Assembly: GCF_014855495.1 (NCBI RefSeq)
Contig: NZ_JACYFJ010000003.1
Location: forward strand, 62,001 to 126,000
Direction of reading: 5' to 3'
Origin: Euzebyella saccharophila
GTDB lineage: Bacteria; Bacteroidota; Bacteroidia; Flavobacteriales; Flavobacteriaceae
DNA length: 64,000 nucleotides
In this document: positions 1 through 64,000 of the stretch, one piece after another
Layout of the letters: each line of letters opens with the position of its first letter
Numbering within the stretch: position 1 is the first letter of the stretch
Translations under genes and position numbers: made by a program
Notes under the pieces: generated by a model
What the model was told of the DNA's origin: nothing
Seen by the model: the letters and a program-made list of their open reading frames with translations, nothing else
Databases searched by the model: none

Positions 1-2465
1 AAATAGGCAAATTGGCCTACTGCCGCCTCATCGTTCCCGGCCTCTCCATAACCACCTCTTAATTTAAGGTCGTTGATAAAACCTAAATTTTCCATGAATT
101 TCTCGCTGCCGATTCTCCAGGCACCCGATACCGAGTAAAAATTTCCCCATCGATAGTCTTCAGCAAAACCCGAGCTAGCATCCCTTCTATAAGAGCCGTC
201 TAGATAATACTTATCGGAATAACTATAACTTAATCTACCTACATAGCCCAGCCAAAAACGTTCGTTCCAACCTAAAAAAGAGTTATTGTTCGCTAAATCA
301 TTAGAATACCCTATCCTTTTTAGGTTGTCAATATTAATTAAATTACCACCGTTCAAATTTTTAACTTGAGTGCGTTGAAATTGGTCTTGAACAGCTCCCG
401 TTAGAACAAATTTGTGATCTTCAAAAATCTTTTCATAGGTTGCACTAAAATCAAACTGATAATTATAGATATAATTATTTCTAGTTTCATGATCTCCCAA
501 ACTATTGGGTGCAGCAGGGGAGTCGGTAGCAGGATCTTGACCGTCAGGCCTGAAAATGTTGGATCTGTATGTTGTCGTTCTTATTCTGTCTTGTGACGTA
601 TAGTCCAAATTTACGCTGCTTCTAAGCGTCAATCCTTTGAAAGGTCGCAATTCAACGTAAGCTTGCCCAAGATGTCTAGTATTTTCAAACAGACTTCTGT
701 TCAGGTCTATACGGGCCAAGTAATTAGACCTAGTTCCTTGTCCGTATATTTTTGCTTGTTGCCAGTCGGCCAACGAAGTGGCCAATACTTCGGCATATCC
801 AAATTGATTCGAAGAATCATAAAGGGGCTGCCAAGGAGGTGCCTGTGCAATATTGGTCAACGATGCTAAGTCTTCGGTATCTTGGGTTTGATAGGCAAAT
901 TTGTAATTTACCCCTATTTTCAACCAATTGTTAATTCGAGAATTAATATTAATAGCACTTCGGTAAGTTTCCAATTCGTTACCTACCAAGTTGCTCTCTA
1001 TATCGTCATAACCGGCAGATACATAATAATCTGTATTTTCCGTCCCTCCCGAAACCTTGAAATCATAGGACAGGGTGATAGCATTTTTTTTGACTAATTC
1101 GTCTTGCCAATCGTACGTTCTTGGAGAGCTGATATAAAAAGGGCTTTCGGGATCGAACTGTGGGGAAAACGAAATTCTTCTGGTAACATCATCAGCTGCA
1201 TCCCTACCGTAAAGTTGATTTTCAATAGTTATGTCGGGGTTTAAATTGTTTGCGTACATCTCTTGTGCCAATGCCCTAAATTCGTTGGTATTCAGCACGT
1301 CAAAAGTATCTATGTTCTGAAACCCGGTTCTGCTAGTAAACTCGACCGTAGGTGCTCCTTTTTTTCCTTTTTTAGTGGTGATCAATACTACTCCATTAGC
1401 TCCCCTGCTTCCATATATGGCTGCGGAAGAGGCGTCTTTTAGTACCGTTATTGACTCAATATCGTCTGGATTGATCATGGTAAACAGATTAGGTGGCGGG
1501 GTATTGCCATTTCTACTTATCAAGTCTAAATTACCGCTGGCCGATGGTGGGGTTATTATTTGTCCATCTATAACGTATAAAGGCTGAGCATTACCCTGCC
1601 AGCTTCCAATTCCCCTAACATAAATTTCTGGAGGTGCGTTCGGATCGCCGCTGGAATTGATAACCCTAACTCCTGTCGTATTTCCCTGTAATGCGAATTG
1701 GGGCGAAGCAAACGAAGATTTTTCAATATCTGCAGTACCGACCACACTTACCGAGCCTGTCAAATCCTTTTTGCGTTTCTCTCCAAAACCGATAACGACT
1801 ACTTCGTCTAGATTTGAAGCATTTTCCTTAAGAACAACGGTAATTTCAGATCTTCCGTCTAGGGCAACTTCTTGGCTTTCAAAACCAATGTAACTTATAA
1901 TTACTTCCGAAGATGGGTCTTCTAATAAAAGTACGAACCTGCCGTCAAAATCGGTTTGTGTTCCATTAGTAGTTCCCTTTTCAAGGATATTGGCACCAGG
2001 CAAGGGCTGACCGCTTTCGTCTGTTATTTTACCCGAAAGCTGAAATTGAACCGTTGAACGAATTCTTGTGTCTTGCACCTTTATTTGACCAAGTTGCTTT
2101 CTTTTAATATGTATAGTTCTATCGTCGCTAAACTCGTAGGAGAGCCCAATGGGATCTAAAGCATTTATCAATAAATGACTGGTTTTAAGAGTGCCCTTTA
2201 CCAAATTGACCGCAGGGGCTTCCCTGATGAGGTCGTTTTTATATATAAACTTATATTTCGATTGTTTATGAATAAGGTGCAACATGCCTTTAATGGAAAT
2301 CGTTTGGTCTTCATCTATAACAATGTAAGCATCTTGCGAAAAACTGGTTTTAGGACTCAGACCTAGGGCAACGGTACAAAATAAAAAAATAAAGACTTTC
2401 ATAATTATTTTGAGAAATATGCGTTGAAAAGGTTCTAAGGAGTACCTTAAGGAATTATTTTTCAT
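1..2465 (-). CDS. SusC-like TonB-dependent receptor, partial (C-terminus outside window)
   Basis: This is the N-terminal part (about 821 codons) of an outer-membrane TonB-dependent transporter of the SusC/RagA class, which imports a glycan or other ligand with a SusD lipoprotein. The frame is open from an ATG at 2465 to base 1. The N-terminus has a hydrophobic signal segment after an extended basic leader (MKNNSLRYSLEPFQRIFLK). It is followed by an STN (secretin/TonB N-terminal) domain, a carboxypeptidase-regulatory-like domain with the typical PLPGANILEKGTTNGT motif, the TonB-box-like DEVVVIGFGE, and a plug domain ending in SIYGSRGANGVVLITT-type sequence. The ATG at 2402 is an alternative start, but it would give a shorter leader than STN-type SusC proteins usually have. 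The STN domain and the adjacent fecR gene indicate control by an ECF sigma/anti-sigma relay. Substrate cannot be told from what is visible. Confidence 0.93.
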   Translation of the reverse strand, partial: MKNNSLRYSLEPFQRIFLKIIMKVFIFLFCTVALGLSPKTSFSQDAYIVIDEDQTISIKGMLHLIHKQSKYKFIYKNDLIREAPAVNLVKGTLKTSHLLINALDPIGLSYEFSDDRTIHIKRKQLGQIKVQDTRIRSTVQFQLSGKITDESGQPLPGANILEKGTTNGTQTDFDGRFVLLLEDPSSEVIISYIGFESQEVALDGRSEITVVLKENASNLDEVVVIGFGEKRKKDLTGSVSVVGTADIEKSSFASPQFALQGNTTGVRVINSSGDPNAPPEIYVRGIGSWQGNAQPLYVIDGQIITPPSASGNLDLISRNGNTPPPNLFTMINPDDIESITVLKDASSAAIYGSRGANGVVLITTKKGKKGAPTVEFTSRTGFQNIDTFDVLNTNEFRALAQEMYANNLNPDITIENQLYGRDAADDVTRRISFSPQFDPESPFYISSPRTYDWQDELVKKNAITLSYDFKVSGGTENTDYYVSAGYDDIESNLVGNELETYRSAININSRINNWLKIGVNYKFAYQTQDTEDLASLTNIAQAPPWQPLYDSSNQFGYAEVLATSLADWQQAKIYGQGTRSNYLARIDLNRSLFENTRHLGQAYVELRPFKGLTLRSSVNLDYTSQDRIRTTTYRSNIFRPDGQDPATDSPAAPNSLGDHETRNNYIYNYQFDFSATYEKIFEDHKFVLTGAVQDQFQRTQVKNLNGGNLINIDNLKRIGYSNDLANNNSFLGWNERFWLGYVGRLSYSYSDKYYLDGSYRRDASSGFAEDYRWGNFYSVSGAWRIGSEKFMENLGFINDLKLRGGYGEAGNDEAAVGQFAY

Positions 2466-2563
2466 AAATTTAATTTTGATTTAATTGGACATGTGGTTTA
2501 ATTAATCATTAGTGGGGAAAATGGCAACTCATTTGGACGTGCGGAGCCTTTTCCCTTTTTTTA

Positions 2564-3721
2564 TTATTTGATATTTTCTTGTATTAAAATGGTTCTATCG
2601 TCTATAACAAATTTTAATTTCCCTTCGCCTGAGGCTTCTATATGGTTAAGTATATCCTCAATAGAACTGGACCTTTCCAAAATTCCAGTAAAAATAAATT
2701 CCTTTAAGTTCGCTGATTCAAATATTACATCTACATTGTACCATCTCGCCAAGGTTTTCATTATAGTTTGCAGTGATTCCGTATCAAAAGCGAAGAGACC
2801 TTTTATCCATGAAATTTCTTGAGACACATCAATTTTCTGAACTTCAATCTCTTTAGATTCTGTATTATAGACCGACTGCTGATGCGGGTTTAAAACTGTA
2901 GCGTAATCATCGATTTGAATTGAAATACTTCCTTCGAGAAGGGTAGTCTTTACTAAATCTTCATCGGAATAAGACTTAAGGTTAAATTCGGTTCCGAGAA
3001 CCTGAATAGATTGACCGGAGGATATTAAATTAAATTCTGCCCCGTTATGTTCATAACTAGGTGAAACCTGTAAGAATACCTCACCATAGAGCAATTCAAT
3101 CTCCCTTGGCCCATTCTTCTTAAAATTTACCGGGTATTTTAATTTAGAATCAGAATTTAGCCAGATTTTCGTGCCATCTGGCAAGGTCAACTGAAATTGG
3201 CCACCTCTAGGAACAGTCAAAAAGTTGTACGAGATTTTGTCGACCGTGTCATTCTGATAATATTTTAGAGATTTACCATTACCCCTCACTCTGTCCGATT
3301 CGTATTCCCTTCCCTCTTCTAAAACAATACGATTTCCATTTTCCAATGTTAAGATGGCCCTATCCGTACCTGCCTGAATATTCTTTTTAGCCCCGTTAAT
3401 TGTCGAAGTTTGAGTGTTCTTATGAGAAATAAAAATCGTGAGAGCTACAAGTAGTACTATTGAGGCTGCTATGCCTATTTTTTTTATACGTCTGAAAAAA
3501 TGTTTCCTACCATTCTTTTTCACGCTTTCCTTAAAGGATTTTTTAGCGTTATCCACATCATATTTTTTCATGCTGAAAGAAAGTAAATAATGAATTTTAA
3601 CGAAATGGTCGAATAATTTCTTGGTCTTATGTTCTTCGATAATTTCCCCTAGCCGCTCTAATTCAAATAAATTAGCCTCTTTACCGAGAAATTTGATTAT
3701 CAATTTAGTGTTTTCCTTCAT
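2564..3721 (-). CDS. FecR-family anti-sigma factor
   Basis: Inner-membrane anti-sigma regulator of 385 aa. It has a cytoplasmic N-terminal part (1-80) and one membrane segment at about 81-99. A periplasmic FecR domain follows at about 165-265 (LTVPRGGQFQLTLPDGTKIWLNS is its usual signature). The C-terminal domain, about 315-380, is the one that follows FecR in Bacteroidota and contacts the receptor STN domain. In this family the STN-type receptor signals ligand binding to FecR, which then releases its ECF sigma factor. The gene lies about 100 bp upstream of the SusC gene on the same strand. The only nearby sigma gene is divergent (starts at 3832), which is unusual because sigma and fecR are normally co-directional. 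Confidence 0.93.
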   Translation of the reverse strand: MKENTKLIIKFLGKEANLFELERLGEIIEEHKTKKLFDHFVKIHYLLSFSMKKYDVDNAKKSFKESVKKNGRKHFFRRIKKIGIAASIVLLVALTIFISHKNTQTSTINGAKKNIQAGTDRAILTLENGNRIVLEEGREYESDRVRGNGKSLKYYQNDTVDKISYNFLTVPRGGQFQLTLPDGTKIWLNSDSKLKYPVNFKKNGPREIELLYGEVFLQVSPSYEHNGAEFNLISSGQSIQVLGTEFNLKSYSDEDLVKTTLLEGSISIQIDDYATVLNPHQQSVYNTESKEIEVQKIDVSQEISWIKGLFAFDTESLQTIMKTLARWYNVDVIFESANLKEFIFTGILERSSSIEDILNHIEASGEGKLKFVIDDRTILIQENIK

Positions 3722-3831
3722 TGCATTTTAAGGATATTCGTATATAATACACATGAAATTTTCGAACCCCTAGGTTTTTGACCATTTATTTTTTTTTTTT
3801 CATAAAAATTTCCTTTTAATCCAATTATAGC

Positions 3832-4410
3832 ATGGAAGATGATCCTATGGCTCTAACCAGAAAATTAAAATCTGGTAGAATAGAAGCCTACGAATTTTTG
3901 ATGGATACTTACTATCAAAGACTATGCGCCTATGCTTTTACCTTGTGCCATGACCATTGCGAGTCGGAAGATATTGTTCAAAATGTATTTACACGGCTTT
4001 GGATAAAAAGAAAAAACATAAAACATGACTTATCCATAAAGAGTCTTCTGTACAAGTCAGTATATAACGAGTTTGTTAACGTATATCGAAAAGGGAAGCA
4101 CGTCACTAGGTTAGAATTAAAATATCTTGAGACTTTGGATACCTACGTGGATATTGAGCCTGAAAATTTAGAGAAATTAGTAAAGAAAGTGTATTTGGTA
4201 ATAGATAAATTACCCCCAAGGTGTAAAGAGGTATTTTTGCTGAATAAAAAAGAAGGATTAACCCATGTTGAAATATCCGATTACCTCGGCATCTCGATAA
4301 AGACCGTTGAATGGCACATCTCTAAAGCATTTAAGCAACTGCAAGAAAAATTTAACTCCAAAACCGAAACCTTGCTGTTTCTTTTATTTGGCCGGTCACG
4401 TCAATGTTAA
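3832..4410 (+). CDS. ECF-type RNA polymerase sigma factor
   Basis: A 192-residue sigma-70 family ECF factor. Region 2 occupies about residues 20-90 (YYQRLCAYAFTLCHDHCESEDIVQNVFTRLW is typical of the -10 recognition and core-binding helices). Region 4 occupies about 130-180 (LPPRCKEVFLLNKKEGLTH then the helix-turn-helix around ISDYLGISIKTVEWHISKA). Bacteroidota ECF factors of this kind switch on SusC/SusD loci and are held by a FecR protein; the divergent fecR gene 110 bp away is the obvious partner. An internal ATG at 3847 is an alternative start. The gene is transcribed away from the fecR and SusC genes it presumably controls. Confidence 0.93.
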   Translation: MEDDPMALTRKLKSGRIEAYEFLMDTYYQRLCAYAFTLCHDHCESEDIVQNVFTRLWIKRKNIKHDLSIKSLLYKSVYNEFVNVYRKGKHVTRLELKYLETLDTYVDIEPENLEKLVKKVYLVIDKLPPRCKEVFLLNKKEGLTHVEISDYLGISIKTVEWHISKAFKQLQEKFNSKTETLLFLLFGRSRQC

Positions 4411-5248
4411 GTTTGCCATAGGCTGTGGTTTTCTTATAGAGGCAAAATCATAATGGGAAATCTTTCCAAAATGTACCAAGTATTATTTACTTGAATTTCA
4501 AATTAATTTCAGTTTAGTAACCCGCCCTTTGTAGCCCTACCCTTTTTGTAGCCTTCCCTAAAAATTGACCTCCTCCCAAGATTAGGTACCGGTCATAACT
4601 AGACAATCGGGCCGTCCTATGAAAAATGAGGAAATTCTACATTAAGAAATATTAGAAATGTAATAAACCTAGGGATTCCCAATTAAATATTTATAATTAA
4701 AAATGTTCGAATCCGAGTTCCCCGAGGACCTAAACTTTAAAACTCTTTGTTTAAGGACCTTCCCAAGTTTATGGTTATAAAAAGGACACTTAATAGGACA
4801 CGTCGGATGTGAAATTTGTACTGATTTGGACAGTTTTGTAGGGGCTTTTGAAAATTTAAAACCCTGATAATCAATTGATTATAAGGGTTTTAAATTATAT
4901 TCGTCGGGGTGGCAGGATTACAACCTTACCACATAATCAATTATATATCAATTAGTTACGAATTCAAAAACTTAACTGTTGACCGATTTGTTGACGGTAT
5001 TTTAAATGAACTTAGAGTAAGATGACTTACTTTCTGATTCAATAAAGATATTATTTATCATTTTCAAAATAATGGGGTTCAAGTTAAATTTTATTAAACT
5101 CATATTTTTTTAGGAAATAAAAGTGCTTTTATGGTTTGTTTGTGTATGGTTTAGATTGATTATTTTTCAATGTTAGTTTTATAGGATTAATTGGATGGTG
5201 TTAGTTTATCTCAATTTTCATTAAGTTTACATTTAGGAGAATATACTC
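4411..5248. other. Gene-free region between sigma gene and HTCS gene, with tRNA/attachment relic
   Basis: No convincing coding frame is visible in this 838 bp stretch. It holds the leftmost copy of a dispersed repeat (listed separately at 4608-4925). To the right of that lie AT-rich sequence and a short motif near 4978-5020 (tgttgaccgatttgttgacg) that reappears in similar form near 36985-37005 (tgttgacggatttgttaacg). An AGGAG-like ribosome binding site lies just before the HTCS start at 5249. Confidence 0.6.
4608..4925. repeat. Dispersed repeat, copy A: left flank plus terminator palindrome plus tRNA 3'-end relic
   Basis: The segment 4608-4890 matches 56907-57190 almost base for base in long runs, for example ttccccgaggacctaaa, ccttcccaagtttatggtta and ggacacgtcggatgtgaaat. 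It ends in a palindrome (4858-4889, aaaccctgataatcaattga and its complement) that is near identical to the one at 37066-37097. Bases 4903-4925 (gtcggggtggcaggattaca plus acc) read on the minus strand as a degenerate tRNA T-arm and acceptor end (GG-TTgtAATCC-TGCCACCCCG). This resembles the 3' end of a Bacteroidota tRNA such as tRNA-Pro. Read on that strand, the palindrome sits where the tRNA terminator would be. No other part of a tRNA is present. I interpret it as a decayed attachment site. Confidence 0.7.
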
Positions 5249-7990
5249 ATGAAATCGTTTTATCTAGCATTATGTTTTTTGCTTGCTTTGTTTTTTCTTT
5301 CTTGCACAGGGGAAAAAGACGAAGGTAAAATCCGCATCGGTTTTTCACAGGCCATGTCCAACGATAATTGGAGACGTTCCATGAATAACTCAATGAGGTT
5401 ACAAGCCTCTTTGAATCCTAAAATCGATTTGATCATTAAAGACGCCAATTACGTCGTAGCAACTCAAATTGAGCAGATAGAAAGCCTTATTGCCGACAGC
5501 CTTGATGTGTTGATCGTTTCCCCGATCCAATCAAAGCCCGTTACTTCGGTAGTACAAAAGGCACTATATGCCGGTATACCAGTTTTGGTAGTCGACAGAA
5601 AAACAGAAAGCCAGCAATATACTGCCTATTTGGGTGCAGATAATATTGAGGTGGGAAGAAATGCTGCAAAGGAAATCATAGCATCCAATATTAAAGACTC
5701 CATAAGGATTATTGAAATAAAAGGTCTGGTCGGATCTTCTCCTGCCGAGGAAAGAAGCATGGGCTTTAATCAAATAATAGATCAGTTTAAGAAGGCACAG
5801 ATCACAGCAACGATTGAAGGGAACTGGGAAAAAGAGTCTATTCAAAACAAGTTTAGACAACTATTAAATGATGATATTAAAGTGGATTATGTGTTTGCCC
5901 ACAACGACAGAATGGCGGTAGGCGCATGGGAGGTCGCTCGCGAGTTGGGAATAGAAAATGAAATCAGTTTTATTGGAGTTGATGGTCTTGCCGGAACCAA
6001 TGGGGGAATTCAGGCTGTAAAAGATGGAGTTTTGAAGGCAACGGTTCTCTACCCTACCGGGGGTGATGAAGCTATTAAATTGGCTTTGAAAATCTTTAAC
6101 AAAGAAGCTATACCAAAGAATAACATCCTCTCAACGACTATTATCAATGAGTTGAACGCGGATATTATGAACAACCAATTTGAAAAGATAAATGAACAGC
6201 AAGATCAAATGGAAGAACAATTGGCAGCAATAAAAAAACAAGAAGAACTCTATTATTCGCAAAATAACCTTCTTAAAATTACAATGGCGTTGTTGGCAAT
6301 TATCTTAAGCCTTGCTGTATATAGTGTATATTCCATTTTTGCAATTCGAAAGAAAAATAAGCAATTGGTATTGACGAACGATAAGGTTACCGTACAGCGG
6401 AATCAAATCGAGAAAATCGCGAAGGAAGTAAAAATAAGTAATGAGGCGAAACTTAATTTCTTTACAGGTCTTTCCCATGAATTTAAAACTCCCATTACTT
6501 TGATTTTAAGTTCTGTTGAATCCATGAGCGACTTTGTCAAGGAGAAAGGCTCAAAAATGCGTAACGAATTGGAGCTGATACACAACAACTCTAATCGACT
6601 GTTGAGATTGATCAATCAATTACTTGATTTTAGGAAAATTGAAGACCGTAAGTTCAATCTAAAAGCATCCAAAACCAATTTATACAGTTTTTCAAAAATC
6701 ATTTTTAAAGATTTTGAACGAGAAGCGAAGAAAAGTAATATAGATTTCAAATTGACTTCCAATAATGAAGCGTTGGATGTTTTCATAGATAGGAATTTAA
6801 TGGACAAAGTATATTTTAACCTACTTTCCAATGCCTTTAAGTTCACTCCTGATAATGGAAAGATTGGAATTCATATTGAGGACGATGATAAAAAAAACAT
6901 GGTTGTCATCCGATTTAGAGATTCAGGCATTGGAATCCCTCCGAACGAAATTGATGGAGTATTTCAAGCATTTTTCAAAGGTTCGAACAACAGAAAGAAC
7001 AGTTCTGGAATAGGTCTTCATTTAAGCAAGGAATTTGTGGAGATGCACAAAGGTACCATTCAAGTGAATTCCCTTCATGGCACAGAGTTCATTATATCCC
7101 TATACAAAGGTCAGGCACACTTTGATGAAACGGAGATTATTTCAGAACAAGATTTGGTCGATTCCAATATTATCGATTTTTCTTCGGACCATTTGATTGA
7201 TGATAATTACTTAATACAAGATCCGGGCAAAAACCAAGAAAAATATTCTGTATTAATTATAGAGGATAACAAGGATTTATCAAAGTTTCTAAAAAACAAA
7301 TTACAATTGGAGTATGATATCCATCTATCCGATGGCACGGATGCCCTTGAGAAAGCCTTTGAAACTGTCCCTGATATTATACTCTGCGATATCAATCTGC
7401 CGGATAAAGATGGTTTCGAAATCTGTGAAATTCTAAAAAGGGACTTACGAACCTCCCACATACCAACAATAATACTTACCGCTTTGGGCAATAAGGAATC
7501 TTACATCAAAGGACTTCAATCAGGAGCAGATTTGTATCTGACCAAACCCTTCAGCTATTCTATTTTGGTTCAGTCAATTAAGTCTTTACTTTATAATAGA
7601 GAGAAACTTCGGTATTACTATACCAGTAACATACATAAAATTGAAGAACTAAATTCCTTTGGTAATATAGAACAAAAATTTATCCATCAATTGAACTCCC
7701 TTATTAATGAAAATTTAGGGAATTCTGACTATTCGGTTGAAAACCTAGCTGAAAATCTTACTATTTCAAGGGTTCAGTTGTACAGAAAAGTAAAGGCGAT
7801 GATGGGAATTAGTATAAGTGATTATATTGGTAACATCAGATTGGAAAAAGCCAAAGTGATGCTCGAGACTGGCTCATTAACGGTAGCCGAAATTGCATAT
7901 ACCAACGGATTTTCTTCTCCAAATTACTTCTCAACCGCCTTCAAAAACAAATACGGCACCTCTCCCATAGCGTTTCGGAAATCTATCTAG
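5249..7990 (+). CDS. Hybrid two-component system (HTCS) sensor/regulator with LacI-type periplasmic sugar-binding domain
   Basis: A 913-residue single-protein two-component system. An N-terminal hydrophobic segment (about 1-20) leads into a periplasmic substrate-binding domain (about 28-310) of the LacI/ribose-binding type. A short coiled coil and a second membrane segment (about 341-368) follow. Next come a HisKA domain with phospho-acceptor His410 in GLSHEFKTPIT, an HATPase domain (about 525-630, motifs NLLSNAFKFT, DSGIGIP and GIGLHLSK), a receiver domain (about 665-780, acidic pair in IIEDN, phospho-Asp714 in LCDINLPDKDG) and an AraC-type DNA-binding domain (about 815-912). The same architecture occurs in the fructose-sensing HTCS that controls fructan loci in Bacteroides thetaiotaomicron (BT1754). 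It lies directly upstream of a GH32 gene, so I infer fructose or a fructooligosaccharide as the signal. The gene is complete, with an AGGAG site upstream. Confidence 0.95.
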   Translation: MKSFYLALCFLLALFFLSCTGEKDEGKIRIGFSQAMSNDNWRRSMNNSMRLQASLNPKIDLIIKDANYVVATQIEQIESLIADSLDVLIVSPIQSKPVTSVVQKALYAGIPVLVVDRKTESQQYTAYLGADNIEVGRNAAKEIIASNIKDSIRIIEIKGLVGSSPAEERSMGFNQIIDQFKKAQITATIEGNWEKESIQNKFRQLLNDDIKVDYVFAHNDRMAVGAWEVARELGIENEISFIGVDGLAGTNGGIQAVKDGVLKATVLYPTGGDEAIKLALKIFNKEAIPKNNILSTTIINELNADIMNNQFEKINEQQDQMEEQLAAIKKQEELYYSQNNLLKITMALLAIILSLAVYSVYSIFAIRKKNKQLVLTNDKVTVQRNQIEKIAKEVKISNEAKLNFFTGLSHEFKTPITLILSSVESMSDFVKEKGSKMRNELELIHNNSNRLLRLINQLLDFRKIEDRKFNLKASKTNLYSFSKIIFKDFEREAKKSNIDFKLTSNNEALDVFIDRNLMDKVYFNLLSNAFKFTPDNGKIGIHIEDDDKKNMVVIRFRDSGIGIPPNEIDGVFQAFFKGSNNRKNSSGIGLHLSKEFVEMHKGTIQVNSLHGTEFIISLYKGQAHFDETEIISEQDLVDSNIIDFSSDHLIDDNYLIQDPGKNQEKYSVLIIEDNKDLSKFLKNKLQLEYDIHLSDGTDALEKAFETVPDIILCDINLPDKDGFEICEILKRDLRTSHIPTIILTALGNKESYIKGLQSGADLYLTKPFSYSILVQSIKSLLYNREKLRYYYTSNIHKIEELNSFGNIEQKFIHQLNSLINENLGNSDYSVENLAENLTISRVQLYRKVKAMMGISISDYIGNIRLEKAKVMLETGSLTVAEIAYTNGFSSPNYFSTAFKNKYGTSPIAFRKSI

Positions 7991-8083
7991 TTTACATTTC
8001 ATACTATCCTTAGCTCGTAGTCCCTTTTGAATGTATCAATTTTAAACTTCATGTAACATGAGTGTAGTTAGTGCGTTTAAGCC

Positions 8084-8140
8084 CATGTTAAAATTCTATT
8101 TTTAAGTGCTGTTTATCAAGCACTTATCATTTTAAACATG
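8084..8140. promoter_or_regulatory. Nested inverted repeat between HTCS gene and sugar porter gene
   Basis: The gap contains an inner hairpin, taagtgct (8103-8110) pairing with agcactta (8119-8126). It is framed by outer arms catgttaaaat (8084-8094) and attttaaacatg (8129-8140, one extra A). The inner hairpin could terminate the HTCS transcript, although the following T-run is weak. The outer dyad could equally be an operator for the HTCS AraC-type domain ahead of the fructan operon. Both readings are inference. Confidence 0.45.
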
Positions 8141-8233
8141 CACCTTAACAAAAACATAACATATTGATACATCATCAAAATACCCTCTTGTTTTTTACGA
8201 ATACTTTAGTAACCATACTAGAGAATTACGATT

Positions 8234-9601
8234 ATGAAAAAAATATGGGTTTGGTCTATTACCGCAGCATTGGCAGGTTTCCTGTTCGGATTTGATACGG
8301 TAGTTATCTCTGGAGTAGATAAAAAGTTGCAGGCCTTGTGGGGTTCATCAGATGTTTTTCATGGTACTATAGTTATGGCGATGGCATTATGGGGTACTGT
8401 AGTAGGTGCAATTTTAGGCGGAATTCCCACGAACAAGATAGGCAGGAAGAAAACATTATTATGGATAGGTATACTTTATACTATATCCGCTCTTGGTTCT
8501 GCATTTGCCAATGATCCGATCACATTCGCCATTTTTAGATTTATAGGTGGGCTGGGGGTTGGTGCATCTACCATTGCTGCTCCTGCCTATATATCTGAAA
8601 TAGCACCTGCCAAGGACAGGGGAAAATTAGTGGCCCTTTATCAATTTAATATCGTGTTCGGAATTTTGATTGCCTTCTTTTCCAATTATCTATTAAATGG
8701 TATAGGTGAAAACGCGTGGCGATGGATGGTGGGTGTTGAAGCCATACCTGCAATTATTTATACAGTCTTCGTATTGAGCGTTCCAAAAAGCCCTAGGTGG
8801 TTGTTGACCAAAATGAGAAACGAAGAGGCAAAAAAAGTGTTGCAATTAATCAATCCTGATCAGGATCCTGAGGTATTGATGTTAGAATTAAAGACTGAAA
8901 GTGAGAATACGGTTTCGGGAGAGAATATTTTTATTAAGAAATACCGGTTCCCTTTGTTATTGGCTTTTTTCATTGCCTTTTTCAATCAATTGTCAGGCAT
9001 AAATGCCTTTTTGTACTATGCGCCAAGAATTTTCGTAGAAGCTGGCCTTGGTGAGAGCACTGCTCTTTTAAGCAGTATAGGAATAGGGGTGACCAATATG
9101 ATTTTTACTCTTTTAGGGGTATTCCTCATTGACAGGCTAGGAAGAAAACAATTGATGTACGCAGGTTCTATTGGCTATATCATCTCTTTGACTTTGGTGG
9201 CCTGTGCATTCTTCCTGAATTGGGAAGGTATGGCCGTGCCCATTTTTCTTTTCCTTTTTATTGCTGCACATGCAATAGGCCAAGGCACCGTGATTTGGGT
9301 ATTTATTTCAGAGATTTTCCCGAATCATTTAAGAGGGTCCGGTCAATCGTTCGGTAGTTCGGTGCATTGGATTTTAGCCGCTATCATACCCTCGTTAGTT
9401 CCCGTGTTGTTTACCTCGATCGGAGCGGGTACCGTATTTGCTTTTTTTGCCTTTATGATGTTCCTACAATTGCTCTTTGTGATTTTCGTAATGCCAGAAA
9501 CCAAAGGTATCTCGCTAGAGGAACTTAGTAAAACACTAACAAAAGGAAGAAAGAATACAACCGATGATCTTATAGGTCTTGATGAACAAAAATTAAACTG
9601 A
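8234..9601 (+). CDS. MFS sugar porter (sugar:H+ symporter family), probable fructose/sugar importer
   Basis: An inner-membrane transporter of 455 aa with about twelve hydrophobic segments. It shows the sugar-porter signatures: an N-terminal GFLFGFDTVVISG, the loop motif NKIGRKKTLLW after TM2, PKSPRWLL at the end of TM6, DRLGRKQ after TM8, and PETKG at the C-terminal end of TM12. Length and motifs match the MFS sugar porter family (TC 2.A.1.1). It is the first gene of the locus after the sensor and is 23 bp from the GH32 gene, so it probably brings the monosaccharide released by the fructanase into the cytoplasm. Fructose specificity is inferred from context only. Confidence 0.93.
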   Translation: MKKIWVWSITAALAGFLFGFDTVVISGVDKKLQALWGSSDVFHGTIVMAMALWGTVVGAILGGIPTNKIGRKKTLLWIGILYTISALGSAFANDPITFAIFRFIGGLGVGASTIAAPAYISEIAPAKDRGKLVALYQFNIVFGILIAFFSNYLLNGIGENAWRWMVGVEAIPAIIYTVFVLSVPKSPRWLLTKMRNEEAKKVLQLINPDQDPEVLMLELKTESENTVSGENIFIKKYRFPLLLAFFIAFFNQLSGINAFLYYAPRIFVEAGLGESTALLSSIGIGVTNMIFTLLGVFLIDRLGRKQLMYAGSIGYIISLTLVACAFFLNWEGMAVPIFLFLFIAAHAIGQGTVIWVFISEIFPNHLRGSGQSFGSSVHWILAAIIPSLVPVLFTSIGAGTVFAFFAFMMFLQLLFVIFVMPETKGISLEELSKTLTKGRKNTTDDLIGLDEQKLN

Positions 9602-9624
9602 AGTATTGTAAAGAACCAACAAAT

Positions 9625-11244
9625 ATGAAAAATAAGATATACAAGTTCGTGATGACAATAGGAATTTTCGCAATGGTCTTTTCTTGCAAAAATACAACCG
9701 ACAAGAAAGCTGATCAGGTTCAAAATGGACAAGATACTGTTGCCATTTCCAATGAAGACCTCTACCGCCCAAACTTTCATTTTTCGCCCGAGAAAGGATG
9801 GATGAACGACCCCAATGGTATGTTCTATTATAATGGATATTACCATCTCTATTTTCAACACTATCCAGATGGTACCACTTGGGGACCAATGCATTGGGGG
9901 CATGCCATTAGTACGGATTTGTTTAATTGGAAAGAGCAACCTATCGCTTTGTTCCCAGATGAACTAGGCTATATATTTTCTGGTAGTGCTGTGGTAGATA
10001 TTGAAAATACGTCAAGTTTTGGTGTCGATGGCAAAACGCCTATAGTGGCAATCTATACCAGTCATGATCCCAAAAAGGAAAAGACGGGTGACATAGATGT
10101 GGAAAATCAAAGTATTGCCTATTCGTTGGACGAAGGTCTTACATGGACAAAATATGAGGGTAATCCGGTTTTGAAAAATCCAGGCGTTAGAGATTTTAGG
10201 GATCCAAAAGTTAGTTGGGATGATGAGAGGAAAAGATGGAACATGGTTGTAGCTGCGGGCCAAGAAATTCAATTCTACATTTCCAAAGACCTAAAATCTT
10301 GGGAGAAACTTACAAGTTTTGGGGAAGGAATAGGAAATCATAGCGGCGTTTGGGAATGTCCAGATCTATTTCAATTACCGGTTATTGGCAGTTCAGAAAA
10401 AAAATGGGTCTTGTTGGTAAGTATAAATCCTGGCGGCCCTAATACAGGCTCTGCAACCCAATATTTTGTGGGTGATTTTAATGGTTCAAATTTTATTGTT
10501 GATGAATCATTTAAAGAAGAAATGAAAAGGGAACATAGTTTTTGGGTAGACCATGGCCGAGATAATTACGCAGGCGTTACTTTTTCAAATATTGAGAACA
10601 AAGATGGCGGCAAGCTGTTTATGGGATGGATGTCTAATTGGCTATATGCCAATGAGGTGCCCACTGAAAAATGGCGTAGTGCCACAACTACGGCAAGAAC
10701 ATTAGAATTAGTTAAAGGTAAAAATACATACCGTCTTATAGCGAATCCTGTACCTGAATTACATGAGTTTAAAAGCAAAAAGCTTGAAAGTTTAGATGTT
10801 GTATTGGAAGGAAATACCCTGCTGACCACTTCTAAGGCAATCGATTTTACAAGTGCCCAAATTAATTTTAAGGTTGAAGATTTAGTTGATGGCGTTTATA
10901 CTTTTGAACTTTCCAACAGTGAAGGGGATAGTTTACGTTTCGGTTATGATGCCACAAAGGGTAATTATTTTGTGGATAGAAATAAGGCAGGAATTACTGA
11001 TTTTTCGAACAAATTTAGTGACAGAATAGCCTTGGCCCCAAGGATTTCTAATCACAAAAATTGGACAGGAACAATTATTCTGGATAAAACTTCTATTGAA
11101 TTGTTTTTTGACAACGGTCAAACGGTTATGACGGAAATATTCTTTCCAAAAGCTCCATTTGATAGTTTCTATTTTAAAGCTCCTTCAGATGAATACAACC
11201 TTGAATACATTGATATACAGCAACTTAAATTTAACTTAAACTAG
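9625..11244 (+). CDS. GH32 fructan hydrolase (levanase/inulinase/invertase family), lipoprotein
   Basis: A secreted glycoside hydrolase family 32 enzyme of 539 aa that cleaves beta-fructosidic bonds in levan, inulin or sucrose. The N-terminus is a lipoprotein signal with a lipobox ending at Cys21 (AMVFSC). All three catalytic signatures are present: WMNDPNG with nucleophile Asp62, the transition-state-stabilising Asp193 in FRDPKV, and the acid/base Glu244 in WECPD. The five-bladed propeller is followed by the C-terminal beta-sandwich typical of GH32. It is probably surface- or periplasm-exposed and acts between SusCD import and the MFS porter. Endo versus exo action, and levan versus inulin, cannot be read from the sequence. 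It sits 6 bp upstream of the SusC gene. Confidence 0.96.
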   Translation: MKNKIYKFVMTIGIFAMVFSCKNTTDKKADQVQNGQDTVAISNEDLYRPNFHFSPEKGWMNDPNGMFYYNGYYHLYFQHYPDGTTWGPMHWGHAISTDLFNWKEQPIALFPDELGYIFSGSAVVDIENTSSFGVDGKTPIVAIYTSHDPKKEKTGDIDVENQSIAYSLDEGLTWTKYEGNPVLKNPGVRDFRDPKVSWDDERKRWNMVVAAGQEIQFYISKDLKSWEKLTSFGEGIGNHSGVWECPDLFQLPVIGSSEKKWVLLVSINPGGPNTGSATQYFVGDFNGSNFIVDESFKEEMKREHSFWVDHGRDNYAGVTFSNIENKDGGKLFMGWMSNWLYANEVPTEKWRSATTTARTLELVKGKNTYRLIANPVPELHEFKSKKLESLDVVLEGNTLLTTSKAIDFTSAQINFKVEDLVDGVYTFELSNSEGDSLRFGYDATKGNYFVDRNKAGITDFSNKFSDRIALAPRISNHKNWTGTIILDKTSIELFFDNGQTVMTEIFFPKAPFDSFYFKAPSDEYNLEYIDIQQLKFNLN

Positions 11245-11250
11245 ACAATT

Positions 11251-14200
11251 ATGAAATTAAAACTCTTACTATTATTCATAGTATTTGTTCCAATAGGCCT
11301 GTCGGCCCAAGGACAAATTACAGGTACTGTCACTTCTTCTAATGATGGCAGTCCTTTACCAGGAACATCGGTAATTATTAAAGGAACAACAACTGGAACA
11401 ACAACTGACTTTGATGGTAATTATTCATTGAACAATGTGGATAGTGATGCAACACTTGTATTTAGTTATATAGGATTCACCACCATGGAAATTAATGTGA
11501 ATGGCCAATCACTAATAAATATTGCTTTACAAGAGGATGCCCAACAACTGGAAGAAGTAGTATTGACAGGCTATTCCACGGAGCGAAAGGTAGATTTAAC
11601 CGGTGCAGTAACAGTTGTGGATATTGCTCCTATTGAAGGTCAAAGTTTGAGTTCAGGTAATGCTATGCAAGCCTTACAAGGACGAGTGGGAGGTCTATTT
11701 ATAGAAAAATCCGGTGACCCTACAGGGCTTAGCAGCAGAATACTGATTAGAGGTCTTACAACATTAGGAAACAATGATCCGCTTTATATCATAGATGGTG
11801 TGCCAACAAAGAGGCAAGAGGTGTTCGCAAGTTTAAATCCAGCAACTATCGAATCCATTCAGGTTTTGAAAGATGCTTCGGCCTCTTCAATATATGGATC
11901 AAGAGCCGCAAATGGAGTTATTGTTGTAAGTACAAAAGGAGGTCTTAAAGGAGAACGTATTTCGGTAAGTATCAATTCTAACCTATCTGTACAATCTGAG
12001 CGAAAACAACGGTATGATATGCTAAGTTCCCAACAACGAGGAGAAGCTTTGTGGAGAGCATCCGTAAATGACGGCGCAGATCCTAATGCAGGCTATGGTG
12101 AAATATACAATTTTGATTGGAACAATGACTTCAACAATCCAATGCTCAACAGTATTGCTATACAGCCTTTTGTAGGTGGAGATACAAATGTTCCTTCAGG
12201 AAATACAGATTGGCAAGACGAGCTTTATGAAACGGGCTATGTTTTTAACAATGAGGTTACCGTTTCGGTGGGTACGGAAAAATCTTCTTTGCTTATAAAC
12301 TTGGGATATTTAGAAAATACTGGTATGCTTAAATATACAGGTTATGACAGATACACAGGTAAAATTAACGGTAACACAAGTTTGTTTAATGATAGATTAA
12401 AATTTGGTGTGAATACCCAAATATCAACTTCTAATGAAACATTGGTAGCAAGTGACGTAGGTGGTGCGCCTACAACTGGCCTGTCAATAACCCTTGCACC
12501 TACCATTCCTGTTTATGATGCTAACGGAGAGTTTGCAGGTCCATTGGGAGCTGGTTATTCAGATAGAAATAATCCACTTTTGATGCAATATTTGAATAGA
12601 TGGGATAATGCTATTAAAAACAATTTCTTTGGTAATGTTTATGCGGAATTGACCATTCTTGAAAATCTAAAATTTCGTTCCAGTTTAGGTATAGATTTTA
12701 GTGATTTTAAGCGTAAAAATATAGAACCAAAGGTTTTCAACGGTTTTATTACAAGAAGCAACAATAGATTGATTTTAGATACTAATAAGTTAAGGACTTT
12801 GACCTTTTCAAATACTTTGAACTATAATGTAACATTTGGAAAGCACAAGATAGGAGCTCTGTTAGGTATAGAGTCCATAAGAGAAGATTTTGACACTATA
12901 TTAGCGCAAGCGGATGATTTTGCAGTAGAGCAAGAATCATATTTTGTTCTTTCTGCTGCAACTGGTGCGAGAACGAATAATGGAATATCAACCCAATATA
13001 GCTTATCTTCCCAATTCGGAAAATTAAATTATTCGTTTGCTGACAAATACCTCGCATCAGTTACGATACGTAGAGATGGTTCCTCGAGATTTGGGGCCAA
13101 TAATAGATACGGTATATTTCCAGCAGCTACATTAGGTTGGAGAATAAGTCAGGAAGAATTTCTTAAAGACAGTGAGATACTGTCAAATTTAAAACTTAGG
13201 GCCGGTTATGGAGAAGTAGGTAACCAAGAAATTGGTAATACGGCTCGGTTTGGTTTATATGAATCTCGTTATGGGCAAAATCAAGCACAATTGACGGGAG
13301 GATTTTTTGAAATATACTACAATGTAGGTACGGCATACGATATAAATGGGAACAATACGGGGACCCTGCCTTCGGGATTTGTTTCTACACAGGCACCTAA
13401 CCCCGACTTAAAATGGGAAACGACCAAAGAATGGAATTATGGTATAGATTTTGGAATTTTAAACAACAAAATTAGCGGATCATTTGATTATTTTACAAGG
13501 GAGACTACAGATATCTTGACTACCCCACCTATTGCGTCTGTAATAGGAGAGGGTCAACAAAGAGTACTGAATGGTGCTGCAACCTCGGCAACAGGGTGGG
13601 AATTTAACCTTGGTTATTCCAATTTATGGGAAAGCGGTTTCTCTTTAGGAGTTTCTACAAATTTTGGAGCGTTTAAGGATGAAATTACATTTCTGCCAGA
13701 GGAGGTTAGGGCAGCTTTTCCCGGAACTGCACAAAATTCAATTCTTGGACAATCACAAACGGCAATTTTTGGCTATCGCACCGACGGTCTTTTTCAAAGT
13801 CAGGCAGATGTTGATTCCCATCCCACTGGAGGCGTGCAAACAGGCAACGCTAGACCTGGGGGTATAAAAATTGTAGACATTGACAATAATGGAGTGATTG
13901 ATAGCAACGACCGTGATTTTATTGGTAATACCTTACCTGATTTAGAATACGGTATACGTCTGGATTTGGGGTATAAAAATTTCGATTTCTCCGTTTTTGG
14001 GTCAGGAGTTGCAGGTCGGATTGGTGTTGACTCCTATATATTTTGGAACAACTTTGTACAGGGTAGAGATAATGCAGGTCTTGGCGTTTTAAATGCTTGG
14101 ACACCTCAAAATACAGATTCTTCGATACCTTCACTTTCCTTGGTAAATAACTTTACGGATACTTCGGACTATATTTTTAGAAACAACTCCTACTTCAAAA

Positions 14201-14406
14201 TTAGGAATATGCAAGTGGGATACTCATTACCAACTGATGTTATCGGTAAAATGGCAGGAATGACAGGTCTAAGAATTTACCTTCAAGGGGAGAATTTATT
14301 TTGGTTTACTCCTGATGGTTATATAGGAGCAGACCCAGAGAGAATAGATGTAAACAGAATACCTGTACCTACCACCTACTCTGTAGGGATGAACATAAAC
14401 TTTTAA
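11251..14406 (+). CDS. susC: SusC-like TonB-dependent transporter of the fructan locus
   Basis: A full-length SusC/RagA outer-membrane transporter of 1051 aa. It has a Sec signal (about 1-19, ending LSAQ) and a carboxypeptidase-regulatory-like domain (about 22-98, SPLPGTSVIIKGTTTGT). The TonB-box-like LEEVVLTGYS follows, then a plug domain (IDGVPTKR, DASASSIYGSRAANGVIVV) and a 22-strand barrel ending in an aromatic-rich strand (YSVGMNINF). It lacks the STN domain of the ECF/FecR-coupled receptors at 1-2465 and 51131-54547, which fits control by the HTCS instead. The SusD partner starts 14 bp downstream. The substrate is probably fructooligosaccharides or levan, from the GH32 neighbour. Confidence 0.96.
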   Translation: MKLKLLLLFIVFVPIGLSAQGQITGTVTSSNDGSPLPGTSVIIKGTTTGTTTDFDGNYSLNNVDSDATLVFSYIGFTTMEINVNGQSLINIALQEDAQQLEEVVLTGYSTERKVDLTGAVTVVDIAPIEGQSLSSGNAMQALQGRVGGLFIEKSGDPTGLSSRILIRGLTTLGNNDPLYIIDGVPTKRQEVFASLNPATIESIQVLKDASASSIYGSRAANGVIVVSTKGGLKGERISVSINSNLSVQSERKQRYDMLSSQQRGEALWRASVNDGADPNAGYGEIYNFDWNNDFNNPMLNSIAIQPFVGGDTNVPSGNTDWQDELYETGYVFNNEVTVSVGTEKSSLLINLGYLENTGMLKYTGYDRYTGKINGNTSLFNDRLKFGVNTQISTSNETLVASDVGGAPTTGLSITLAPTIPVYDANGEFAGPLGAGYSDRNNPLLMQYLNRWDNAIKNNFFGNVYAELTILENLKFRSSLGIDFSDFKRKNIEPKVFNGFITRSNNRLILDTNKLRTLTFSNTLNYNVTFGKHKIGALLGIESIREDFDTILAQADDFAVEQESYFVLSAATGARTNNGISTQYSLSSQFGKLNYSFADKYLASVTIRRDGSSRFGANNRYGIFPAATLGWRISQEEFLKDSEILSNLKLRAGYGEVGNQEIGNTARFGLYESRYGQNQAQLTGGFFEIYYNVGTAYDINGNNTGTLPSGFVSTQAPNPDLKWETTKEWNYGIDFGILNNKISGSFDYFTRETTDILTTPPIASVIGEGQQRVLNGAATSATGWEFNLGYSNLWESGFSLGVSTNFGAFKDEITFLPEEVRAAFPGTAQNSILGQSQTAIFGYRTDGLFQSQADVDSHPTGGVQTGNARPGGIKIVDIDNNGVIDSNDRDFIGNTLPDLEYGIRLDLGYKNFDFSVFGSGVAGRIGVDSYIFWNNFVQGRDNAGLGVLNAWTPQNTDSSIPSLSLVNNFTDTSDYIFRNNSYFKIRNMQVGYSLPTDVIGKMAGMTGLRIYLQGENLFWFTPDGYIGADPERIDVNRIPVPTTYSVGMNINF

Positions 14407-14420
14407 CAAATAGAGATATC

Positions 14421-16163
14421 ATGAAATATAATAAAATAATAGCAACGGTGATATGCGCAACCCTTGTGCTCACTGCCTGTTCAGATAATTATTTAGAGTA
14501 CGAACCAGAAGGGGTGTTGTCCAGTGAAAATGTGGCAACCTCCGAGAATGCGGAATCTTTGGTCATTGCTGCATATGCAGGAATTGCCAATGATGAAATG
14601 ATTGGACCGTTAACTCATCAATGGGTTTATGGTAGTGTACGTTCGGATGATGCTTATAAGGGCGGCGGAGGCCGTGGTGATGTTGATGTTGTTGATAAAT
14701 ACGAGCAATACAATCTTACTATTGCAGATATGGGAGACTGGATGGCGCCGAGAACGTGGACCGATTATTACAAAGCGATTTCTAGGGCAAACTTTGCACT
14801 ATCTGTCATTAATGATATACCGGACAGTGAGTATGCACAAAAGACAACTAGACTAGCAGAGTTACGCTTTTTAAGAGCTCATTCACATTTTATGTTGAAG
14901 TTGATTTTTAAAAAAATACCATATATCACCGAAAATTTAACCCAAGAAGAAATTGCACAGACCTCAAATGACGTGGATAATGATGCATTATGGAATACAA
15001 TCGCTGAGGATTTTCTTTATGCGTATGATAATCTACCCCAAGCTCAAGAGCAGGTAGGTAGGGCAGATCGAAATGCTGCTGCTGCATATTTGGCCAAATT
15101 GAGGTTGTTTCAAGCTTATGAGCAAAACGATCAACATCAAGTTACCGGCATAAATACATCACGTTTGCAAGAAGTAATTGATTATGCAGATCAAGTTACC
15201 GGTAGTCTTCAACCGGATTTTGGGGAAAATTTCTTGGATGGATTTGACAATGGACCGGAATCTATCTGGGCGGCCCAGTTTTCTATCAATGACGGTACAA
15301 CCGTTGGTAGAGTTAGTTTCGTAACTGGTTTAAATTCGCCACACGGCACAGGCCTTTATGGGTGCTGTGGATTTCATTTGGCCAGTCAGAATATGGTGAA
15401 TTCATTTAAGACTGATGCTGCGGGATTACCACTGCTAGATACCTTCAACGATACTGACATTTTCACCAATGTAGACGCCAATGGCACAACACCTCCCGAC
15501 AGTGGTTTGAGTGTTGACCCAAGGATTGACCATACTGTGGGAATACCGGGAAGACCGTTTAAATACAGAAATACGGTAAGTGAATCAGGAGATATGGTTT
15601 ATAATTTCAGTTGGGCCAGAGATCCTGGTGTTTATGGTTATTTTGGAAATATGAAAGAGCAACAAGCTCCTGATTGCTCGTGCTATGTAAAAGAAGGGCC
15701 ATTTGTAGGTACATCAAAGAATGTGGATTTTATCAGGTATGCCGATGTTCTTCTTTGGAAGGCTGAAGCCTTGATTCAATTAGATCGATGGGACGAAGCT
15801 TTGCCCATCATAAATCAAGTCAGGAGTCGTGCTGCAGCAAGTACACAAAGACCAATAGATGCAGGAGCAACGGATATTTATGCAATTGCACCTTATGCTT
15901 CCTTCCCATCAAAAGATTATGCATGGAAAGCCTTAATGTTCGAAAGAAGGTTGGAGTTTGCCATGGAAGGGCATAGATGGTATGACCTTGTAAGATGGGG
16001 AATTGCGGAGGAAACACTAAATACATATTTGGCAGAAGAAAAGACTAAAAGAGATTTTCTTTCCAATGCCCAATTTACATCTGGGCGAGATGAATATTAT
16101 CCAATACCGCAAAGAGAAATTGATTTTACTGGTGGGTTATATGTTCAAAATCCCGGATATTAA
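14421..16163 (+). CDS. susD: SusD-like surface glycan-binding lipoprotein
   Basis: A SusD/RagB family lipoprotein of 580 aa with its lipobox Cys at residue 20 (LVLTACSDNY). Features typical of the family are the N-terminal helical repeat region (AELRFLRAHSHFMLKLIFKK), the central NQVRSRAAA segment and the C-terminal FAMEGHRWYDLVRWG. SusD forms the lid of the SusC channel and binds the oligosaccharide. The gene directly follows susC in the same operon and is followed by a strong terminator at 16210. Confidence 0.95.
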   Translation: MKYNKIIATVICATLVLTACSDNYLEYEPEGVLSSENVATSENAESLVIAAYAGIANDEMIGPLTHQWVYGSVRSDDAYKGGGGRGDVDVVDKYEQYNLTIADMGDWMAPRTWTDYYKAISRANFALSVINDIPDSEYAQKTTRLAELRFLRAHSHFMLKLIFKKIPYITENLTQEEIAQTSNDVDNDALWNTIAEDFLYAYDNLPQAQEQVGRADRNAAAAYLAKLRLFQAYEQNDQHQVTGINTSRLQEVIDYADQVTGSLQPDFGENFLDGFDNGPESIWAAQFSINDGTTVGRVSFVTGLNSPHGTGLYGCCGFHLASQNMVNSFKTDAAGLPLLDTFNDTDIFTNVDANGTTPPDSGLSVDPRIDHTVGIPGRPFKYRNTVSESGDMVYNFSWARDPGVYGYFGNMKEQQAPDCSCYVKEGPFVGTSKNVDFIRYADVLLWKAEALIQLDRWDEALPIINQVRSRAAASTQRPIDAGATDIYAIAPYASFPSKDYAWKALMFERRLEFAMEGHRWYDLVRWGIAEETLNTYLAEEKTKRDFLSNAQFTSGRDEYYPIPQREIDFTGGLYVQNPGY

Positions 16164-16209
16164 ATTTTCAAAAAACTGAATAGTAAGTTGAGTTAGTTTG
16201 TTAGTTTGT

Positions 16210-16241
16210 AAAAGCACGGGGTTGTTTCCCGTGCTTTTTTT
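16210..16241 (+). terminator. Rho-independent terminator after susD
   Basis: A perfect G+C-rich hairpin (aaaagcacggg, loop gttgttt, cccgtgctttt) is followed by a run of T residues. It lies 47 bp after the susD stop and only 15 bp before the start codon of the next gene. It should end most fructan-operon transcripts. The kinase gene downstream would then depend on read-through or on a promoter hidden in or near the hairpin. Confidence 0.85.
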
Positions 16242-16256
16242 ATTTTTAATAATACT

Positions 16257-17012
16257 ATGGAAATATTAGGTTTGGATATCGGTGGTTCAGGAATTAAAGG
16301 GGCCATCGTTGAAACAGAAAATGGAAGATTAGTTTCAGAAAGGCTTCGACTTGCGACTCCGCAGCCCGCACATCCCGGGGCAGTGGCAAAAACCGTTGAA
16401 GAATTGGTTCGTCGGTTGAATTGGCAAGGTGTTATTGGTTGCAGTTTTCCGATGGTAGTTGTAGATGGTAAATGTAAGACATCCGGAAATATGACCGATG
16501 AATGGGTTGATGTACAAGTTAATAAACTCTTTGAGACAGAATGTCCGAACACCAAATTCTATCTAGGAAATGATGCCGATTTAGCGGGTTTAGCAGAAAT
16601 GCAATTAGGTGTCGGTAACGGTCTAAAAGGTAAAGTGATTATGGTAACTATTGGCACCGGTTTGGGTACAGGGGTTTTCTACAATGGTGTTTTAATTCCA
16701 AATATCGAAATGGGTCGTGTTTTTTATAAAAATGGAGAACCAATTGAATTTTTTGCTTCTGGCCTGGCAAGAAAAAGAGAGAATTTGAAATTGAAAGAAT
16801 GGGCAGGGCGATTTGATTACTTTCTTACACACCTAAAGAGGGTAATGTCGCCAGACCATTTTATCATTGGAGGGGGATTAAGTAATAAATATGAAAAGTT
16901 TAGTAGGTACTTATCAGTAGATGTTCCTTTACAAGTGGCACATTTTGAGAATGATGCCGGTATAATTGGTGCAGCACTTTATGCAGAATCTCAATTAAAC
17001 TCTAGTGACTAA
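16257..17012 (+). CDS. ROK-family sugar kinase resembling polyphosphate glucokinase
   Basis: A cytoplasmic sugar kinase of 251 aa. The N-terminal phosphate-binding motif GLDIGGSGIKGA, the segments RLATPQPAHPGAV, GCSFPMVV, GNDADLAGLAEMQLG, TIGTGLGTGVFYNGVLIPN, the ASGLARKRENL region and FIIGGGLSNKYEKF match polyphosphate-dependent glucokinases (PPGK), not typical 300-residue fructokinases. The length also fits PPGK. In ROK kinases the sugar is bound by an ExGH motif; here it reads EMGR, so the histidine is replaced. In this locus it probably phosphorylates an imported hexose (glucose or fructose), and the phosphate donor may be polyphosphate or ATP. It is the last gene of the fructan region and lies behind a terminator. 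Confidence 0.85.
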   Translation: MEILGLDIGGSGIKGAIVETENGRLVSERLRLATPQPAHPGAVAKTVEELVRRLNWQGVIGCSFPMVVVDGKCKTSGNMTDEWVDVQVNKLFETECPNTKFYLGNDADLAGLAEMQLGVGNGLKGKVIMVTIGTGLGTGVFYNGVLIPNIEMGRVFYKNGEPIEFFASGLARKRENLKLKEWAGRFDYFLTHLKRVMSPDHFIIGGGLSNKYEKFSRYLSVDVPLQVAHFENDAGIIGAALYAESQLNSSD

Positions 17013-17063
17013 ATCAAAGAATTCTAAAATTGTGTTTATGAGTTCATAACATGGACACCATCT

Positions 17064-17091
17064 GTTCTTTTAAACGGCCGTTAAAAAGAAC
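17064..17091. terminator. Bidirectional terminator between convergent genes
   Basis: A near-perfect inverted repeat (gttcttttaaacggccgtta then aaaagaac) lies in the 218 bp between the convergent kinase (+) and molybdenum hydroxylase (-) genes. Its arms are rich in T on one strand and A on the other, so it can act as a terminator for both directions. This marks the boundary between the fructan locus and the exported redox cluster. Confidence 0.65.
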
Positions 17092-17230
17092 ACATCCGGG
17101 AAATCGGTAAAATCCTGTAAAAGGTTAAATTCTTAAGACCATTTTTTTAAATATGAATCCGCAAATAAATGAACGCCTTACAATCGCCGTTTTTAAAGGG
17201 TCACCCTCTTCTACATGTGATATAATCCCA

Positions 17231-19489
17231 TTATCCTACTACTTCCTTTTTTGTTATAAATGGCTGACTATAATGCCGTTGCCCCGTGGCTTTATATAAG
17301 GCATTGGCTACCGCACCGAAAACAGGGGGAAACGGAGGTTCTCCCATACCCGTTGGGTCGATTTCATTCTGCACAAAATGTACGTCGATTTCTTTCGGCG
17401 CGTCGTTCATGCGAATCATTTGATATTGGTGGAAATTGTTTTTCTGTGGCACCCCATCCTGAAAGGTCAATTCCCCATAAAAGGCATTGCCTACACCATC
17501 GGTAATGGCTCCCTCGGCCATGTTTGTTGCTGCATCAGGATTTACCACTACTCCACAATCAATGGCACAAACTACTTTTTCAACTACGGGTTTACCGTTC
17601 TCCATCTTTAAATCCAGTACATGCGCCGCATAGGAGTTATGGCAAAAATAGGCCGACACTCCTCGATGTTTTGTTGCATCATTTTCTTTCCAAGCCGATT
17701 TTTCACGAACCAATTCCAGGACTCCGGCGTACCTATCAGCATCATAATCATTCCGTTCGCCTACAGGATTTTCCTTGGCGCGTTTTAGCAGGTCCAAGCG
17801 AAATTGAATGGCGTCCTTGCCCATGGTTTCAGCAACTTCATCCAAGAACGCTTGTTCGGCACCGGCCATAAAATTAGATCGTGGAGCTCTAAAGGCACCT
17901 ATGGAAATGTTGGAATCAATGGTCCACTCTTCTGCCATATAATTATCAATGGCCCCTGCCGGAAAACGATTGGCGAACAATGGACTCTCCGGCACTCCTC
18001 CAGCCTTTACATGTAATGCCGTTAAATTATTGTTTTCATCAAAAGCCGCGCGATAGGTTGCGTGATACGTTGGGCGATAAATACCATTGGTCATATCGTC
18101 TTCACGGCTATATACTAACTTGATAGGTGCATTGACTTTTTGTGAAATCAGGGCCGCTTCCACCACAAAGTGAGCATAGGCCTTGCGGCCAAAACCACCG
18201 CCCATTCTTGGAAGGTCCATCTCAATATTCTCTTTCGGTATTCCCAGACTACTAGCAATTGTAGGGATGATCAAAGACGGAATCTGTATTGGTGCTGCAA
18301 TTTTCACCTTATCGCCTGCTACATGGGCAAAAGCATTCAAGGGCTCCATGTTATTATGAGCAAGAAAAGGCGCCGAGTAACTTCTTTCCAAAATTGTTGT
18401 TGCATTTTTGAAGGCTACTTCTGGATTTCCATCTTTTCGGACAACTTTTCCCGGTTTTGCAGCAAGTGCTTCCATTTGTGATTTATGGGTCGTGGTAGAT
18501 TCCAGTCCTGCGGGTATGTTGATTGTTTCTTTTCCACCAAACCCAGCGATTGTTTCTGAATAGGCGGTAATGGGTTGCCATTCCACTTTTAATTTCTTTT
18601 TAGCCTGCATCACCTCCCAAGTAGAGTTGCCCACTATCGCTACCAATTCAGGAAAAGCGTTGGTGTCGAAACCGCCTTTTTCATATCCGTCCTTAAAACT
18701 CTTGATCGTAACCACATCCTTGATTCCAGGCATGGCTTTGGCCGCTTCACCATCCACTGATTTTAAGGTCAAACCAAAAGCTGGTGGATGTTCGATCATG
18801 GCGATCAACATTCCTTCCTCTTGAATATCCATGCCAAATAAAGGCCTACCGGTTACAATGCTTTTTGCATCTACATTTTTTTGCGAACGGCTGACCAGTT
18901 TAAAATCCTTTACCTCTTTTAGTTGTACTTCTTCGGGTACGGTAAGTGTTGCTGCAACTGAAGCCATTTCTCCGTAACCGGCCGATTTTTTAGTGGCTGC
19001 ATGTTGCAAAACTCCTGCTTCTGCGGTAACCTCTTCCTTGGGTACCTGCCAGGTTTCTGCCGCCGCCGCTATCAACATCTGCCTTGCGGTTGCTCCGGCC
19101 ATTCTAAGCGGTTCCCATCTGGCACTTATTCCCCTACTGCCCCCCGTAAATTGAAATCCATATTTGTCTGCATGATAGGGCGCCTGTTCAACCAGTACAT
19201 TTTTCCAATCTACATCTAACTCTTCTGCCACCAACATGGGCATAGATGTCCTGATATTCTGACCGAATTCCGGATTGGGCGTATAAATGGTTACAACCCC
19301 GTTATCACCAATTTTCAGATACGAATTCATCTCGAACCATTCTTTGGGCATTTCCCTGACGGCCATCTCTTTTGCCTGCTCAGGTTTGCAGGAGTTTAAA
19401 ATACTAAAGCCAAGTACCAAACCGCCACTTGCCAAACTTGTATTCTTGATAAAGGCCCTACGTCCCATATGCGTCTTTAGCTTTGTCAT
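17231..19489 (-). CDS. Molybdopterin-binding subunit of a xanthine dehydrogenase/aldehyde oxidase family enzyme (IorB-type), Tat-exported
   Basis: Large catalytic subunit (752 aa) of a molybdenum hydroxylase of the isoquinoline 1-oxidoreductase beta class. The N-terminus carries a twin-arginine signal (GRRAFIKNTSLASGG) followed by a lipobox-like LNSC, so it is exported folded. The substrate- and molybdopterin-binding regions are recognisable (PRMGGGFGRKAYAHF, GAFRAPRSN, GVGNAFYGE). The catalytic glutamate of the family is at about Glu717 in GMGEPPFPPV. The electron-transfer partner is the [2Fe-2S] subunit encoded 16 bp upstream (19506-19970); no FAD subunit gene is present, as in other Ior-type enzymes that feed cytochromes. 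It is the last gene of a long leftward operon. The substrate is unknown; an aldehyde or N-heterocycle is possible. Confidence 0.93.
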   Translation of the reverse strand: MTKLKTHMGRRAFIKNTSLASGGLVLGFSILNSCKPEQAKEMAVREMPKEWFEMNSYLKIGDNGVVTIYTPNPEFGQNIRTSMPMLVAEELDVDWKNVLVEQAPYHADKYGFQFTGGSRGISARWEPLRMAGATARQMLIAAAAETWQVPKEEVTAEAGVLQHAATKKSAGYGEMASVAATLTVPEEVQLKEVKDFKLVSRSQKNVDAKSIVTGRPLFGMDIQEEGMLIAMIEHPPAFGLTLKSVDGEAAKAMPGIKDVVTIKSFKDGYEKGGFDTNAFPELVAIVGNSTWEVMQAKKKLKVEWQPITAYSETIAGFGGKETINIPAGLESTTTHKSQMEALAAKPGKVVRKDGNPEVAFKNATTILERSYSAPFLAHNNMEPLNAFAHVAGDKVKIAAPIQIPSLIIPTIASSLGIPKENIEMDLPRMGGGFGRKAYAHFVVEAALISQKVNAPIKLVYSREDDMTNGIYRPTYHATYRAAFDENNNLTALHVKAGGVPESPLFANRFPAGAIDNYMAEEWTIDSNISIGAFRAPRSNFMAGAEQAFLDEVAETMGKDAIQFRLDLLKRAKENPVGERNDYDADRYAGVLELVREKSAWKENDATKHRGVSAYFCHNSYAAHVLDLKMENGKPVVEKVVCAIDCGVVVNPDAATNMAEGAITDGVGNAFYGELTFQDGVPQKNNFHQYQMIRMNDAPKEIDVHFVQNEIDPTGMGEPPFPPVFGAVANALYKATGQRHYSQPFITKKEVVG

Positions 19490-19505
19490 CTCCTAATTTT
19501 TTTGA

Positions 19506-19970
19506 TTAAACGTTTTCCGAACTAGCGGCTGTTTTTATTGCTTTTTTGATTCGCGTGTATGTACCACACCTACAGATATTCCCGTTCATGGCGCTTTCAA
19601 TTTCTTCGTCCGACGGATTGGGATTCCTTTTTAACAAGGCCGAGGCCGACATTATCTGCCCTGCCTGGCAATATCCGCATTGGGGTACATCGATTTCCAG
19701 CCAAGCTTTTTGTATAGGGTGATCACCATTCTCAGAAAGTCCTTCAATAGTCGTGATTTTTTGCTCACCGACTGCTGAAACCGGTAATTGGCATGAACGT
19801 ACCGCGTTGTCACCTAAATGCACCGTGCAGGCACCACATTGGGCGATACCACAACCATATTTGGTACCCACTAATTTAACATGGTCTCTTAGTACCCAAA
19901 GCATAGGTGTTGCCGGGTCAACGTCGACTTCTTTCGTTTCTCCGTTGATGTTTAAGTTGAATATTGCCAT
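19506..19970 (-). CDS. [2Fe-2S] subunit of molybdenum hydroxylase (IorA/CoxS-type)
   Basis: Small iron-sulfur subunit (154 aa) of the enzyme encoded by the next gene. The plant-type ferredoxin cluster is bound by Cys40, Cys45, Cys48 and Cys60 ([13 protein letters not shown]). The second, helical cluster domain uses Cys98, Cys101, Cys133 and Cys135 (CGYCQAG and [11 protein letters not shown]). All eight ligands are intact. It has no signal peptide of its own, so it presumably reaches the periplasm by riding with the Tat-exported large subunit, as is known for such pairs. Confidence 0.95.
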
Positions 19971-20066
19971 TTTTAAAAAATTTACTTAAAAATAAAGATT
20001 ATATATTGGGTGTTGCTTACGAAATTCAAACAGTTTTAACCTACTTTGTCAAAATCCTAATTGTTT

Positions 20067-20669
20067 TTAGTTTTTGACAGTCAAGGGTTTAAGCTTTTCA
20101 AGCCATTTCACAAGTAATTCCTTCACTTCTACTTTACGGTTCCCTTTTATGGCCAAGTAAATTCCATCTCTCTCAATACCCCCGGTTACAGAAAAACCTT
20201 CTAAAATGTTGCAATCGGTGCAAAGGCTTTCCACCGTTCGAAAGGTACTGCCAATACCGTACCCAGCATTGGTGTTAAAAGGAATGACCGTTTTATCCTT
20301 AAGGTCGTGCCGGGTCAAAAAGCTTTTAATTGGTGGAGGCAGTTGCATTCCCCATGTGGGGAAGCCTAAAAAAACGGTATCATACTTGTCCATATTTATC
20401 TGTGTTTTTAGGAGCGGAAGAAACCCGGTACGATTTTCTTCGGCCACTTGTGCCACAATCGACTTGTAGTTTTGCGGATAAGGATTTTTTAATTCCAGTG
20501 CCATCAGATCACCGCCCACATTTTCTTGGATCATTTCAGCCACAACCTTAGTATTGTTTGTTCTTGATAAATAGACAATCAATATGTTGTCCGCTTCGTT
20601 CACGGTCCCTTGGGCACTACACCATCCGGATACCAAGAAAATAATAAATAGTAAACGAGATATTATCAT
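20067..20669 (-). CDS. Flavodoxin-like protein with Sec signal peptide
   Basis: A flavodoxin-fold protein of 200 aa. The FMN phosphate-binding loop VYLSRTNNTKVVAEMI and the middle motif FLGFPTWGMQLPPPI are clear. The first 19 residues form a Sec signal ending SAQ. Flavodoxins are usually cytoplasmic one-electron carriers, so an exported version is unusual. It could shuttle electrons between the molybdenum hydroxylase, the PQQ enzyme and the respiratory chain, or act as a quinone reductase; both are inference. Its ATG overlaps the stop of the upstream AraC-type gene by 4 bp, implying translational coupling. Confidence 0.9.
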   Translation of the reverse strand: MIISRLLFIIFLVSGWCSAQGTVNEADNILIVYLSRTNNTKVVAEMIQENVGGDLMALELKNPYPQNYKSIVAQVAEENRTGFLPLLKTQINMDKYDTVFLGFPTWGMQLPPPIKSFLTRHDLKDKTVIPFNTNAGYGIGSTFRTVESLCTDCNILEGFSVTGGIERDGIYLAIKGNRKVEVKELLVKWLEKLKPLTVKN

Positions 20670-21049
20670 TTTTTAATTTTCAATTTTCTGTAATCCGTTG
20701 GCGTATGTCCTACATGTTTTTTAAAAAAAGTGCTAAAATGATTTACTTCCCTAAATCCTAAGACTGTAGCTATGGTAGTAATTGACCAGTCATTTCTTTT
20801 GAGCAATGCCCTTGCTTCCTGAATAAAACGTTCATTTATATTTTGGGTAGTCGTTTTTCCAGTATACAACTTGACGGACCTATTCAAGTGATTTACATGA
20901 ATATTTAAATTATCCGCAAAATCTGAGGCTTTGCGCAACTTTATGGGTTGTGTGTCCTCTGTAATGGGGAATTGTCCGCTCAGTTGCATCAAAAAATTTT
21001 GGGCTATTTGAATATAGGTCTTTTGATTTGTTGTGAGGGACGAATCCAT
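20666..21049 (-). CDS. Short AraC-type DNA-binding protein (HTH domain only)
   Basis: 127 aa comprising essentially only the two helix-turn-helix units of AraC-family regulators (KASDFADNLNIHVNHLNRSVK, then SITTIATVLGFREVNHFSTFFKKHVG). The sensor half of an ordinary 290-300 aa AraC protein is missing. The aldo/keto reductase gene ends only 42 bp upstream, so there is no room for a lost N-terminal part in another frame. It sits inside the redox operon and is coupled by a 4 bp overlap to the flavodoxin gene. It may be a ligand-independent regulator or a truncated remnant that is still translated. Confidence 0.85.
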   Translation of the reverse strand: MDSSLTTNQKTYIQIAQNFLMQLSGQFPITEDTQPIKLRKASDFADNLNIHVNHLNRSVKLYTGKTTTQNINERFIQEARALLKRNDWSITTIATVLGFREVNHFSTFFKKHVGHTPTDYRKLKIKK

Positions 21050-21091
21050 ATTTTCAATATCGATAACTACAGTTTTTTTTGACGTATTCTT

Positions 21092-22222
<1,131 letters not shown>

Positions 22223-22247
22223 TTACTTTACTAATTAGTACTCAATT

Positions 22248-23144
22248 CTATAGATGTCTTTGCAAAAAAGCAATAACCTTTGTCCGTATATGTTCCACAT
22301 CGAACATTTCTCCAAAATGTGGGGCATTCTTAACCACGATCAATTCGTTTTCAACACCATTCACCGTCAACCATGAACTCAAAAGTTGGGATTGCCTGGG
22401 CGAAACCAAATCATCCTTTTCCCCATGAACAATCAGAAAAGGAGGATCGTTTTCATCCACATAGGTTACCGGACTTGCCTTCTTGGCTAAGTCTGGTCTA
22501 TCAAGTGGAGGAGCACCAATCAATAAAGCTTCAGGCGATTTGGCATCATTGGCCCCTGGGAATAAAATCAGTTCGGCGGGTCCGTAGAAATCCACCACGG
22601 CCTTAAAATCAAACGCTTTAGTGGTTTTCGGCACAAAGAAATCGGGAATATCGTTATTTTTTGAAAGTCCCATCAAGGAGGCCAAATGCCCGCCTGCTGA
22701 AAATCCCATTACGGCGATTCGGTCTTTATCGAAACCATACGTATCGGCATTATCGACCAAGAAGGAAACCGCACGGTTACAATCCTGTATTTGGGCAGGA
22801 AAAACACCTTGGGTTGCAAAACGGTAATCTATGGAAGCCAAAGCAAAACCTTTAGAAACAGTTTCAGCCACGGTTTCTTTCATATAACCGATATCGGCGT
22901 ATTTGTCGTTGACCAACCAACCGCCGCCATGCACAAAAACAACCAAGGGTATTTTACCGGATACTTTTTGGGGCAAATAGATATCCAACAAATGTTTTTG
23001 CACTGCGTCGTTGGCATAATTGATATTGCTATGTAAAACCGTTCCCTCAGGGAATAGGTCAATTACCCGATTGGTTTGAGAAAATCCCTGCTGAACTATG
23101 ATAATCCCAAAAACTAAGAAAAGTAAAGGTTTATTAAGTTTCAA
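22248..23144 (-). CDS. Secreted alpha/beta-hydrolase, BD-FAE/carboxylesterase-like
   Basis: A secreted esterase/lipase-type alpha/beta-hydrolase of 298 aa. The signal peptide spans about 1-22 (ending FSQ). The oxyanion-hole motif is HGGGW (72-76) and the nucleophile is Ser149 in GFSAGGH. An acidic residue in VHGEKDDLVSP and a histidine in NAPHFGEM complete the triad. The arrangement resembles bifunctional feruloyl/acetyl-xylan esterase-type hydrolases. It is 26 bp upstream of the aldo/keto reductase gene and probably deacylates the same extracellular compound class as the type-B carboxylesterase further upstream. Confidence 0.9.
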   Translation of the reverse strand: MKLNKPLLFLVFGIIIVQQGFSQTNRVIDLFPEGTVLHSNINYANDAVQKHLLDIYLPQKVSGKIPLVVFVHGGGWLVNDKYADIGYMKETVAETVSKGFALASIDYRFATQGVFPAQIQDCNRAVSFLVDNADTYGFDKDRIAVMGFSAGGHLASLMGLSKNNDIPDFFVPKTTKAFDFKAVVDFYGPAELILFPGANDAKSPEALLIGAPPLDRPDLAKKASPVTYVDENDPPFLIVHGEKDDLVSPRQSQLLSSWLTVNGVENELIVVKNAPHFGEMFDVEHIRTKVIAFLQRHL

Positions 23145-23185
23145 AATATATTATTTTTTTAAGTAACTAAAACATTTTACAATCG

Positions 23186-25324
23186 CTATGGCAGCGCAAA
23201 AGCCATAATAGATCCCGAAGGGTTTTCCTTAGTGCCGCCAACAGAAAGCGCAACATATTGTTTACCATCCAATACATACGAGCATACGTTCGCATTATTG
23301 GCAGCGGGCAATTCTGTTTCCCAAACTACCTGCCCTGATTTTTTGTCAATCGCCCATAATTTCTTATCGGCTGCACCACTTATGAATATAAGTCCTCCTG
23401 CCGTTACCATCGGTCCAGAGCGCGCCAACAAACCTGTGTCCGGTCCGCCTTCCTCCTGTAATTTTTTGTCATTGCCCAAGGGTATTTGCCAATCGTATTC
23501 CCCGGTATTAAGGTTTAAAGCGTTCAGGGTGTTCCATGGGGCTTTCATTGCCGGGTTGCCACTAGGGTCGCTCCATGTTCTATACGGTGTGATGTTCATA
23601 AACCTGTTCGATTTTTCTTCCCCATCCGTTATTTTTGGGGCATCTATTGTTGCATCTTTCATGTCGAATAGAAAAGCAATAATCCCGTTTTCTTCCCGCG
23701 CAGTAATCACTCCTTTGTAACCTGGCATTTTACCACCACCTTGCTGAATTTTCAATAGGGTTTCGTTTTCTGACAATCGTTTTTTTAAATCGACCAAGGA
23801 GGGCACATCTTCCATTGCTCCTTTCTTATCAGCACCATGACAGGCCACACAATGTTTCTCATAGGTAACCCGGCCCAGCTCAAAACGGGTGTTGTTCTGG
23901 GCCTTGAAATGTTCGTCGGCATCCACGATAGTCTGAATTTCAGGCAGATTGTTTCCGCGGATATACAGATAATCGGTATCCGGGTCATACGCAGATCCTC
24001 CCCAATTGGCTCCCCCTCTGGTGGCCGGTAATGATATCGTTCCCTTTAAATCGGGAGGTGTGAACAAACCTTCATAACGCACCGATCGAAATGTTTTTAA
24101 AATGGAATCGTGGTCAGCATCGGAATAATGGTTTAAATCATCTTCGGTCATAAACTGTTTTACGAAGGGTTCTGGTTTTATAGGGAAGGGCTGCGTCTCA
24201 TAAGCTACTTCGCCTGGAAGATTCGAGGCTGGAACTTTACGTTCTTCCACGGGGTAAAGTGATTCGCCAGTTTCGCGATCCAGTATGAAAACAAAGCCAT
24301 GTTTGGTGGTCTGGGCTACGGCTTCGATTTCCTTTCCGTCTTTTTGGAGGGTTACTAAAGTAGGTGGAGCGGGCAAATCATAATCCCAAATATCATGGTG
24401 TACGGTCTGAAAATGCCATTTATACGCTCCTGTGGCGGCATCCAAGGCTAGAACGCAATTTCCATACAGATTGGCACCTATTCGGTCCGCTCCATAAAAA
24501 TCATAGGATGGGGAACCCAATGCCAAAAAAACCACTCCTTTTTCCGTATCAATGGCCATCCCTGCCCAACAATTGACTCCACCGGCATATTTATAGGCGT
24601 CGGGAGGCCAAGTTTCATAGCCCGGTTCGCCCGGATGTGGTATCGTATGGAACGTCCAGACCAGTTCCCCGGTCTTTGAATTATAGGCACGAACGTAGCC
24701 TGGGGGCGCTCCATAAAAATCAGGCAGTCTTGAACCGATGATAACGAGGTCTTTGAAGATACTGCCGGGAGTCGTCAAGGTCACCGAAATTTCTTCGGGG
24801 TTGTCGCGGACTCCGACATTCAGGTTCACTCTTCCATTTTCGCCAAATGTAGGAACTAGTTCACCTGTTTCCGCATTGATGGCCATCAAGTAATTGCCAG
24901 CGGAATATAGAATCCGTTTATCGTCCCCATCTTCCCAATAGGTCACACCTCTGCTTGCAGCACTAGGTTCGCCTTCTTCCAACGCCACGTATCGCCAGAC
25001 TTGCTCACCTGTTGCGGCATTGATGGCATAGACTGTTTGATTTCTTGAATTGGCATACATGACCCCGTCAATAATAATAGGATTTGCTTGGCTTGAAGCC
25101 GCAGGTTCTTCGCCATTAGGGACATCGTTGGCATGAAATGTCCAAACGTTCTTCAATTGGCCTACATTGGAAACATTGATTTGATCTAATGGGGAATAGC
25201 TTGATGCTTTGGCATCCGCTTTATAAGATGTCCAAGTATTTGAGATTTCTTTGGATTCCTCGGTGCAACTGTTTAAAAGCAGGATTAATAGTACTCCTAT
25301 GTATAGTGGAAATTGAATGCGCAT
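23186..25324 (-). CDS. PQQ-dependent quinoprotein dehydrogenase with cytochrome c domain, lipoprotein
   Basis: A 712 aa lipoprotein (LILLLNSC, Cys20) with an eight-bladed PQQ-type beta-propeller built of repeats such as YAINAATGEQVWRY, RAYNSKTGELVWTF and WAIDKKSGQVVWET. A class I cytochrome c domain is inserted in the propeller, with haem motif Cys492-x-x-Cys495-His496 (CVACHG) and a likely axial Met in GGGKMPGYKG. Such enzymes oxidise alcohols, sugars or polyols in the periplasm and pass electrons to the respiratory chain. The substrate is unknown. No pqq synthesis genes are in the window, so the cofactor would come from elsewhere. Confidence 0.93.
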   Translation of the reverse strand: MRIQFPLYIGVLLILLLNSCTEESKEISNTWTSYKADAKASSYSPLDQINVSNVGQLKNVWTFHANDVPNGEEPAASSQANPIIIDGVMYANSRNQTVYAINAATGEQVWRYVALEEGEPSAASRGVTYWEDGDDKRILYSAGNYLMAINAETGELVPTFGENGRVNLNVGVRDNPEEISVTLTTPGSIFKDLVIIGSRLPDFYGAPPGYVRAYNSKTGELVWTFHTIPHPGEPGYETWPPDAYKYAGGVNCWAGMAIDTEKGVVFLALGSPSYDFYGADRIGANLYGNCVLALDAATGAYKWHFQTVHHDIWDYDLPAPPTLVTLQKDGKEIEAVAQTTKHGFVFILDRETGESLYPVEERKVPASNLPGEVAYETQPFPIKPEPFVKQFMTEDDLNHYSDADHDSILKTFRSVRYEGLFTPPDLKGTISLPATRGGANWGGSAYDPDTDYLYIRGNNLPEIQTIVDADEHFKAQNNTRFELGRVTYEKHCVACHGADKKGAMEDVPSLVDLKKRLSENETLLKIQQGGGKMPGYKGVITAREENGIIAFLFDMKDATIDAPKITDGEEKSNRFMNITPYRTWSDPSGNPAMKAPWNTLNALNLNTGEYDWQIPLGNDKKLQEEGGPDTGLLARSGPMVTAGGLIFISGAADKKLWAIDKKSGQVVWETELPAANNANVCSYVLDGKQYVALSVGGTKENPSGSIMAFALP

Positions 25325-25363
25325 CAGTGTAATTATTATCGTTATTATTCTGAATTATTTCTG

Positions 25364-26983
25364 TCAAATACCCCGTGATTGTAGTTTATTTCTGAGTTTG
25401 ACACCCTTTTCAATGACATCCAATCTCGCTTTTCTTGGATCTGGTTTTCCAACGGCTTCACCATCTAACTGTATATCCATAATTTCACCTTCATTTTTAG
25501 TATAGACTGGCCAGTTTGGTAATCCATCCCCATTCGGGTTTCCGTTCTTGGCGAAATTTACCCAGTACCCATTCATGATTTCCGCCACTTTTTTATCTTC
25601 AGGAGTGGTCTCGGGATTGCCCCAACGTGCATCAAGATTATTAAACACATAGCCAACTTCGGAACCATGGCCGGCACCATATTTCATTCTTTCCTTCATA
25701 GGTTCGGGTACAAAACCAAAATGATAAATAAACGTGGGTTCACCTTGTTCCGCGAAAGCTCTTGCGGCAAAACGTCCTGGTTCTCCCCACACCCAATCGG
25801 TATTGAACTTGGTAATCACCTCTTCGAATGCTTTACTTCCATCAGGATCATAGGCAGCTTGTGCTTCCTCCTTAAACTCGCCAAAAAGTGAAAATAGTTC
25901 TTCTTTTGTTTTACTGTTGTTGACAAAACTACCTCCGATTTCGGCGCTGTTAGAACCGATCATCAACGGTATTTGCATTTGTCTACCAGCGTTGTAGGCA
26001 CTTTCGGCAGTTTCCGTTACCAATTTGCCGTCCAAAATCGGCCCGGAATAGATTCTAGGGCCTCCTTCACCATCCGTTTCTTGACCGCTATCCACAATTT
26101 CTTCTACAGGCAATGCACGCAGCTTGGCCAAGGCATCGGCATCCGTACCTTCTATTCCGTGTTTTTTGGCAAAGTTAATTCCAGTGGTCTCCGCGGAAAC
26201 GGGATAAAAAGGGGAAGCATTTTCCTCTCTAATCGGTCTTCCGGTAAGTACTCCGTCACGGGCGCCTCCAGATTCGCTAATGGCTTTATGAAAAAGTCCT
26301 TTTGCATCTGGAATGGTCATCAAAGAATGTACGGAAACCCCTCCGGCAGAAAAACCAAAAATTGTCACATTATCTGGATTTCCGCCAAAGGCAGCAATGT
26401 TCTTTTGTACCCACTGAAGTGCCGCAATCTGATCCATATAAGCATAGCTACCCTTGTGTTCTTCAGGATGTTCTGCACTTAAAGCAGGAAATGCAAAATG
26501 GCCCAAACGCCCCAAACGGTAATTAATGGTGATTAAAACCACTCCCTTCTTCGCAAATTCATCACCCGCGATTCCAGCTCCGGAACCACTTCCTCCAACA
26601 AAGCCTCCACCATGAATCCAAACCATGACCGGCAGGTTCGCACCCGAATTTACATCAGCGGGTTTCCACACATTTAGGTACAGGCAATCTTCGGATGAAC
26701 CTTCACTAATGGTTCCCGGGGCACCGCCCCATCCGGACTGTGCGCAGTTTGCACCGTACTCCGTAGCATCCAATTCACCTTCCCAGTGGGATAATGGTTG
26801 AGGGGCTCTCCAACGAAACTCACCAACTGGAGGAGCCGCAAAGGGTATTCCTTTAAAACTAGCTACACCATCTTCATAGACGCCTCGAATTACCCCTAAT
26901 TCGGTCTTTACTTTGGGTGTACTTTCTTGCGCGGAAATAGTAACTCCAAGGAGTACCAACAATCCTAATATGTATTTTTTCAT
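25364..26983 (-). CDS. Secreted type-B carboxylesterase
   Basis: A 539 aa member of the carboxylesterase type B/cholinesterase family with a Sec signal (about 1-18). The signature SEDCLYLNVW, the oxyanion-hole HGGGF, the nucleophile Ser212 in GFSAGGVS and the C-terminal catalytic His region (GAGHGSEVGYVF) are all intact. It hydrolyses ester bonds of an unknown carboxylic ester. It is separated by 39 bp from the PQQ dehydrogenase gene downstream. Confidence 0.94.
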   Translation of the reverse strand: MKKYILGLLVLLGVTISAQESTPKVKTELGVIRGVYEDGVASFKGIPFAAPPVGEFRWRAPQPLSHWEGELDATEYGANCAQSGWGGAPGTISEGSSEDCLYLNVWKPADVNSGANLPVMVWIHGGGFVGGSGSGAGIAGDEFAKKGVVLITINYRLGRLGHFAFPALSAEHPEEHKGSYAYMDQIAALQWVQKNIAAFGGNPDNVTIFGFSAGGVSVHSLMTIPDAKGLFHKAISESGGARDGVLTGRPIREENASPFYPVSAETTGINFAKKHGIEGTDADALAKLRALPVEEIVDSGQETDGEGGPRIYSGPILDGKLVTETAESAYNAGRQMQIPLMIGSNSAEIGGSFVNNSKTKEELFSLFGEFKEEAQAAYDPDGSKAFEEVITKFNTDWVWGEPGRFAARAFAEQGEPTFIYHFGFVPEPMKERMKYGAGHGSEVGYVFNNLDARWGNPETTPEDKKVAEIMNGYWVNFAKNGNPNGDGLPNWPVYTKNEGEIMDIQLDGEAVGKPDPRKARLDVIEKGVKLRNKLQSRGI

Positions 26984-27013
26984 TTGAGTGTTTATTAAGT
27001 TGCGTTGTTCAAG

Positions 27014-27460
27014 TTATTCCCTTGTCATTGTTTTGCTAAAGGTCAGATCGGCCAATTTCCAAGTGTTATCCTCCTTTACATAAACCTCCGTTACCATAAA
27101 GGGATTGGTCACTTCATTACTGCCTACTACGGCCAAGAGTGTAATTTGGTTCCAAAGTATAACGGTATTATCATTCAAGACTTCGACCATGACTTCATGG
27201 ACATCAGCTTTTTTATAGTGGATGAACCCACCTCTAATGATTTCTACTTCGCGGTCCTTTCCCCATGTGCCGCCCATGTGGACGAACTTGGCTTTATCAT
27301 GAAAAAGGCCTTCCAATTTATCGGCATCCTTATCGGCCATCCATTGCCATTTATGGATGGACAGCTCTCTGATTTCCTTTTCTAAATCAGTCGATTGGGC
27401 AAGGGCGACTTTTCCTGTGATGAGCATAACTAATAGACTTAGTATTATTTTCCTGTTCAT
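27014..27460 (-). CDS. Secreted NTF2-like (SnoaL/DUF4440-type) protein
   Basis: A 148 aa NTF2-fold protein with a cleavable signal peptide (ending ALAQ). The DUF4440/SnoaL-like pattern is visible in the segments WQWMADKDADKLEGLFHD, VHMGGTWGKDREVEII and DNTVILWNQITL. It is closely similar along its length to the C-terminal half of the neighbouring upstream protein (27487-28332), so the two arose by tandem duplication. NTF2-like proteins can be isomerases, hydratases or binding proteins; which applies here cannot be told. Confidence 0.88.
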   Translation of the reverse strand: MNRKIILSLLVMLITGKVALAQSTDLEKEIRELSIHKWQWMADKDADKLEGLFHDKAKFVHMGGTWGKDREVEIIRGGFIHYKKADVHEVMVEVLNDNTVILWNQITLLAVVGSNEVTNPFMVTEVYVKEDNTWKLADLTFSKTMTRE

Positions 27461-27486
27461 TTTTATAAATTATTTGTTCTGAAGTA

Positions 27487-28332
27487 TTAATGCGCAATTT
27501 CATGGGTATCACGAACGCTGCTAAAGGTAAGGTCCAATAATTTCCAATCGTCGCCTTCTTTTTTATAGAATTCGGTCACGGTAAATTCATTGGATACATC
27601 GTTACCACGAACATGGGCCGTAAGTGTTATTCTGTTCCAAAGTACCACGGTATTGTCATCAAAAGTTTCCACGACCACATCGTGTACATCGGCATTTTTA
27701 TACCAAATGCTTCCCGTCTCGATGATTTCCAATTCCCTGTCTTTTTTCCAGGAGCCGCTCATGTGTACAAACCTTGATTTGTCATGAAACAGATTGGCCA
27801 ACTTGTTCACATCCTTTTCGGCCATCCATTTCCATTTGGCTTTGGAAAGTTCCTTGATCTCATTTTCAAGACTTGAATTGTTAATTTCAGGAAGCGGTAT
27901 GTTGTTATAATCCTCAACACTAAGTTCATCTGTCCATTGGGTAGGTGTAGGCCCGCCTATCGCCAAATAGGTTACTGCACTTTTAGGAGTGGCACCATGC
28001 CAATGTTCTACATTGGGAAGGCATTTGATTACATCACCAGCGCGCACTACTTGTACTTCCTTTCCTTTTTCCTGATAAAAACCAACGCCGTTAGTGATCA
28101 ACAATTGTTGGCCGTCTGGATGTAAATGCCAGTTAAGAAATGCTCCAGGTGCTGAAACCGCTTGGGCTACGTTATGTTTAAAAGTTTCATCAGCATCTAC
28201 AACATGCGTAAGCCAAATATCACCGGTATGGTGTACGTTTTTCGCTTTTGCCCCCATGGGAAAAATAGCTTCTTGCGCAAAGGAAGATATGCTTAGCATA
28301 CCTATAAACAAGCCTATCAATAATACTCTCAT
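27487..28332 (-). CDS. Secreted cupin / NTF2-like fusion protein
   Basis: 281 aa with a Sec signal (about 1-19), an N-terminal RmlC-like cupin and a C-terminal DUF4440/NTF2-like domain (about 155-275). The cupin metal-ligand region is recognisable as NWHLHPDGQQLLIT and VEHWHGATP. The cupin half is paralogous to the separate cupin lipoprotein at 30398-30889, and the NTF2 half to the adjacent 27014-27460 gene. This is the first gene of the long left operon, with a well-defined promoter/operator at 28374-28445. A ring-modifying or isomerising role on an aromatic or lactone compound is possible, but it is inference. Confidence 0.88.
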   Translation of the reverse strand: MRVLLIGLFIGMLSISSFAQEAIFPMGAKAKNVHHTGDIWLTHVVDADETFKHNVAQAVSAPGAFLNWHLHPDGQQLLITNGVGFYQEKGKEVQVVRAGDVIKCLPNVEHWHGATPKSAVTYLAIGGPTPTQWTDELSVEDYNNIPLPEINNSSLENEIKELSKAKWKWMAEKDVNKLANLFHDKSRFVHMSGSWKKDRELEIIETGSIWYKNADVHDVVVETFDDNTVVLWNRITLTAHVRGNDVSNEFTVTEFYKKEGDDWKLLDLTFSSVRDTHEIAH

Positions 28333-28373
28333 TTTGTTTTATTTAATTGATTTAGATTATAAATTACCTTTTC

Positions 28374-28445
28374 CAAAGCTATGGTATAATTCATAGGATA
28401 GGCTTACCACAATTACGGATTCACCTACCATTATTACGGATTACA
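28374..28445 (-). promoter_or_regulatory. Promoter and double-box operator of the left redox operon
   Basis: Read on the minus strand there is a perfect Bacteroidota -7 box TAGCTTTG (28374-28381). The distal part has two direct boxes, ATTACGGATT at 28412-28421 and ATTACGGATT at 28433-28442, 21 bp apart centre to centre (two helical turns), separated by the conserved CACCTACC core. The first box begins 31 bp from the -7 box. The same geometry and near-identical boxes occur before the right operon at 34598-34669. Spacing and direct orientation fit binding of an AraC-family activator next to the -33 region. Confidence 0.75.
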
Positions 28446-28559
28446 GGGGTATAAACCCTTTGTTCACAAAGTATTAACTAAATTCGAACAATAGTTTTCT
28501 TCTCTGTCCAACACAAAAGATTAGATATGGGTCGATGATTATTGTTCCGAATTTAAATT

Positions 28560-28791
28560 TAGGTACAGGGTACCCACTGAATGGTGAACTTGATTTAACT
28601 GAAAGAAATTAGATGAAAGAAAAACATTCAGTGCAACCTTATTCATGTAGCGAAACAAAAAATATCCGACCCCTGATAAATCGTTAAATAAAATTGCATG
28701 CGACCTTGGTTTTAAATATCCACAGCATTTCAAAAGACTTTTTAAGAAAATGGTGGGGTATATCCCTCAGGAGTATCGCATGTTGAACTAA
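28560..28791 (+). pseudogene. Decayed AraC-family regulator gene (C-terminal fragment with frameshift)
   Basis: The + strand ending in a TAA at 28789-28791 encodes a recognisable AraC second helix-turn-helix, including LGFKYPQHF, against the identical LGFKYPQHF in the intact regulator at 34730-35641. Upstream, in another frame, KNIQCNLIHVAKQKISDP matches YIQNKLIEVAKERVFDP of that regulator. A single-base shift at about 28670 breaks the frame, and most of the N-terminal domain is gone. The relic keeps the position expected for a regulator divergent from the operon that starts at 28332. The left boundary is approximate. Confidence 0.8.
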
Positions 28792-28828
28792 TAGTTTCCA
28801 GCATCCAAAGTTATTCGCCCATTTCGAA

Positions 28829-29260
28829 CTAGAACTTGTATTTTTTAAAAACCATCGACATCGATTCAGGATCAATAGCTTCCATATCAATCAGTTTTAA
28901 ATCTTTTACCATTTCTGCTGTGGTTGTTTTATACTTTTGAAAATGAGGTGTTTTCAAATGCAATTCGTAAGCCTCCTTATTGGCATAAATTTCCAAAAGT
29001 CGTATCTGTGTAAGATTTTGCTTTTGAAACATGGGGTAAATGCAGATTACCCCGGGCTCCAGCCTAAGTGATGCTTCCGATTCCTCTTTGAGTATCTCCA
29101 AATATTCATCCAGATAGTCCGTCCCAATTTCAAGTTCCGCAATGCGAACCATCATTTTCCCTCGATCAGAATCCGTTTTTAGGGCATCATCGCTTTGCCC
29201 GAAACCAAGTAAAGACAGATGTAGTAATACCAATAAGAGCCCCAATTTTTTAGTCAGCAT
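28829..29260 (-). CDS. Secreted antibiotic-biosynthesis-monooxygenase (ABM)-type protein
   Basis: 143 aa with a Sec signal (about 1-22) and a dimeric alpha/beta-barrel ABM domain (about 35-125). Characteristic segments are AELEIGTDYLDEYLEILKEE, EPGVICIYPMF and LLEIYANKEAYELHLKTPHFQKYKT. ABM proteins are cofactor-free monooxygenases or quinol-modifying enzymes that are usually cytoplasmic; this one is exported. It is the last gene of the right operon, 9 bp after the hydrolase gene, and converges on the AraC relic. Confidence 0.87.
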   Translation of the reverse strand: MLTKKLGLLLVLLHLSLLGFGQSDDALKTDSDRGKMMVRIAELEIGTDYLDEYLEILKEESEASLRLEPGVICIYPMFQKQNLTQIRLLEIYANKEAYELHLKTPHFQKYKTTTAEMVKDLKLIDMEAIDPESMSMVFKKYKF

Positions 29261-29269
29261 AGTGCAATT

Positions 29270-30361
29270 TTAATCCAACCCTTTTTCTTTTAGCCATTCC
29301 GCTAACAGTACGGCTACCTTTTCATTGTTCAGGTCGGACATCGGAAAGTGCGTATTTCCCTTAAGACCCTTTTCTGGAAGGTGTACCAAGGTGGCATCAC
29401 CCCCATGCTTGTTCACCGTTGCCGTCCATAGTTTTGCCATTTGTAAGGCGGCACGCCATTGTTCCTGTCCAGGGTGCGCTACAGGTTCGTTGGGTATATA
29501 ATCCCCATAATAAATAACAATGGGTATTTCCGTCAATCGTTTAAACGCTGCCATGGGTACGCTTCTCGCACTTAAAGCCCCTCCCACATAGGGTATGGTC
29601 TCAGGAACTTCGCCTTCTGGAAAGACAAAATTACTACCGGGTTCATAGGATGCAATGCCTTTGATGTTCCCATTTTTTAAGGCCGTCAACCAACCTTGGC
29701 CGCCACTATGGGAATGGGTAACCAAAACACCTGGTCCAATCTTATCGAACAGCTTGGAAACCGCCTCTATGTTAAGGTTAATGTTCAATGGTCCCGTATC
29801 CGGGGTAATTTGCCTAAAGAACTGGTTCAGCGCTTCTGGATCATCAGAAAACTGAACATCTGGATAAAATGTGCTTCCCGTTCCCAATCTAAATATCCCA
29901 AACCACAACTGATCATCCGTGGCTGCTGAAATCGTAGTAGGTTCCGTGCTCCTTCCTGATAATCCTCTACGGGGCTGGTCAATAAGGTATATGGGAAAAT
30001 TACGCCTTAAAAATAGCGTTTGAAATCCCTCCCTGCCATCTGGGGTCGTTTGCCAGGTACGCATGCTCTGTCCATACCCATGCCAAAAAACCAAGGGTAA
30101 TTTTTTTGCACTATCAGGAATTTGATAAAAAACAGTGGCATGGTCTCCATGCAAGGTTTGTCCTTCGGTAGCCTGATTGGAAGGATTAAATGCGCCATGG
30201 GCAACTGGGTCAAAAGTACCAGGGCTGGTTTTAACGCTACCACCCACGGTAAAACTGCCTTGCTCTACAAGGGTTATGGGCTGCTTTTGAGCGTAAGCAT
30301 CATTTACCAATAATTGAACAATTAAAAGCAATAACAATGTTGTCTTGATATTTTTCATCAC
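29270..30361 (-). CDS. Secreted alpha/beta-hydrolase
   Basis: 363 aa with a Sec signal (ending AYAQ). Hallmarks are the strand-loop LVFWHGYGQSMRTWQTTPDG and the nucleophile elbow VTHSHSGGQGW with its Ser. The region VIYYGDYIP probably carries the acidic residue, and KGNTHFPMSDLN carries the terminal His. It resembles a family of bacterial secreted esterases with a large lid segment (about 120-210). The substrate is unknown. It lies between the cupin lipoprotein and ABM genes in the same transcription unit. Confidence 0.86.
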   Translation of the reverse strand: MMKNIKTTLLLLLIVQLLVNDAYAQKQPITLVEQGSFTVGGSVKTSPGTFDPVAHGAFNPSNQATEGQTLHGDHATVFYQIPDSAKKLPLVFWHGYGQSMRTWQTTPDGREGFQTLFLRRNFPIYLIDQPRRGLSGRSTEPTTISAATDDQLWFGIFRLGTGSTFYPDVQFSDDPEALNQFFRQITPDTGPLNINLNIEAVSKLFDKIGPGVLVTHSHSGGQGWLTALKNGNIKGIASYEPGSNFVFPEGEVPETIPYVGGALSARSVPMAAFKRLTEIPIVIYYGDYIPNEPVAHPGQEQWRAALQMAKLWTATVNKHGGDATLVHLPEKGLKGNTHFPMSDLNNEKVAVLLAEWLKEKGLD

Positions 30362-30397
30362 TAAGGTTTTATTAATTTAAAAGTATAGAGGTACTTC

Positions 30398-30889
30398 TTA
30401 ATTTCCATTTAAATATTGTTCTTCGGTCACAGGATCTAGCCATTCCGTTGGACCGTCAACTCTGCTTGTTATAGCTATTTGTATGAACTGTTTTTCTGCG
30501 CTTGCACCGTGCCAATGCGGGGTGTTTGCAGGGCATTTGACCACATCGCCTTTTCGTAGTATTCTTTTCTCACTACCTTTTTCCTGATAATAGCCTTCGC
30601 CATCTAAAGACATAATAATCTGTCCGTTGGGATGTGAATGCCAGTTGGACCTAGCCCCGGGATCAAAGGTTACCGTTCCAACTGAATTTTGGTTCACACT
30701 ATCCGCCATCACTTGCATATGTACCCATACATCCCCAATGAAATTATTGTTCGTGACCTTTTCCCCTTTAGGGAAAATCAATTCTTGTTGGGAATTCAAA
30801 TCGACGGTTTGATTTTTCTCGGCTGCTTGCTTGCAGGAAAATATAAATGTTCCCATCAATATAATCGCTAAAAGATTTTTTCTGTTCAT
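30398..30889 (-). CDS. Cupin-domain lipoprotein
   Basis: A 163 aa lipoprotein (GTFIFSC, acylated Cys) with a single RmlC-type cupin. Metal-binding motifs are recognisable in SNWHSHPNGQIIMSLDGEG and TPHWHGASAEKQF. It is paralogous to the cupin half of the fusion protein at 27487-28332. Its start overlaps the stop of the upstream hydrolase gene by 4 bp, so the two are translationally coupled. Together with the exported carboxymuconolactone-decarboxylase-like protein it suggests processing of a quinone, lactone or aromatic compound outside the cytoplasm (inference). Confidence 0.88.
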   Translation of the reverse strand: MNRKNLLAIILMGTFIFSCKQAAEKNQTVDLNSQQELIFPKGEKVTNNNFIGDVWVHMQVMADSVNQNSVGTVTFDPGARSNWHSHPNGQIIMSLDGEGYYQEKGSEKRILRKGDVVKCPANTPHWHGASAEKQFIQIAITSRVDGPTEWLDPVTEEQYLNGN

Positions 30890-31944
30890 AGGTCTGTAGT
30901 TGAAAGATGGTTTTGGTAAAAGTCCACTAATTTATTTACTGCTTGATTCACATATTCTGGCTTCCAATAGGTTTCTATATGCGTTGCACCTTCGATAAGG
31001 AACAATTCCTTGCTTTTCGCATTGGTCGCCTTTGGAAAAGCATCCAAGGTCAAATATAATGTTTGGGCATTGCTGCCAGCAATCATTAATAAAGGTTGGT
31101 CTATGAGCTCAATATCGTCGGTAGCATTCCAGGCCATTAAATCCATTAAACTGCTTGTAGTGTAAAGAAACGTCGAATTGGGGTGGGCGTGGGTCCTAAA
31201 ATAATATTCATAGCCTTGACGATAAAAAAGCGTTGAAACTTTTGCTAGTTCTTCGTCGGTAATACCGTCTACTCCGGAATAAACAATTTCGCCGCCTCCA
31301 GCCTCCTGTTCTCTTGCCTTTGAAGCTTGCTTTAGCCTTTCTTGAATGGTCGAAATCTGCGAATTCAAAAAGCCATTTTTTCGTACAATTCCTGTATTGA
31401 ACATACTCAGGGTTGCCACTGCTTTAAACCGTTTATCGGATTGAACCGCTTTCAACGTATAGCCTCCGCCGCCACAAATGCCCAAAGCACCTAAATGTTC
31501 TCTATCGACCCCAGGATACTGTGAAATAAAATCGGCCATTCCTCGGATATCTTCTGTACGAAATTGGGGTTTGTCCATATGGCGTGGCTGGCCCCCACTT
31601 GCACCCTGATAGGCAGCATCTGCCGTAATGGTAATATAACCGGCCTCTGCCAAATGCTGTGCATATAGGCCTGCTGTCTGTTCTTTTATCCCTCCGTTAG
31701 GATGTGCAATTGTTATTGCCGGATATTTCTTTGTTCGGTCATAATTGGCTGGTGTATAAACATTTGCCGCAATATCGATTCCGTTCAGTTTATACCTAAC
31801 GGGAAGTATGTTGACTTTTCCATCCACATTCTCCGTAATTGCTCCCTCATATACCAATCCAAAAGGATTTTTCTCGCTTTGTGCCCTAATCGTCTGATGT
31901 ATTGATAGCATACTCATTAAAATAAATAATCCTAAATATTTCAT
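30886..31944 (-). CDS. Secreted alpha/beta-hydrolase with cysteine nucleophile elbow (dienelactone-hydrolase/YcjY-like)
   Basis: 352 aa with a Sec signal (about 1-21, ending IRAQ). The nucleophile elbow reads LGICGGGGYT, with Cys in place of Ser, as in dienelactone hydrolases and related proteins. A conserved His follows in IEGATHIETYW. The N-terminal half has the AITIAHPNGGIKEQTAG oxyanion region typical of this subgroup. It follows the carboxymuconolactone decarboxylase gene by 4 bp and overlaps the cupin gene, so the trio is tightly coupled. The Cys elbow favours a lactone or thioester-like substrate, but this is not proven. Confidence 0.87.
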   Translation of the reverse strand: MKYLGLFILMSMLSIHQTIRAQSEKNPFGLVYEGAITENVDGKVNILPVRYKLNGIDIAANVYTPANYDRTKKYPAITIAHPNGGIKEQTAGLYAQHLAEAGYITITADAAYQGASGGQPRHMDKPQFRTEDIRGMADFISQYPGVDREHLGALGICGGGGYTLKAVQSDKRFKAVATLSMFNTGIVRKNGFLNSQISTIQERLKQASKAREQEAGGGEIVYSGVDGITDEELAKVSTLFYRQGYEYYFRTHAHPNSTFLYTTSSLMDLMAWNATDDIELIDQPLLMIAGSNAQTLYLTLDAFPKATNAKSKELFLIEGATHIETYWKPEYVNQAVNKLVDFYQNHLSTTDL

Positions 31945-31948
31945 TTCC

Positions 31949-32689
31949 TTACTGCTTTTTAGATTCCAATAATTCGTTCAATACTTTTTTGGCCGAATCG
32001 ATTTTTTCTTGATCTACATTTTTCCCCACCACATCCATCAATTCCTTTAATTGAATTGGCGCAATTCCTTGAATCAAACAGATGTTCATGTGCGAATGCA
32101 GCATAGGCTCCACACCGCCGATGGTTGCCAGAACGGAAACCGTGACCAGTTCCCTTTGCCGATAATCCAAAATGTCTCTGTCGAAAATATCCGCAAACAG
32201 ATGCTCCTTCAAAAAGACTTCGATAATCGGGGCGAATTGGGCATAATCGGCTGGTGGGCCGTCCAATTTTGCCTTTACCAACGCTTCCAGATTCGCTTTT
32301 CCCCGTTCATATTTTGTACGGTTATCTTCTATTGGGGTAGCTTCCGCTCCTAGCTGATCTTCAACTCCTTCGGTCTTGCGTTCGTCCAAAACTTTGATAA
32401 ATGTCCGTAAACCACGTAAGCTCCTTGGAAAACCACAATAGGCATATAGATGCACCATAACTTCCTTGATTTCTCTTACGGTCAATCCTGCATCCAGACC
32501 TTCCGTTAAAGCGGATTCCAAAGTTTGCAGGTCGCCTTTTGCGGTGAGTGAGGCAATGGCAATTATGGATTGTTGCTTCGCATCCAAATTCACGGTTGTA
32601 TTATCCTTGGATTGGGCATTCACTTGATTTGTGACGCCAAGAAACGCAGTAATCACTATGGCAATACCAATTGTTATAAGCTGTTTCAT
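31949..32689 (-). CDS. Secreted carboxymuconolactone-decarboxylase (AhpD-like) protein
   Basis: 246 aa with a signal peptide (ending VNAQ) and two CMD-type helical repeats. The first (about 40-115) contains LTVREIKEVMVHLYAYCGFPRSL. The second (about 150-235) contains RQRELVTVSVLATIGGVEPMLHSHMNICL. The AhpD CxxC pair is absent, so peroxidase-reductase activity is unlikely; a decarboxylase or unknown oxidoreductive role fits better. CMD proteins are normally cytoplasmic, so the signal peptide is notable and matches the other exported enzymes of the operon. Confidence 0.88.
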   Translation of the reverse strand: MKQLITIGIAIVITAFLGVTNQVNAQSKDNTTVNLDAKQQSIIAIASLTAKGDLQTLESALTEGLDAGLTVREIKEVMVHLYAYCGFPRSLRGLRTFIKVLDERKTEGVEDQLGAEATPIEDNRTKYERGKANLEALVKAKLDGPPADYAQFAPIIEVFLKEHLFADIFDRDILDYRQRELVTVSVLATIGGVEPMLHSHMNICLIQGIAPIQLKELMDVVGKNVDQEKIDSAKKVLNELLESKKQ

Positions 32690-32723
32690 CCTTTTGCTAT
32701 TATTTTTAATTTTTCGCTACTTA

Positions 32724-33710
<987 letters not shown>

Positions 33711-33750
33711 TTATATTTTTTTACAGGACAGTGAATGAAATATATTGGCA

Positions 33751-34545
33751 CTAAATTTTCTGGACGCTCTTTTTAGGGACTTTTTTATTTCCGCCAAAAC
33801 TATAGTTCAAGGATATGTTCCAAATAAAATCATCCTCTGGAACTATTTGCGTGTCTATAGCTTTGTTCAAAATCGATGAAATGGAAAGTGGAAAATCCTT
33901 TTTTGCCAATGTTATAAAAGCAACAACATAATATCCCGTTTTGTCGTCAAGACGCAAGTAATAGGCCTGGGGAGATACATTGAAATATAACTTTTCTGAT
34001 ATGGACAAATTTGTGAAAGATGCGTTAACTGTTAAAAAATCTGAACTTCTAAGTCCTTCATCAAAGCCTCTTGCTGTAAGGTAGTACATTCCTACACTTA
34101 CTTTATCAGAAATTTTATAATTGGGTACAATTTCGGATGCCAAAAAGCGTCGAGATTCTATCAATTCCTCGTTGGCCCCATTCCGAATGATATTGACCGT
34201 TCTAAAATTCAATGCAGGATGCGCCCCAATCCGCAACGAAAAACGTTGCTTTTGAATTGCCTTGTACCGAAACCAAAATAAAAAGGACCATGGCTTACCT
34301 TCCAATGCAAATCGCATATCGGGTTCAAAACTGAATTTTCCCTTGGTCATTTTTACATCAAAAATGGCTGCGGGTTCGCCTAAAGAGAAGGAGGGTACCA
34401 ATGAAATACCATTATGGGTAACACTTGCTGTACCTTTAAAATCATCCAGAAACGGTTTATATTCCAATTGCCCCCATACCAACACGGGTAACATACAAAA
34501 TATATAAAGAGTAATCAATTGTAAATGGTGAAACTGTTTTTTCAT
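33751..34545 (-). CDS. Predicted outer-membrane or secreted beta-rich protein, unknown function
   Basis: 264 aa with an N-terminal signal (ending VWGQ) and an alternating-polarity, aromatic-rich sequence (WSFLFWFRYKAIQKQRFSLRI, FNVSPQAYYLRL, WNISLNYSFGG) suggesting a small outer-membrane beta-barrel. I do not recognise the family with certainty. It is the first gene of the right operon, directly behind the operator at 34598-34669, so it may be an outer-membrane pore for the compound degraded by the exported enzymes (inference). Confidence 0.75.
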   Translation of the reverse strand: MKKQFHHLQLITLYIFCMLPVLVWGQLEYKPFLDDFKGTASVTHNGISLVPSFSLGEPAAIFDVKMTKGKFSFEPDMRFALEGKPWSFLFWFRYKAIQKQRFSLRIGAHPALNFRTVNIIRNGANEELIESRRFLASEIVPNYKISDKVSVGMYYLTARGFDEGLRSSDFLTVNASFTNLSISEKLYFNVSPQAYYLRLDDKTGYYVVAFITLAKKDFPLSISSILNKAIDTQIVPEDDFIWNISLNYSFGGNKKVPKKSVQKI

Positions 34546-34597
34546 TAAAGTTCATTTGTTGTTCAAGTGACTCAAGGTATTGGTAAAGAATTTTATT

Positions 34598-34669
34598 CAA
34601 AAGTATAGGTTGTTCACATGCTTGAACTTACCCAAATTACGGTTATACCTACCACTATTACAGATTTTA
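34598..34669 (-). promoter_or_regulatory. Promoter and double-box operator of the right redox operon
   Basis: On the minus strand a perfect -7 box TACTTTTG lies at 34598-34605. Boxes ATTACGGTTA (34636-34645) and ATTACAGATT (34657-34666) are 21 bp apart with the ACCTACCA core between them. Distance from -7 box to first box is 31 bp, exactly as at 28374-28445. The divergent AraC gene begins about 60 bp to the right, so its product is the likely binding protein and may also control itself. Confidence 0.75.
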
Positions 34670-34729
34670 CGCCAACCGCTTGAATAACTGGTAATCAATG
34701 GCCTATCTTTAACTAAAAGTTAGAAGTCA

Positions 34730-35641
34730 ATGAAAAATGTATTGCACATAAATACCGTTGGAGATTATCTTAATTTGAGAAAACAAGAGGTGTTGCACCC
34801 TTTGGTGGGTATTGTTGATTTTGAGAACGTAAACAAAGAAGGCTACGAAAACAAAGACTATGATGCCTTTCATTATAATTGCTATGCTGTTTTCTTGAAG
34901 GATGCCAAGGGATGCAAAATGCAATACGGGGGTAAACCCTATGATTATGATGAGGGAACCCTTGTCTTTATGGCTCCCGGCCAAACTATTGAATTAAGTG
35001 GTTTTGACCCTAATTATGTGCCCAAGGGGTATGCAATACTATTCCACCCTGATTTATTGATAGGTACGGAATTGGGCAAAAAATTACATAGCTATAGTTT
35101 TTTCTCCTATTCAAGCAATGAAGCGCTGCACCTTTCGGCCAAAGAACGAAAGGTAATTCTAAGTCTACTTGAAAAAATACAGTTTGAGTTGGAACAAAAC
35201 TTGGACAAGCACAGTAAAAAGTTGATCGTAGCCAACATTGAACTCTTTTTGGATTATTGCACTCGTTTTTATGATAGACAATTCATTACACGAGAGATAG
35301 AAAATATAGGTTCTTTGGAGAGATTCGATGTTTTGCTGAGCCAGTACTTTTCATCAGATAAACCACAAAAGCATGGTACTCCAACTGTGGGTTACTTTGC
35401 AGATCGCTTGCACCTTTCGCCCAACTATTTTGGAGATTTGGTGAAAAAGGAAACTGGAAAATCTGCCCAAGAGTACATCCAGAACAAGCTGATAGAAGTT
35501 GCTAAGGAACGCGTATTTGACCCATCAAAATCTTTAAGTGAGATAGCATATGAATTAGGGTTTAAATATCCACAACATTTCACAAGGCTCTTTAAACAAA
35601 GGGTAGGACATTCGCCTAGTGAATTTCGGAATTTGAACTAG
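34730..35641 (+). CDS. AraC-family transcriptional regulator
   Basis: A full-length AraC regulator of 303 aa. The N-terminal sensor part (about 1-190) includes a cupin-like stretch (GKPYDYDEGTLVFMAPGQTIE). The C-terminal DNA-binding domain (about 205-300) has two helix-turn-helix units (TVGYFADRLHLSPNYFGDLVKKET, then SLSEIAYELGFKYPQHFTRLFKQR). It is divergent from the right operon and faces the double-box operator. A decayed copy of the same gene lies at 28560-28791 in the equivalent position next to the left operon. Probable regulator of both operons; the ligand is unknown. Confidence 0.93.
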   Translation: MKNVLHINTVGDYLNLRKQEVLHPLVGIVDFENVNKEGYENKDYDAFHYNCYAVFLKDAKGCKMQYGGKPYDYDEGTLVFMAPGQTIELSGFDPNYVPKGYAILFHPDLLIGTELGKKLHSYSFFSYSSNEALHLSAKERKVILSLLEKIQFELEQNLDKHSKKLIVANIELFLDYCTRFYDRQFITREIENIGSLERFDVLLSQYFSSDKPQKHGTPTVGYFADRLHLSPNYFGDLVKKETGKSAQEYIQNKLIEVAKERVFDPSKSLSEIAYELGFKYPQHFTRLFKQRVGHSPSEFRNLN

Positions 35642-35901
35642 AACCGAAACTGCCACTAAAATAAATTTGTCTTTCAAACTCCACAATTTCCTCTGGTGTA
35701 GTAGCCTTTTCGTAAACGGATACAATCTATTAATCCCTGATTTTTATATATCATTACCTAAGGCATAATGGAAACAAAGTTTTTGAAAACTGTACTATTC
35801 AATCCATTGGCATCCCCTACGTTGTCAGTTTCAGTAAATAAATTATAGCCTTCACTTAATATTTTATAAATTTTCACAAAATATCTTTTACCATTAATCA
35901 C

Positions 35902-36369
35902 TTAATTTTTCCCATTGAGTAATTGGTTGATATAGTGGTTTATTTGTTCAATTTGTTTGGCCTCTGTTTTTTTTGAAGTAATATCATTTATAATTTCATC
36001 TTGATCATCTTTACTTAATGATTTGAAAGAGTCCAGTAGGCCTGCATCTTCAAAACATTTAAGAATTTCCGAATTCTTATTAATTTTATCATTTGTATGT
36101 AGATATAGCGTAACTGTAACTTTATCACCACCAGTCTTACCTATTTCATTTCTGATTTTTTGGTTTATTGAAATCATTTTGTCCTCTTCTTTCCTTGGTG
36201 CCAAATTCATTTCCTTCAACTCGTAATCATCAATCAATCCAGATACTTTTAGCGAACCCCAAGCTCCATCTATATCGGCTGTATTAGGAATGACAAGATG
36301 GTATGTCCAAGCACCGTTTCCACTTTTATAAATTAATTCAAGCTCTTGATTATTGACAATTTTCTTCAT
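35902..36369 (-). CDS. DUF1905 / YdeI-like domain protein
   Basis: A 155 aa cytoplasmic protein. The N-terminal about 90 residues match the DUF1905 pattern (WTYHLVIPNTADIDGAWGSL then KVTVTLYL near the end of the domain). The C-terminal part (SFKSLSKDDQDEIINDITSKKTEAKQIEQI) resembles the YdeI/OmpD-associated helical tail that often follows DUF1905. Function is unknown. It is a single gene with no operon partners. Immediately after its stop there is a 47-codon GTG-initiated open frame (35758-35901) of unknown status. Confidence 0.75.
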   Translation of the reverse strand: MKKIVNNQELELIYKSGNGAWTYHLVIPNTADIDGAWGSLKVSGLIDDYELKEMNLAPRKEEDKMISINQKIRNEIGKTGGDKVTVTLYLHTNDKINKNSEILKCFEDAGLLDSFKSLSKDDQDEIINDITSKKTEAKQIEQINHYINQLLNGKN

Positions 36370-36672
36370 TTTTTGTTTCTACGTTTAAGTATTACGAGTA
36401 ACAATTGATTATACTTTCCAATTTACAGTATTTTATTTTGTTTATAATTTAATTTATAGATACTCTCGTTTTAAATGACAAAGTATTATTTCATTAGTAT
36501 TATGATCATGTTCAATATGATATAATAATTCTTATAGTCTCCTCTAGTTAAACCATTCCTCAGCATATTCCCCACTCCATTCCGTTACTCTCCATTACGG
36601 GAAATAAGCTTCGTCCCAATTCGTCTTGGACACAATCCCCGCTTTTAACTTTCCATTACGCTAACTCTTCCC

Positions 36673-36692
36673 GTCCCGATCGCTATCGGGAC
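36673..36692. repeat. REP-like palindrome
   Basis: gtcccgat-cgct-atcgggac forms an 8-bp G+C-rich stem with a 4-base loop in otherwise AT-rich sequence. Short palindromes of this sequence type are scattered between genes in many Flavobacteriaceae genomes. There is no following T-run, so I list it as a repeat rather than a terminator. Confidence 0.5.
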
Positions 36693-37065
36693 TGGGAAGG
36701 AACTCTTCATTGCAAGTCAAAATCAAGAATAAAGTCCATCTCTTCGCAACTTCATTTATATTTTTTAATCTATTTTCTACTATTTAAAATTTCAAAAATC
36801 TGGTTCTTAGCTACTTTATAAACCAAAATTAAACTATCCCCTGCCCCTCATTGATAAAAAATAAACTTTAGGTAGTATAAACTGGTTGTAGCAAAGTGAT
36901 AATTAAAAAAATAGTTCGAATCCTTGTTTCCCGATAAACCTATTTCTAGAGCCCTCTGTTTATAGAAGGTTAATAAAATTGAAAGTATTTGTTGACGGAT
37001 TTGTTAACGCCTTAAGATGATTTTAGAGTGAAAAAGTACATTTTATAAAAAGTTCGTATAAAACA

Positions 37066-37300
37066 AAACCCTGATAATCAATTGATTATCAGGGTTTAAA
37101 TGTTAACAAAATGTTAAAGTCGGGGTGGCAGAGTTAGAACCAACAGCCACACTCATTTGTAAATCAGCTTATTACAATATTTTTTCTAAAAACGGACACG
37201 TCTAAGGACATGTGCCTTGGCGTTTTGACGGTTTCGCATCTTAAAAATACAAAATGAATTCAAAACGACTCAAAACGATTTCTATTTAATTATATATAAT
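37066..37300. repeat. Dispersed repeat, copy B: terminator palindrome, tRNA 3'-end relic, right flank
   Basis: 37066-37097 is a perfect 32-bp palindrome (first half aaaccctgataatcaa). It is followed by gtcggggtggcagagttaga plus acc at 37119-37141, a degenerate tRNA T-arm/acceptor read on the minus strand. The stretch from about 37165 to 37300 (attacaatattttttctaaa, aaggacatgtgcc, gcgttttgacg, cttaaaaatac, aaatgaattc) matches 57243-57380 closely. Only the part right of the tRNA relic matches copy C well; the left side is strongly diverged. Confidence 0.7.
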
Positions 37301-37486
37301 TTTTTAAGAATTTTTATGGGGCCATCAGCTAATGTTTAAATATTAAAAAATGAAAATAACCCGGTATTTAGTAATAATCGGCACACAAGTATGGAAAGAA
37401 ATAAAAAGGTAAGGCTACAGATAAAATGTATTTGTAATTCTCTACGGATGAAATCAAATTTGAATTTTAGCCAGAATAGATTTTTA

Positions 37487-40400
37487 TTATAATTCGAGAA
37501 GCATTAAGCGGGCATTATTTCTAGCGATTAACAATGCCTCTTTCTTTTCACTTCCTAATGATATAAAAGCAGCACCACGCACATCGCCTCTCACATATAA
37601 TCCTGATTTTTGAGCGGCCAGAGTCTGGTATTTTCCATTGCCCATATTTTTCAAATAATGACCGTAACTGGCATCGTTTCGTGGCGTTTCTACCTCAGAA
37701 CCGTACATATTGCCAAGAAGTATAAGATCAGATTTCTGTCCCTCTTTTCTAGTTCTAGTAATAATTTTGTTTATTGATGATATTTGCACCGGGTTTGGTA
37801 AGGGCTTGAATTCAAATCCTTTATTTCCTGTATTTTCAAGAATGGAACTCGCAAAATTGGTGGCCGCCCTATGGATTGAATTGTCAAGGGCTTCACCAAA
37901 AACATCTTGCAAACTGGCCTTCCCAAATTCTTCGTAGGTCTTGAATTTTTTCTTGACGAAAGGCATTTGATTTGATGTGCATTCCCTTCCTCGCAATGGA
38001 TAAAGTGTGTTATCTTGCTCATAACCCAAGACGATATCGTTAGTATTATTGCCGTCAAAATCGTTTAAGTATAAATGGAAGGGCTCGTCTTGAGTGGCTT
38101 TGTATTTGTAGTTCAGGCCAAGGTTACCCGCAATAAGGTCGATGTCTCCATCATTATCAATATCATCTGCGGCAAGGCTATTCCACCAACCTACATTATC
38201 GTTCAAACTGAATTTTTCCGAAACACTTACAAACTTTCCGTTTTGCATTGAAAAGGCTTGTATATTTCCCCACTCTTGGGAAAGTATCAACTCTTCTCCG
38301 CCTTTGCCGTCCAAATCAACCCATAACACATCGGTTACCATCCCGAAATCCAACAATTCAGGAAGCAGTGAGGTAGTGACATCCTCAAATCGTATTTTTT
38401 CGGCTGTTGAAGTATTTTCCAATAAATAGCTTTTACCAGAATATCCGTAATTTCTCGGTTTCACCCGAGACCCGACAAAGAGGTCTAAATCTCCATCCTT
38501 ATCAAAATCCAGTGCGGTTATGGCTTGTCCACTGGTAACTATATCGGGAATTGCCTTAGAAACTCTAGTAAAATTGCCTTGTCCATCATTTTTATAAAAG
38601 CGGTCTTGGTAGTATGCACTTTCCGTTTTCATTTCATTACCCCCACTTACTACATACAAGTCTTGGTCACCGTCGCCATCGGCATCCAGAAATAAACTAC
38701 CCGTATCTTCATGTTGCCTATCACGGTTAAATGCGGGAACTGATATTTTCTTGAAACCTTCGTTAGTTGTTTGTAGAAAAAGGGCGGCAGCCTGACCCAT
38801 CGCCCCGCCGATATAGAAATCTTCAAGTCCGTCATTATTTACATCGCTTACTGAAAGACACGGGCCAAACTGTGACATCTTGTGAGGCAATAAAGATTCA
38901 AGGTCAAAATCGTTATAATCGTTTTCCTCATGTTTGAAATCGATTCCGTTGACCTCAGTGACATCCTTAAAATTGTAATTGTTTTCGTCATTTTCAATTT
39001 TTTTTGCACGGCTTGGATCATAGGCTATAGTTACTATGGTATTTGATTCCACATCGCTCAACATTTGATATTTCCCATCGGGCCATATCACTTTTATACT
39101 ATCAACTTTGCTATCACCCAGACCAAAATGTAGGGGTACGGCCATAGCAGATTGAAAGCCTCTTGTGAAGTAGTTTTCTGCCGTCAATGTGCTCTCGTCA
39201 ATAACCACTTCGATTCGTGCCCCAATACCATCAATATTCTTCGCAGGTCCCTTTAGATTTACTTGAAGAAAATTGTTGTTACTTTGGTTGTTTCGATAGA
39301 GGTGGACAAAGTCGTCCGTATTGTTTACTACGATGTCAAGATCGCCATCATTATCAAAATCAGCATAGGCGGCTCCATTGGAATATGTAGTAGGCTGTTT
39401 TAAATCAATCTTTCTGAAGCTTAAATCACCCTTATTCAGGTAGAGATAATTTTTTTTCCCTCTTTCAGGAAGTCTTTCCAGCAAATCATTAACATGTTTT
39501 GCCAAGTCTACCTTTTTCTTTCTTACACCTTCCTGATATTTCTTTTCCAAGTAAATGAGAAAATCGTTATTCCTAAAATCTCTTTTTATACCGTTGGATA
39601 CAAACAAATCTCGGTATCCATCATTATCCATATCGAACAATAAAGGCGCCCAGCTCCAATCGGTACTTGATATTCCGGCCATTTGGGCCACATCAGAAAA
39701 GGCGGGAATATCGGTTTTCGGAAAAGTTCCATTATTAACTTGTAGTGCATTGTACATATATTGTCGGTGAAGACCCAAATTCTCTATCATATAGAAATCG
39801 GCGACATTCATCCCGCTCATACTCGTTTTTTGTGTATAGTTGTCTTCTGCCATCATGTCTAGAGAAACCAAATCCATTAGCCCGTCATTATTAATATCGG
39901 CAATGTCGCTACCCATGGAAAAGGTGGACATGTGGTTAAATGACACCAATGAAGTCTCGGTAAACGTACCATCCTGATTATTGAGATAGAGATGGTCTTT
40001 TTGATAATAATCGTTACTAGTATACACATCAGGCCAACCATCATTATTGACATCTCCTATGGCTACTCCAAGGCCAAAACCCAAATTGTTACTTATTATA
40101 CCTGCTTTCTCAGTGACGTTTACAAATTGCCCATTATCGTTTCGATATAATTTCTCTCCGATTTTCGCGGACTGTCCTTTTCGGATTTCTTCAATGTCGT
40201 CGATTTCATAGATTTCGATGTTGTGATTAACAAGAAACATGTCCAAATCGCCATCGCGATCATAGTCGAAAAATGAGGCTTGGGTAGAATAATGCGGAAG
40301 ATCCAATCCAAAGTCTTGGGCACTTTCCTCGAAAATTGGAATATTATTTTCATCAGGCCCTTTATTTATTAGCAGTTCGTTCCGTAATGGTTCATCAGTT

Positions 40401-40849
40401 TCAAATCGGCCCGATTTTAGGATGTAGATATCTTTGAGACCATCGTTATTGATATCCACAACGGTCACGCCAGTTGGGAAACCTCCACTGCCTTGGGCAT
40501 TGGCCTTAACACTTACATTCTTAAATTTCAGGCCGCCTTTATTAAGGTATAGTTTGTTGGTTCGAAGGTTGCTGACGAAATAGATATCTTGTAGCCCGTC
40601 GTTGTTAAAATCAGCAACCGCAACCCCGCCACCATTATAGAAGTATTCATAGTAAAATCCGTTCATAGTGGTGGATTCTTCAAGCTTATTATTAAAGTTG
40701 AGGCCTGTCTCTTCCATACTCAACACGGTGAATAGAGGGCTTGTATCATTGACTTTCTCGACCTGTTCTTTTTCAGAGCATGAAAAGTTCAAAATAATTG
40801 ATACCACAATGAAAAATTTTAAGATTAATATAGTCCTATTTGAGTTCAT
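37487..40849 (-). CDS. Large VCBS/FG-GAP and ASPIC/UnbV lipoprotein (CRTAC1-like)
   Basis: A surface or periplasmic lipoprotein of 1120 aa (lipobox IILNFSC, Cys24). Many calcium-binding FG-GAP/VCBS repeats are visible, of the form VADFNNDGLQDIYFVSN, VVDINNDGLKDIYIL, DYDRDGDLDMFLVN, ADFDNDGDLDIVVNN and DFDKDGDLDLFVGS. They make two propeller-like blocks on either side of an ASPIC/UnbV domain (about 530-600, IDGIGARIEVV through DSIKVIWPDGK). I chose the start at 40849, not the longer 40891 frame, because it begins the lipoprotein signal and overlaps the CstA stop by ATGA. Such proteins are commonly encoded next to SusCD pairs in Bacteroidota; they may bind carbohydrate or protein. Exact role unknown. 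Confidence 0.92.
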   Translation of the reverse strand: MNSNRTILILKFFIVVSIILNFSCSEKEQVEKVNDTSPLFTVLSMEETGLNFNNKLEESTTMNGFYYEYFYNGGGVAVADFNNDGLQDIYFVSNLRTNKLYLNKGGLKFKNVSVKANAQGSGGFPTGVTVVDINNDGLKDIYILKSGRFETDEPLRNELLINKGPDENNIPIFEESAQDFGLDLPHYSTQASFFDYDRDGDLDMFLVNHNIEIYEIDDIEEIRKGQSAKIGEKLYRNDNGQFVNVTEKAGIISNNLGFGLGVAIGDVNNDGWPDVYTSNDYYQKDHLYLNNQDGTFTETSLVSFNHMSTFSMGSDIADINNDGLMDLVSLDMMAEDNYTQKTSMSGMNVADFYMIENLGLHRQYMYNALQVNNGTFPKTDIPAFSDVAQMAGISSTDWSWAPLLFDMDNDGYRDLFVSNGIKRDFRNNDFLIYLEKKYQEGVRKKKVDLAKHVNDLLERLPERGKKNYLYLNKGDLSFRKIDLKQPTTYSNGAAYADFDNDGDLDIVVNNTDDFVHLYRNNQSNNNFLQVNLKGPAKNIDGIGARIEVVIDESTLTAENYFTRGFQSAMAVPLHFGLGDSKVDSIKVIWPDGKYQMLSDVESNTIVTIAYDPSRAKKIENDENNYNFKDVTEVNGIDFKHEENDYNDFDLESLLPHKMSQFGPCLSVSDVNNDGLEDFYIGGAMGQAAALFLQTTNEGFKKISVPAFNRDRQHEDTGSLFLDADGDGDQDLYVVSGGNEMKTESAYYQDRFYKNDGQGNFTRVSKAIPDIVTSGQAITALDFDKDGDLDLFVGSRVKPRNYGYSGKSYLLENTSTAEKIRFEDVTTSLLPELLDFGMVTDVLWVDLDGKGGEELILSQEWGNIQAFSMQNGKFVSVSEKFSLNDNVGWWNSLAADDIDNDGDIDLIAGNLGLNYKYKATQDEPFHLYLNDFDGNNTNDIVLGYEQDNTLYPLRGRECTSNQMPFVKKKFKTYEEFGKASLQDVFGEALDNSIHRAATNFASSILENTGNKGFEFKPLPNPVQISSINKIITRTRKEGQKSDLILLGNMYGSEVETPRNDASYGHYLKNMGNGKYQTLAAQKSGLYVRGDVRGAAFISLGSEKKEALLIARNNARLMLLEL

Positions 40850-42303
40850 ATTTCTAAAATAACTTTTTTCTTTTGTGTGGAATGGTACCAAAAAAGGATA
40901 CTGATGCTTAAGGTAATCAAAGCCCCGCCGATGTATGATATATTGGTCGGCAATTGAAAGCCTTCAGGTGCAACAAGAATATAGGTGCAACAGACCATTG
41001 TCATGAACAGCGCCGGAATTAAGGTTATCCAGTATGCTTTGTTCTCATAAATTAAATAGGCGGTTATCGTCCAAAGTACAACAGTGGCCAAAGTCTGATT
41101 ACTCCATGCAAAATAGCGCCAAATGATTCCGAAATCGATTTGCGTGAGGGCAAAGGCAACTATAAATAGGGGTATGCTGATTACAAGTCGATTTCGTATT
41201 TTTTTCTGATCAAACTTAAAAACATCGGACAAGATTAAACGTGCCGAGCGGAAGGCGGTATCGCCGGAAGTTATCGGTGCGGCCACTATGCCCAACAAGG
41301 CGAGAATACCTCCTATTCCTCCCAACATGTTCAAGGAAATCTCGTTTGCTGCCCATGCAGCGTTGTTGTTATTGGCCAGCATTGCATCGTTCAAATCGGC
41401 CACATTGCCAAAAAAGGTCATTGCAGTAGCGGCCCAAATTAGGGCGACCACGCCTTCCGTAATCATGGTACCGAAGAATATTTTTCTTCCCAGGCGTTCA
41501 TTTTTCATACAACGCGCCATTAATGGTGACTGAGTCGCGTGAAATCCTGAAATGGCACCACAAGCAATGGTTACGAACAATATCGGAAACAAAGGCGTTG
41601 CTTCGGGATTTGTGGTCATATTGCGGATATTGGAAGGTAAAAGTTCAGGTATATGGTAGTCTCCAAAAAATAGGGCTATCAATAGGCCGATGGCCATTAG
41701 CAACATCGCTATTCCAAAAATAGGATACAACTTGCCAATGAGCTTGTCAATGGGGAGTAGTGTGGATAGAACATAATACACCAAAATAATTCCGACCCAA
41801 ACCCAGACGCCCCATACGTTTTCGGTCATACCATCGACAATCTTAGCCGGACCCATTAAAAACACGGTGCCTACAAAAATCAATAGCACAATGGTAAAGA
41901 ACCGCATCAATTGCTTCATGTTGTTCCCTAAATAGATACCTACAATTTCGCTGATGCTCAATCCGTCGTGGCGCACGGAAAGCATTCCAGAAAGGTAATC
42001 GTGTACCGCACCTGCAAAGATGCTCCCAAAGACTATCCATAAAAAAGCGGACGGCCCGAACATGGCACCCGCAATAGCACCGAAAATTGGACCTAGGCCT
42101 GCAATGTTTAAAAATTGGATAAGAAAAATCCGCCAAGTGGGCAAAGGCATGAAGTCGACATCATCCCTCAAACGTATCGCGGGAGTTTCCTTTTCGGGTT
42201 GTACTCCGAATATTTTCTCTATAAACTTGCCATAGACAAAATATCCTAAAATTAAAACAGCTATTGAAAATACGAATGAAATCATGTTCCCTTTTGAATT
42301 CAA
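40846..42303 (-). CDS. cstA: Carbon starvation protein CstA-family permease
   Basis: An inner-membrane permease of 485 aa with about 13-15 hydrophobic segments. CstA-family motifs include the N-terminal YGKFIEKIFGV, LNIAGLGPIFGAIAGAMFGP, HDYLSGMLSVRHDGLSISEIVG, CGAISGFHATQSPLMARC and ITSGDTAFRSARLIL. It is shorter than the 700-residue E. coli protein, as in many Bacteroidota. CstA proteins import peptides or pyruvate during starvation. In this operon, with only 2 bp to the upstream gene, it may take up a product made by the exported proteins of the locus (inference). Confidence 0.94.
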   Translation of the reverse strand: MNSKGNMISFVFSIAVLILGYFVYGKFIEKIFGVQPEKETPAIRLRDDVDFMPLPTWRIFLIQFLNIAGLGPIFGAIAGAMFGPSAFLWIVFGSIFAGAVHDYLSGMLSVRHDGLSISEIVGIYLGNNMKQLMRFFTIVLLIFVGTVFLMGPAKIVDGMTENVWGVWVWVGIILVYYVLSTLLPIDKLIGKLYPIFGIAMLLMAIGLLIALFFGDYHIPELLPSNIRNMTTNPEATPLFPILFVTIACGAISGFHATQSPLMARCMKNERLGRKIFFGTMITEGVVALIWAATAMTFFGNVADLNDAMLANNNNAAWAANEISLNMLGGIGGILALLGIVAAPITSGDTAFRSARLILSDVFKFDQKKIRNRLVISIPLFIVAFALTQIDFGIIWRYFAWSNQTLATVVLWTITAYLIYENKAYWITLIPALFMTMVCCTYILVAPEGFQLPTNISYIGGALITLSISILFWYHSTQKKKVILEI

Positions 42304-42305
42304 AT

Positions 42306-43766
42306 TTATTGATAGATAAAGTATGCCGTTACTTTAGCGGACATATTCGAGGTCAACCTTACCCAGTGAGCATTAAATCCTTCAGGGAATTCATGGTGGC
42401 CATATCCTTTTTCATCTACCTTAAACTCATCATAAATGCTCCAAGTACCATCCCCAACAAAATCTACCTCAATTTTAAAAGTTATTTCCTTTTCTTCTTC
42501 ATGCTTTAGGTGGAGCACCTTTTGGTCAAACCCGTACATAAGATACGGGTCGGATATCTCCCCGGCCTTAACCTGGGTTTCATACCAAGGGCCACCCATA
42601 CCAGTAGGCTTTCCAAATGACCAGAGGTCGTCTGTTTTTCCAAACCACAAATTTGCTTGAGGTTGACCCGCAAGCGGATTACGGTCCAAGGTATTGGAAA
42701 ATCTCATGGGCGTCGCCTGATTCCCCCCAAAAACCAACATGCCCCTCCACGAGCAAAAATCGGGCACCACCCTCAAATGCTTGGCAATTGGCCGTATTCC
42801 CCAAGGCATACTTGAATATGTATGATACGAAATTTCATAAAAAAGGCCGTGACAATCCATCATGGCCCGTTCCGTTTCCACCTCACGAATACGCATCCAT
42901 TCGGTACATGAGGTTTCATCGAAGGCATAACTCGATTTTGGTAGTCTGTACCTACTCCATTTATTATCTATCAAAACTTTCAGTATTGCTGAACTTCTAT
43001 CCCAGCCATTGGCCATCATAGGGCTTCCAAATGCCCTAGCACTCCAAACTTCGGTAAAAGGTTTAGTTTCCAGAATTGTCCACTTTCTTCCGTCCCATTC
43101 CGCTAACCGTCCTGCTTCCCATTCACGGTTAAAATCCTTTTTAGAATAACTGTTATTGGCTACAACTACTCTACCATGATTAGTGAATCCACTTTTAAAG
43201 TGAGGTTTGGCACCTTTGGGTTCATTAAGTTCTTTTTTTAGGTCGAAAAGATAATTCACTTTTAATGTGCGTAGGTCGACTTCAAGAAAATCTCCTTCCA
43301 TAGCCAGGAAATAAACTTTATTCTCAGGATCCTCCAGATGGTCCATGGTAGCGGCCAACCGATATCCTTTTATATCTTCAATCGTTCTCACGTTCCCCAA
43401 AGTATCTATCAGATGGGGGCCCATAATGAGCTGTTGGGTGGGAGCATGAATAAGCCTGTTCGCATAGGTTCCTACTACAGATTCCGGATGCTTTTTGAGA
43501 TTGAAGTCCTCATCGATTTCATATAATCCGGTACCCGAACCAGTACCTTCCATGTGGGCGACATATGTGATACACCAAAGGCGATTAGCCCAAGGCATCA
43601 AGGCTCCTGTTCCCGCCTCGGTTCTTGGGCTGTGATCTGCGACCATGGCAGTACTGGAAAATATACCACTTACGCTTTGTTTACTAGGATCGGTTAGCTT
43701 TTGGGCAGAACAACAGGGTATAATGATTATCAAAAATAGAATAAAATAATAATCCTTCATTGCCAT
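42306..43766 (-). CDS. Secreted protein of unknown function, paralogue of the 872-residue neighbour
   Basis: 486 aa with a Sec/lipoprotein-like signal (FLIIIIPCCSAQ). I recognise no named family. Sequence repeats of the form YFLAMEGDFLEVDLRTLKVNYLF and a pattern of short beta-strands suggest a beta-propeller followed by a C-terminal sandwich. Its whole length is similar to residues about 50-560 of the protein at 46709-49237 (NRLWCITYVAHM, YEIDEDFNL, LIMGPHLIDTLG, SNLWFGKTDDLWSFGKPTGM, DPYLMYGFDQKVLHLKH). Its final motif FPEGFNAHWVRLTSN reappears at the end of that protein. It is co-transcribed with that gene, an FAD oxidoreductase and SusCD, so it probably acts on, or binds, the ligand imported by this SusCD. 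Confidence 0.8.
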   Translation of the reverse strand: MAMKDYYFILFLIIIIPCCSAQKLTDPSKQSVSGIFSSTAMVADHSPRTEAGTGALMPWANRLWCITYVAHMEGTGSGTGLYEIDEDFNLKKHPESVVGTYANRLIHAPTQQLIMGPHLIDTLGNVRTIEDIKGYRLAATMDHLEDPENKVYFLAMEGDFLEVDLRTLKVNYLFDLKKELNEPKGAKPHFKSGFTNHGRVVVANNSYSKKDFNREWEAGRLAEWDGRKWTILETKPFTEVWSARAFGSPMMANGWDRSSAILKVLIDNKWSRYRLPKSSYAFDETSCTEWMRIREVETERAMMDCHGLFYEISYHTYSSMPWGIRPIAKHLRVVPDFCSWRGMLVFGGNQATPMRFSNTLDRNPLAGQPQANLWFGKTDDLWSFGKPTGMGGPWYETQVKAGEISDPYLMYGFDQKVLHLKHEEEKEITFKIEVDFVGDGTWSIYDEFKVDEKGYGHHEFPEGFNAHWVRLTSNMSAKVTAYFIYQ

Positions 43767-43778
43767 ATCTTATGTTAA

Positions 43779-44900
43779 TTAGAGTTTGTAATCCTTTAAG
43801 AAATCAGTTGCCAGGTAGGCATATGTTTCGCTCGGGGAATTAGCAAAGATTTCAATATTGGTCAAAATGCTCGGTTTTATTTGTTTCAATTCCGCCAAGT
43901 GCATCAAGTAAAGATTTAATTGATTTTTGGTCATAACACTTAATTCTTGGGAAAGATTTTCCAAGACGGATACCGGTGAATTTTTTAAATTATCGAGTAA
44001 GAGACTACGGCTATTGATGTCTACTTCGGAAAAATTATCCCAAAACGGTATTTGTAGCCTTTCAGAATTCCAGAACCGGTCAGGAAGATTCTTAACGATA
44101 AAAGTTCGTATCAAAGGAACGCCATCTTCGAATATTTGTGCGATACGAAGGTAGTTTGCCGCATACTGTTCTTCAGTCATTCTTTTCAGGGCGAACATTT
44201 GATAATCGGTATTGTTTGAACCTAGCATCCGTAATACCATATCGTTATCTACCAACGATAGTGTCCGTTTTTGAATCGCATCTTTGATCGGGCCATGAAC
44301 GAGATGCCATGCCGTATAGCAAGAATATAAAGCTCCACCGACGACTGATTCTTTTACTTCTTTAATTGTTGCCCCGGCCACCGCATCAACACCTTCCATT
44401 TCTGGTTGTTCAGGTTTTTTGACCAATTCATCAATTTTTCTGCGCTTTAATATGGAGTTGTCGTCCATTAGCAGTTGATGTAGTTTCCTGTAGTCTGCAG
44501 AAAGAAATTCGTCATGATCGTGCTTGGTCAACGGTGAATTTGGGTATCGATCAAACCCTGCGTATTCTCCCAAAAGTGTCCAATACAACCGGATGTCCAT
44601 TAAACGGCAATCGCCATCGGCACATACAGGTGTTGAAATATCAGAAGTATAAAGCACGGGGCGGTCTTTTAAATCGACCAGTACATTTATTTCTTGTGCA
44701 CCCATGGAATCGATTTCTATCGATAAATCGGTCGGTTTTGCTTTCAGCTGCATCCCTCCGTTCCACTCCAAACTATAGAATTCCGGCGGTAGATTCATAC
44801 TATTCTGGCCGAATCTATCGGAAAATGGTGTTTGTGGGCCGAATTGTGCAAACCCTATGGCGGCAAAAAAAATTAAAAGTATTCCGAGCTGGATTTTCAT
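43779..44900 (-). CDS. Secreted protein with FMN-binding-like motif, unknown function
   Basis: 373 aa with a Sec signal (about 1-18, ending GFAQ). Around residues 171-178 the sequence VDAVAGAT followed by IKEVKESVVGGALYS resembles the FMN-binding domain motif in which a Thr (here Thr178) is covalently flavinylated. The C-terminal 170 residues are helical and may form HEAT-like repeats. I am not certain of the family. The gene overlaps the FAD oxidoreductase gene by 4 bp, which would fit an electron-transfer partner (inference). Confidence 0.7.
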   Translation of the reverse strand: MKIQLGILLIFFAAIGFAQFGPQTPFSDRFGQNSMNLPPEFYSLEWNGGMQLKAKPTDLSIEIDSMGAQEINVLVDLKDRPVLYTSDISTPVCADGDCRLMDIRLYWTLLGEYAGFDRYPNSPLTKHDHDEFLSADYRKLHQLLMDDNSILKRRKIDELVKKPEQPEMEGVDAVAGATIKEVKESVVGGALYSCYTAWHLVHGPIKDAIQKRTLSLVDNDMVLRMLGSNNTDYQMFALKRMTEEQYAANYLRIAQIFEDGVPLIRTFIVKNLPDRFWNSERLQIPFWDNFSEVDINSRSLLLDNLKNSPVSVLENLSQELSVMTKNQLNLYLMHLAELKQIKPSILTNIEIFANSPSETYAYLATDFLKDYKL

Positions 44901-46687
44901 TGTTTGGATTTCGGTATCTTGATATATTTCTGTGATTCGATTAAATCCAAGTATTCTTTCAAGTAACCTGTATAGACTTGTCTAGGGTTGACATCATACT
45001 TTTTACAAAGTGAAGCCGCCAAGCCTACTGCCGCTCCCATTTGTCCGGTAGTACGCATTACCCTGGGGCCACCCAAGCCAACATGTGAGGTACTGAAGTT
45101 TCGTCCGGCCATAAAAAGGTTGTCTATATTTTTCGAATACAGGCTACGGTATGGTATATAATAACGAGGAGTCTTGTAGAAAAGCGCCTCGGAGATAAAA
45201 TCAGGGTTTTTTTCATCTTCTAGTACCGTCTGGTAATGGACATCGACCTCACGGGTCTCTTGAACCACCGCATCAGGGAATTTTGTCCCCGCTTTGGCAT
45301 CGTTAAACGTAAAAATATGGTCTCCGACCAATCTACGCGATTCCCTTTTACCCACTAGGTAAGAAACCCATTCCAATCTGCGGGTGGCATTTTCAGGATG
45401 TTCCTTGGCATTTGAGAAAGATCCGTAGATGGCCCTTAGCATATGGTCCCGTATTTCTTCGGCATCATCGATTTGGTTCAGGTCATTGCGGCTGAATTCC
45501 CATTGCCACTCTCCATTGACTTCTTCGTATGCTTTGGCAACCGGCATGGCCCACGGTACTTCAGGAAACTTTTGCTCGGTATCCATCACCTTGGACCCCC
45601 ACAGGACCGAAGAACCCATAACGGCATTGTCTTCTTCATTCGGACTCCATAATTCGCCCCATTCCTCCCATTCCTCGCCATAGGTATCTACACTTTCACG
45701 GCCATATGAAAAGTCAGCGCCAGCCCAAAAGCCTACCCAACCATCGCCAGTAGAATCTACAAAATAGGGCGCTTCAAACCGCTTTCTTTCACCAGAACTA
45801 GTATGCCTCGCATCTACATATTGTATGGTATTGTTTTCGGCGACGGCATCATAGGCACGCCAATTTAGATATAGATCAATATTTTCATAGCTTTTAACAT
45901 TGTCATCCCTTTTTTTCTGGTCCAATTTTGCCTCTGCCGATCCATTGGGGTAATGTTCAGTATCCAATTTTTTCAAGATACGTTCAAAATGTCCGTAGAT
46001 ACCAAGGGTATGTACACGTATCTCGGCACTGGCATTGCCACCCAACATTGGCCTGTCATGAATCAAGGCTACTTTCAATCCCTGTTCGGCCGCTGCGATC
46101 GACGCTGCACATCCGGCTATGCCCCCACCTACCACAACCAAATCATAGGCTTGGTGCTGCTTGGGCGCATTGGGCTCTTGCGCGATGGTCATGCGCCAGC
46201 TGGCCAGCTTTTTAGGGGACGAGGGAGGTTCCTCGTTTTTAGCAGAAAAATAAATCGCATCGCATCGCCCATTAAAACCGGTCAAATCAATCAATTCGAC
46301 TTTTTCGAACTTGGTACTGATTTCGGTCGCACCTACGTATTCCCAGCCCCAACCAGAGCGTTTTCCTAAGACTTTTTCAAAATCGGTATCGCCCACTTTC
46401 AATTGAAACCTACCCGGGGCTTCCCACTCACCAGGAACCCAGTTCATTGTACGAACCCAGATGTGGTAGGTACTCGTTTCGGGAAAATTAACAACAGTAG
46501 TGGCATTTTTAACTGGATTGCCCATACCATGTGCCATTAGATACGGGGATCCCATTTGTTGTACAAATTGGGGGTCGATGACCCAACCTCCAGGACTATC
46601 GAAACTCTCCGCTTCAATTAATAGATCTTGACCATAAAGGCCTAAGCTTATGAGATAAAAACAAAGGATTAACAGTATTGATTTCAT
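44897..46687 (-). CDS. Secreted FAD-dependent oxidoreductase (FAD_oxidored family) with N-terminal beta-sandwich
   Basis: 596 aa with a Sec signal (about 1-20). Residues about 20-150 form a carbohydrate-binding-module-like beta domain (LLIEAESFDSPGGWV, TYHIWVRTMNW, CDAIYFSA). The dinucleotide-binding Rossmann motif is G187-G-G-I-A-G192 (DLVVVGGGIAGCAASI), followed by NASAEIRVHTLGIYG and the C-terminal LFMAGRNFSTSHVGLGGPRVMRTTGQMGAAVG typical of the FAD_oxidored family. It is probably a periplasmic sugar or glycoside oxidoreductase. It overlaps the following gene by 4 bp. Confidence 0.9.
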   Translation of the reverse strand: MKSILLILCFYLISLGLYGQDLLIEAESFDSPGGWVIDPQFVQQMGSPYLMAHGMGNPVKNATTVVNFPETSTYHIWVRTMNWVPGEWEAPGRFQLKVGDTDFEKVLGKRSGWGWEYVGATEISTKFEKVELIDLTGFNGRCDAIYFSAKNEEPPSSPKKLASWRMTIAQEPNAPKQHQAYDLVVVGGGIAGCAASIAAAEQGLKVALIHDRPMLGGNASAEIRVHTLGIYGHFERILKKLDTEHYPNGSAEAKLDQKKRDDNVKSYENIDLYLNWRAYDAVAENNTIQYVDARHTSSGERKRFEAPYFVDSTGDGWVGFWAGADFSYGRESVDTYGEEWEEWGELWSPNEEDNAVMGSSVLWGSKVMDTEQKFPEVPWAMPVAKAYEEVNGEWQWEFSRNDLNQIDDAEEIRDHMLRAIYGSFSNAKEHPENATRRLEWVSYLVGKRESRRLVGDHIFTFNDAKAGTKFPDAVVQETREVDVHYQTVLEDEKNPDFISEALFYKTPRYYIPYRSLYSKNIDNLFMAGRNFSTSHVGLGGPRVMRTTGQMGAAVGLAASLCKKYDVNPRQVYTGYLKEYLDLIESQKYIKIPKSKQ

Positions 46688-46708
46688 ATTATATTCTTTA
46701 GTTGCGTT

Positions 46709-49237
46709 CTATTCGTAAATAAATTGGGCTGTGGCCGTGCAATCAACATTCGATTTCAACTGTACCCAATGGGCGCTAAAGCCTTCCGGAAATTCAAAGT
46801 GCTGTTCTTCCCCAGACTTTAGGTAGAAGATTTTATACTCCATCGGTTCTTCCAAATAATGATTGACATAGACCAAAAGGGTAACCTGGGCATCTTTATC
46901 AGCTTTTAAAGTAAGGCTTTTTTTATCGTATCCGGTCATTAAATACCTATCGGAAGGCTCATTGGCCTTGACCGATGTATCTTTCCATGGTCCCCCGATA
47001 CCGACTGGTTTACCAAACTTCCAGAGATCGTCGATTCCTCCGAACCAAAGGCTTGTTGAACCATCGGGAGATGAGTAGACATGTTCCGAATCGGTGGCAT
47101 CCTTCTTTACACCGGTCAAGACCAAGAGTCCGTTCCAGGTATTGAAGTCGGATATCTGTTTATTATGGGTGGATACAGGCCGCATCATTTTGTAAAGGGG
47201 TTCTTGGCCTACCTTGAACAAGGGCAGTTCATAAAAAGTGCCTGCTATATTGGCCAATTCACGCTCGGATTCTACTTCTCGAACTACACGGGTCGTACCT
47301 GAAGGAAAATTGGATGCATAATTTTCATGTCCCTTGGGAAGCCGCAAACGATAATTTTTGGCCGTTAAAATAACCGAAGCATCATCTTCAGACCAGATAT
47401 CCTTCATTTTTAAGGTTTCCTGAGCGGTCGAATCCGATATCCCCTTTTTATAGTCGAAGTCGAATTTGGTGAATTCAAATTCATCTTCTTTTGTGAATTT
47501 TCCATTTTCGATGGTTCCAGCATACACACTTAGGTTGAAATTCGTCTTGTTGCTGTAAAGCTTGGCATGGCTTACCGGGCCTTTATCATCGATATCCGCC
47601 AACGATGTGAACAAGGCCTCTTTTTGGGTGCGATCATTGGGGTTGGCATCGGTAAAATGAAAAGCGGCCGTCAGTAAGGAAGGACTGTTCGCGGTCAGCC
47701 GTATCCATTCCGCTTGTAAACTCCCGTCAAAAACATAGGGGACGTATCCATTCTTTTCCAAGGTTATGGACTCCAATGTCGTCCAGTCGTTGTCGCCATT
47801 GACATCGATTTCCATTTTTACGGTTACCGTTCGGTCACCATGGTTCTTTAGATGGAGCATGCGCTTGTCAAAACCTGCCATCAGGTAGGGGTCGGAAGGA
47901 CCACCGGCCGTTACGTTCTCATTTAGCCAAACAGCACCGTACCCAGTTGCGGGGCCCCACTTCGATAGTTCATCATAACTGCCGAACCAAAGGTTGGACT
48001 GCGGTTGCCCTGCGAGCGGGTTCCCTTGTATGCTGGTCTCATCGGTAGCCAGAACAAGTTGCCCGTTCCAGTTGATAAAATCGGGAATGTACCGCAAATG
48101 CGATCCGATTGGGCGTATCCCCGCAGTATTCGTGGCCGAAAATGTTTCGGGAAAGTCAAAGAACATCCCGTGCATGTCCATCATCATCTTTTTTTCACCT
48201 ATGGCACGAATACGGGGCCATTCGGTAAACCAGCCGTGCGGTGGGTCATTGTTATAGGTGGCCTTGGGGAGCAGATAGGTATACCATTCCCCATTGTCCA
48301 TCACTTTCAGGCGCACCGATTTTGCGTCCCAACCGATAGCCCAAAGCGGTGAATCGTCATTGGGTATGGCGTAGATTCCGTTCTTTGTAGTAATATCGGT
48401 GAACTGAGACCTTTCGACGACCTTGAAATTATCACCGTCGAATTCAGCCAAGATACCCAGTTTATCCGCCCCAAAAATATCTTTTTTGTCAATCTTCCAA
48501 CTCTCCTCCCATTTATATTCATTGTTATCCCAATCTTGGGTATCATGGGTTGTTCTTCCTTCGCTGGCATGCTCGCCATTATTGGATACTACCAATTTGC
48601 CTTGACTGGTGTAACCTCCTTTTCCATGCCAGCCCGGTAGGGGGTCGTGAAAAAGCTTGTTGACCTCTAAATTATTGACATTTACCTCATAGAGCATTCC
48701 CTCCATATCGTACATGTAGACCCAATTTTTAGGGTCTTTTAGATGTCTGGCATAGGCATTAAGGCGGCCTTCCATTCTACTGTATGGAATAACCCGTATC
48801 TGACCCACGCTGTCTATCACGTAGGGGCCGATCAAGAGCTGGTTAGATTCTTGATGTACCATGCGAGCGGTCGGGGTACCCCCAATACTGCCCTCGAAGA
48901 TTTCCATGTTCAAATCTTCATCAATAATGTAAAGTTTGTGTTCACTACCCTTGGGCTGGTGGGCAGCATAGTTTATCATATAAAGTTTATCGTTCCATTC
49001 GGCAAGCGCACCAATGCCACACTCACTGCCAAAGCCATATTCACCATTGATTCGCCCATGGGCATAGGTGGTGAGATGGGGATATATACCACTGATTTTT
49101 CGTTTACCGCTGAGAGCGACCATCTGCCCATTCTCTACCTTTACATCCGTTTTCGGATTGAGGGAGTCAACGTTCTTGGACTGACATGCGGACAGTACAA
49201 AAATAACAGGCAACCACAGTATTATTATTTTGATCAT
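46709..49237 (-). CDS. Large secreted lipoprotein of unknown function with duplicated domains
   Basis: 842 aa from the ATG at 49237, which starts a lipoprotein signal (LPVIFVLSAC); a longer TTG-started frame reaches 49327 but adds no signal-like sequence. Residues about 20-530 resemble the whole 486 aa protein at 42306-43766. The last about 290 residues are a second copy of its C-terminal half, with repeated motifs SNLWFGSYDELSKWGPATGY and SLWFGGIDDLWKFGKPVGI, SDPYLMAGFDKRMLHLK and SDRYLMTGYDKKSLTLK, ending in FPEGFSAHWVQLKSN. No catalytic signature of a known glycoside hydrolase or lyase is visible. It follows SusD directly, the position usually taken by the main enzyme or surface binding protein. 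Confidence 0.85.
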   Translation of the reverse strand: MIKIIILWLPVIFVLSACQSKNVDSLNPKTDVKVENGQMVALSGKRKISGIYPHLTTYAHGRINGEYGFGSECGIGALAEWNDKLYMINYAAHQPKGSEHKLYIIDEDLNMEIFEGSIGGTPTARMVHQESNQLLIGPYVIDSVGQIRVIPYSRMEGRLNAYARHLKDPKNWVYMYDMEGMLYEVNVNNLEVNKLFHDPLPGWHGKGGYTSQGKLVVSNNGEHASEGRTTHDTQDWDNNEYKWEESWKIDKKDIFGADKLGILAEFDGDNFKVVERSQFTDITTKNGIYAIPNDDSPLWAIGWDAKSVRLKVMDNGEWYTYLLPKATYNNDPPHGWFTEWPRIRAIGEKKMMMDMHGMFFDFPETFSATNTAGIRPIGSHLRYIPDFINWNGQLVLATDETSIQGNPLAGQPQSNLWFGSYDELSKWGPATGYGAVWLNENVTAGGPSDPYLMAGFDKRMLHLKNHGDRTVTVKMEIDVNGDNDWTTLESITLEKNGYVPYVFDGSLQAEWIRLTANSPSLLTAAFHFTDANPNDRTQKEALFTSLADIDDKGPVSHAKLYSNKTNFNLSVYAGTIENGKFTKEDEFEFTKFDFDYKKGISDSTAQETLKMKDIWSEDDASVILTAKNYRLRLPKGHENYASNFPSGTTRVVREVESERELANIAGTFYELPLFKVGQEPLYKMMRPVSTHNKQISDFNTWNGLLVLTGVKKDATDSEHVYSSPDGSTSLWFGGIDDLWKFGKPVGIGGPWKDTSVKANEPSDRYLMTGYDKKSLTLKADKDAQVTLLVYVNHYLEEPMEYKIFYLKSGEEQHFEFPEGFSAHWVQLKSNVDCTATAQFIYE

Positions 49238-49296
49238 TCTAAATAGTTTTTTGATTTGGATATCCAACACATTTTGAACTCTTGAACTGAAGGAAA

Positions 49297-49318
49297 CCCC
49301 GAAAATAACTTCTCGGGG
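49297..49318 (-). terminator. Possible terminator or attenuator hairpin after SusD
   Basis: Read on the minus strand, ccccga pairs with tcgggg around a 10-base loop, followed by TTTCCTT. The stem is short (6 bp) and the T-run weak. It lies between the SusD stop and the start of the 842 aa lipoprotein gene, so it may lower expression of downstream genes relative to SusCD rather than end the transcript. Confidence 0.4.
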
Positions 49319-49344
49319 ATTTCTCAACCAACTAACTCAAAATC

Positions 49345-51120
49345 TTAATATCCTTCGTTTTGGGTAAGGTTCGGATTCAAAAGTCTTTCTTCTGCAGGAA
49401 TGGGCCAGAGATACTGACGTTCTGGAAAGCTTATAGTGTTCAGTGAACGACAAAGCCCAGCATTTAATAATGCCGAAAAGTCTGGAAGACCGTCTTCGTC
49501 AATCTCCGGAGTCATGCCCCAAAACCATAAGCCCGGGGTTACGACATTATCCATAAGTGGCCCGGTAGGTGCGACAGTAACGTCACCATCGGTTGCTACA
49601 TTAATCATACCCAAAAGACTTCCCGAAATTGCTTTGTCGGCCAAGCGCCATCGAATAATATCCATATACCTCCGGCCTTCGAACGCAAATTCTGATCGCC
49701 GTTCTTGGCGCACCTTCAGACGTAACGCAGCTTGATCGGTGGTGACTATAGCCGGATTTGGAACTGAGGAATTTGCATAGGCCCTATCCCTGACCTGATT
49801 CATGGCATCAAGTACACTTTGGTCGATTTGATTCAACTCTATTTTCGATTCGGCATACATCAATAAAACATCTGCATACCGTATAATTATCTTGTCAGGA
49901 TCCGTTCGATAATCTTTCCAATCTTCGGTAATGCCCTTTTTCCAAGCCAAACCATTGAAAGAGGCAAAGGTTGCCACCGAACGAGTGTCATTATTGGTAA
50001 TAAGACTATTGGTGCCAAAATCCATCACCTGTTTTTTCTCGGGATGGGGCGTGTACTCTATGTTCATAAAATTGGATCCGTCGGCGGGTGTCTTTTCATC
50101 ACCGTCTTCCAAAGAACCAAAGGGCACAATAGTCATGTTGCATCTAGGATCCCTATTCTTGAACGGGTTCTGGGGGTCGAACAGGGGAGATTCATCTATT
50201 GGAAGTCCGTCGGTACATTCAAATGAGGCCAAAAGTTCCCAAGTAGGTTGTCTCGCACCCCAACCACCATGGTTTCTTGGGAGGTAATCGCGAACGTTAT
50301 CGCCACGGGTAACATCTAAGGCATCACTACGCGGGATATGAAAAATGGTTTCCTGCGAGTTCTTGGTGGACGGGTCGAAAAGTTCAGCAAAATCAGGATG
50401 CAAGTCATACGTCCCCAAATCCATACAATCTTGCGCCGCTTCGGCCGCTACCGCATGATCGCCCATATACAAAGCAATTCGGGCTTTCATAGCATATGCG
50501 GCACCTTTGGTAGCATACTTTAGTCCATCACGTGTAGTCGGAAGATTTAAGGATGCGTTATCGTAATAGTCATAAATTTTTCGGAGGACTTCATTTTTAT
50601 CAGTACGCGGCAACTCGAAAGATTCGTCAACGGTCAACTCTTGCTCGTAAAAAGGAACATCACCATAATGGGAAATTAGGTACGACCAATATGAAGCCCG
50701 TAAGAAATTTGCTTCTGCCGTAAATAAACTTACCTCATCCTCCGACAAGATACCGCTCTGTTTATCAATCTGATCCAAAACTACCAGCATTCGGGTTATG
50801 GCCTTGTACATATTGGCCCAATTTGTACTTGCCGGACCGTATTCGGAAGAAACGGTGCCTGCCTTGATATCATCCAATCCGTCGCGACGCTGCCAATCGT
50901 CTGTCCAGCCACTTCCATTAGCACCGGATTCGCTGCCCGTATCTAAAGGCCAAAAGACTTCACGGTAGCCCTCGTTCAATGATTGCCTAAATTGATCATT
51001 CGTCTGGTACCAGGTTGCGGAACTTGCCGCGTCTTCTTGAACCAAGTCCAATTCAGTACAAGAGAAGGTCGTTAACACCAACCCTAGAAATAGCATACTA
51101 CTATATATTTTGTTTTGCAT
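49345..51120 (-). CDS. susD: SusD-like surface lipoprotein
   Basis: A SusD/RagB family lipoprotein of 591 aa from the ATG at 51120; a longer upstream frame to 51153 would overlap the SusC gene and lacks a signal. The lipobox is LVLTTFSC (Cys21). Family features are the helical segment LFTAEANFLRASYWSYLISHYGDVPFYE, the MNQVRDRAYA region and FEGRRYMDIIRWRLAD near the C-terminus. It pairs with the SusC gene that ends 10 bp upstream. Ligand unknown; no polysaccharide-degrading enzyme is encoded nearby. Confidence 0.95.
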   Translation of the reverse strand: MQNKIYSSMLFLGLVLTTFSCTELDLVQEDAASSATWYQTNDQFRQSLNEGYREVFWPLDTGSESGANGSGWTDDWQRRDGLDDIKAGTVSSEYGPASTNWANMYKAITRMLVVLDQIDKQSGILSEDEVSLFTAEANFLRASYWSYLISHYGDVPFYEQELTVDESFELPRTDKNEVLRKIYDYYDNASLNLPTTRDGLKYATKGAAYAMKARIALYMGDHAVAAEAAQDCMDLGTYDLHPDFAELFDPSTKNSQETIFHIPRSDALDVTRGDNVRDYLPRNHGGWGARQPTWELLASFECTDGLPIDESPLFDPQNPFKNRDPRCNMTIVPFGSLEDGDEKTPADGSNFMNIEYTPHPEKKQVMDFGTNSLITNNDTRSVATFASFNGLAWKKGITEDWKDYRTDPDKIIIRYADVLLMYAESKIELNQIDQSVLDAMNQVRDRAYANSSVPNPAIVTTDQAALRLKVRQERRSEFAFEGRRYMDIIRWRLADKAISGSLLGMINVATDGDVTVAPTGPLMDNVVTPGLWFWGMTPEIDEDGLPDFSALLNAGLCRSLNTISFPERQYLWPIPAEERLLNPNLTQNEGY

Positions 51121-51130
51121 GTTTTCTTTT

Positions 51131-54100
51131 TTAAAAGTTAGCTTTAACCCCAAGTAAAAAAGACTTGGTTATCAAATATCCGGTACCCTGTTCCGGGTCT
51201 ATACCCTCTATAAGGTTATCAAATGTGAAAAGGTCATTACCCGCCAAATATACCCTTAGCTTTGAAAAGCCAGTGTCCCCAAAAATATCTGAAGGTAAGG
51301 TGTAGCCAAACGTCAGGTTTTTGATTCTCAAATACGCCCCACTGGTCAACCAGAAATCAGAAAAAGCATAATTGTTTCCTGAAGCATTTTCGGTCAATCT
51401 TGGGTAGTTTGCATTCTGGTTCTGCTGTGAGGTGTTGTAGGTACTCCAATAACTATTGGCATATACCGTTGAAGGTGACAACCAACTCTCTAGATACGGG
51501 CGTATGAAACTTTGTGATATATAAAAATTCTGTTTTCCGACCCCCTGAAAGGTAAGGCCAAAATCAAATTTTTTATATTCGAGGTTAATATTGCCCCCAT
51601 ACTGGTATCTGGGCAATGAACCACCTAAAATTGTTCTATCCAACTCGTTAATTATACCATCGGGAACGCCGTCGGGCCCACTCAGGTCTTTGTATTTGAT
51701 ATCTCCGGGGCCTACAGCATCACTGGTGACGGCAGCCGCATCGACCTCAGCCTGCGTTTGGAAAATACCATCGGATTGATAGCCATACCAAGATTGGAAC
51801 TCACTACCTTCTTCTGAAAGTATTCGATCACCGTTAGCAAAAAGACGTTTCCCCCTGATATCGCCGATAATGGACTGTGAATCAAAAAAATTCACGGAAG
51901 TTGAGTATCTAAAATCGTCTATTTGATCTCTCCATGAAAGGGCAAATTCCCATCCATCGGTATCCATGTTTCCCACATTTACCGTGGGGTCGTCATAACC
52001 GCTCAAGGATGGTATACTTAAATCTAAAAGCATATCAACCGTCTCCTTTTTAAAGTAATCGGCAGTCAGCGATAAACGGCTATTGAACATATTCAAATCT
52101 ACACCCAGGTTCATGGATGTCGTTGTTTCCCAAGTTACATTTTCGATAGCCAGAAAGCGCTGTGCTGCCGCACGTGCGGCCTGCACGTCAGTCCCGTTAG
52201 CGATCAAGGCATTACTGAACTGTAAAACGGATAAATAGAGATAATTACCTAAACGGTCGTTGCCCAGACTACCATACGACGCCCTTAGCTTTAAAAACGA
52301 TATGACCGGGTCAAGACTTTCCATTAAACTTTCGTTAGAAACTACCCAACCTGCAGAAACCGATGGAAAGGTACCCCATCGATACTCTTGACCAAATCGT
52401 GAAGAACCATCCCGTCGAACTGTGGCTTGTAAATAATACTTGTTATCGAAGTTATAGGCCAACCTGCCAAAATAAGAAGAATACGCGTTCTCTGAAAAAC
52501 TAGTCTCACTGTCGAAAACTTTGTCGATCGGTGCCTGATTCAGAAAGGGGAAATCGTTGCTTACAAATTCATTTCCACGAACCCCTAGGGTCTCAAATTT
52601 AGCCTGAAATTCTTCGTAGCCGACTACTGCACTTATATTATGACCGCCATATGATTGGTCATAATTTATAAGAGCCTGGGTAGTAAGAGTATTATCATTG
52701 GTTCGCCGTTCTACGAGATTTGTTTCGCTAATATTGTGCCCAGATATATAATTAGGTTCGGCTAACTGATTTGGGTCGTTCGCTGCCCAATACGGTACTG
52801 ATCTATTAAATCTTTTGTATTTGTTGAATTCAAAATTAGGCGCTACGTTCAGTGAAATTTTAAGCGTTTTCACTGGTTTATAATAAATACTCGCCATACC
52901 GTAAAATAAGTAGGTGTCGCTGTTCTGAAAGCCTCCTTCTTGTAAACGGGCGTATGCATTATCGCCCGATTTACTTTCTGCAATCCTCCCATTTTCCCAT
53001 AGGGCTGCATAAACCGGTCCTGACTGTATTGCCCTAGCGGTAGGGTCGAGTACCGGTTGGTCATCTTTGGTCACTTTTAGGGAAAAATCTACATTACCCC
53101 CAAATTTTTCGGAGATTTTTATATCGTTGTTAACCCTTACGTTATAGCGTTTCCAATCACGGTGATCGTATAAGGCATCTTGATATTCATAGCCCAAATT
53201 GACATTAGTCTTTACTTTTTCGGAACCTCCACTCAAGGTGATGCTATGACGATATCCTGAAGAAGATTTTCTTAGGATGAGGTCGCGCCAATTTGTGTCG
53301 GGAAACTGATCAGGGTTTTCGGCATTTAATGTCGAATAATTTGTAACCAAGTCTTCAGACCATATGGGAAATTGATTGTCATCGTTTCCGTTATCATTCC
53401 ATGACTTTTCATTGTCCATCTGCATATAGCGAACGGCACTTACCGTGCCTCGAAGTTCGGTAGGCGTATTAATCATATACTCCCCGCTATACCCTAGACT
53501 AAATACTCCAGTCTTGGCCCTTTTGGTGGTGATAATCACTACTCCGGCAGCCGCTCTTGATCCATAAATGGAGGCAGCAGCACCATCTTTAAGGACCGAA
53601 ATACTCTCGACTTGATCCGGATTGACATCATCGATGCTGCCTACGGGTACGTTATCAACCAAGATTAAAGGCGAGCTGGCGCCCTGAAGTGTCGTTACAC
53701 CTCTAATACGGATATCGTTGCTAGATCCCGGCGCAGAACTACTTCTATTGATGCTTACCCCAGCTACGGAACCTTGGAGTGCGTTCGACACATTGGTCGT
53801 ACTGCGTGAGGCTATTTCATCTCCGTTGACCACACTCACCGAACCGGTCAAGTCCTTCTTAGATTGCGTACCATACCCCACTACAATTACTTCGTCAAGC
53901 CCTGCAGCACTTTCTTCTAGAACAATCGAAATACTATTCTGATTGTTGACCGGAATATCCTTTGTACCGAAACCAATATAAGAAACTGTAAGTGTGGCTT
54001 TTCCGTCTGATAAAGACAGGGTATAATTTCCGTCAAAATCGGACTGGGTACCATTTGTTGTTCCCTTTTCTAAAACACTAGCACCCGGCAAGGGAACTCC

Positions 54101-54547
54101 CTGATTATCGGTTACTGTTCCGGAAACTGTAAAATCTTGTGGAAGAATACGTACTAATGGGTCCGCCTGTATCCTTAACTCTCGCTTCTTTATGACCACC
54201 TGACGATCATCGATACTATAGTCTAAATCTGTGTTTCGAAATACAAGGTCGAGTATAGTTGCTAGTTCTGCTTTCTTTAGCTGTAGGTACACTCTTCTTT
54301 TTGTATTCAGCACGTCGTCTTTATAAAAAAAGATGAAATCACTTTTACCTTGGATCTGATTAAATAGCTCTTCATAGGTGATGCCGTTGGCGTCTATACT
54401 TATTTTGACCTGAGCATACGAAGGATTCGCGTATACAGCACCAAGACCGATACCAATAAACAAAAGAAAAACTCTCATAAGGATTAAGCTGGCAATCTTT
54501 AAGGTCATTTTACCCTGAATATGGGTAAGACCGACAATTTTATTCAT
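51131..54547 (-). CDS. susC: SusC-like TonB-dependent transporter with STN domain
   Basis: A full-length transporter of 1138 aa. A long basic leader precedes the signal (about 15-45, ending SYAQ). It is followed by an STN domain (about 48-118, ISIDANGITYEELFNQIQGKS) and a carboxypeptidase-regulatory-like domain (about 140-225, PLPGASVLEKGTTNGTQSDF). The TonB box region is DEVIVVGYGTQSKKDLTG. A plug domain (SIYGSRAAAGVVIITT) and barrel end in FLLGVKANF. The STN domain couples it to the FecR/ECF pair encoded just upstream. The STN and linker region is very similar in style to the partial receptor at 1-2465. Confidence 0.96.
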   Translation of the reverse strand: MNKIVGLTHIQGKMTLKIASLILMRVFLLFIGIGLGAVYANPSYAQVKISIDANGITYEELFNQIQGKSDFIFFYKDDVLNTKRRVYLQLKKAELATILDLVFRNTDLDYSIDDRQVVIKKRELRIQADPLVRILPQDFTVSGTVTDNQGVPLPGASVLEKGTTNGTQSDFDGNYTLSLSDGKATLTVSYIGFGTKDIPVNNQNSISIVLEESAAGLDEVIVVGYGTQSKKDLTGSVSVVNGDEIASRSTTNVSNALQGSVAGVSINRSSSAPGSSNDIRIRGVTTLQGASSPLILVDNVPVGSIDDVNPDQVESISVLKDGAAASIYGSRAAAGVVIITTKRAKTGVFSLGYSGEYMINTPTELRGTVSAVRYMQMDNEKSWNDNGNDDNQFPIWSEDLVTNYSTLNAENPDQFPDTNWRDLILRKSSSGYRHSITLSGGSEKVKTNVNLGYEYQDALYDHRDWKRYNVRVNNDIKISEKFGGNVDFSLKVTKDDQPVLDPTARAIQSGPVYAALWENGRIAESKSGDNAYARLQEGGFQNSDTYLFYGMASIYYKPVKTLKISLNVAPNFEFNKYKRFNRSVPYWAANDPNQLAEPNYISGHNISETNLVERRTNDNTLTTQALINYDQSYGGHNISAVVGYEEFQAKFETLGVRGNEFVSNDFPFLNQAPIDKVFDSETSFSENAYSSYFGRLAYNFDNKYYLQATVRRDGSSRFGQEYRWGTFPSVSAGWVVSNESLMESLDPVISFLKLRASYGSLGNDRLGNYLYLSVLQFSNALIANGTDVQAARAAAQRFLAIENVTWETTTSMNLGVDLNMFNSRLSLTADYFKKETVDMLLDLSIPSLSGYDDPTVNVGNMDTDGWEFALSWRDQIDDFRYSTSVNFFDSQSIIGDIRGKRLFANGDRILSEEGSEFQSWYGYQSDGIFQTQAEVDAAAVTSDAVGPGDIKYKDLSGPDGVPDGIINELDRTILGGSLPRYQYGGNINLEYKKFDFGLTFQGVGKQNFYISQSFIRPYLESWLSPSTVYANSYWSTYNTSQQNQNANYPRLTENASGNNYAFSDFWLTSGAYLRIKNLTFGYTLPSDIFGDTGFSKLRVYLAGNDLFTFDNLIEGIDPEQGTGYLITKSFLLGVKANF

Positions 54548-54599
54548 AATTTTGTGATTAGGTTAGTTAATGTTGCCTTTTGGCAACGTTGCTATTTTG

Positions 54600-54627
54600 G
54601 CCAGAGGATGTTGCATCATCTTCTGGC
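54600..54627. terminator. Strong hairpin between fecR and susC
   Basis: gccagaggatg and catcttctggc form an 11-bp stem (one mismatch) around ttgcat. On the + strand it is followed by six T residues, giving a terminator on that strand. On the minus strand, in which fecR and susC are transcribed, the T-run is missing. There it may act as a processing or stability element in the susC leader. A smaller hairpin (ttgccttttggcaa) lies just beside it at 54572-54585. Confidence 0.5.
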
Positions 54628-54672
54628 TTTTTTATTTCGATTGTTTATTGATACGCCATATAGTAATTCAGT

Positions 54673-55734
54673 TTAGTTAGTAGTTATCGTAATCTTTCGT
54701 ATTTCTGTTCGATTATATTTCAAATCGGTTGTTTTTTTGATAGTTTCAATTACTTCTTCAACATCATCCTTTAAATCTAAATAACCGGAAAAGGTTTCAT
54801 TGGCTAACTTCTCACTATCAATCGTAATGTCAATATTATAATAGCGAGACAACCTTCGCATTATGGTTTTCAAATTGTCATTTTTAAAGATTAATACTCC
54901 TTCTCTCCATGAAAAATATCGCTCTACATCAACCTTTTTCGATGATATAGAATTGGTTTTCTTGTTATAACCGGCGTAGCTTCCTGGTTCGATTTTAAAG
55001 TTTTCAGTATAAGTTTCAGACGCATTCCTGGCATAACTAATTTGTACACTACCGCTTTTTAGCACAGTAAATGCCAATCCTTCGTCGGCGTAATTATTTA
55101 CATTGAAAACCGTCCCCAGCACTTCTATCTTTTGATTTTCAGAGTTTACGATAAAAGGTCGGTTTTCGTTGTGAGCAACCTCGAAAATTGCTTCTCCCTC
55201 AATATAGACCTCTCGTTTTTCTTTCGTGAAAACTGCAGGGTAAACAAATCTTGACCCCGAATTGATCCAAACCGTACTGCCATCCGACAACTGAATTATT
55301 GAACGCTTACCATAAGGAACCACCAGCGTATTGTATACCACAATATCCTTATCTACGCTTACCTGAGTCAAAGATCTCGAGTTACCGATATTTACTTTTT
55401 TACCGGAATTAGAGTAGGTTATTGTCGGGTTATCTTCATCTAGATTTACATTTTCTCCCATGTTGAGCATGAGGGTTACCTTATCCAAGTTTTTATTTTC
55501 TAGACTCTTGGACGATTTAACAAAATCCTTTATCGAAGCTTCCTTCTTTTGATTAAAAAATAGGCCTGAAGCCAATAGAATGGCAATTGATGCCGCAATT
55601 GATATGGCATTCCTTAATTTTATCTTTTTCTCTTTATGATTTTCAACAGAAGATAAAATTCTAGCTTTCAGTTTCTTTTTTTCAGCTACTGAAATCGATT
55701 TGATATCTATGTCTTCTGGGTTATGATTTTTCAT
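54673..55734 (-). CDS. FecR-family anti-sigma factor
   Basis: An inner-membrane regulator of 353 aa. The cytoplasmic N-terminus (1-41) is followed by a membrane segment (42-60) and a periplasmic FecR domain (about 137-240, LVVPYGKRSIIQLSDGSTVWINSGS). The C-terminal domain (about 280-350, LKTIMRRLSRYYNIDITI) is the family type that senses the receptor STN domain. It is followed 125 bp downstream by the cognate susC and preceded by the sigma gene, the usual order in Bacteroidota. Confidence 0.94.
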   Translation of the reverse strand: MKNHNPEDIDIKSISVAEKKKLKARILSSVENHKEKKIKLRNAISIAASIAILLASGLFFNQKKEASIKDFVKSSKSLENKNLDKVTLMLNMGENVNLDEDNPTITYSNSGKKVNIGNSRSLTQVSVDKDIVVYNTLVVPYGKRSIIQLSDGSTVWINSGSRFVYPAVFTKEKREVYIEGEAIFEVAHNENRPFIVNSENQKIEVLGTVFNVNNYADEGLAFTVLKSGSVQISYARNASETYTENFKIEPGSYAGYNKKTNSISSKKVDVERYFSWREGVLIFKNDNLKTIMRRLSRYYNIDITIDSEKLANETFSGYLDLKDDVEEVIETIKKTTDLKYNRTEIRKITITTN

Positions 55735-55853
55735 AAATTATCTCAAGGCCTTCAAAATTACTTCTATAAATGTGATTATAACGCACAGGCTATTAGGCCC
55801 TCTATACATATTAAGGAGCTATTCTAATGTTTATAGACAAAAAAAATCGTCTT

Positions 55854-56471
55854 TTATGAAAAAAAAGAAGGATAAAGTAAAAGGTATAATAGAAATGGCT
55901 GTCTTCGAAGAATCTTCAGCGCTCTATATATAGTGGTTCTTGCAGTTGGAATAGAGGTTTTCATGATATCGGCAATTTCTTCATAAGTTTTATCTTGAGT
56001 AAAACGAAGAAACAGACCCTTTTTCTGTTTATTTGTTAACGTTTCAAGGGCGATTTTTAATTTTGAATTTATCTCATCAACCGTTTCGGACCTGATAATA
56101 TCATCTTCAAACGATGCAACGTGATTTTTTTGCAAATCGTACATCTTCAATTGATTTTCCGCTTGTACGGGGATAATTTTTCTCGTATACTTCTTATTGA
56201 TTTTTCGCCTTAAAGATCGGAACAAATATGATTTAACGTTATCTGTCTCTGCTAATTTGGATTTGTACTTATACAGGTCAAAAAAGAGATCATGAATACA
56301 GTCCATAACGAATGCCCTATCCTTAGAATATTGTATTCCAAATGAAAATAGTTCATCAATATAAAGTTCATACAAACAGCCCAAGGCGGAACTGCTACCT
56401 TTCTTAAGCTCGTCCCAGAGTAGTAAATCATCCTTTGAGAGGTATAATTTTTTAGACTTGATGGCTTGCAT
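55854..56471 (-). CDS. ECF-type RNA polymerase sigma factor
   Basis: 205 aa ECF sigma factor. Region 2 lies at about 20-95 (ALGCLYELYIDELFSFGIQYSKDRAFVMDCIHDLFFDLY) and region 4 at about 135-190 (LTNKQKKGLFLRFTQDKTYEEIADIM then TSIPTARTTIYRALKIL). It heads the sigma-FecR-SusC-SusD operon and would be freed by FecR on ligand binding, giving positive feedback on the locus. Confidence 0.94.
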   Translation of the reverse strand: MQAIKSKKLYLSKDDLLLWDELKKGSSSALGCLYELYIDELFSFGIQYSKDRAFVMDCIHDLFFDLYKYKSKLAETDNVKSYLFRSLRRKINKKYTRKIIPVQAENQLKMYDLQKNHVASFEDDIIRSETVDEINSKLKIALETLTNKQKKGLFLRFTQDKTYEEIADIMKTSIPTARTTIYRALKILRRQPFLLYLLLYPSFFS

Positions 56472-57435
56472 TGGTTTAGAGAGTTGCTACTTTATCTATA
56501 TGACGCACTACTTAATGACTAGAAGTTGTACGGCATTCAAAATCGAAAGACTTCAATTATCATCAATTTTTTTTTGATAATTAAAATTAATCTTCTTCAT
56601 TTTATCAAATAAAGAGTTAATTTAATAAATATTTACGAATATCAAAATTATCTCTTTCCCGAACATCGGGTGGTTTTGTAGGTGATTACTACGCTCAACA
56701 TTGGCAGCGGTGGTTGAATTCCTAAAGGAACGGGCAAAAATTCGATGTGTTGGAATTAGAGGAAGTATGGATACAGTCTGATTGGTAAAGCCGAAAAGGA
56801 TCTTTAGATAATTCTTTAAATGAGATAAAAAAAATTCTTTCTTTGTGTTAGGATCACCCGAAGACTTCCCTGTTTTTGAAGGCTTCAAAGGGGTGATTAA
56901 ACCTTTATCGAGCCGCCCTATGAAGATGAAGAAAATTTTACCGTAAGGAATATTAGAATTGTAATAAATCTAGGGATTCGCAGTAAATATTATATACCAA
57001 CATTCGAATCCTAGTTCCCCGAGGACCTAAATGTTAAAACTCTTTGGTTAAGAACCTTCCCAAGTTTATGGTTATAAATTGGACACGCAATAGGACACGT
57101 CGGATGTGAAATTTGTACTGATTTGGACAGTTTTGCAGGAGTTTTTAAAAACAAAAAGCCCTTATAATTAATTGACTATCATGGTTTTGACTATACTTCA
57201 TCGAGGTGGGAAAGTTAGAACACTCTACCCTATTCCTTTAAAAATCAATTTATTACAATATTTTTTTTAAAAAAATAGGACACCTGTAAGGACATGTGCC
57301 CCAGCGTTTTGACGCTTTCGTACCTTAAAAATACTAAATGAATTCCAAAACGATTTAAAAAGATTCATATATGATTCATCATTATAATTTAATAATCTGT
57401 CCACAGCGTGACATTGAACGAAAACAATAGCAACG
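56472..57435. other. Gene-free region between sigma gene and defence operon, with the complete repeat copy
   Basis: No credible gene is seen in this 964 bp. An 88-codon minus-strand frame at 56622-56888 resembles no family I know and probably is not coding. The right half is occupied by copy C of the dispersed tRNA-derived repeat (56907-57380). It separates the SusCD locus from the leftward defence operon, which ends at 57436. Confidence 0.6.
56907..57380. repeat. Dispersed repeat, copy C: left flank, terminator relic, tRNA 3'-end relic and right flank
   Basis: This is the only copy that has both well-matching flanks. Its left part (56907-57190) matches 4608-4890. Its right part (57243-57380) matches 37165-37300. 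The palindrome between them (57155-57187) and the tRNA 3'-end relic (57200-57222, atcgaggtgggaaagttaga) are more eroded than in copies A and B. All three copies have the same orientation. Confidence 0.7.
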
Positions 57436-60400
57436 TTAATTTATCTCCAGTTCTGAAAAGGCTACATAATAATCCTTTACTACTAAGTCAACTTCCTCAA
57501 GATTGTGACTAAAAACAATTAGATTATCATTCTTGACCAACCAAATTTCATATCTGTCTTTATTCTCCTTCCCAAATTCAAATTCTTCACGAGATATTAT
57601 GAAGGAATTATTAGAGAAGGTTTTAACCTCGACATATATATATTTTAGTCCCTTATCTGGGCTATATCTAATATCATAGTGCAGGCCTTCATCTTCTTTT
57701 GCTTTATAGTGGACGAACTCCTTTCCATATTTCGAACATAAATGATCGTAAACCTTATTTTCTGAATTTTTACCAATTTGAGTGTTATCATTGCCAGATT
57801 TCACGTTCGGTACGAACAGATTTTTACGGTTTTTATATCCTGACCAATTCTTTGTTTTGAAAGAGTCAACTCTTTTTTCCGAATAAGAGCCGTTCTCCTT
57901 AGACTTTCGTTTGTTTGTAAGAGATTTGAGCCTAATCTTGGGTTTTGCAACAAAAAATTTGCTGATTTCTTCTAAGCTGATTTCAAAATATAATAGGCTC
58001 TTTAAACTATGGTCATTTTCAATAACATCTAATTGTGAAGGAGATAAGAGTTTTTTATTTTTATTAAAAATGGCATCCAAATCTTTATATTTATCGGTCT
58101 CAATAAGCGAAATATCTTCAAACTGTGACGTCATAAAAAGGTCAAAATGTTCTTGGTTAGCTAAAGCAAATTCGAATCTTTTTTCCAATGCTATTCTCTT
58201 TACAAAGGCCTCTGACCGAATTTCATATTCATGTAAATTTTGAAGAAATTTTTTACGTATAGGAATCGTCTCTGAATAATAATGTAAGGACTGTCTAAAT
58301 GAAAGGAAATTATTGATAAAAAAAGAAGACAGTCTATGTAAATGGGTGTTATAATAATCAATATGATTTACGCTGTAAGAATTAAACTCATTTATTGAAA
58401 TCTGTAATCTTGAAAATAAGTCTTGAAAATAAGTTATATTGTCTTTATCGTTTAAATCATTATAATTGGGTAAATGAGAAGTCAAAGATAAATTAAGGTC
58501 TTTGTTGACTGAATCTAAATCTATATCATTGTCATCGCTGAAGTTTAGCTCAAGGCCTTTAAGTCTATAAACGGTTGACCAAAACGAAATTTTAGAATTG
58601 GTAAAACCTAAAATAGCTAATGTTTCATCCAACAAATCTTCTCCAAAATTTATTTTTGTAATATGTTTTACATCGTTTAGGTCGGTTGACAATATAGCTC
58701 TGAAGTCACCTTTATGGCCGGATACATCAAATAAGTTGGATAAAACTCCGGCAATCGCGTCTTTAAAATTAGAATTATTCTTAACACCTTCTATCTTATC
58801 TGTTTTTGGCAGTTTTAAGAAATATCCCTGGTCTTTCAAAAAGATAAATTCGTAATCATCTAAAATGAATTGTTCTTCGTCAACCTCAGTTATTACATCA
58901 CTGCAGACATTTATATGCAGTTTTTGTAATTTGCTGCCTTCCGTACGTTTAGTCTTTTCATTATCTAAAGCGCTAATCCTATGAATCAGAATGTAGGGGT
59001 ATAATTCAGTTAGATAATCATGTAGTAATTTAGTCAGCAGATCATCTTTTTTATGACTAAATAGATTTATTTCTATTTGTGATAAATCATTAATACTAAA
59101 AAATTCAATCGCTTTTTTTCCTCCAGATCTTCTTGGAAAATTAAATACTGGAAATCTCGAACGTAACTTATTCGGTAACTTAATCTTATCGCTAAAATAA
59201 ATTTTCTCTTGATTATAAAGCTTTAATCCATTTTCACCTTTGGCAAAAAGGTTTAAAGGTCTGGTTAAATTCTCTTGATTTTCTTCAAAATGTAGATATG
59301 CCCTTCTATAGTATGTTGACGTATTTCTTCCGTTTGGATATTTATTGTTGACTTTTTCGAGTATATCTTGTACCCGTTCAATTGATAACTCATTGAAGTC
59401 TGAGCGAGCACCCAATAGTCTTAAAGTGAAATCTAAATCCTTACGTTTAATTCTATACTTTTTGAAAAGACTGTTGGCATAGTTAATCTCGACATCGTTA
59501 ATCGTTTTAAACGCATTATCAAGTAAGTGATTATGAAAATTGTAATAGTCTTTCTCAATCAATTCAGCCAAATAGCTTTTTCTAGAAACCCGGCTTTGAT
59601 TAGTATGATATTTAAAGTGGACAGTTTCCCCATGTTTTTTCTCAAGTTGATTTAAATTATCAGATAATTTAGTATCATTAATGACCCATAGTAAGAATTG
59701 TTCAGGCTTTATATTTTTCAAGATTTCCTCTCTATTTTCAAAATCCAACACTTGTACTGTTGCAGTCGTGGGCGTATATCGAACTACTCTTCGAACATAT
59801 CTATTATTAGGACTGTTTATATTGATTAGTTTATACTTGACATGCTTATTTACACCTAGCCAACCCAGAAATACTTGGATACTATGCAGATCGTCATCTT
59901 TAAACCCTAATTGAATTGGGCTGGCCACCTGGTTTCTATTTTGATGGATTTCACCAAATATGTCCTCGCAAAGTTGTCCTAAGTAATAATTGTTTGAAAA
60001 AAATAGATTTGTTGCTTTTACAATTTCACCTTCCGAATCAAATATTGGAACATCCTGAATCCCGATTGAAGTATGGTTTATTTCAGGGTCAAAATTATGG
60101 TATAATGCAGATAACATTTCAATCACTAGACCTTTACTTTTGTCAGGTCTTTGGACTGTTATTTCGTTCGTATATTTAACTATTTTTCTTGATAGCGGAA
60201 GGAACTCATAAGTGTGAACATTACCAATGTTTTTTAAAAGACTTTGTAAAGTCCTAGCTGTATCCTTTTTAGAATCCTCTTTAATTTTAAAGACAGTAAC
60301 CAATTCCTCAAATAACTGAGGGTGCATTACCTCAATTGAACAAAAAACTGGAATTTGTAAGTCTGAATTTATATGTGTAAAAATTTCACTTTTTTTATCA

Positions 60401-61926
60401 ATGATTTTGGAATTACCATTGATTAAAATATTGAATGTCTCTGAAGAGCTATTTGAATTATTTCTATTTACTAAATATTGAATTAATTGTGCTCGTATTT
60501 TAATATCAGAAATTGATAAACTCCATTTGTCAATATAATCTGAAAAACTCTTATACCCGCTGAATCTTGGTTTTCGAGTTTCGAAGCTGATACCTGAGGA
60601 AAGTGGTTTGATATGTTTTGTAAATATCCCTCCCCCCTTTCCAGAAACTAATAATTTTGAGAATATGTCGTCTATATAAACAGTATCGTTTAGACTATGA
60701 AATGTGTTGCTTACACATGGGACAATCGCTTCTTTTTGGATTATTTCATCTAATCTTTCATAAAAGTTAAGTTCTTCCAAGTTTTCATGCTTATTAGAAT
60801 ATTGAACCAATTTATAGGCAGACCAATCTACTTCACCTTTAGTTTTTAAAAGCGCCATTTTACACATCAGCTGCGTTAGCTTTTCGACGACAAATTCATT
60901 CTTTTTTGAGTTTTCCAAATGCTTCCTGTTTTGGTCCAAGTCAAACGTAGCATGAATTATATAGGGAAAATCCAAGGTTATATTTGTTGAAAAGAATGAA
61001 AACAGTTTATATCTGTTTTTGGGTTTTTTTCTAGGTATTGCTATACGTATTTGATAATTTTCCAGCTCACTATTCGCATTTTGAAATCTATCGGGCATTT
61101 GATCTTCATCCTGATAGATATCCCAAATTTCTGATTCGCTGACGATTCTTTGAATGCTACCCTCCATTAAATCATCCATATTTCTTTGGATAAGAATATC
61201 TTCCTTTTCACTAAAACCTTCAAAAACAATACTTTTAATATGATGTAGGAATAAAATAGTCTCTGCATCAATAGCTTGAATTTGTTTGATAATATCTGTA
61301 AGATATTCAGGTTTGAATTGCAGCTCGATTACTGTAGCAAATTCATTAAAATGTTCGGTTTCAATTATATCAGGAACTGTCAAGATAGGTAATGGAAAAA
61401 TGGAGTCCGACATCCGAAATTTATCTCTTATCTCCTTGATTATAGATTCCTCAAAAATTGATTTGAATGTTTTTTCTCGAAGCTCATTGGAATAAGTGAC
61501 CTTTATGCCATTGCTATAAATTGCAACACTTTCGGACCAATTCAGAATAGAACGAAATCCTAAACCTTTGTTTCCAATGTATTGGGTAAGATTAATCTTA
61601 GAAGACAGATTACTAGTAATTAAAGATCTATAACCATCTTGAGAAAATGGAATTCCTTCATTCGCAATCGATAATCTATTGTTCTCCCTATCAATTTTAA
61701 TAACAATCTTCTTGGATTTCTGGTCATCGCAGTTTTGTAAGAGTTCTAATATCTGTCTGCCATTATAACCTCTTGTTGTGCTAACTTCTCTATTATAGGC
61801 AGCTACCATTTCGTGGTATTCTTTTTTGAACAGGTCTATTTTATCTTTTTTTAGTTTTGAAATAAAATGCTTCATTTGTGCCCAAGAATTCATTCCGTAA
61901 TCAAATGGGATTTTATTTTTGCCCAA
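57436..61926 (-). CDS. Giant sacsin/NO VEIN-like protein: N-terminal GHKL ATPase, C-terminal DUF3883 (PD-(D/E)xK-like) domain
   Basis: 1496 aa, cytoplasmic. The N-terminal about 250 residues form a GHKL (HSP90/sacsin-type) ATP-binding domain: N-box E61-L-L-Q-N65-C-D-D68, a G1-like N89-E-G-I-P and G2 loop G118-N-K-G-L-G123. A long, mostly helical middle (about 300-1300) has no family I recognise. The C-terminus (about 1385-1475) is a DUF3883-type domain with a nuclease-like pattern: Glu1389 (GKNSENKVYDHL), Asp1418 (LHYDIRY) and Glu1433-x-Lys1435 (YVEVKTF). The same ATPase plus DUF3883 pairing occurs in the plant NO VEIN protein and in bacterial proteins of unknown, probably defence-related, function. 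The start overlaps the SIR2 gene by 14 bp, so both are made from one message with hsdS. The coding sequence is visibly more AT-rich than that of the redox cluster. Confidence 0.85.
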   Translation of the reverse strand: MGKNKIPFDYGMNSWAQMKHFISKLKKDKIDLFKKEYHEMVAAYNREVSTTRGYNGRQILELLQNCDDQKSKKIVIKIDRENNRLSIANEGIPFSQDGYRSLITSNLSSKINLTQYIGNKGLGFRSILNWSESVAIYSNGIKVTYSNELREKTFKSIFEESIIKEIRDKFRMSDSIFPLPILTVPDIIETEHFNEFATVIELQFKPEYLTDIIKQIQAIDAETILFLHHIKSIVFEGFSEKEDILIQRNMDDLMEGSIQRIVSESEIWDIYQDEDQMPDRFQNANSELENYQIRIAIPRKKPKNRYKLFSFFSTNITLDFPYIIHATFDLDQNRKHLENSKKNEFVVEKLTQLMCKMALLKTKGEVDWSAYKLVQYSNKHENLEELNFYERLDEIIQKEAIVPCVSNTFHSLNDTVYIDDIFSKLLVSGKGGGIFTKHIKPLSSGISFETRKPRFSGYKSFSDYIDKWSLSISDIKIRAQLIQYLVNRNNSNSSSETFNILINGNSKIIDKKSEIFTHINSDLQIPVFCSIEVMHPQLFEELVTVFKIKEDSKKDTARTLQSLLKNIGNVHTYEFLPLSRKIVKYTNEITVQRPDKSKGLVIEMLSALYHNFDPEINHTSIGIQDVPIFDSEGEIVKATNLFFSNNYYLGQLCEDIFGEIHQNRNQVASPIQLGFKDDDLHSIQVFLGWLGVNKHVKYKLININSPNNRYVRRVVRYTPTTATVQVLDFENREEILKNIKPEQFLLWVINDTKLSDNLNQLEKKHGETVHFKYHTNQSRVSRKSYLAELIEKDYYNFHNHLLDNAFKTINDVEINYANSLFKKYRIKRKDLDFTLRLLGARSDFNELSIERVQDILEKVNNKYPNGRNTSTYYRRAYLHFEENQENLTRPLNLFAKGENGLKLYNQEKIYFSDKIKLPNKLRSRFPVFNFPRRSGGKKAIEFFSINDLSQIEINLFSHKKDDLLTKLLHDYLTELYPYILIHRISALDNEKTKRTEGSKLQKLHINVCSDVITEVDEEQFILDDYEFIFLKDQGYFLKLPKTDKIEGVKNNSNFKDAIAGVLSNLFDVSGHKGDFRAILSTDLNDVKHITKINFGEDLLDETLAILGFTNSKISFWSTVYRLKGLELNFSDDNDIDLDSVNKDLNLSLTSHLPNYNDLNDKDNITYFQDLFSRLQISINEFNSYSVNHIDYYNTHLHRLSSFFINNFLSFRQSLHYYSETIPIRKKFLQNLHEYEIRSEAFVKRIALEKRFEFALANQEHFDLFMTSQFEDISLIETDKYKDLDAIFNKNKKLLSPSQLDVIENDHSLKSLLYFEISLEEISKFFVAKPKIRLKSLTNKRKSKENGSYSEKRVDSFKTKNWSGYKNRKNLFVPNVKSGNDNTQIGKNSENKVYDHLCSKYGKEFVHYKAKEDEGLHYDIRYSPDKGLKYIYVEVKTFSNNSFIISREEFEFGKENKDRYEIWLVKNDNLIVFSHNLEEVDLVVKDYYVAFSELEIN

Positions 61927-63085
61927 CTTTCTTTCCTCTATATCTTAACTCATTTTTGGCAAGCCTCAAGATTTGTTCAACATAATCGTAGCTTCCTTTT
62001 GGAAACCAGATTGGTGTGATTCCGAAACTAAGTAAGTAAGAATTTCGCTTTACCAATTCATTTTCATCCTCTGGCATGGATTCTAACGAGAAGTGTGGAG
62101 GCCTATCGGTATCGCCCATAGTTTCTTTTACTGCATGAAAAACGCGCATTGTTCTGTCTTGGTAGAGACTGCAACCTAGAAACAATAGACTACTGGTTTT
62201 ATAGTGGTAGGAGAGGAGTTTTGGAATGGGATTTTTTAAGTCCAAAGTGTCTTTACCATATGCTTCATCGTATTGGTCTTTGCCTAGAATACATTGTGCC
62301 GGTTTGTCAATATCGCCATGTAATTTGAAAATGGTCGTCTTTTCGGGTTCAGGTCGTTCAGCAATATTAGAGATGCCAATCAGTTGTACAACGTCTTTTC
62401 TTCCTGTTTCGAATGCTTGCTCAATGAGTTGGTCATAATTTGTGGTTATTATCGTGTCATTGAAAAGTTCACTGAGGCGTAATATGTTATCGGTAAGTAC
62501 ACCGGTTTTTGAAAAGACATCCTTTAATTCTTGAATAAAAGTGTCACGATAACCTTTCTTTTCAATTTCTTCGATGACCTGCTCGTATTGTCCCTTACCT
62601 AACATTTCGTCAATTTCCGTGGTAGGAATACCCGATGTTCTCCCCTGTTGCCTTAGATGAGCCCCCCAGGCGGGAAAACCGCCATCCACCGATAGCCCTG
62701 CACCTACAAATGGAACTACAGAACGATTGATCAAGGCCTTAAGTAATTGCTCAAATCGAGATTCATTCTTTTCGAACCAATGTTCGTCACCAAAAGTATC
62801 AATGATGTAATCTTTAGCTAAAACCTGCCCTTTTTGTTCTTCACGAAATACCTTGAAAACCTGATTATAAGCTTCAGAATCACTTGCATAAAGAGCCTTG
62901 CTGGGTTGGGCCAAGCCATCAATCTTGTTTTCAATTCGTATATCTAATGCCTCTTCGCTATCCAACCACTCATTAAAATCAGTAAAAAATTCAAACAGTT
63001 CATGTTTGTCTTCATCACACCAAATCTTACGTTCTTCGTGAACAATTTTACCGCTATCTTGGTATGTGTTGTCCAAAACGCTCAT
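61913..63085 (-). CDS. SIR2-domain protein, probable NADase defence effector
   Basis: 390 aa. Residues 1-115 are an acidic N-terminal region of unknown family. Residues about 120-370 form a SIR2/SIR2-like domain with NAD-binding G128-A-G-L-S132, the T-T-N216-Y-D218 motif and the catalytic His256 in FKLHGDID, then SSLLFLGCSLYQD. In known phage-defence systems (ThsA of Thoeris, DSR, SIR2-pAgo) such domains destroy NAD+ on infection. Its ATG overlaps the hsdS stop by 4 bp and its end overlaps the ATPase/DUF3883 gene, so it is nested between a type I specificity subunit and a putative ATP-driven nuclease. I infer an abortive-infection role; a protein deacylase role is less likely in this setting. 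Confidence 0.88.
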   Translation of the reverse strand: MSVLDNTYQDSGKIVHEERKIWCDEDKHELFEFFTDFNEWLDSEEALDIRIENKIDGLAQPSKALYASDSEAYNQVFKVFREEQKGQVLAKDYIIDTFGDEHWFEKNESRFEQLLKALINRSVVPFVGAGLSVDGGFPAWGAHLRQQGRTSGIPTTEIDEMLGKGQYEQVIEEIEKKGYRDTFIQELKDVFSKTGVLTDNILRLSELFNDTIITTNYDQLIEQAFETGRKDVVQLIGISNIAERPEPEKTTIFKLHGDIDKPAQCILGKDQYDEAYGKDTLDLKNPIPKLLSYHYKTSSLLFLGCSLYQDRTMRVFHAVKETMGDTDRPPHFSLESMPEDENELVKRNSYLLSFGITPIWFPKGSYDYVEQILRLAKNELRYRGKKVGQK

Positions 63086-64000
63086 AAAACTGCTTTTTCA
63101 ACTAGAGTCTTCGCCAGTAGGTTCTGTAATTTTTGTGATTCTATAAGATGGTTGGCCATTGAGTCACAAAGACCCAACAATTCATCAATCTTGGCCACTA
63201 TTCTTTTTTGTTCCTTGAGAGGAGGAATAGGAATCTCGAATAACTCCAAAACCTTTTTACTAAGGCCTTCTCGATTAGCGCCAACTTGTCTGCCCCAAAT
63301 TAAATTTTGACCGAGAGGTGACAAAATAAATATGTGCAGATACCTTCTAAAATTTTCATCTACTGGCCTGATTATGGAAACATGCTGACTAACATTAGCC
63401 TCTTCATATTCTTCAGGAAAGATGCAGCATCTGCCGAGAGAGCCACCAGTTATATTAAGTAAAATGTCTTTTGGGTAAACTTTGGTATTGGACATTTTTT
63501 CGTGAGTCGCTTTCGAAATGAAAGCAGCATCAGTAATCTTGATGCCGTCATTCCATATATTTTGTGATCTAAGAAATAAGGTTCCCTTTTTCAGATATGC
63601 TGATTTCCCTCCCCTGGGGGTGCTTCCCGAACCAATTCTAGTCGTAATATCGCCAAGTCTTGCCCACTTCCAGTTATTTGGTATGCCAAATGGGGTTTCA
63701 TAAATAGAAATTTCTGGTAAGGTTTTAGATGGTTTAATTTCCCCCTTTTCAATCAACTCCTTTTTTTTAGCATCTATTTTTTTCAATAAAACGCCAGCCG
63801 GTTCATCTTTGGGGTCTTGTTTTATCAGTTTACCCATAATACCCAATTGCAGAATGGTTTGCTTTAGTTGCTCAATACTGTCTTCGGTACAGAAAAGTGT
63901 GTCAAAATAGTTGGCCATTCGCTCCCAATGGGCTTGCAATGCTTCTGCATTTGCCGCTTGAGTTAAGGTTTCCAAAAGGGTTTTGACAAGTAGTTGATGG
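63082..64000 (-). CDS. hsdS: Type I restriction-modification specificity subunit HsdS, partial (N-terminus outside window)
   Basis: The frame is open from the right edge (reading HQLLVKTLLETLTQAANAEA at the border) to a stop at 63082. About 305 residues are visible. They hold the central conserved helical region (ERMANYFDTLFCTEDSIEQLKQTILQLGIMGKLI) and the second target-recognition domain (from PNNWKWARLGDITTRIGSGSTP to about the NREGLSKKVLELFEIPIPPLKEQ motif). The C-terminal coiled-coil (RIVAKIDELLGLCDSMANHLIES) completes the visible part. The first recognition domain, and any hsdM and hsdR genes, would lie to the right of the window. A TTG at 63975 is an in-frame possible start but is not the true one, since family homology continues upstream of it. 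Confidence 0.93.
   Translation of the reverse strand, partial: HQLLVKTLLETLTQAANAEALQAHWERMANYFDTLFCTEDSIEQLKQTILQLGIMGKLIKQDPKDEPAGVLLKKIDAKKKELIEKGEIKPSKTLPEISIYETPFGIPNNWKWARLGDITTRIGSGSTPRGGKSAYLKKGTLFLRSQNIWNDGIKITDAAFISKATHEKMSNTKVYPKDILLNITGGSLGRCCIFPEEYEEANVSQHVSIIRPVDENFRRYLHIFILSPLGQNLIWGRQVGANREGLSKKVLELFEIPIPPLKEQKRIVAKIDELLGLCDSMANHLIESQKLQNLLAKTLVEKAVL

Follow-up and report, generated by a model that had tools for sequence, protein, structure and literature searches.

An unclassified protein family beside a predicted flavin redox pair in a SusCD operon of Euzebyella saccharophila

SusC and SusD families are known for the passage of ligands through the outer membrane, and the operon studied here raises the question of what such a pair serves where no carbohydrate-active enzyme is recognised beside it. 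In the window (the whole 64,000-nucleotide stretch of Euzebyella saccharophila DNA that was analysed), ten genes at 37487-56471 on the minus strand run in the order sigma factor, FecR, SusC, SusD, LWFG842, FADox, FMNl, LWFG486, CstA and VCBS, with intergenic spacing ranging from overlaps of a few bases up to 125 bases (Table 1). The genes, order and strand given by the initial annotation stand, but its statement that the operon "continues with ten genes" does not, ten being the total including the sigma factor. The family scan (Pfam-A, NCBIfam) took in the eight proteins from SusC to VCBS, with the sigma factor and FecR left out, and matched no glycoside hydrolase or lyase among them, in agreement with the earlier view that a carbohydrate-active enzyme signature is absent. 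Because no such enzyme was recognised (Pfam, NCBIfam; without dbCAN), the locus with its adjacent SusC and SusD genes is termed a SusCD nutrient-uptake operon and not a proven polysaccharide locus. The explanation put forward, close to an even chance though somewhat short of it, is a SusCD operon for a glycan or glycoside in which the LWFG proteins are enzymes, FADox and FMNl form a redox pair, and CstA takes up the product.

Table 1. Features of the operon, with window coordinates, strand and the basis of each assignment.
Feature	Coordinates	Strand	Basis
Sigma factor, operon gene 1 (labelled ECF-type in the initial annotation)	55854..56471	-	ORF; homologous genes precede LWFG operons elsewhere
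FecR-type anti-sigma factor	54673..55734	-	ORF; homologues at 17/36 Bacteroidota LWFG loci
SusC-type TonB-dependent transporter, N-terminal STN domain	51131..54547	-	TIGR04056 1.2e-274; STN PF07660 7.3e-09
SusD-type lipoprotein	49345..51120	-	PF07980 1.2e-45
LWFG842, long form of unclassified propeller family, probable lipoprotein	46709..49237	-	ORF, homology, model; N-terminal LSAC box by eye
LWFG842 predicted seven-bladed propeller, residues 48-423, bearing residues invariant in long and short forms	47969..49096	-	Model and alignment; coordinates by hand
LWFG842 C-terminal third, residues 540-842, with second repeat copy	46709..47620	-	Sequence comparison; coordinates by hand
FADox, FAD-dependent oxidoreductase, leader peptide by eye	44897..46687	-	PF12831 3.6e-65, residues 182-578
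FADox N-terminal region, ~180 residues, without family assignment	within 44897..46687	-	
FMNl, 373 aa, leader peptide by eye, predicted ApbE flavinylation substrate, C-terminal alpha-helical repeats	43779..44900	-	Motif, Cys pair, model, neighbours
FMNl flavinylation-type motif DAVAGAT, residues 172-178	44367..44387	-	Coordinates by hand
LWFG486, short form of propeller family	42306..43766	-	Sequence comparison with LWFG842
CstA-family inner-membrane transporter	40846..42303	-	PF02554 2e-58
VCBS, FG-GAP / UnbV_ASPIC protein, probable lipoprotein by eye	37487..40849	-	PF13517 3.6e-67; PF07593 6.1e-19

LWFG842 and LWFG486 are homologues, aligning at 36% identity over 507 columns (5e-99). A second alignment of LWFG486 to LWFG842 (33% over 300 columns, 4e-44) and a self-match within LWFG842 (30% over 232 columns, 6.7e-24) show that the extra C-terminal copy claimed earlier for the larger protein is real, but the direction was backwards, the duplication being carried by 72/72 long forms. 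The short form retains only the end of the C-terminal third, from the LWFG motif onward, and by comparison of the sequences looks like a hybrid made by deletion; long forms prevail, and a segment appears to have been lost from the short form. The alignment held the window protein and 71 of the 79 long-form references (left out were L029, L048, L049, L056, L082, L094, L071:10133 and L100:12967), and the short form of L169, having no LWF motif, lay outside the hybrid test. The family is widespread, with relatives encoded in 517 of 591 pattern-matching stretches in an alignment scan of species genomes, whereas a single-protein scan of genome contigs with LWFG486 returned none; the plasmid collection held one record, from Spirosoma oryzicola. 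LWFG diverges about as fast as the SusC and SusD of the same loci (identities of LWFG, SusC and SusD of 68, 55 and 59% in L021, 39, 40 and 37% in L022, 38, 42 and 45% in L023, and 37, 33 and 30% in L024), which counts against the best explanation.

The placing of an unclassified family where the main enzyme would be expected held up, as neither LWFG842 nor LWFG486 has a consistent match in Pfam, NCBIfam or PDB sequences. PDB sequence searches with either protein gave chance-like matches only, 36 members matched no Pfam or NCBIfam family consistently, and a profile of 72 members found nothing beyond chance among PDB sequences (best E 0.6). No known glycoside hydrolase or polysaccharide lyase model in Pfam or NCBIfam matched, a profile assignment of that kind being the result that would tell against a new family. 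The model of LWFG842 (pLDDT 91.9) predicts a seven-bladed propeller whose match to virginiamycin B lyase 2z2n (Z 15.0, rmsd 3.9, 268 aligned) is tied with human and yeast WD40-type chains; the matches of this modelled propeller are generic and tied, and a viral structure search likewise turned up unspecific propeller-like folds (TM-scores of 0.38 at most). PL22, PL24, PL25, PL42 and GH145 are seven-bladed propeller lyases and hydrolases, and no entry so named was among the LWFG842 fold matches listed, an absence that excludes nothing. It is considered improbable that LWFG has been described before as a family of carbohydrate-active enzymes but lacks a Pfam or NCBIfam model and a solved structure. 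The families compared were those of Pfam, NCBIfam and the PDB, without CAZy or dbCAN, and seven-bladed propeller polysaccharide lyases are published, as in the available parts of the gum-arabic and ulvan lyase studies; the failed profile and 36-member searches stand against this possibility, as does the literature found by words rather than by sequence, in the available parts of which the family is unnamed.

Neighbours were surveyed at 85 LWFG loci (36 in Bacteroidota and 49 outside, phylum assigned by hand), and all neighbour counts are lower bounds, because ORF picking was crude and contig ends truncate many loci; the picking recovered the LWFG gene in 83/85 loci and missed 2, and of the other 99 operon neighbours 69 entered the Pfam neighbour scan. 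SusC and SusD each occur at no fewer than 29/36 Bacteroidota loci, with SusD directly upstream of the LWFG gene at 20/36, and neither was found at the 49 loci outside Bacteroidota. This distribution bears in both directions on the alternative of a SusE/SusF-like role, in which LWFG proteins would bind glycans at the surface, or act as docking scaffolds built on a propeller, and leave cleavage to enzymes encoded elsewhere. The probable lipoprotein LWFG842 is encoded immediately downstream of SusD, where surface glycan-binding proteins are usually found, and its two repeated sandwich-like parts could serve as binding modules. Additionally, a phospholipase C C-terminal domain is matched by 5/36 members (best E 0.0045) and the CBM35 model by 2/36 (best E 0.00023), and 7kwb_B, the sole surface glycan-binding protein among the Foldseek matches listed, stands at rank 50 with TM-scores of 0.09 and 0.16. 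No profile match to a known SusE/SusF-type family was found in Pfam or NCBIfam; such proteins are diverse, and not every one has a model.

Weighing against a binding role, besides the 49 loci without SusC or SusD and the second, shorter LWFG copy in the same operon, are two relatives without an export signal, from MAGs of Bacillota (L066) and Armatimonadota (L059), and 22 polar or aromatic positions identical in 72/72 long and 4/4 short forms. The check for conserved acidic or histidine residues proposed with the initial annotation thus found invariant His, Glu, Asp and Arg common to both forms. Six more polar or aromatic propeller positions (R164, Q212, N219, W299, S414, N415) are invariant in long forms and changed in at least one short form, which counts against the proposed explanation. 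Invariant His, Tyr and Arg are found in propeller lyases too. Because of the 22 invariant positions and the two relatives without an export signal, an enzyme is favoured over a glycan-binding protein: judged from sequence, LWFG is probably an enzyme, held with moderate confidence, and a binding or scaffolding role is rather unlikely. A sialidase-like reading (invariant arginines, tyrosine and acids) and a pyruvate-ketal reading (CstA and sulfatases) are offered as ideas.

The FAD oxidoreductase and CstA proposed earlier are borne out by the family scan, FADox scoring 221.3 and CstA 198.9 against curated cut-offs of 27 bits. The FMN-binding-like protein fared less evenly: no Pfam family was matched by the window FMNl (E up to 1) or that of L027 (E up to 0.01), whereas a flavinylation-type motif, D-x3-G-[AS]-T, is conserved in 18/18 relatives, the first eight of which fall to 24% identity, and an invariant C-x4-C pair is also present. 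FADox adjoins FMNl in 17/18 cases overall and in 8/8 places outside the own genome (FMNl profile; a weak FADox match in L122), and the two are likely to form a redox pair. ApbE adjoins FMNl/FADox in two loci, L120 and L123, lying between the pair in L123, and three apbE genes are present in the own genome; its motif and neighbours make FMNl a candidate substrate of ApbE.

Somewhat unlikely, by comparison, is that FMNl is not flavinylated and that the D-x3-G-A-T stretch is an ordinary loop. The missing Pfam match would fit this, as would the fold search, which gave helical-repeat matches only and no flavin-protein fold among those listed, with a motif loop of pLDDT <50. The published [S/T]GA[S/T] motif begins with Ser or Thr, a position at which the window's FMNl has Ala (AGAT), and the hhalign comparison with FMN_bind (probability 58.9%, E 9.4e-5, reversed control 0.52) covers 35 columns with the motif outside. 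A PF04205 search of the own genome matched C16 alone and not FMNl, the FMNl profile gave chance-like matches only among PDB sequences, and the FMN_bind profile, run against a set of only 16 sequences without L150, reached E 1.1e-5 with L117 and 0.002 with the window FMNl. Against an ordinary loop, the motif is kept in all 18 relatives despite their divergence, ApbE adjoins FMNl in L120 and L123, and AGAT also occurs in plus-strand FMN_bind rows (L134, L135).

For uptake, CstA scored only 89.3 bits on the E. coli-type pyruvate symporter model, whose threshold is 1188 bits. Another operon of the genome encodes a second CstA with 72% identity, and CstA is therefore not specific to LWFG. In a further genus (L169), too, a short form lies next to CstA, and directly beside some family members there is an MFS protein with weak similarity to organic-acid symporters. 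Since CstA and the MFS protein adjoin some LWFG members, small-acid uptake is plausible only, and an acid as the imported product is suggested tentatively.

The initial annotation had proposed surveying how often the family sits beside FAD_oxidored and CstA genes, and both recur there. FADox occurs at 9/36 Bacteroidota LWFG loci at least, and gave 14 match rows in 21 relative genomes (~69 Mb); it was not seen at 27/36 and CstA not at 31/36, some of these loci being cut by contig ends. FADox, FMNl and CstA might therefore form a separate module brought beside LWFG by operon assembly, without a shared substrate. The three are absent from most LWFG loci, they occur together without LWFG in L116/L168 and L118, and the genome's second CstA operon, as far as it was read, encodes a PF12831 protein but lacks LWFG. 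A separate module is nevertheless given a low probability, as FADox is found at those nine loci though rare in relatives, and as L027 and L029 preserve the arrangement SusC-SusD-LWFG-FADox-FMNl-CstA-VCBS, which L037 also shows with one GH29 gene inserted. On the LWFG tree (77 rows, without L029; FADox label set by hand on 10 rows, the weaker FADox matches, 28-34%, of L042, L072 and L098 remaining unlabelled), the FADox label needs 9 changes against a shuffled mean of 9.6, and 180/500 shuffles were as low; the label is no more clustered than shuffled, which fits repeated gain and also loose association.

LWFG is the sole gene besides regulators, SusCD and CstA in Zhouia (L031), and the sole gene besides regulators, SusCD and an MFS protein in L055 and L057, which speaks for an enzyme over a binding protein. 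Sulfatase, GH2, GH29, GH31, GH43, GH92, GH95 and GH127 genes lie near LWFG in various loci, in keeping, like the frequent SusC and SusD, with a glycan ligand. A fucose reading of the ligand is suggestive: a GH29 cluster occurs at 6/85 loci or more, L036 has FucP and a rhamnulokinase-like gene, and L117 has a fuconolactonase-like gene and FucP; fucose-related genes are absent from the window's operon, and the three fucosidase matches of the own genome are all on another contig. The neighbours in Verrucomicrobiota and Planctomycetota are too varied for naming a substrate.

Combined in the proposed explanation, a sigma/anti-sigma-controlled SusCD operon would serve an acidic glycan or glycoside, probably sulfated or deoxy-sugar-containing, which SusC and SusD would carry across the outer membrane. 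LWFG842 and LWFG486 would be the catabolic enzymes, the predicted propeller having an active site formed from the invariant His, Glu, Asp, Arg and Tyr. FADox, a putative exported flavoprotein (by eye and Pfam), would oxidise or reduce the ligand or its product and exchange electrons with FMNl, which would carry covalent FMN attached by ApbE at D-x3-G-A-T. As the weakest step, CstA would import the small product, for which an organic or sugar acid is the likeliest candidate. LWFG and the flavin pair may thus carry out undescribed chemistry on acidic or sulfated sugar material. In a bolder version, regarded as quite improbable, LWFG would found a new propeller enzyme class that cuts glycans outside the cytosol after or with flavin oxidation: FADox would alter a hydroxyl, electrons would pass via flavinylated FMNl to the respiratory chain, LWFG would cleave the activated bond, and CstA would import the acidic fragment.

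If LWFG is an enzyme, a family present in 517 stretches of a single species-genome scan is without a model in both curated libraries (Pfam, NCBIfam), and a step is overlooked when sugar degradation is predicted for many bacteria. Through a flavinylated carrier associated with SusCD operons, glycan use would be connected to electron transfer outside the cytosol, a connection not mentioned in the available parts of PMC8238504 and PMC11334425. Compared with known systems, CstA shares PF02554 with the CstA pyruvate/peptide transporters and differs in its score on the pyruvate symporter model. FMNl resembles the ApbE-flavinylated FMN_bind proteins, as described in the available parts of the same two papers, in its [S/T/A]GAT-like motif, its leader (by eye), its place beside a flavoprotein oxidoreductase and the presence of ApbE in two loci; unlike them, it has no PF04205 match, shares a C-x4-C pair with all its relatives and ends in an alpha-helical repeat. 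With seven-bladed propeller lyases and hydrolases such as virginiamycin B lyase, LWFG842 shares the predicted propeller of residues 48-423, whereas no sequence relation was found (PDB sequences), the repeated C-terminal third is extra, and the top fold matches are all tied with WD40 proteins. The operon as a whole is like the SusCD polysaccharide utilization loci of Bacteroidota in its sigma/FecR regulation, SusC, SusD, exported proteins and inner-membrane transporter, and unlike them in having the unclassified LWFG in the place of the enzyme, beside a predicted flavin redox pair.

The ten minus-strand genes of the operon follow the order sigma factor, FecR, SusC, SusD, LWFG842, FADox, FMNl, LWFG486, CstA and VCBS, with spacing between a few-base overlap and 125 bases, where LWFG842 and LWFG486 are the long and short form of an unclassified propeller family, FADox is an FAD_oxidored protein (PF12831 by Pfam), FMNl is a candidate ApbE flavinylation substrate, CstA is an inner-membrane transporter and VCBS is an FG-GAP/UnbV_ASPIC protein and probable lipoprotein. 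The initial annotation had described a SusCD operon without a recognisable hydrolase or lyase, and this was borne out by the Pfam and NCBIfam scans of eight operon proteins, neither library assigning either of the LWFG proteins to a known family of that kind; its observation was right as a whole. The SusC carries an STN domain; STN-bearing SusC systems are under substrate-induced control via FecR and a sigma factor, with which the operon is consistent. The host genome comprises 4.46 Mb in 18 contigs.

Coordinates of the features discussed
Feature	Stretch	Position	Strand	Observation
LWFG operon	window	37487-56471	-	ten genes
FADox	window	44897-46687	-	first 180 residues without Pfam match; EAESF..GGW near start
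1496-aa gene	window	57436-61926	-	upstream of operon; PADLOC defence model TmtA, residues 16-1489, 3.3e-290
Further SusD gene match	window	15255-16160	+	
Second operon of own genome	L166	2332-17822		FecR-SusC-SusD-sulfatase-FAD_oxidored-CstA; sigma gene divergent
DUF7133 protein with cytochrome c domain	L116	15491-17752	-	two genes from FADox; no LWFG in stretch read

The LWFG family is missing from both curated libraries used and is spread widely. The two window members, 36% identical in alignment, had no Pfam, NCBIfam or PDB-sequence match above chance, and a 72-member profile found nothing among PDB sequences (best E 0.6). Family-model scans of 36 members matched no family consistently, the commonest being PLipase_C_C (5/36, best E 0.0045), followed by CBM_35_2 and F5_F8_type_C (2/36 each, best E 0.00023 and 0.00026). 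Among the papers listed by word-based literature searches, no title or abstract start described the family or FMNl. At least 517 relatives occur among the 591 pattern-matching stretches of a species-genome scan; the records of the best 80, which were retained, name Bacteroidota, Verrucomicrobiota, Planctomycetota, Armatimonadota, Acidobacteriota, Bacillota, Sumerlaeota, Kiritimatiellota and Lentisphaerota groups. Within the phylum the distribution is sporadic, with full-length relatives in 4 of 394 evenly sampled genomes (own genome excluded), one weak partial match in genome G331 (E 2.6e-4, single-protein search only) and presence in one of two congeners. LWFG directly follows SusC-SusD in three of the four sample loci (L021, L022, L023) and lies upstream of the pair on the same strand in the fourth (L024).

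The AlphaFold2 model of LWFG842, built from 72 sequences (mean pLDDT 91.9, pTM 0.92), says that residues 48-423 are a propeller, this stretch matching seven-bladed propellers in a fold search that essentially covers the protein up to residue 426. Virginiamycin B lyase (2z2n; Z 15.0, rmsd 3.9, 268 residues aligned) and WD40-type proteins score equally, so the predicted fold indicates a propeller and not a function. Conserved acidic or histidine residues had been proposed as a check for a common active site. All 72 long and all 4 short forms agree at 22 positions with polar or aromatic residues, invariant E, D and H among them (E72, Y90, H93, S117, R125, H128, Q133, R158, H165, E179, E184, H204, K206, W303, D304, T338, E339, W340, R342, H356, D386 and W390). 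Six further long-form invariants (R164, Q212, N219, W299, S414, N415) are altered in at least one short form, which counts against an enzyme; the less likely alternative is that LWFG binds glycans at the surface. Rates of divergence do not separate the two readings, LWFG diverging at about the rate of SusC and SusD in the four loci compared. Against glycan binding speak two relatives, from Bacillota (L066) and Armatimonadota (L059) MAGs, which have no hydrophobic leader after any ATG, GTG or TTG start; a cytosolic version would be senseless for a surface binding protein. The start regions of L067 (Bacillota) and L081 are ambiguous in this respect, and L066 has an in-frame hydrophobic stretch upstream that lacks such a start codon. 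In L066 the LWFG gene sits between one for a LysE-type translocator and one for an AraC-type regulator; next to that of L067 are an aldo/keto reductase gene and two genes for esterase-like proteins. On balance, residue conservation and the leaderless relatives make an enzyme the somewhat more probable reading of LWFG.

All 72 long forms contain the internal repeat (E below 1e-3), and short forms were found in four places (window, L083, L097, L169). Over the 100 residues that precede the LWFG motif in LWFG486, copy 1 scores higher in 64/72 comparisons, and from the motif to the end in only 2/72; L083 and L097 show the same pattern, weaker before the motif (48/72 each; 1/72 and 4/72 after it). 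In agreement with this, LWFG486 matches positions 8-381 and 692-806 of the 806-position long-form profile. The simplest origin of the short form is thus a long form that lost the segment between its repeats.

The 85 LWFG loci were divided by hand into 36 from Bacteroidota and 49 others. SusC and SusD each occur in 29/36 and 0/49, FADox in 9/36 and 4/49, FMNl in 6/36 and 0/49, CstA in 5/36 and 0/49, and VCBS in 3/36 and 1/49. From 14 FADox match rows in 21 relatives (about 69 Mb), well under one would be expected in the 36 loci (at most 22.6 kb each; plasmid locus 31.4 kb), a rough figure, the relatives being of the window's order. Kriegella (L027) and Euzebyella marina (L029) preserve the order from SusC to VCBS without LWFG486; Snuella (L037) does too, apart from a single GH29-cluster gene that separates LWFG from SusD. 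On the LWFG tree the FADox label (10 rows) changes nine times, occurs in both deep halves and is unclustered (shuffled mean 9.6; 180/500 shuffles as low); either gain or loss of the FADox-FMNl pair beside LWFG seems to be frequent, or the tie is loose. The second operon shows that the pairing of CstA with a PF12831 protein recurs; it also encodes a thioesterase/lipase-like protein and a GMC oxidoreductase.

Sulfatase clusters lie near LWFG in 21/85 loci (8 of them Bacteroidota) and GH29 clusters in 6/85, raw counts under cluster names mostly based on a single scanned representative; GH2, GH31, GH43, GH92, GH95, GH127 and NamZ genes also occur. In Runella, a NamZ-type exo-muramidase gene lies downstream of LWFG (L078 scanned, L074 by clustering). 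CstA immediately adjoins LWFG in L031 and the short form in L169, a sodium:solute symporter adjoins it in L092 (homologue in L046), and in L055 (homologue in L057) an MFS protein, which resembles aromatic-acid and sialate symporters weakly, far below cut-offs. From these neighbours and transporters we infer an acidic or sulfated ligand, perhaps containing deoxy-sugars, the weakest part of the account.

The predicted FADox-FMNl redox pair may be the more novel part. FMNl occurs in 8/395 genomes of the phylum (own included), at nine places, and a FADox homologue adjoins it in 8/8 places outside the window, the match in L122 being weak (24% over 288 residues). Overall FADox adjoins 17/18 FMNl genes (exception L103), L167 and L170 having been fetched for FADox and CstA and hence not being independent cases. 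The unmatched N-terminal region of FADox, with a similar start in relatives, is perhaps a carbohydrate-binding domain, and the DUF7133 protein of L116 is a possible additional electron carrier. ApbE accompanies the pair in L120 and L123, lying between FMNl and FADox in the latter; BLAST with both found no further ApbE in the window, the 85 loci or L116-L123. Three results count against flavinylation: FMNl does not match PF04205, its profile-profile match to FMN_bind leaves out the motif, and, among the matches listed, its model (pLDDT 82.5 from 8 sequences, motif loop below 50) finds helical repeats only. By eye, a leader peptide is seen in FMNl, whose C-x4-C pair is invariant and whose motif D-x3-G-[AS]-T is present in 18/18 proteins (16/16, GST in one, plus two more). 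According to PMC8238504 and PMC11334425, ApbE substrates carry [S/T]GA[S/T]-like motifs; the window FMNl has AGAT, and the same four residues appear in FMN_bind proteins encoded by its own genome and by a relative (L135, L134).
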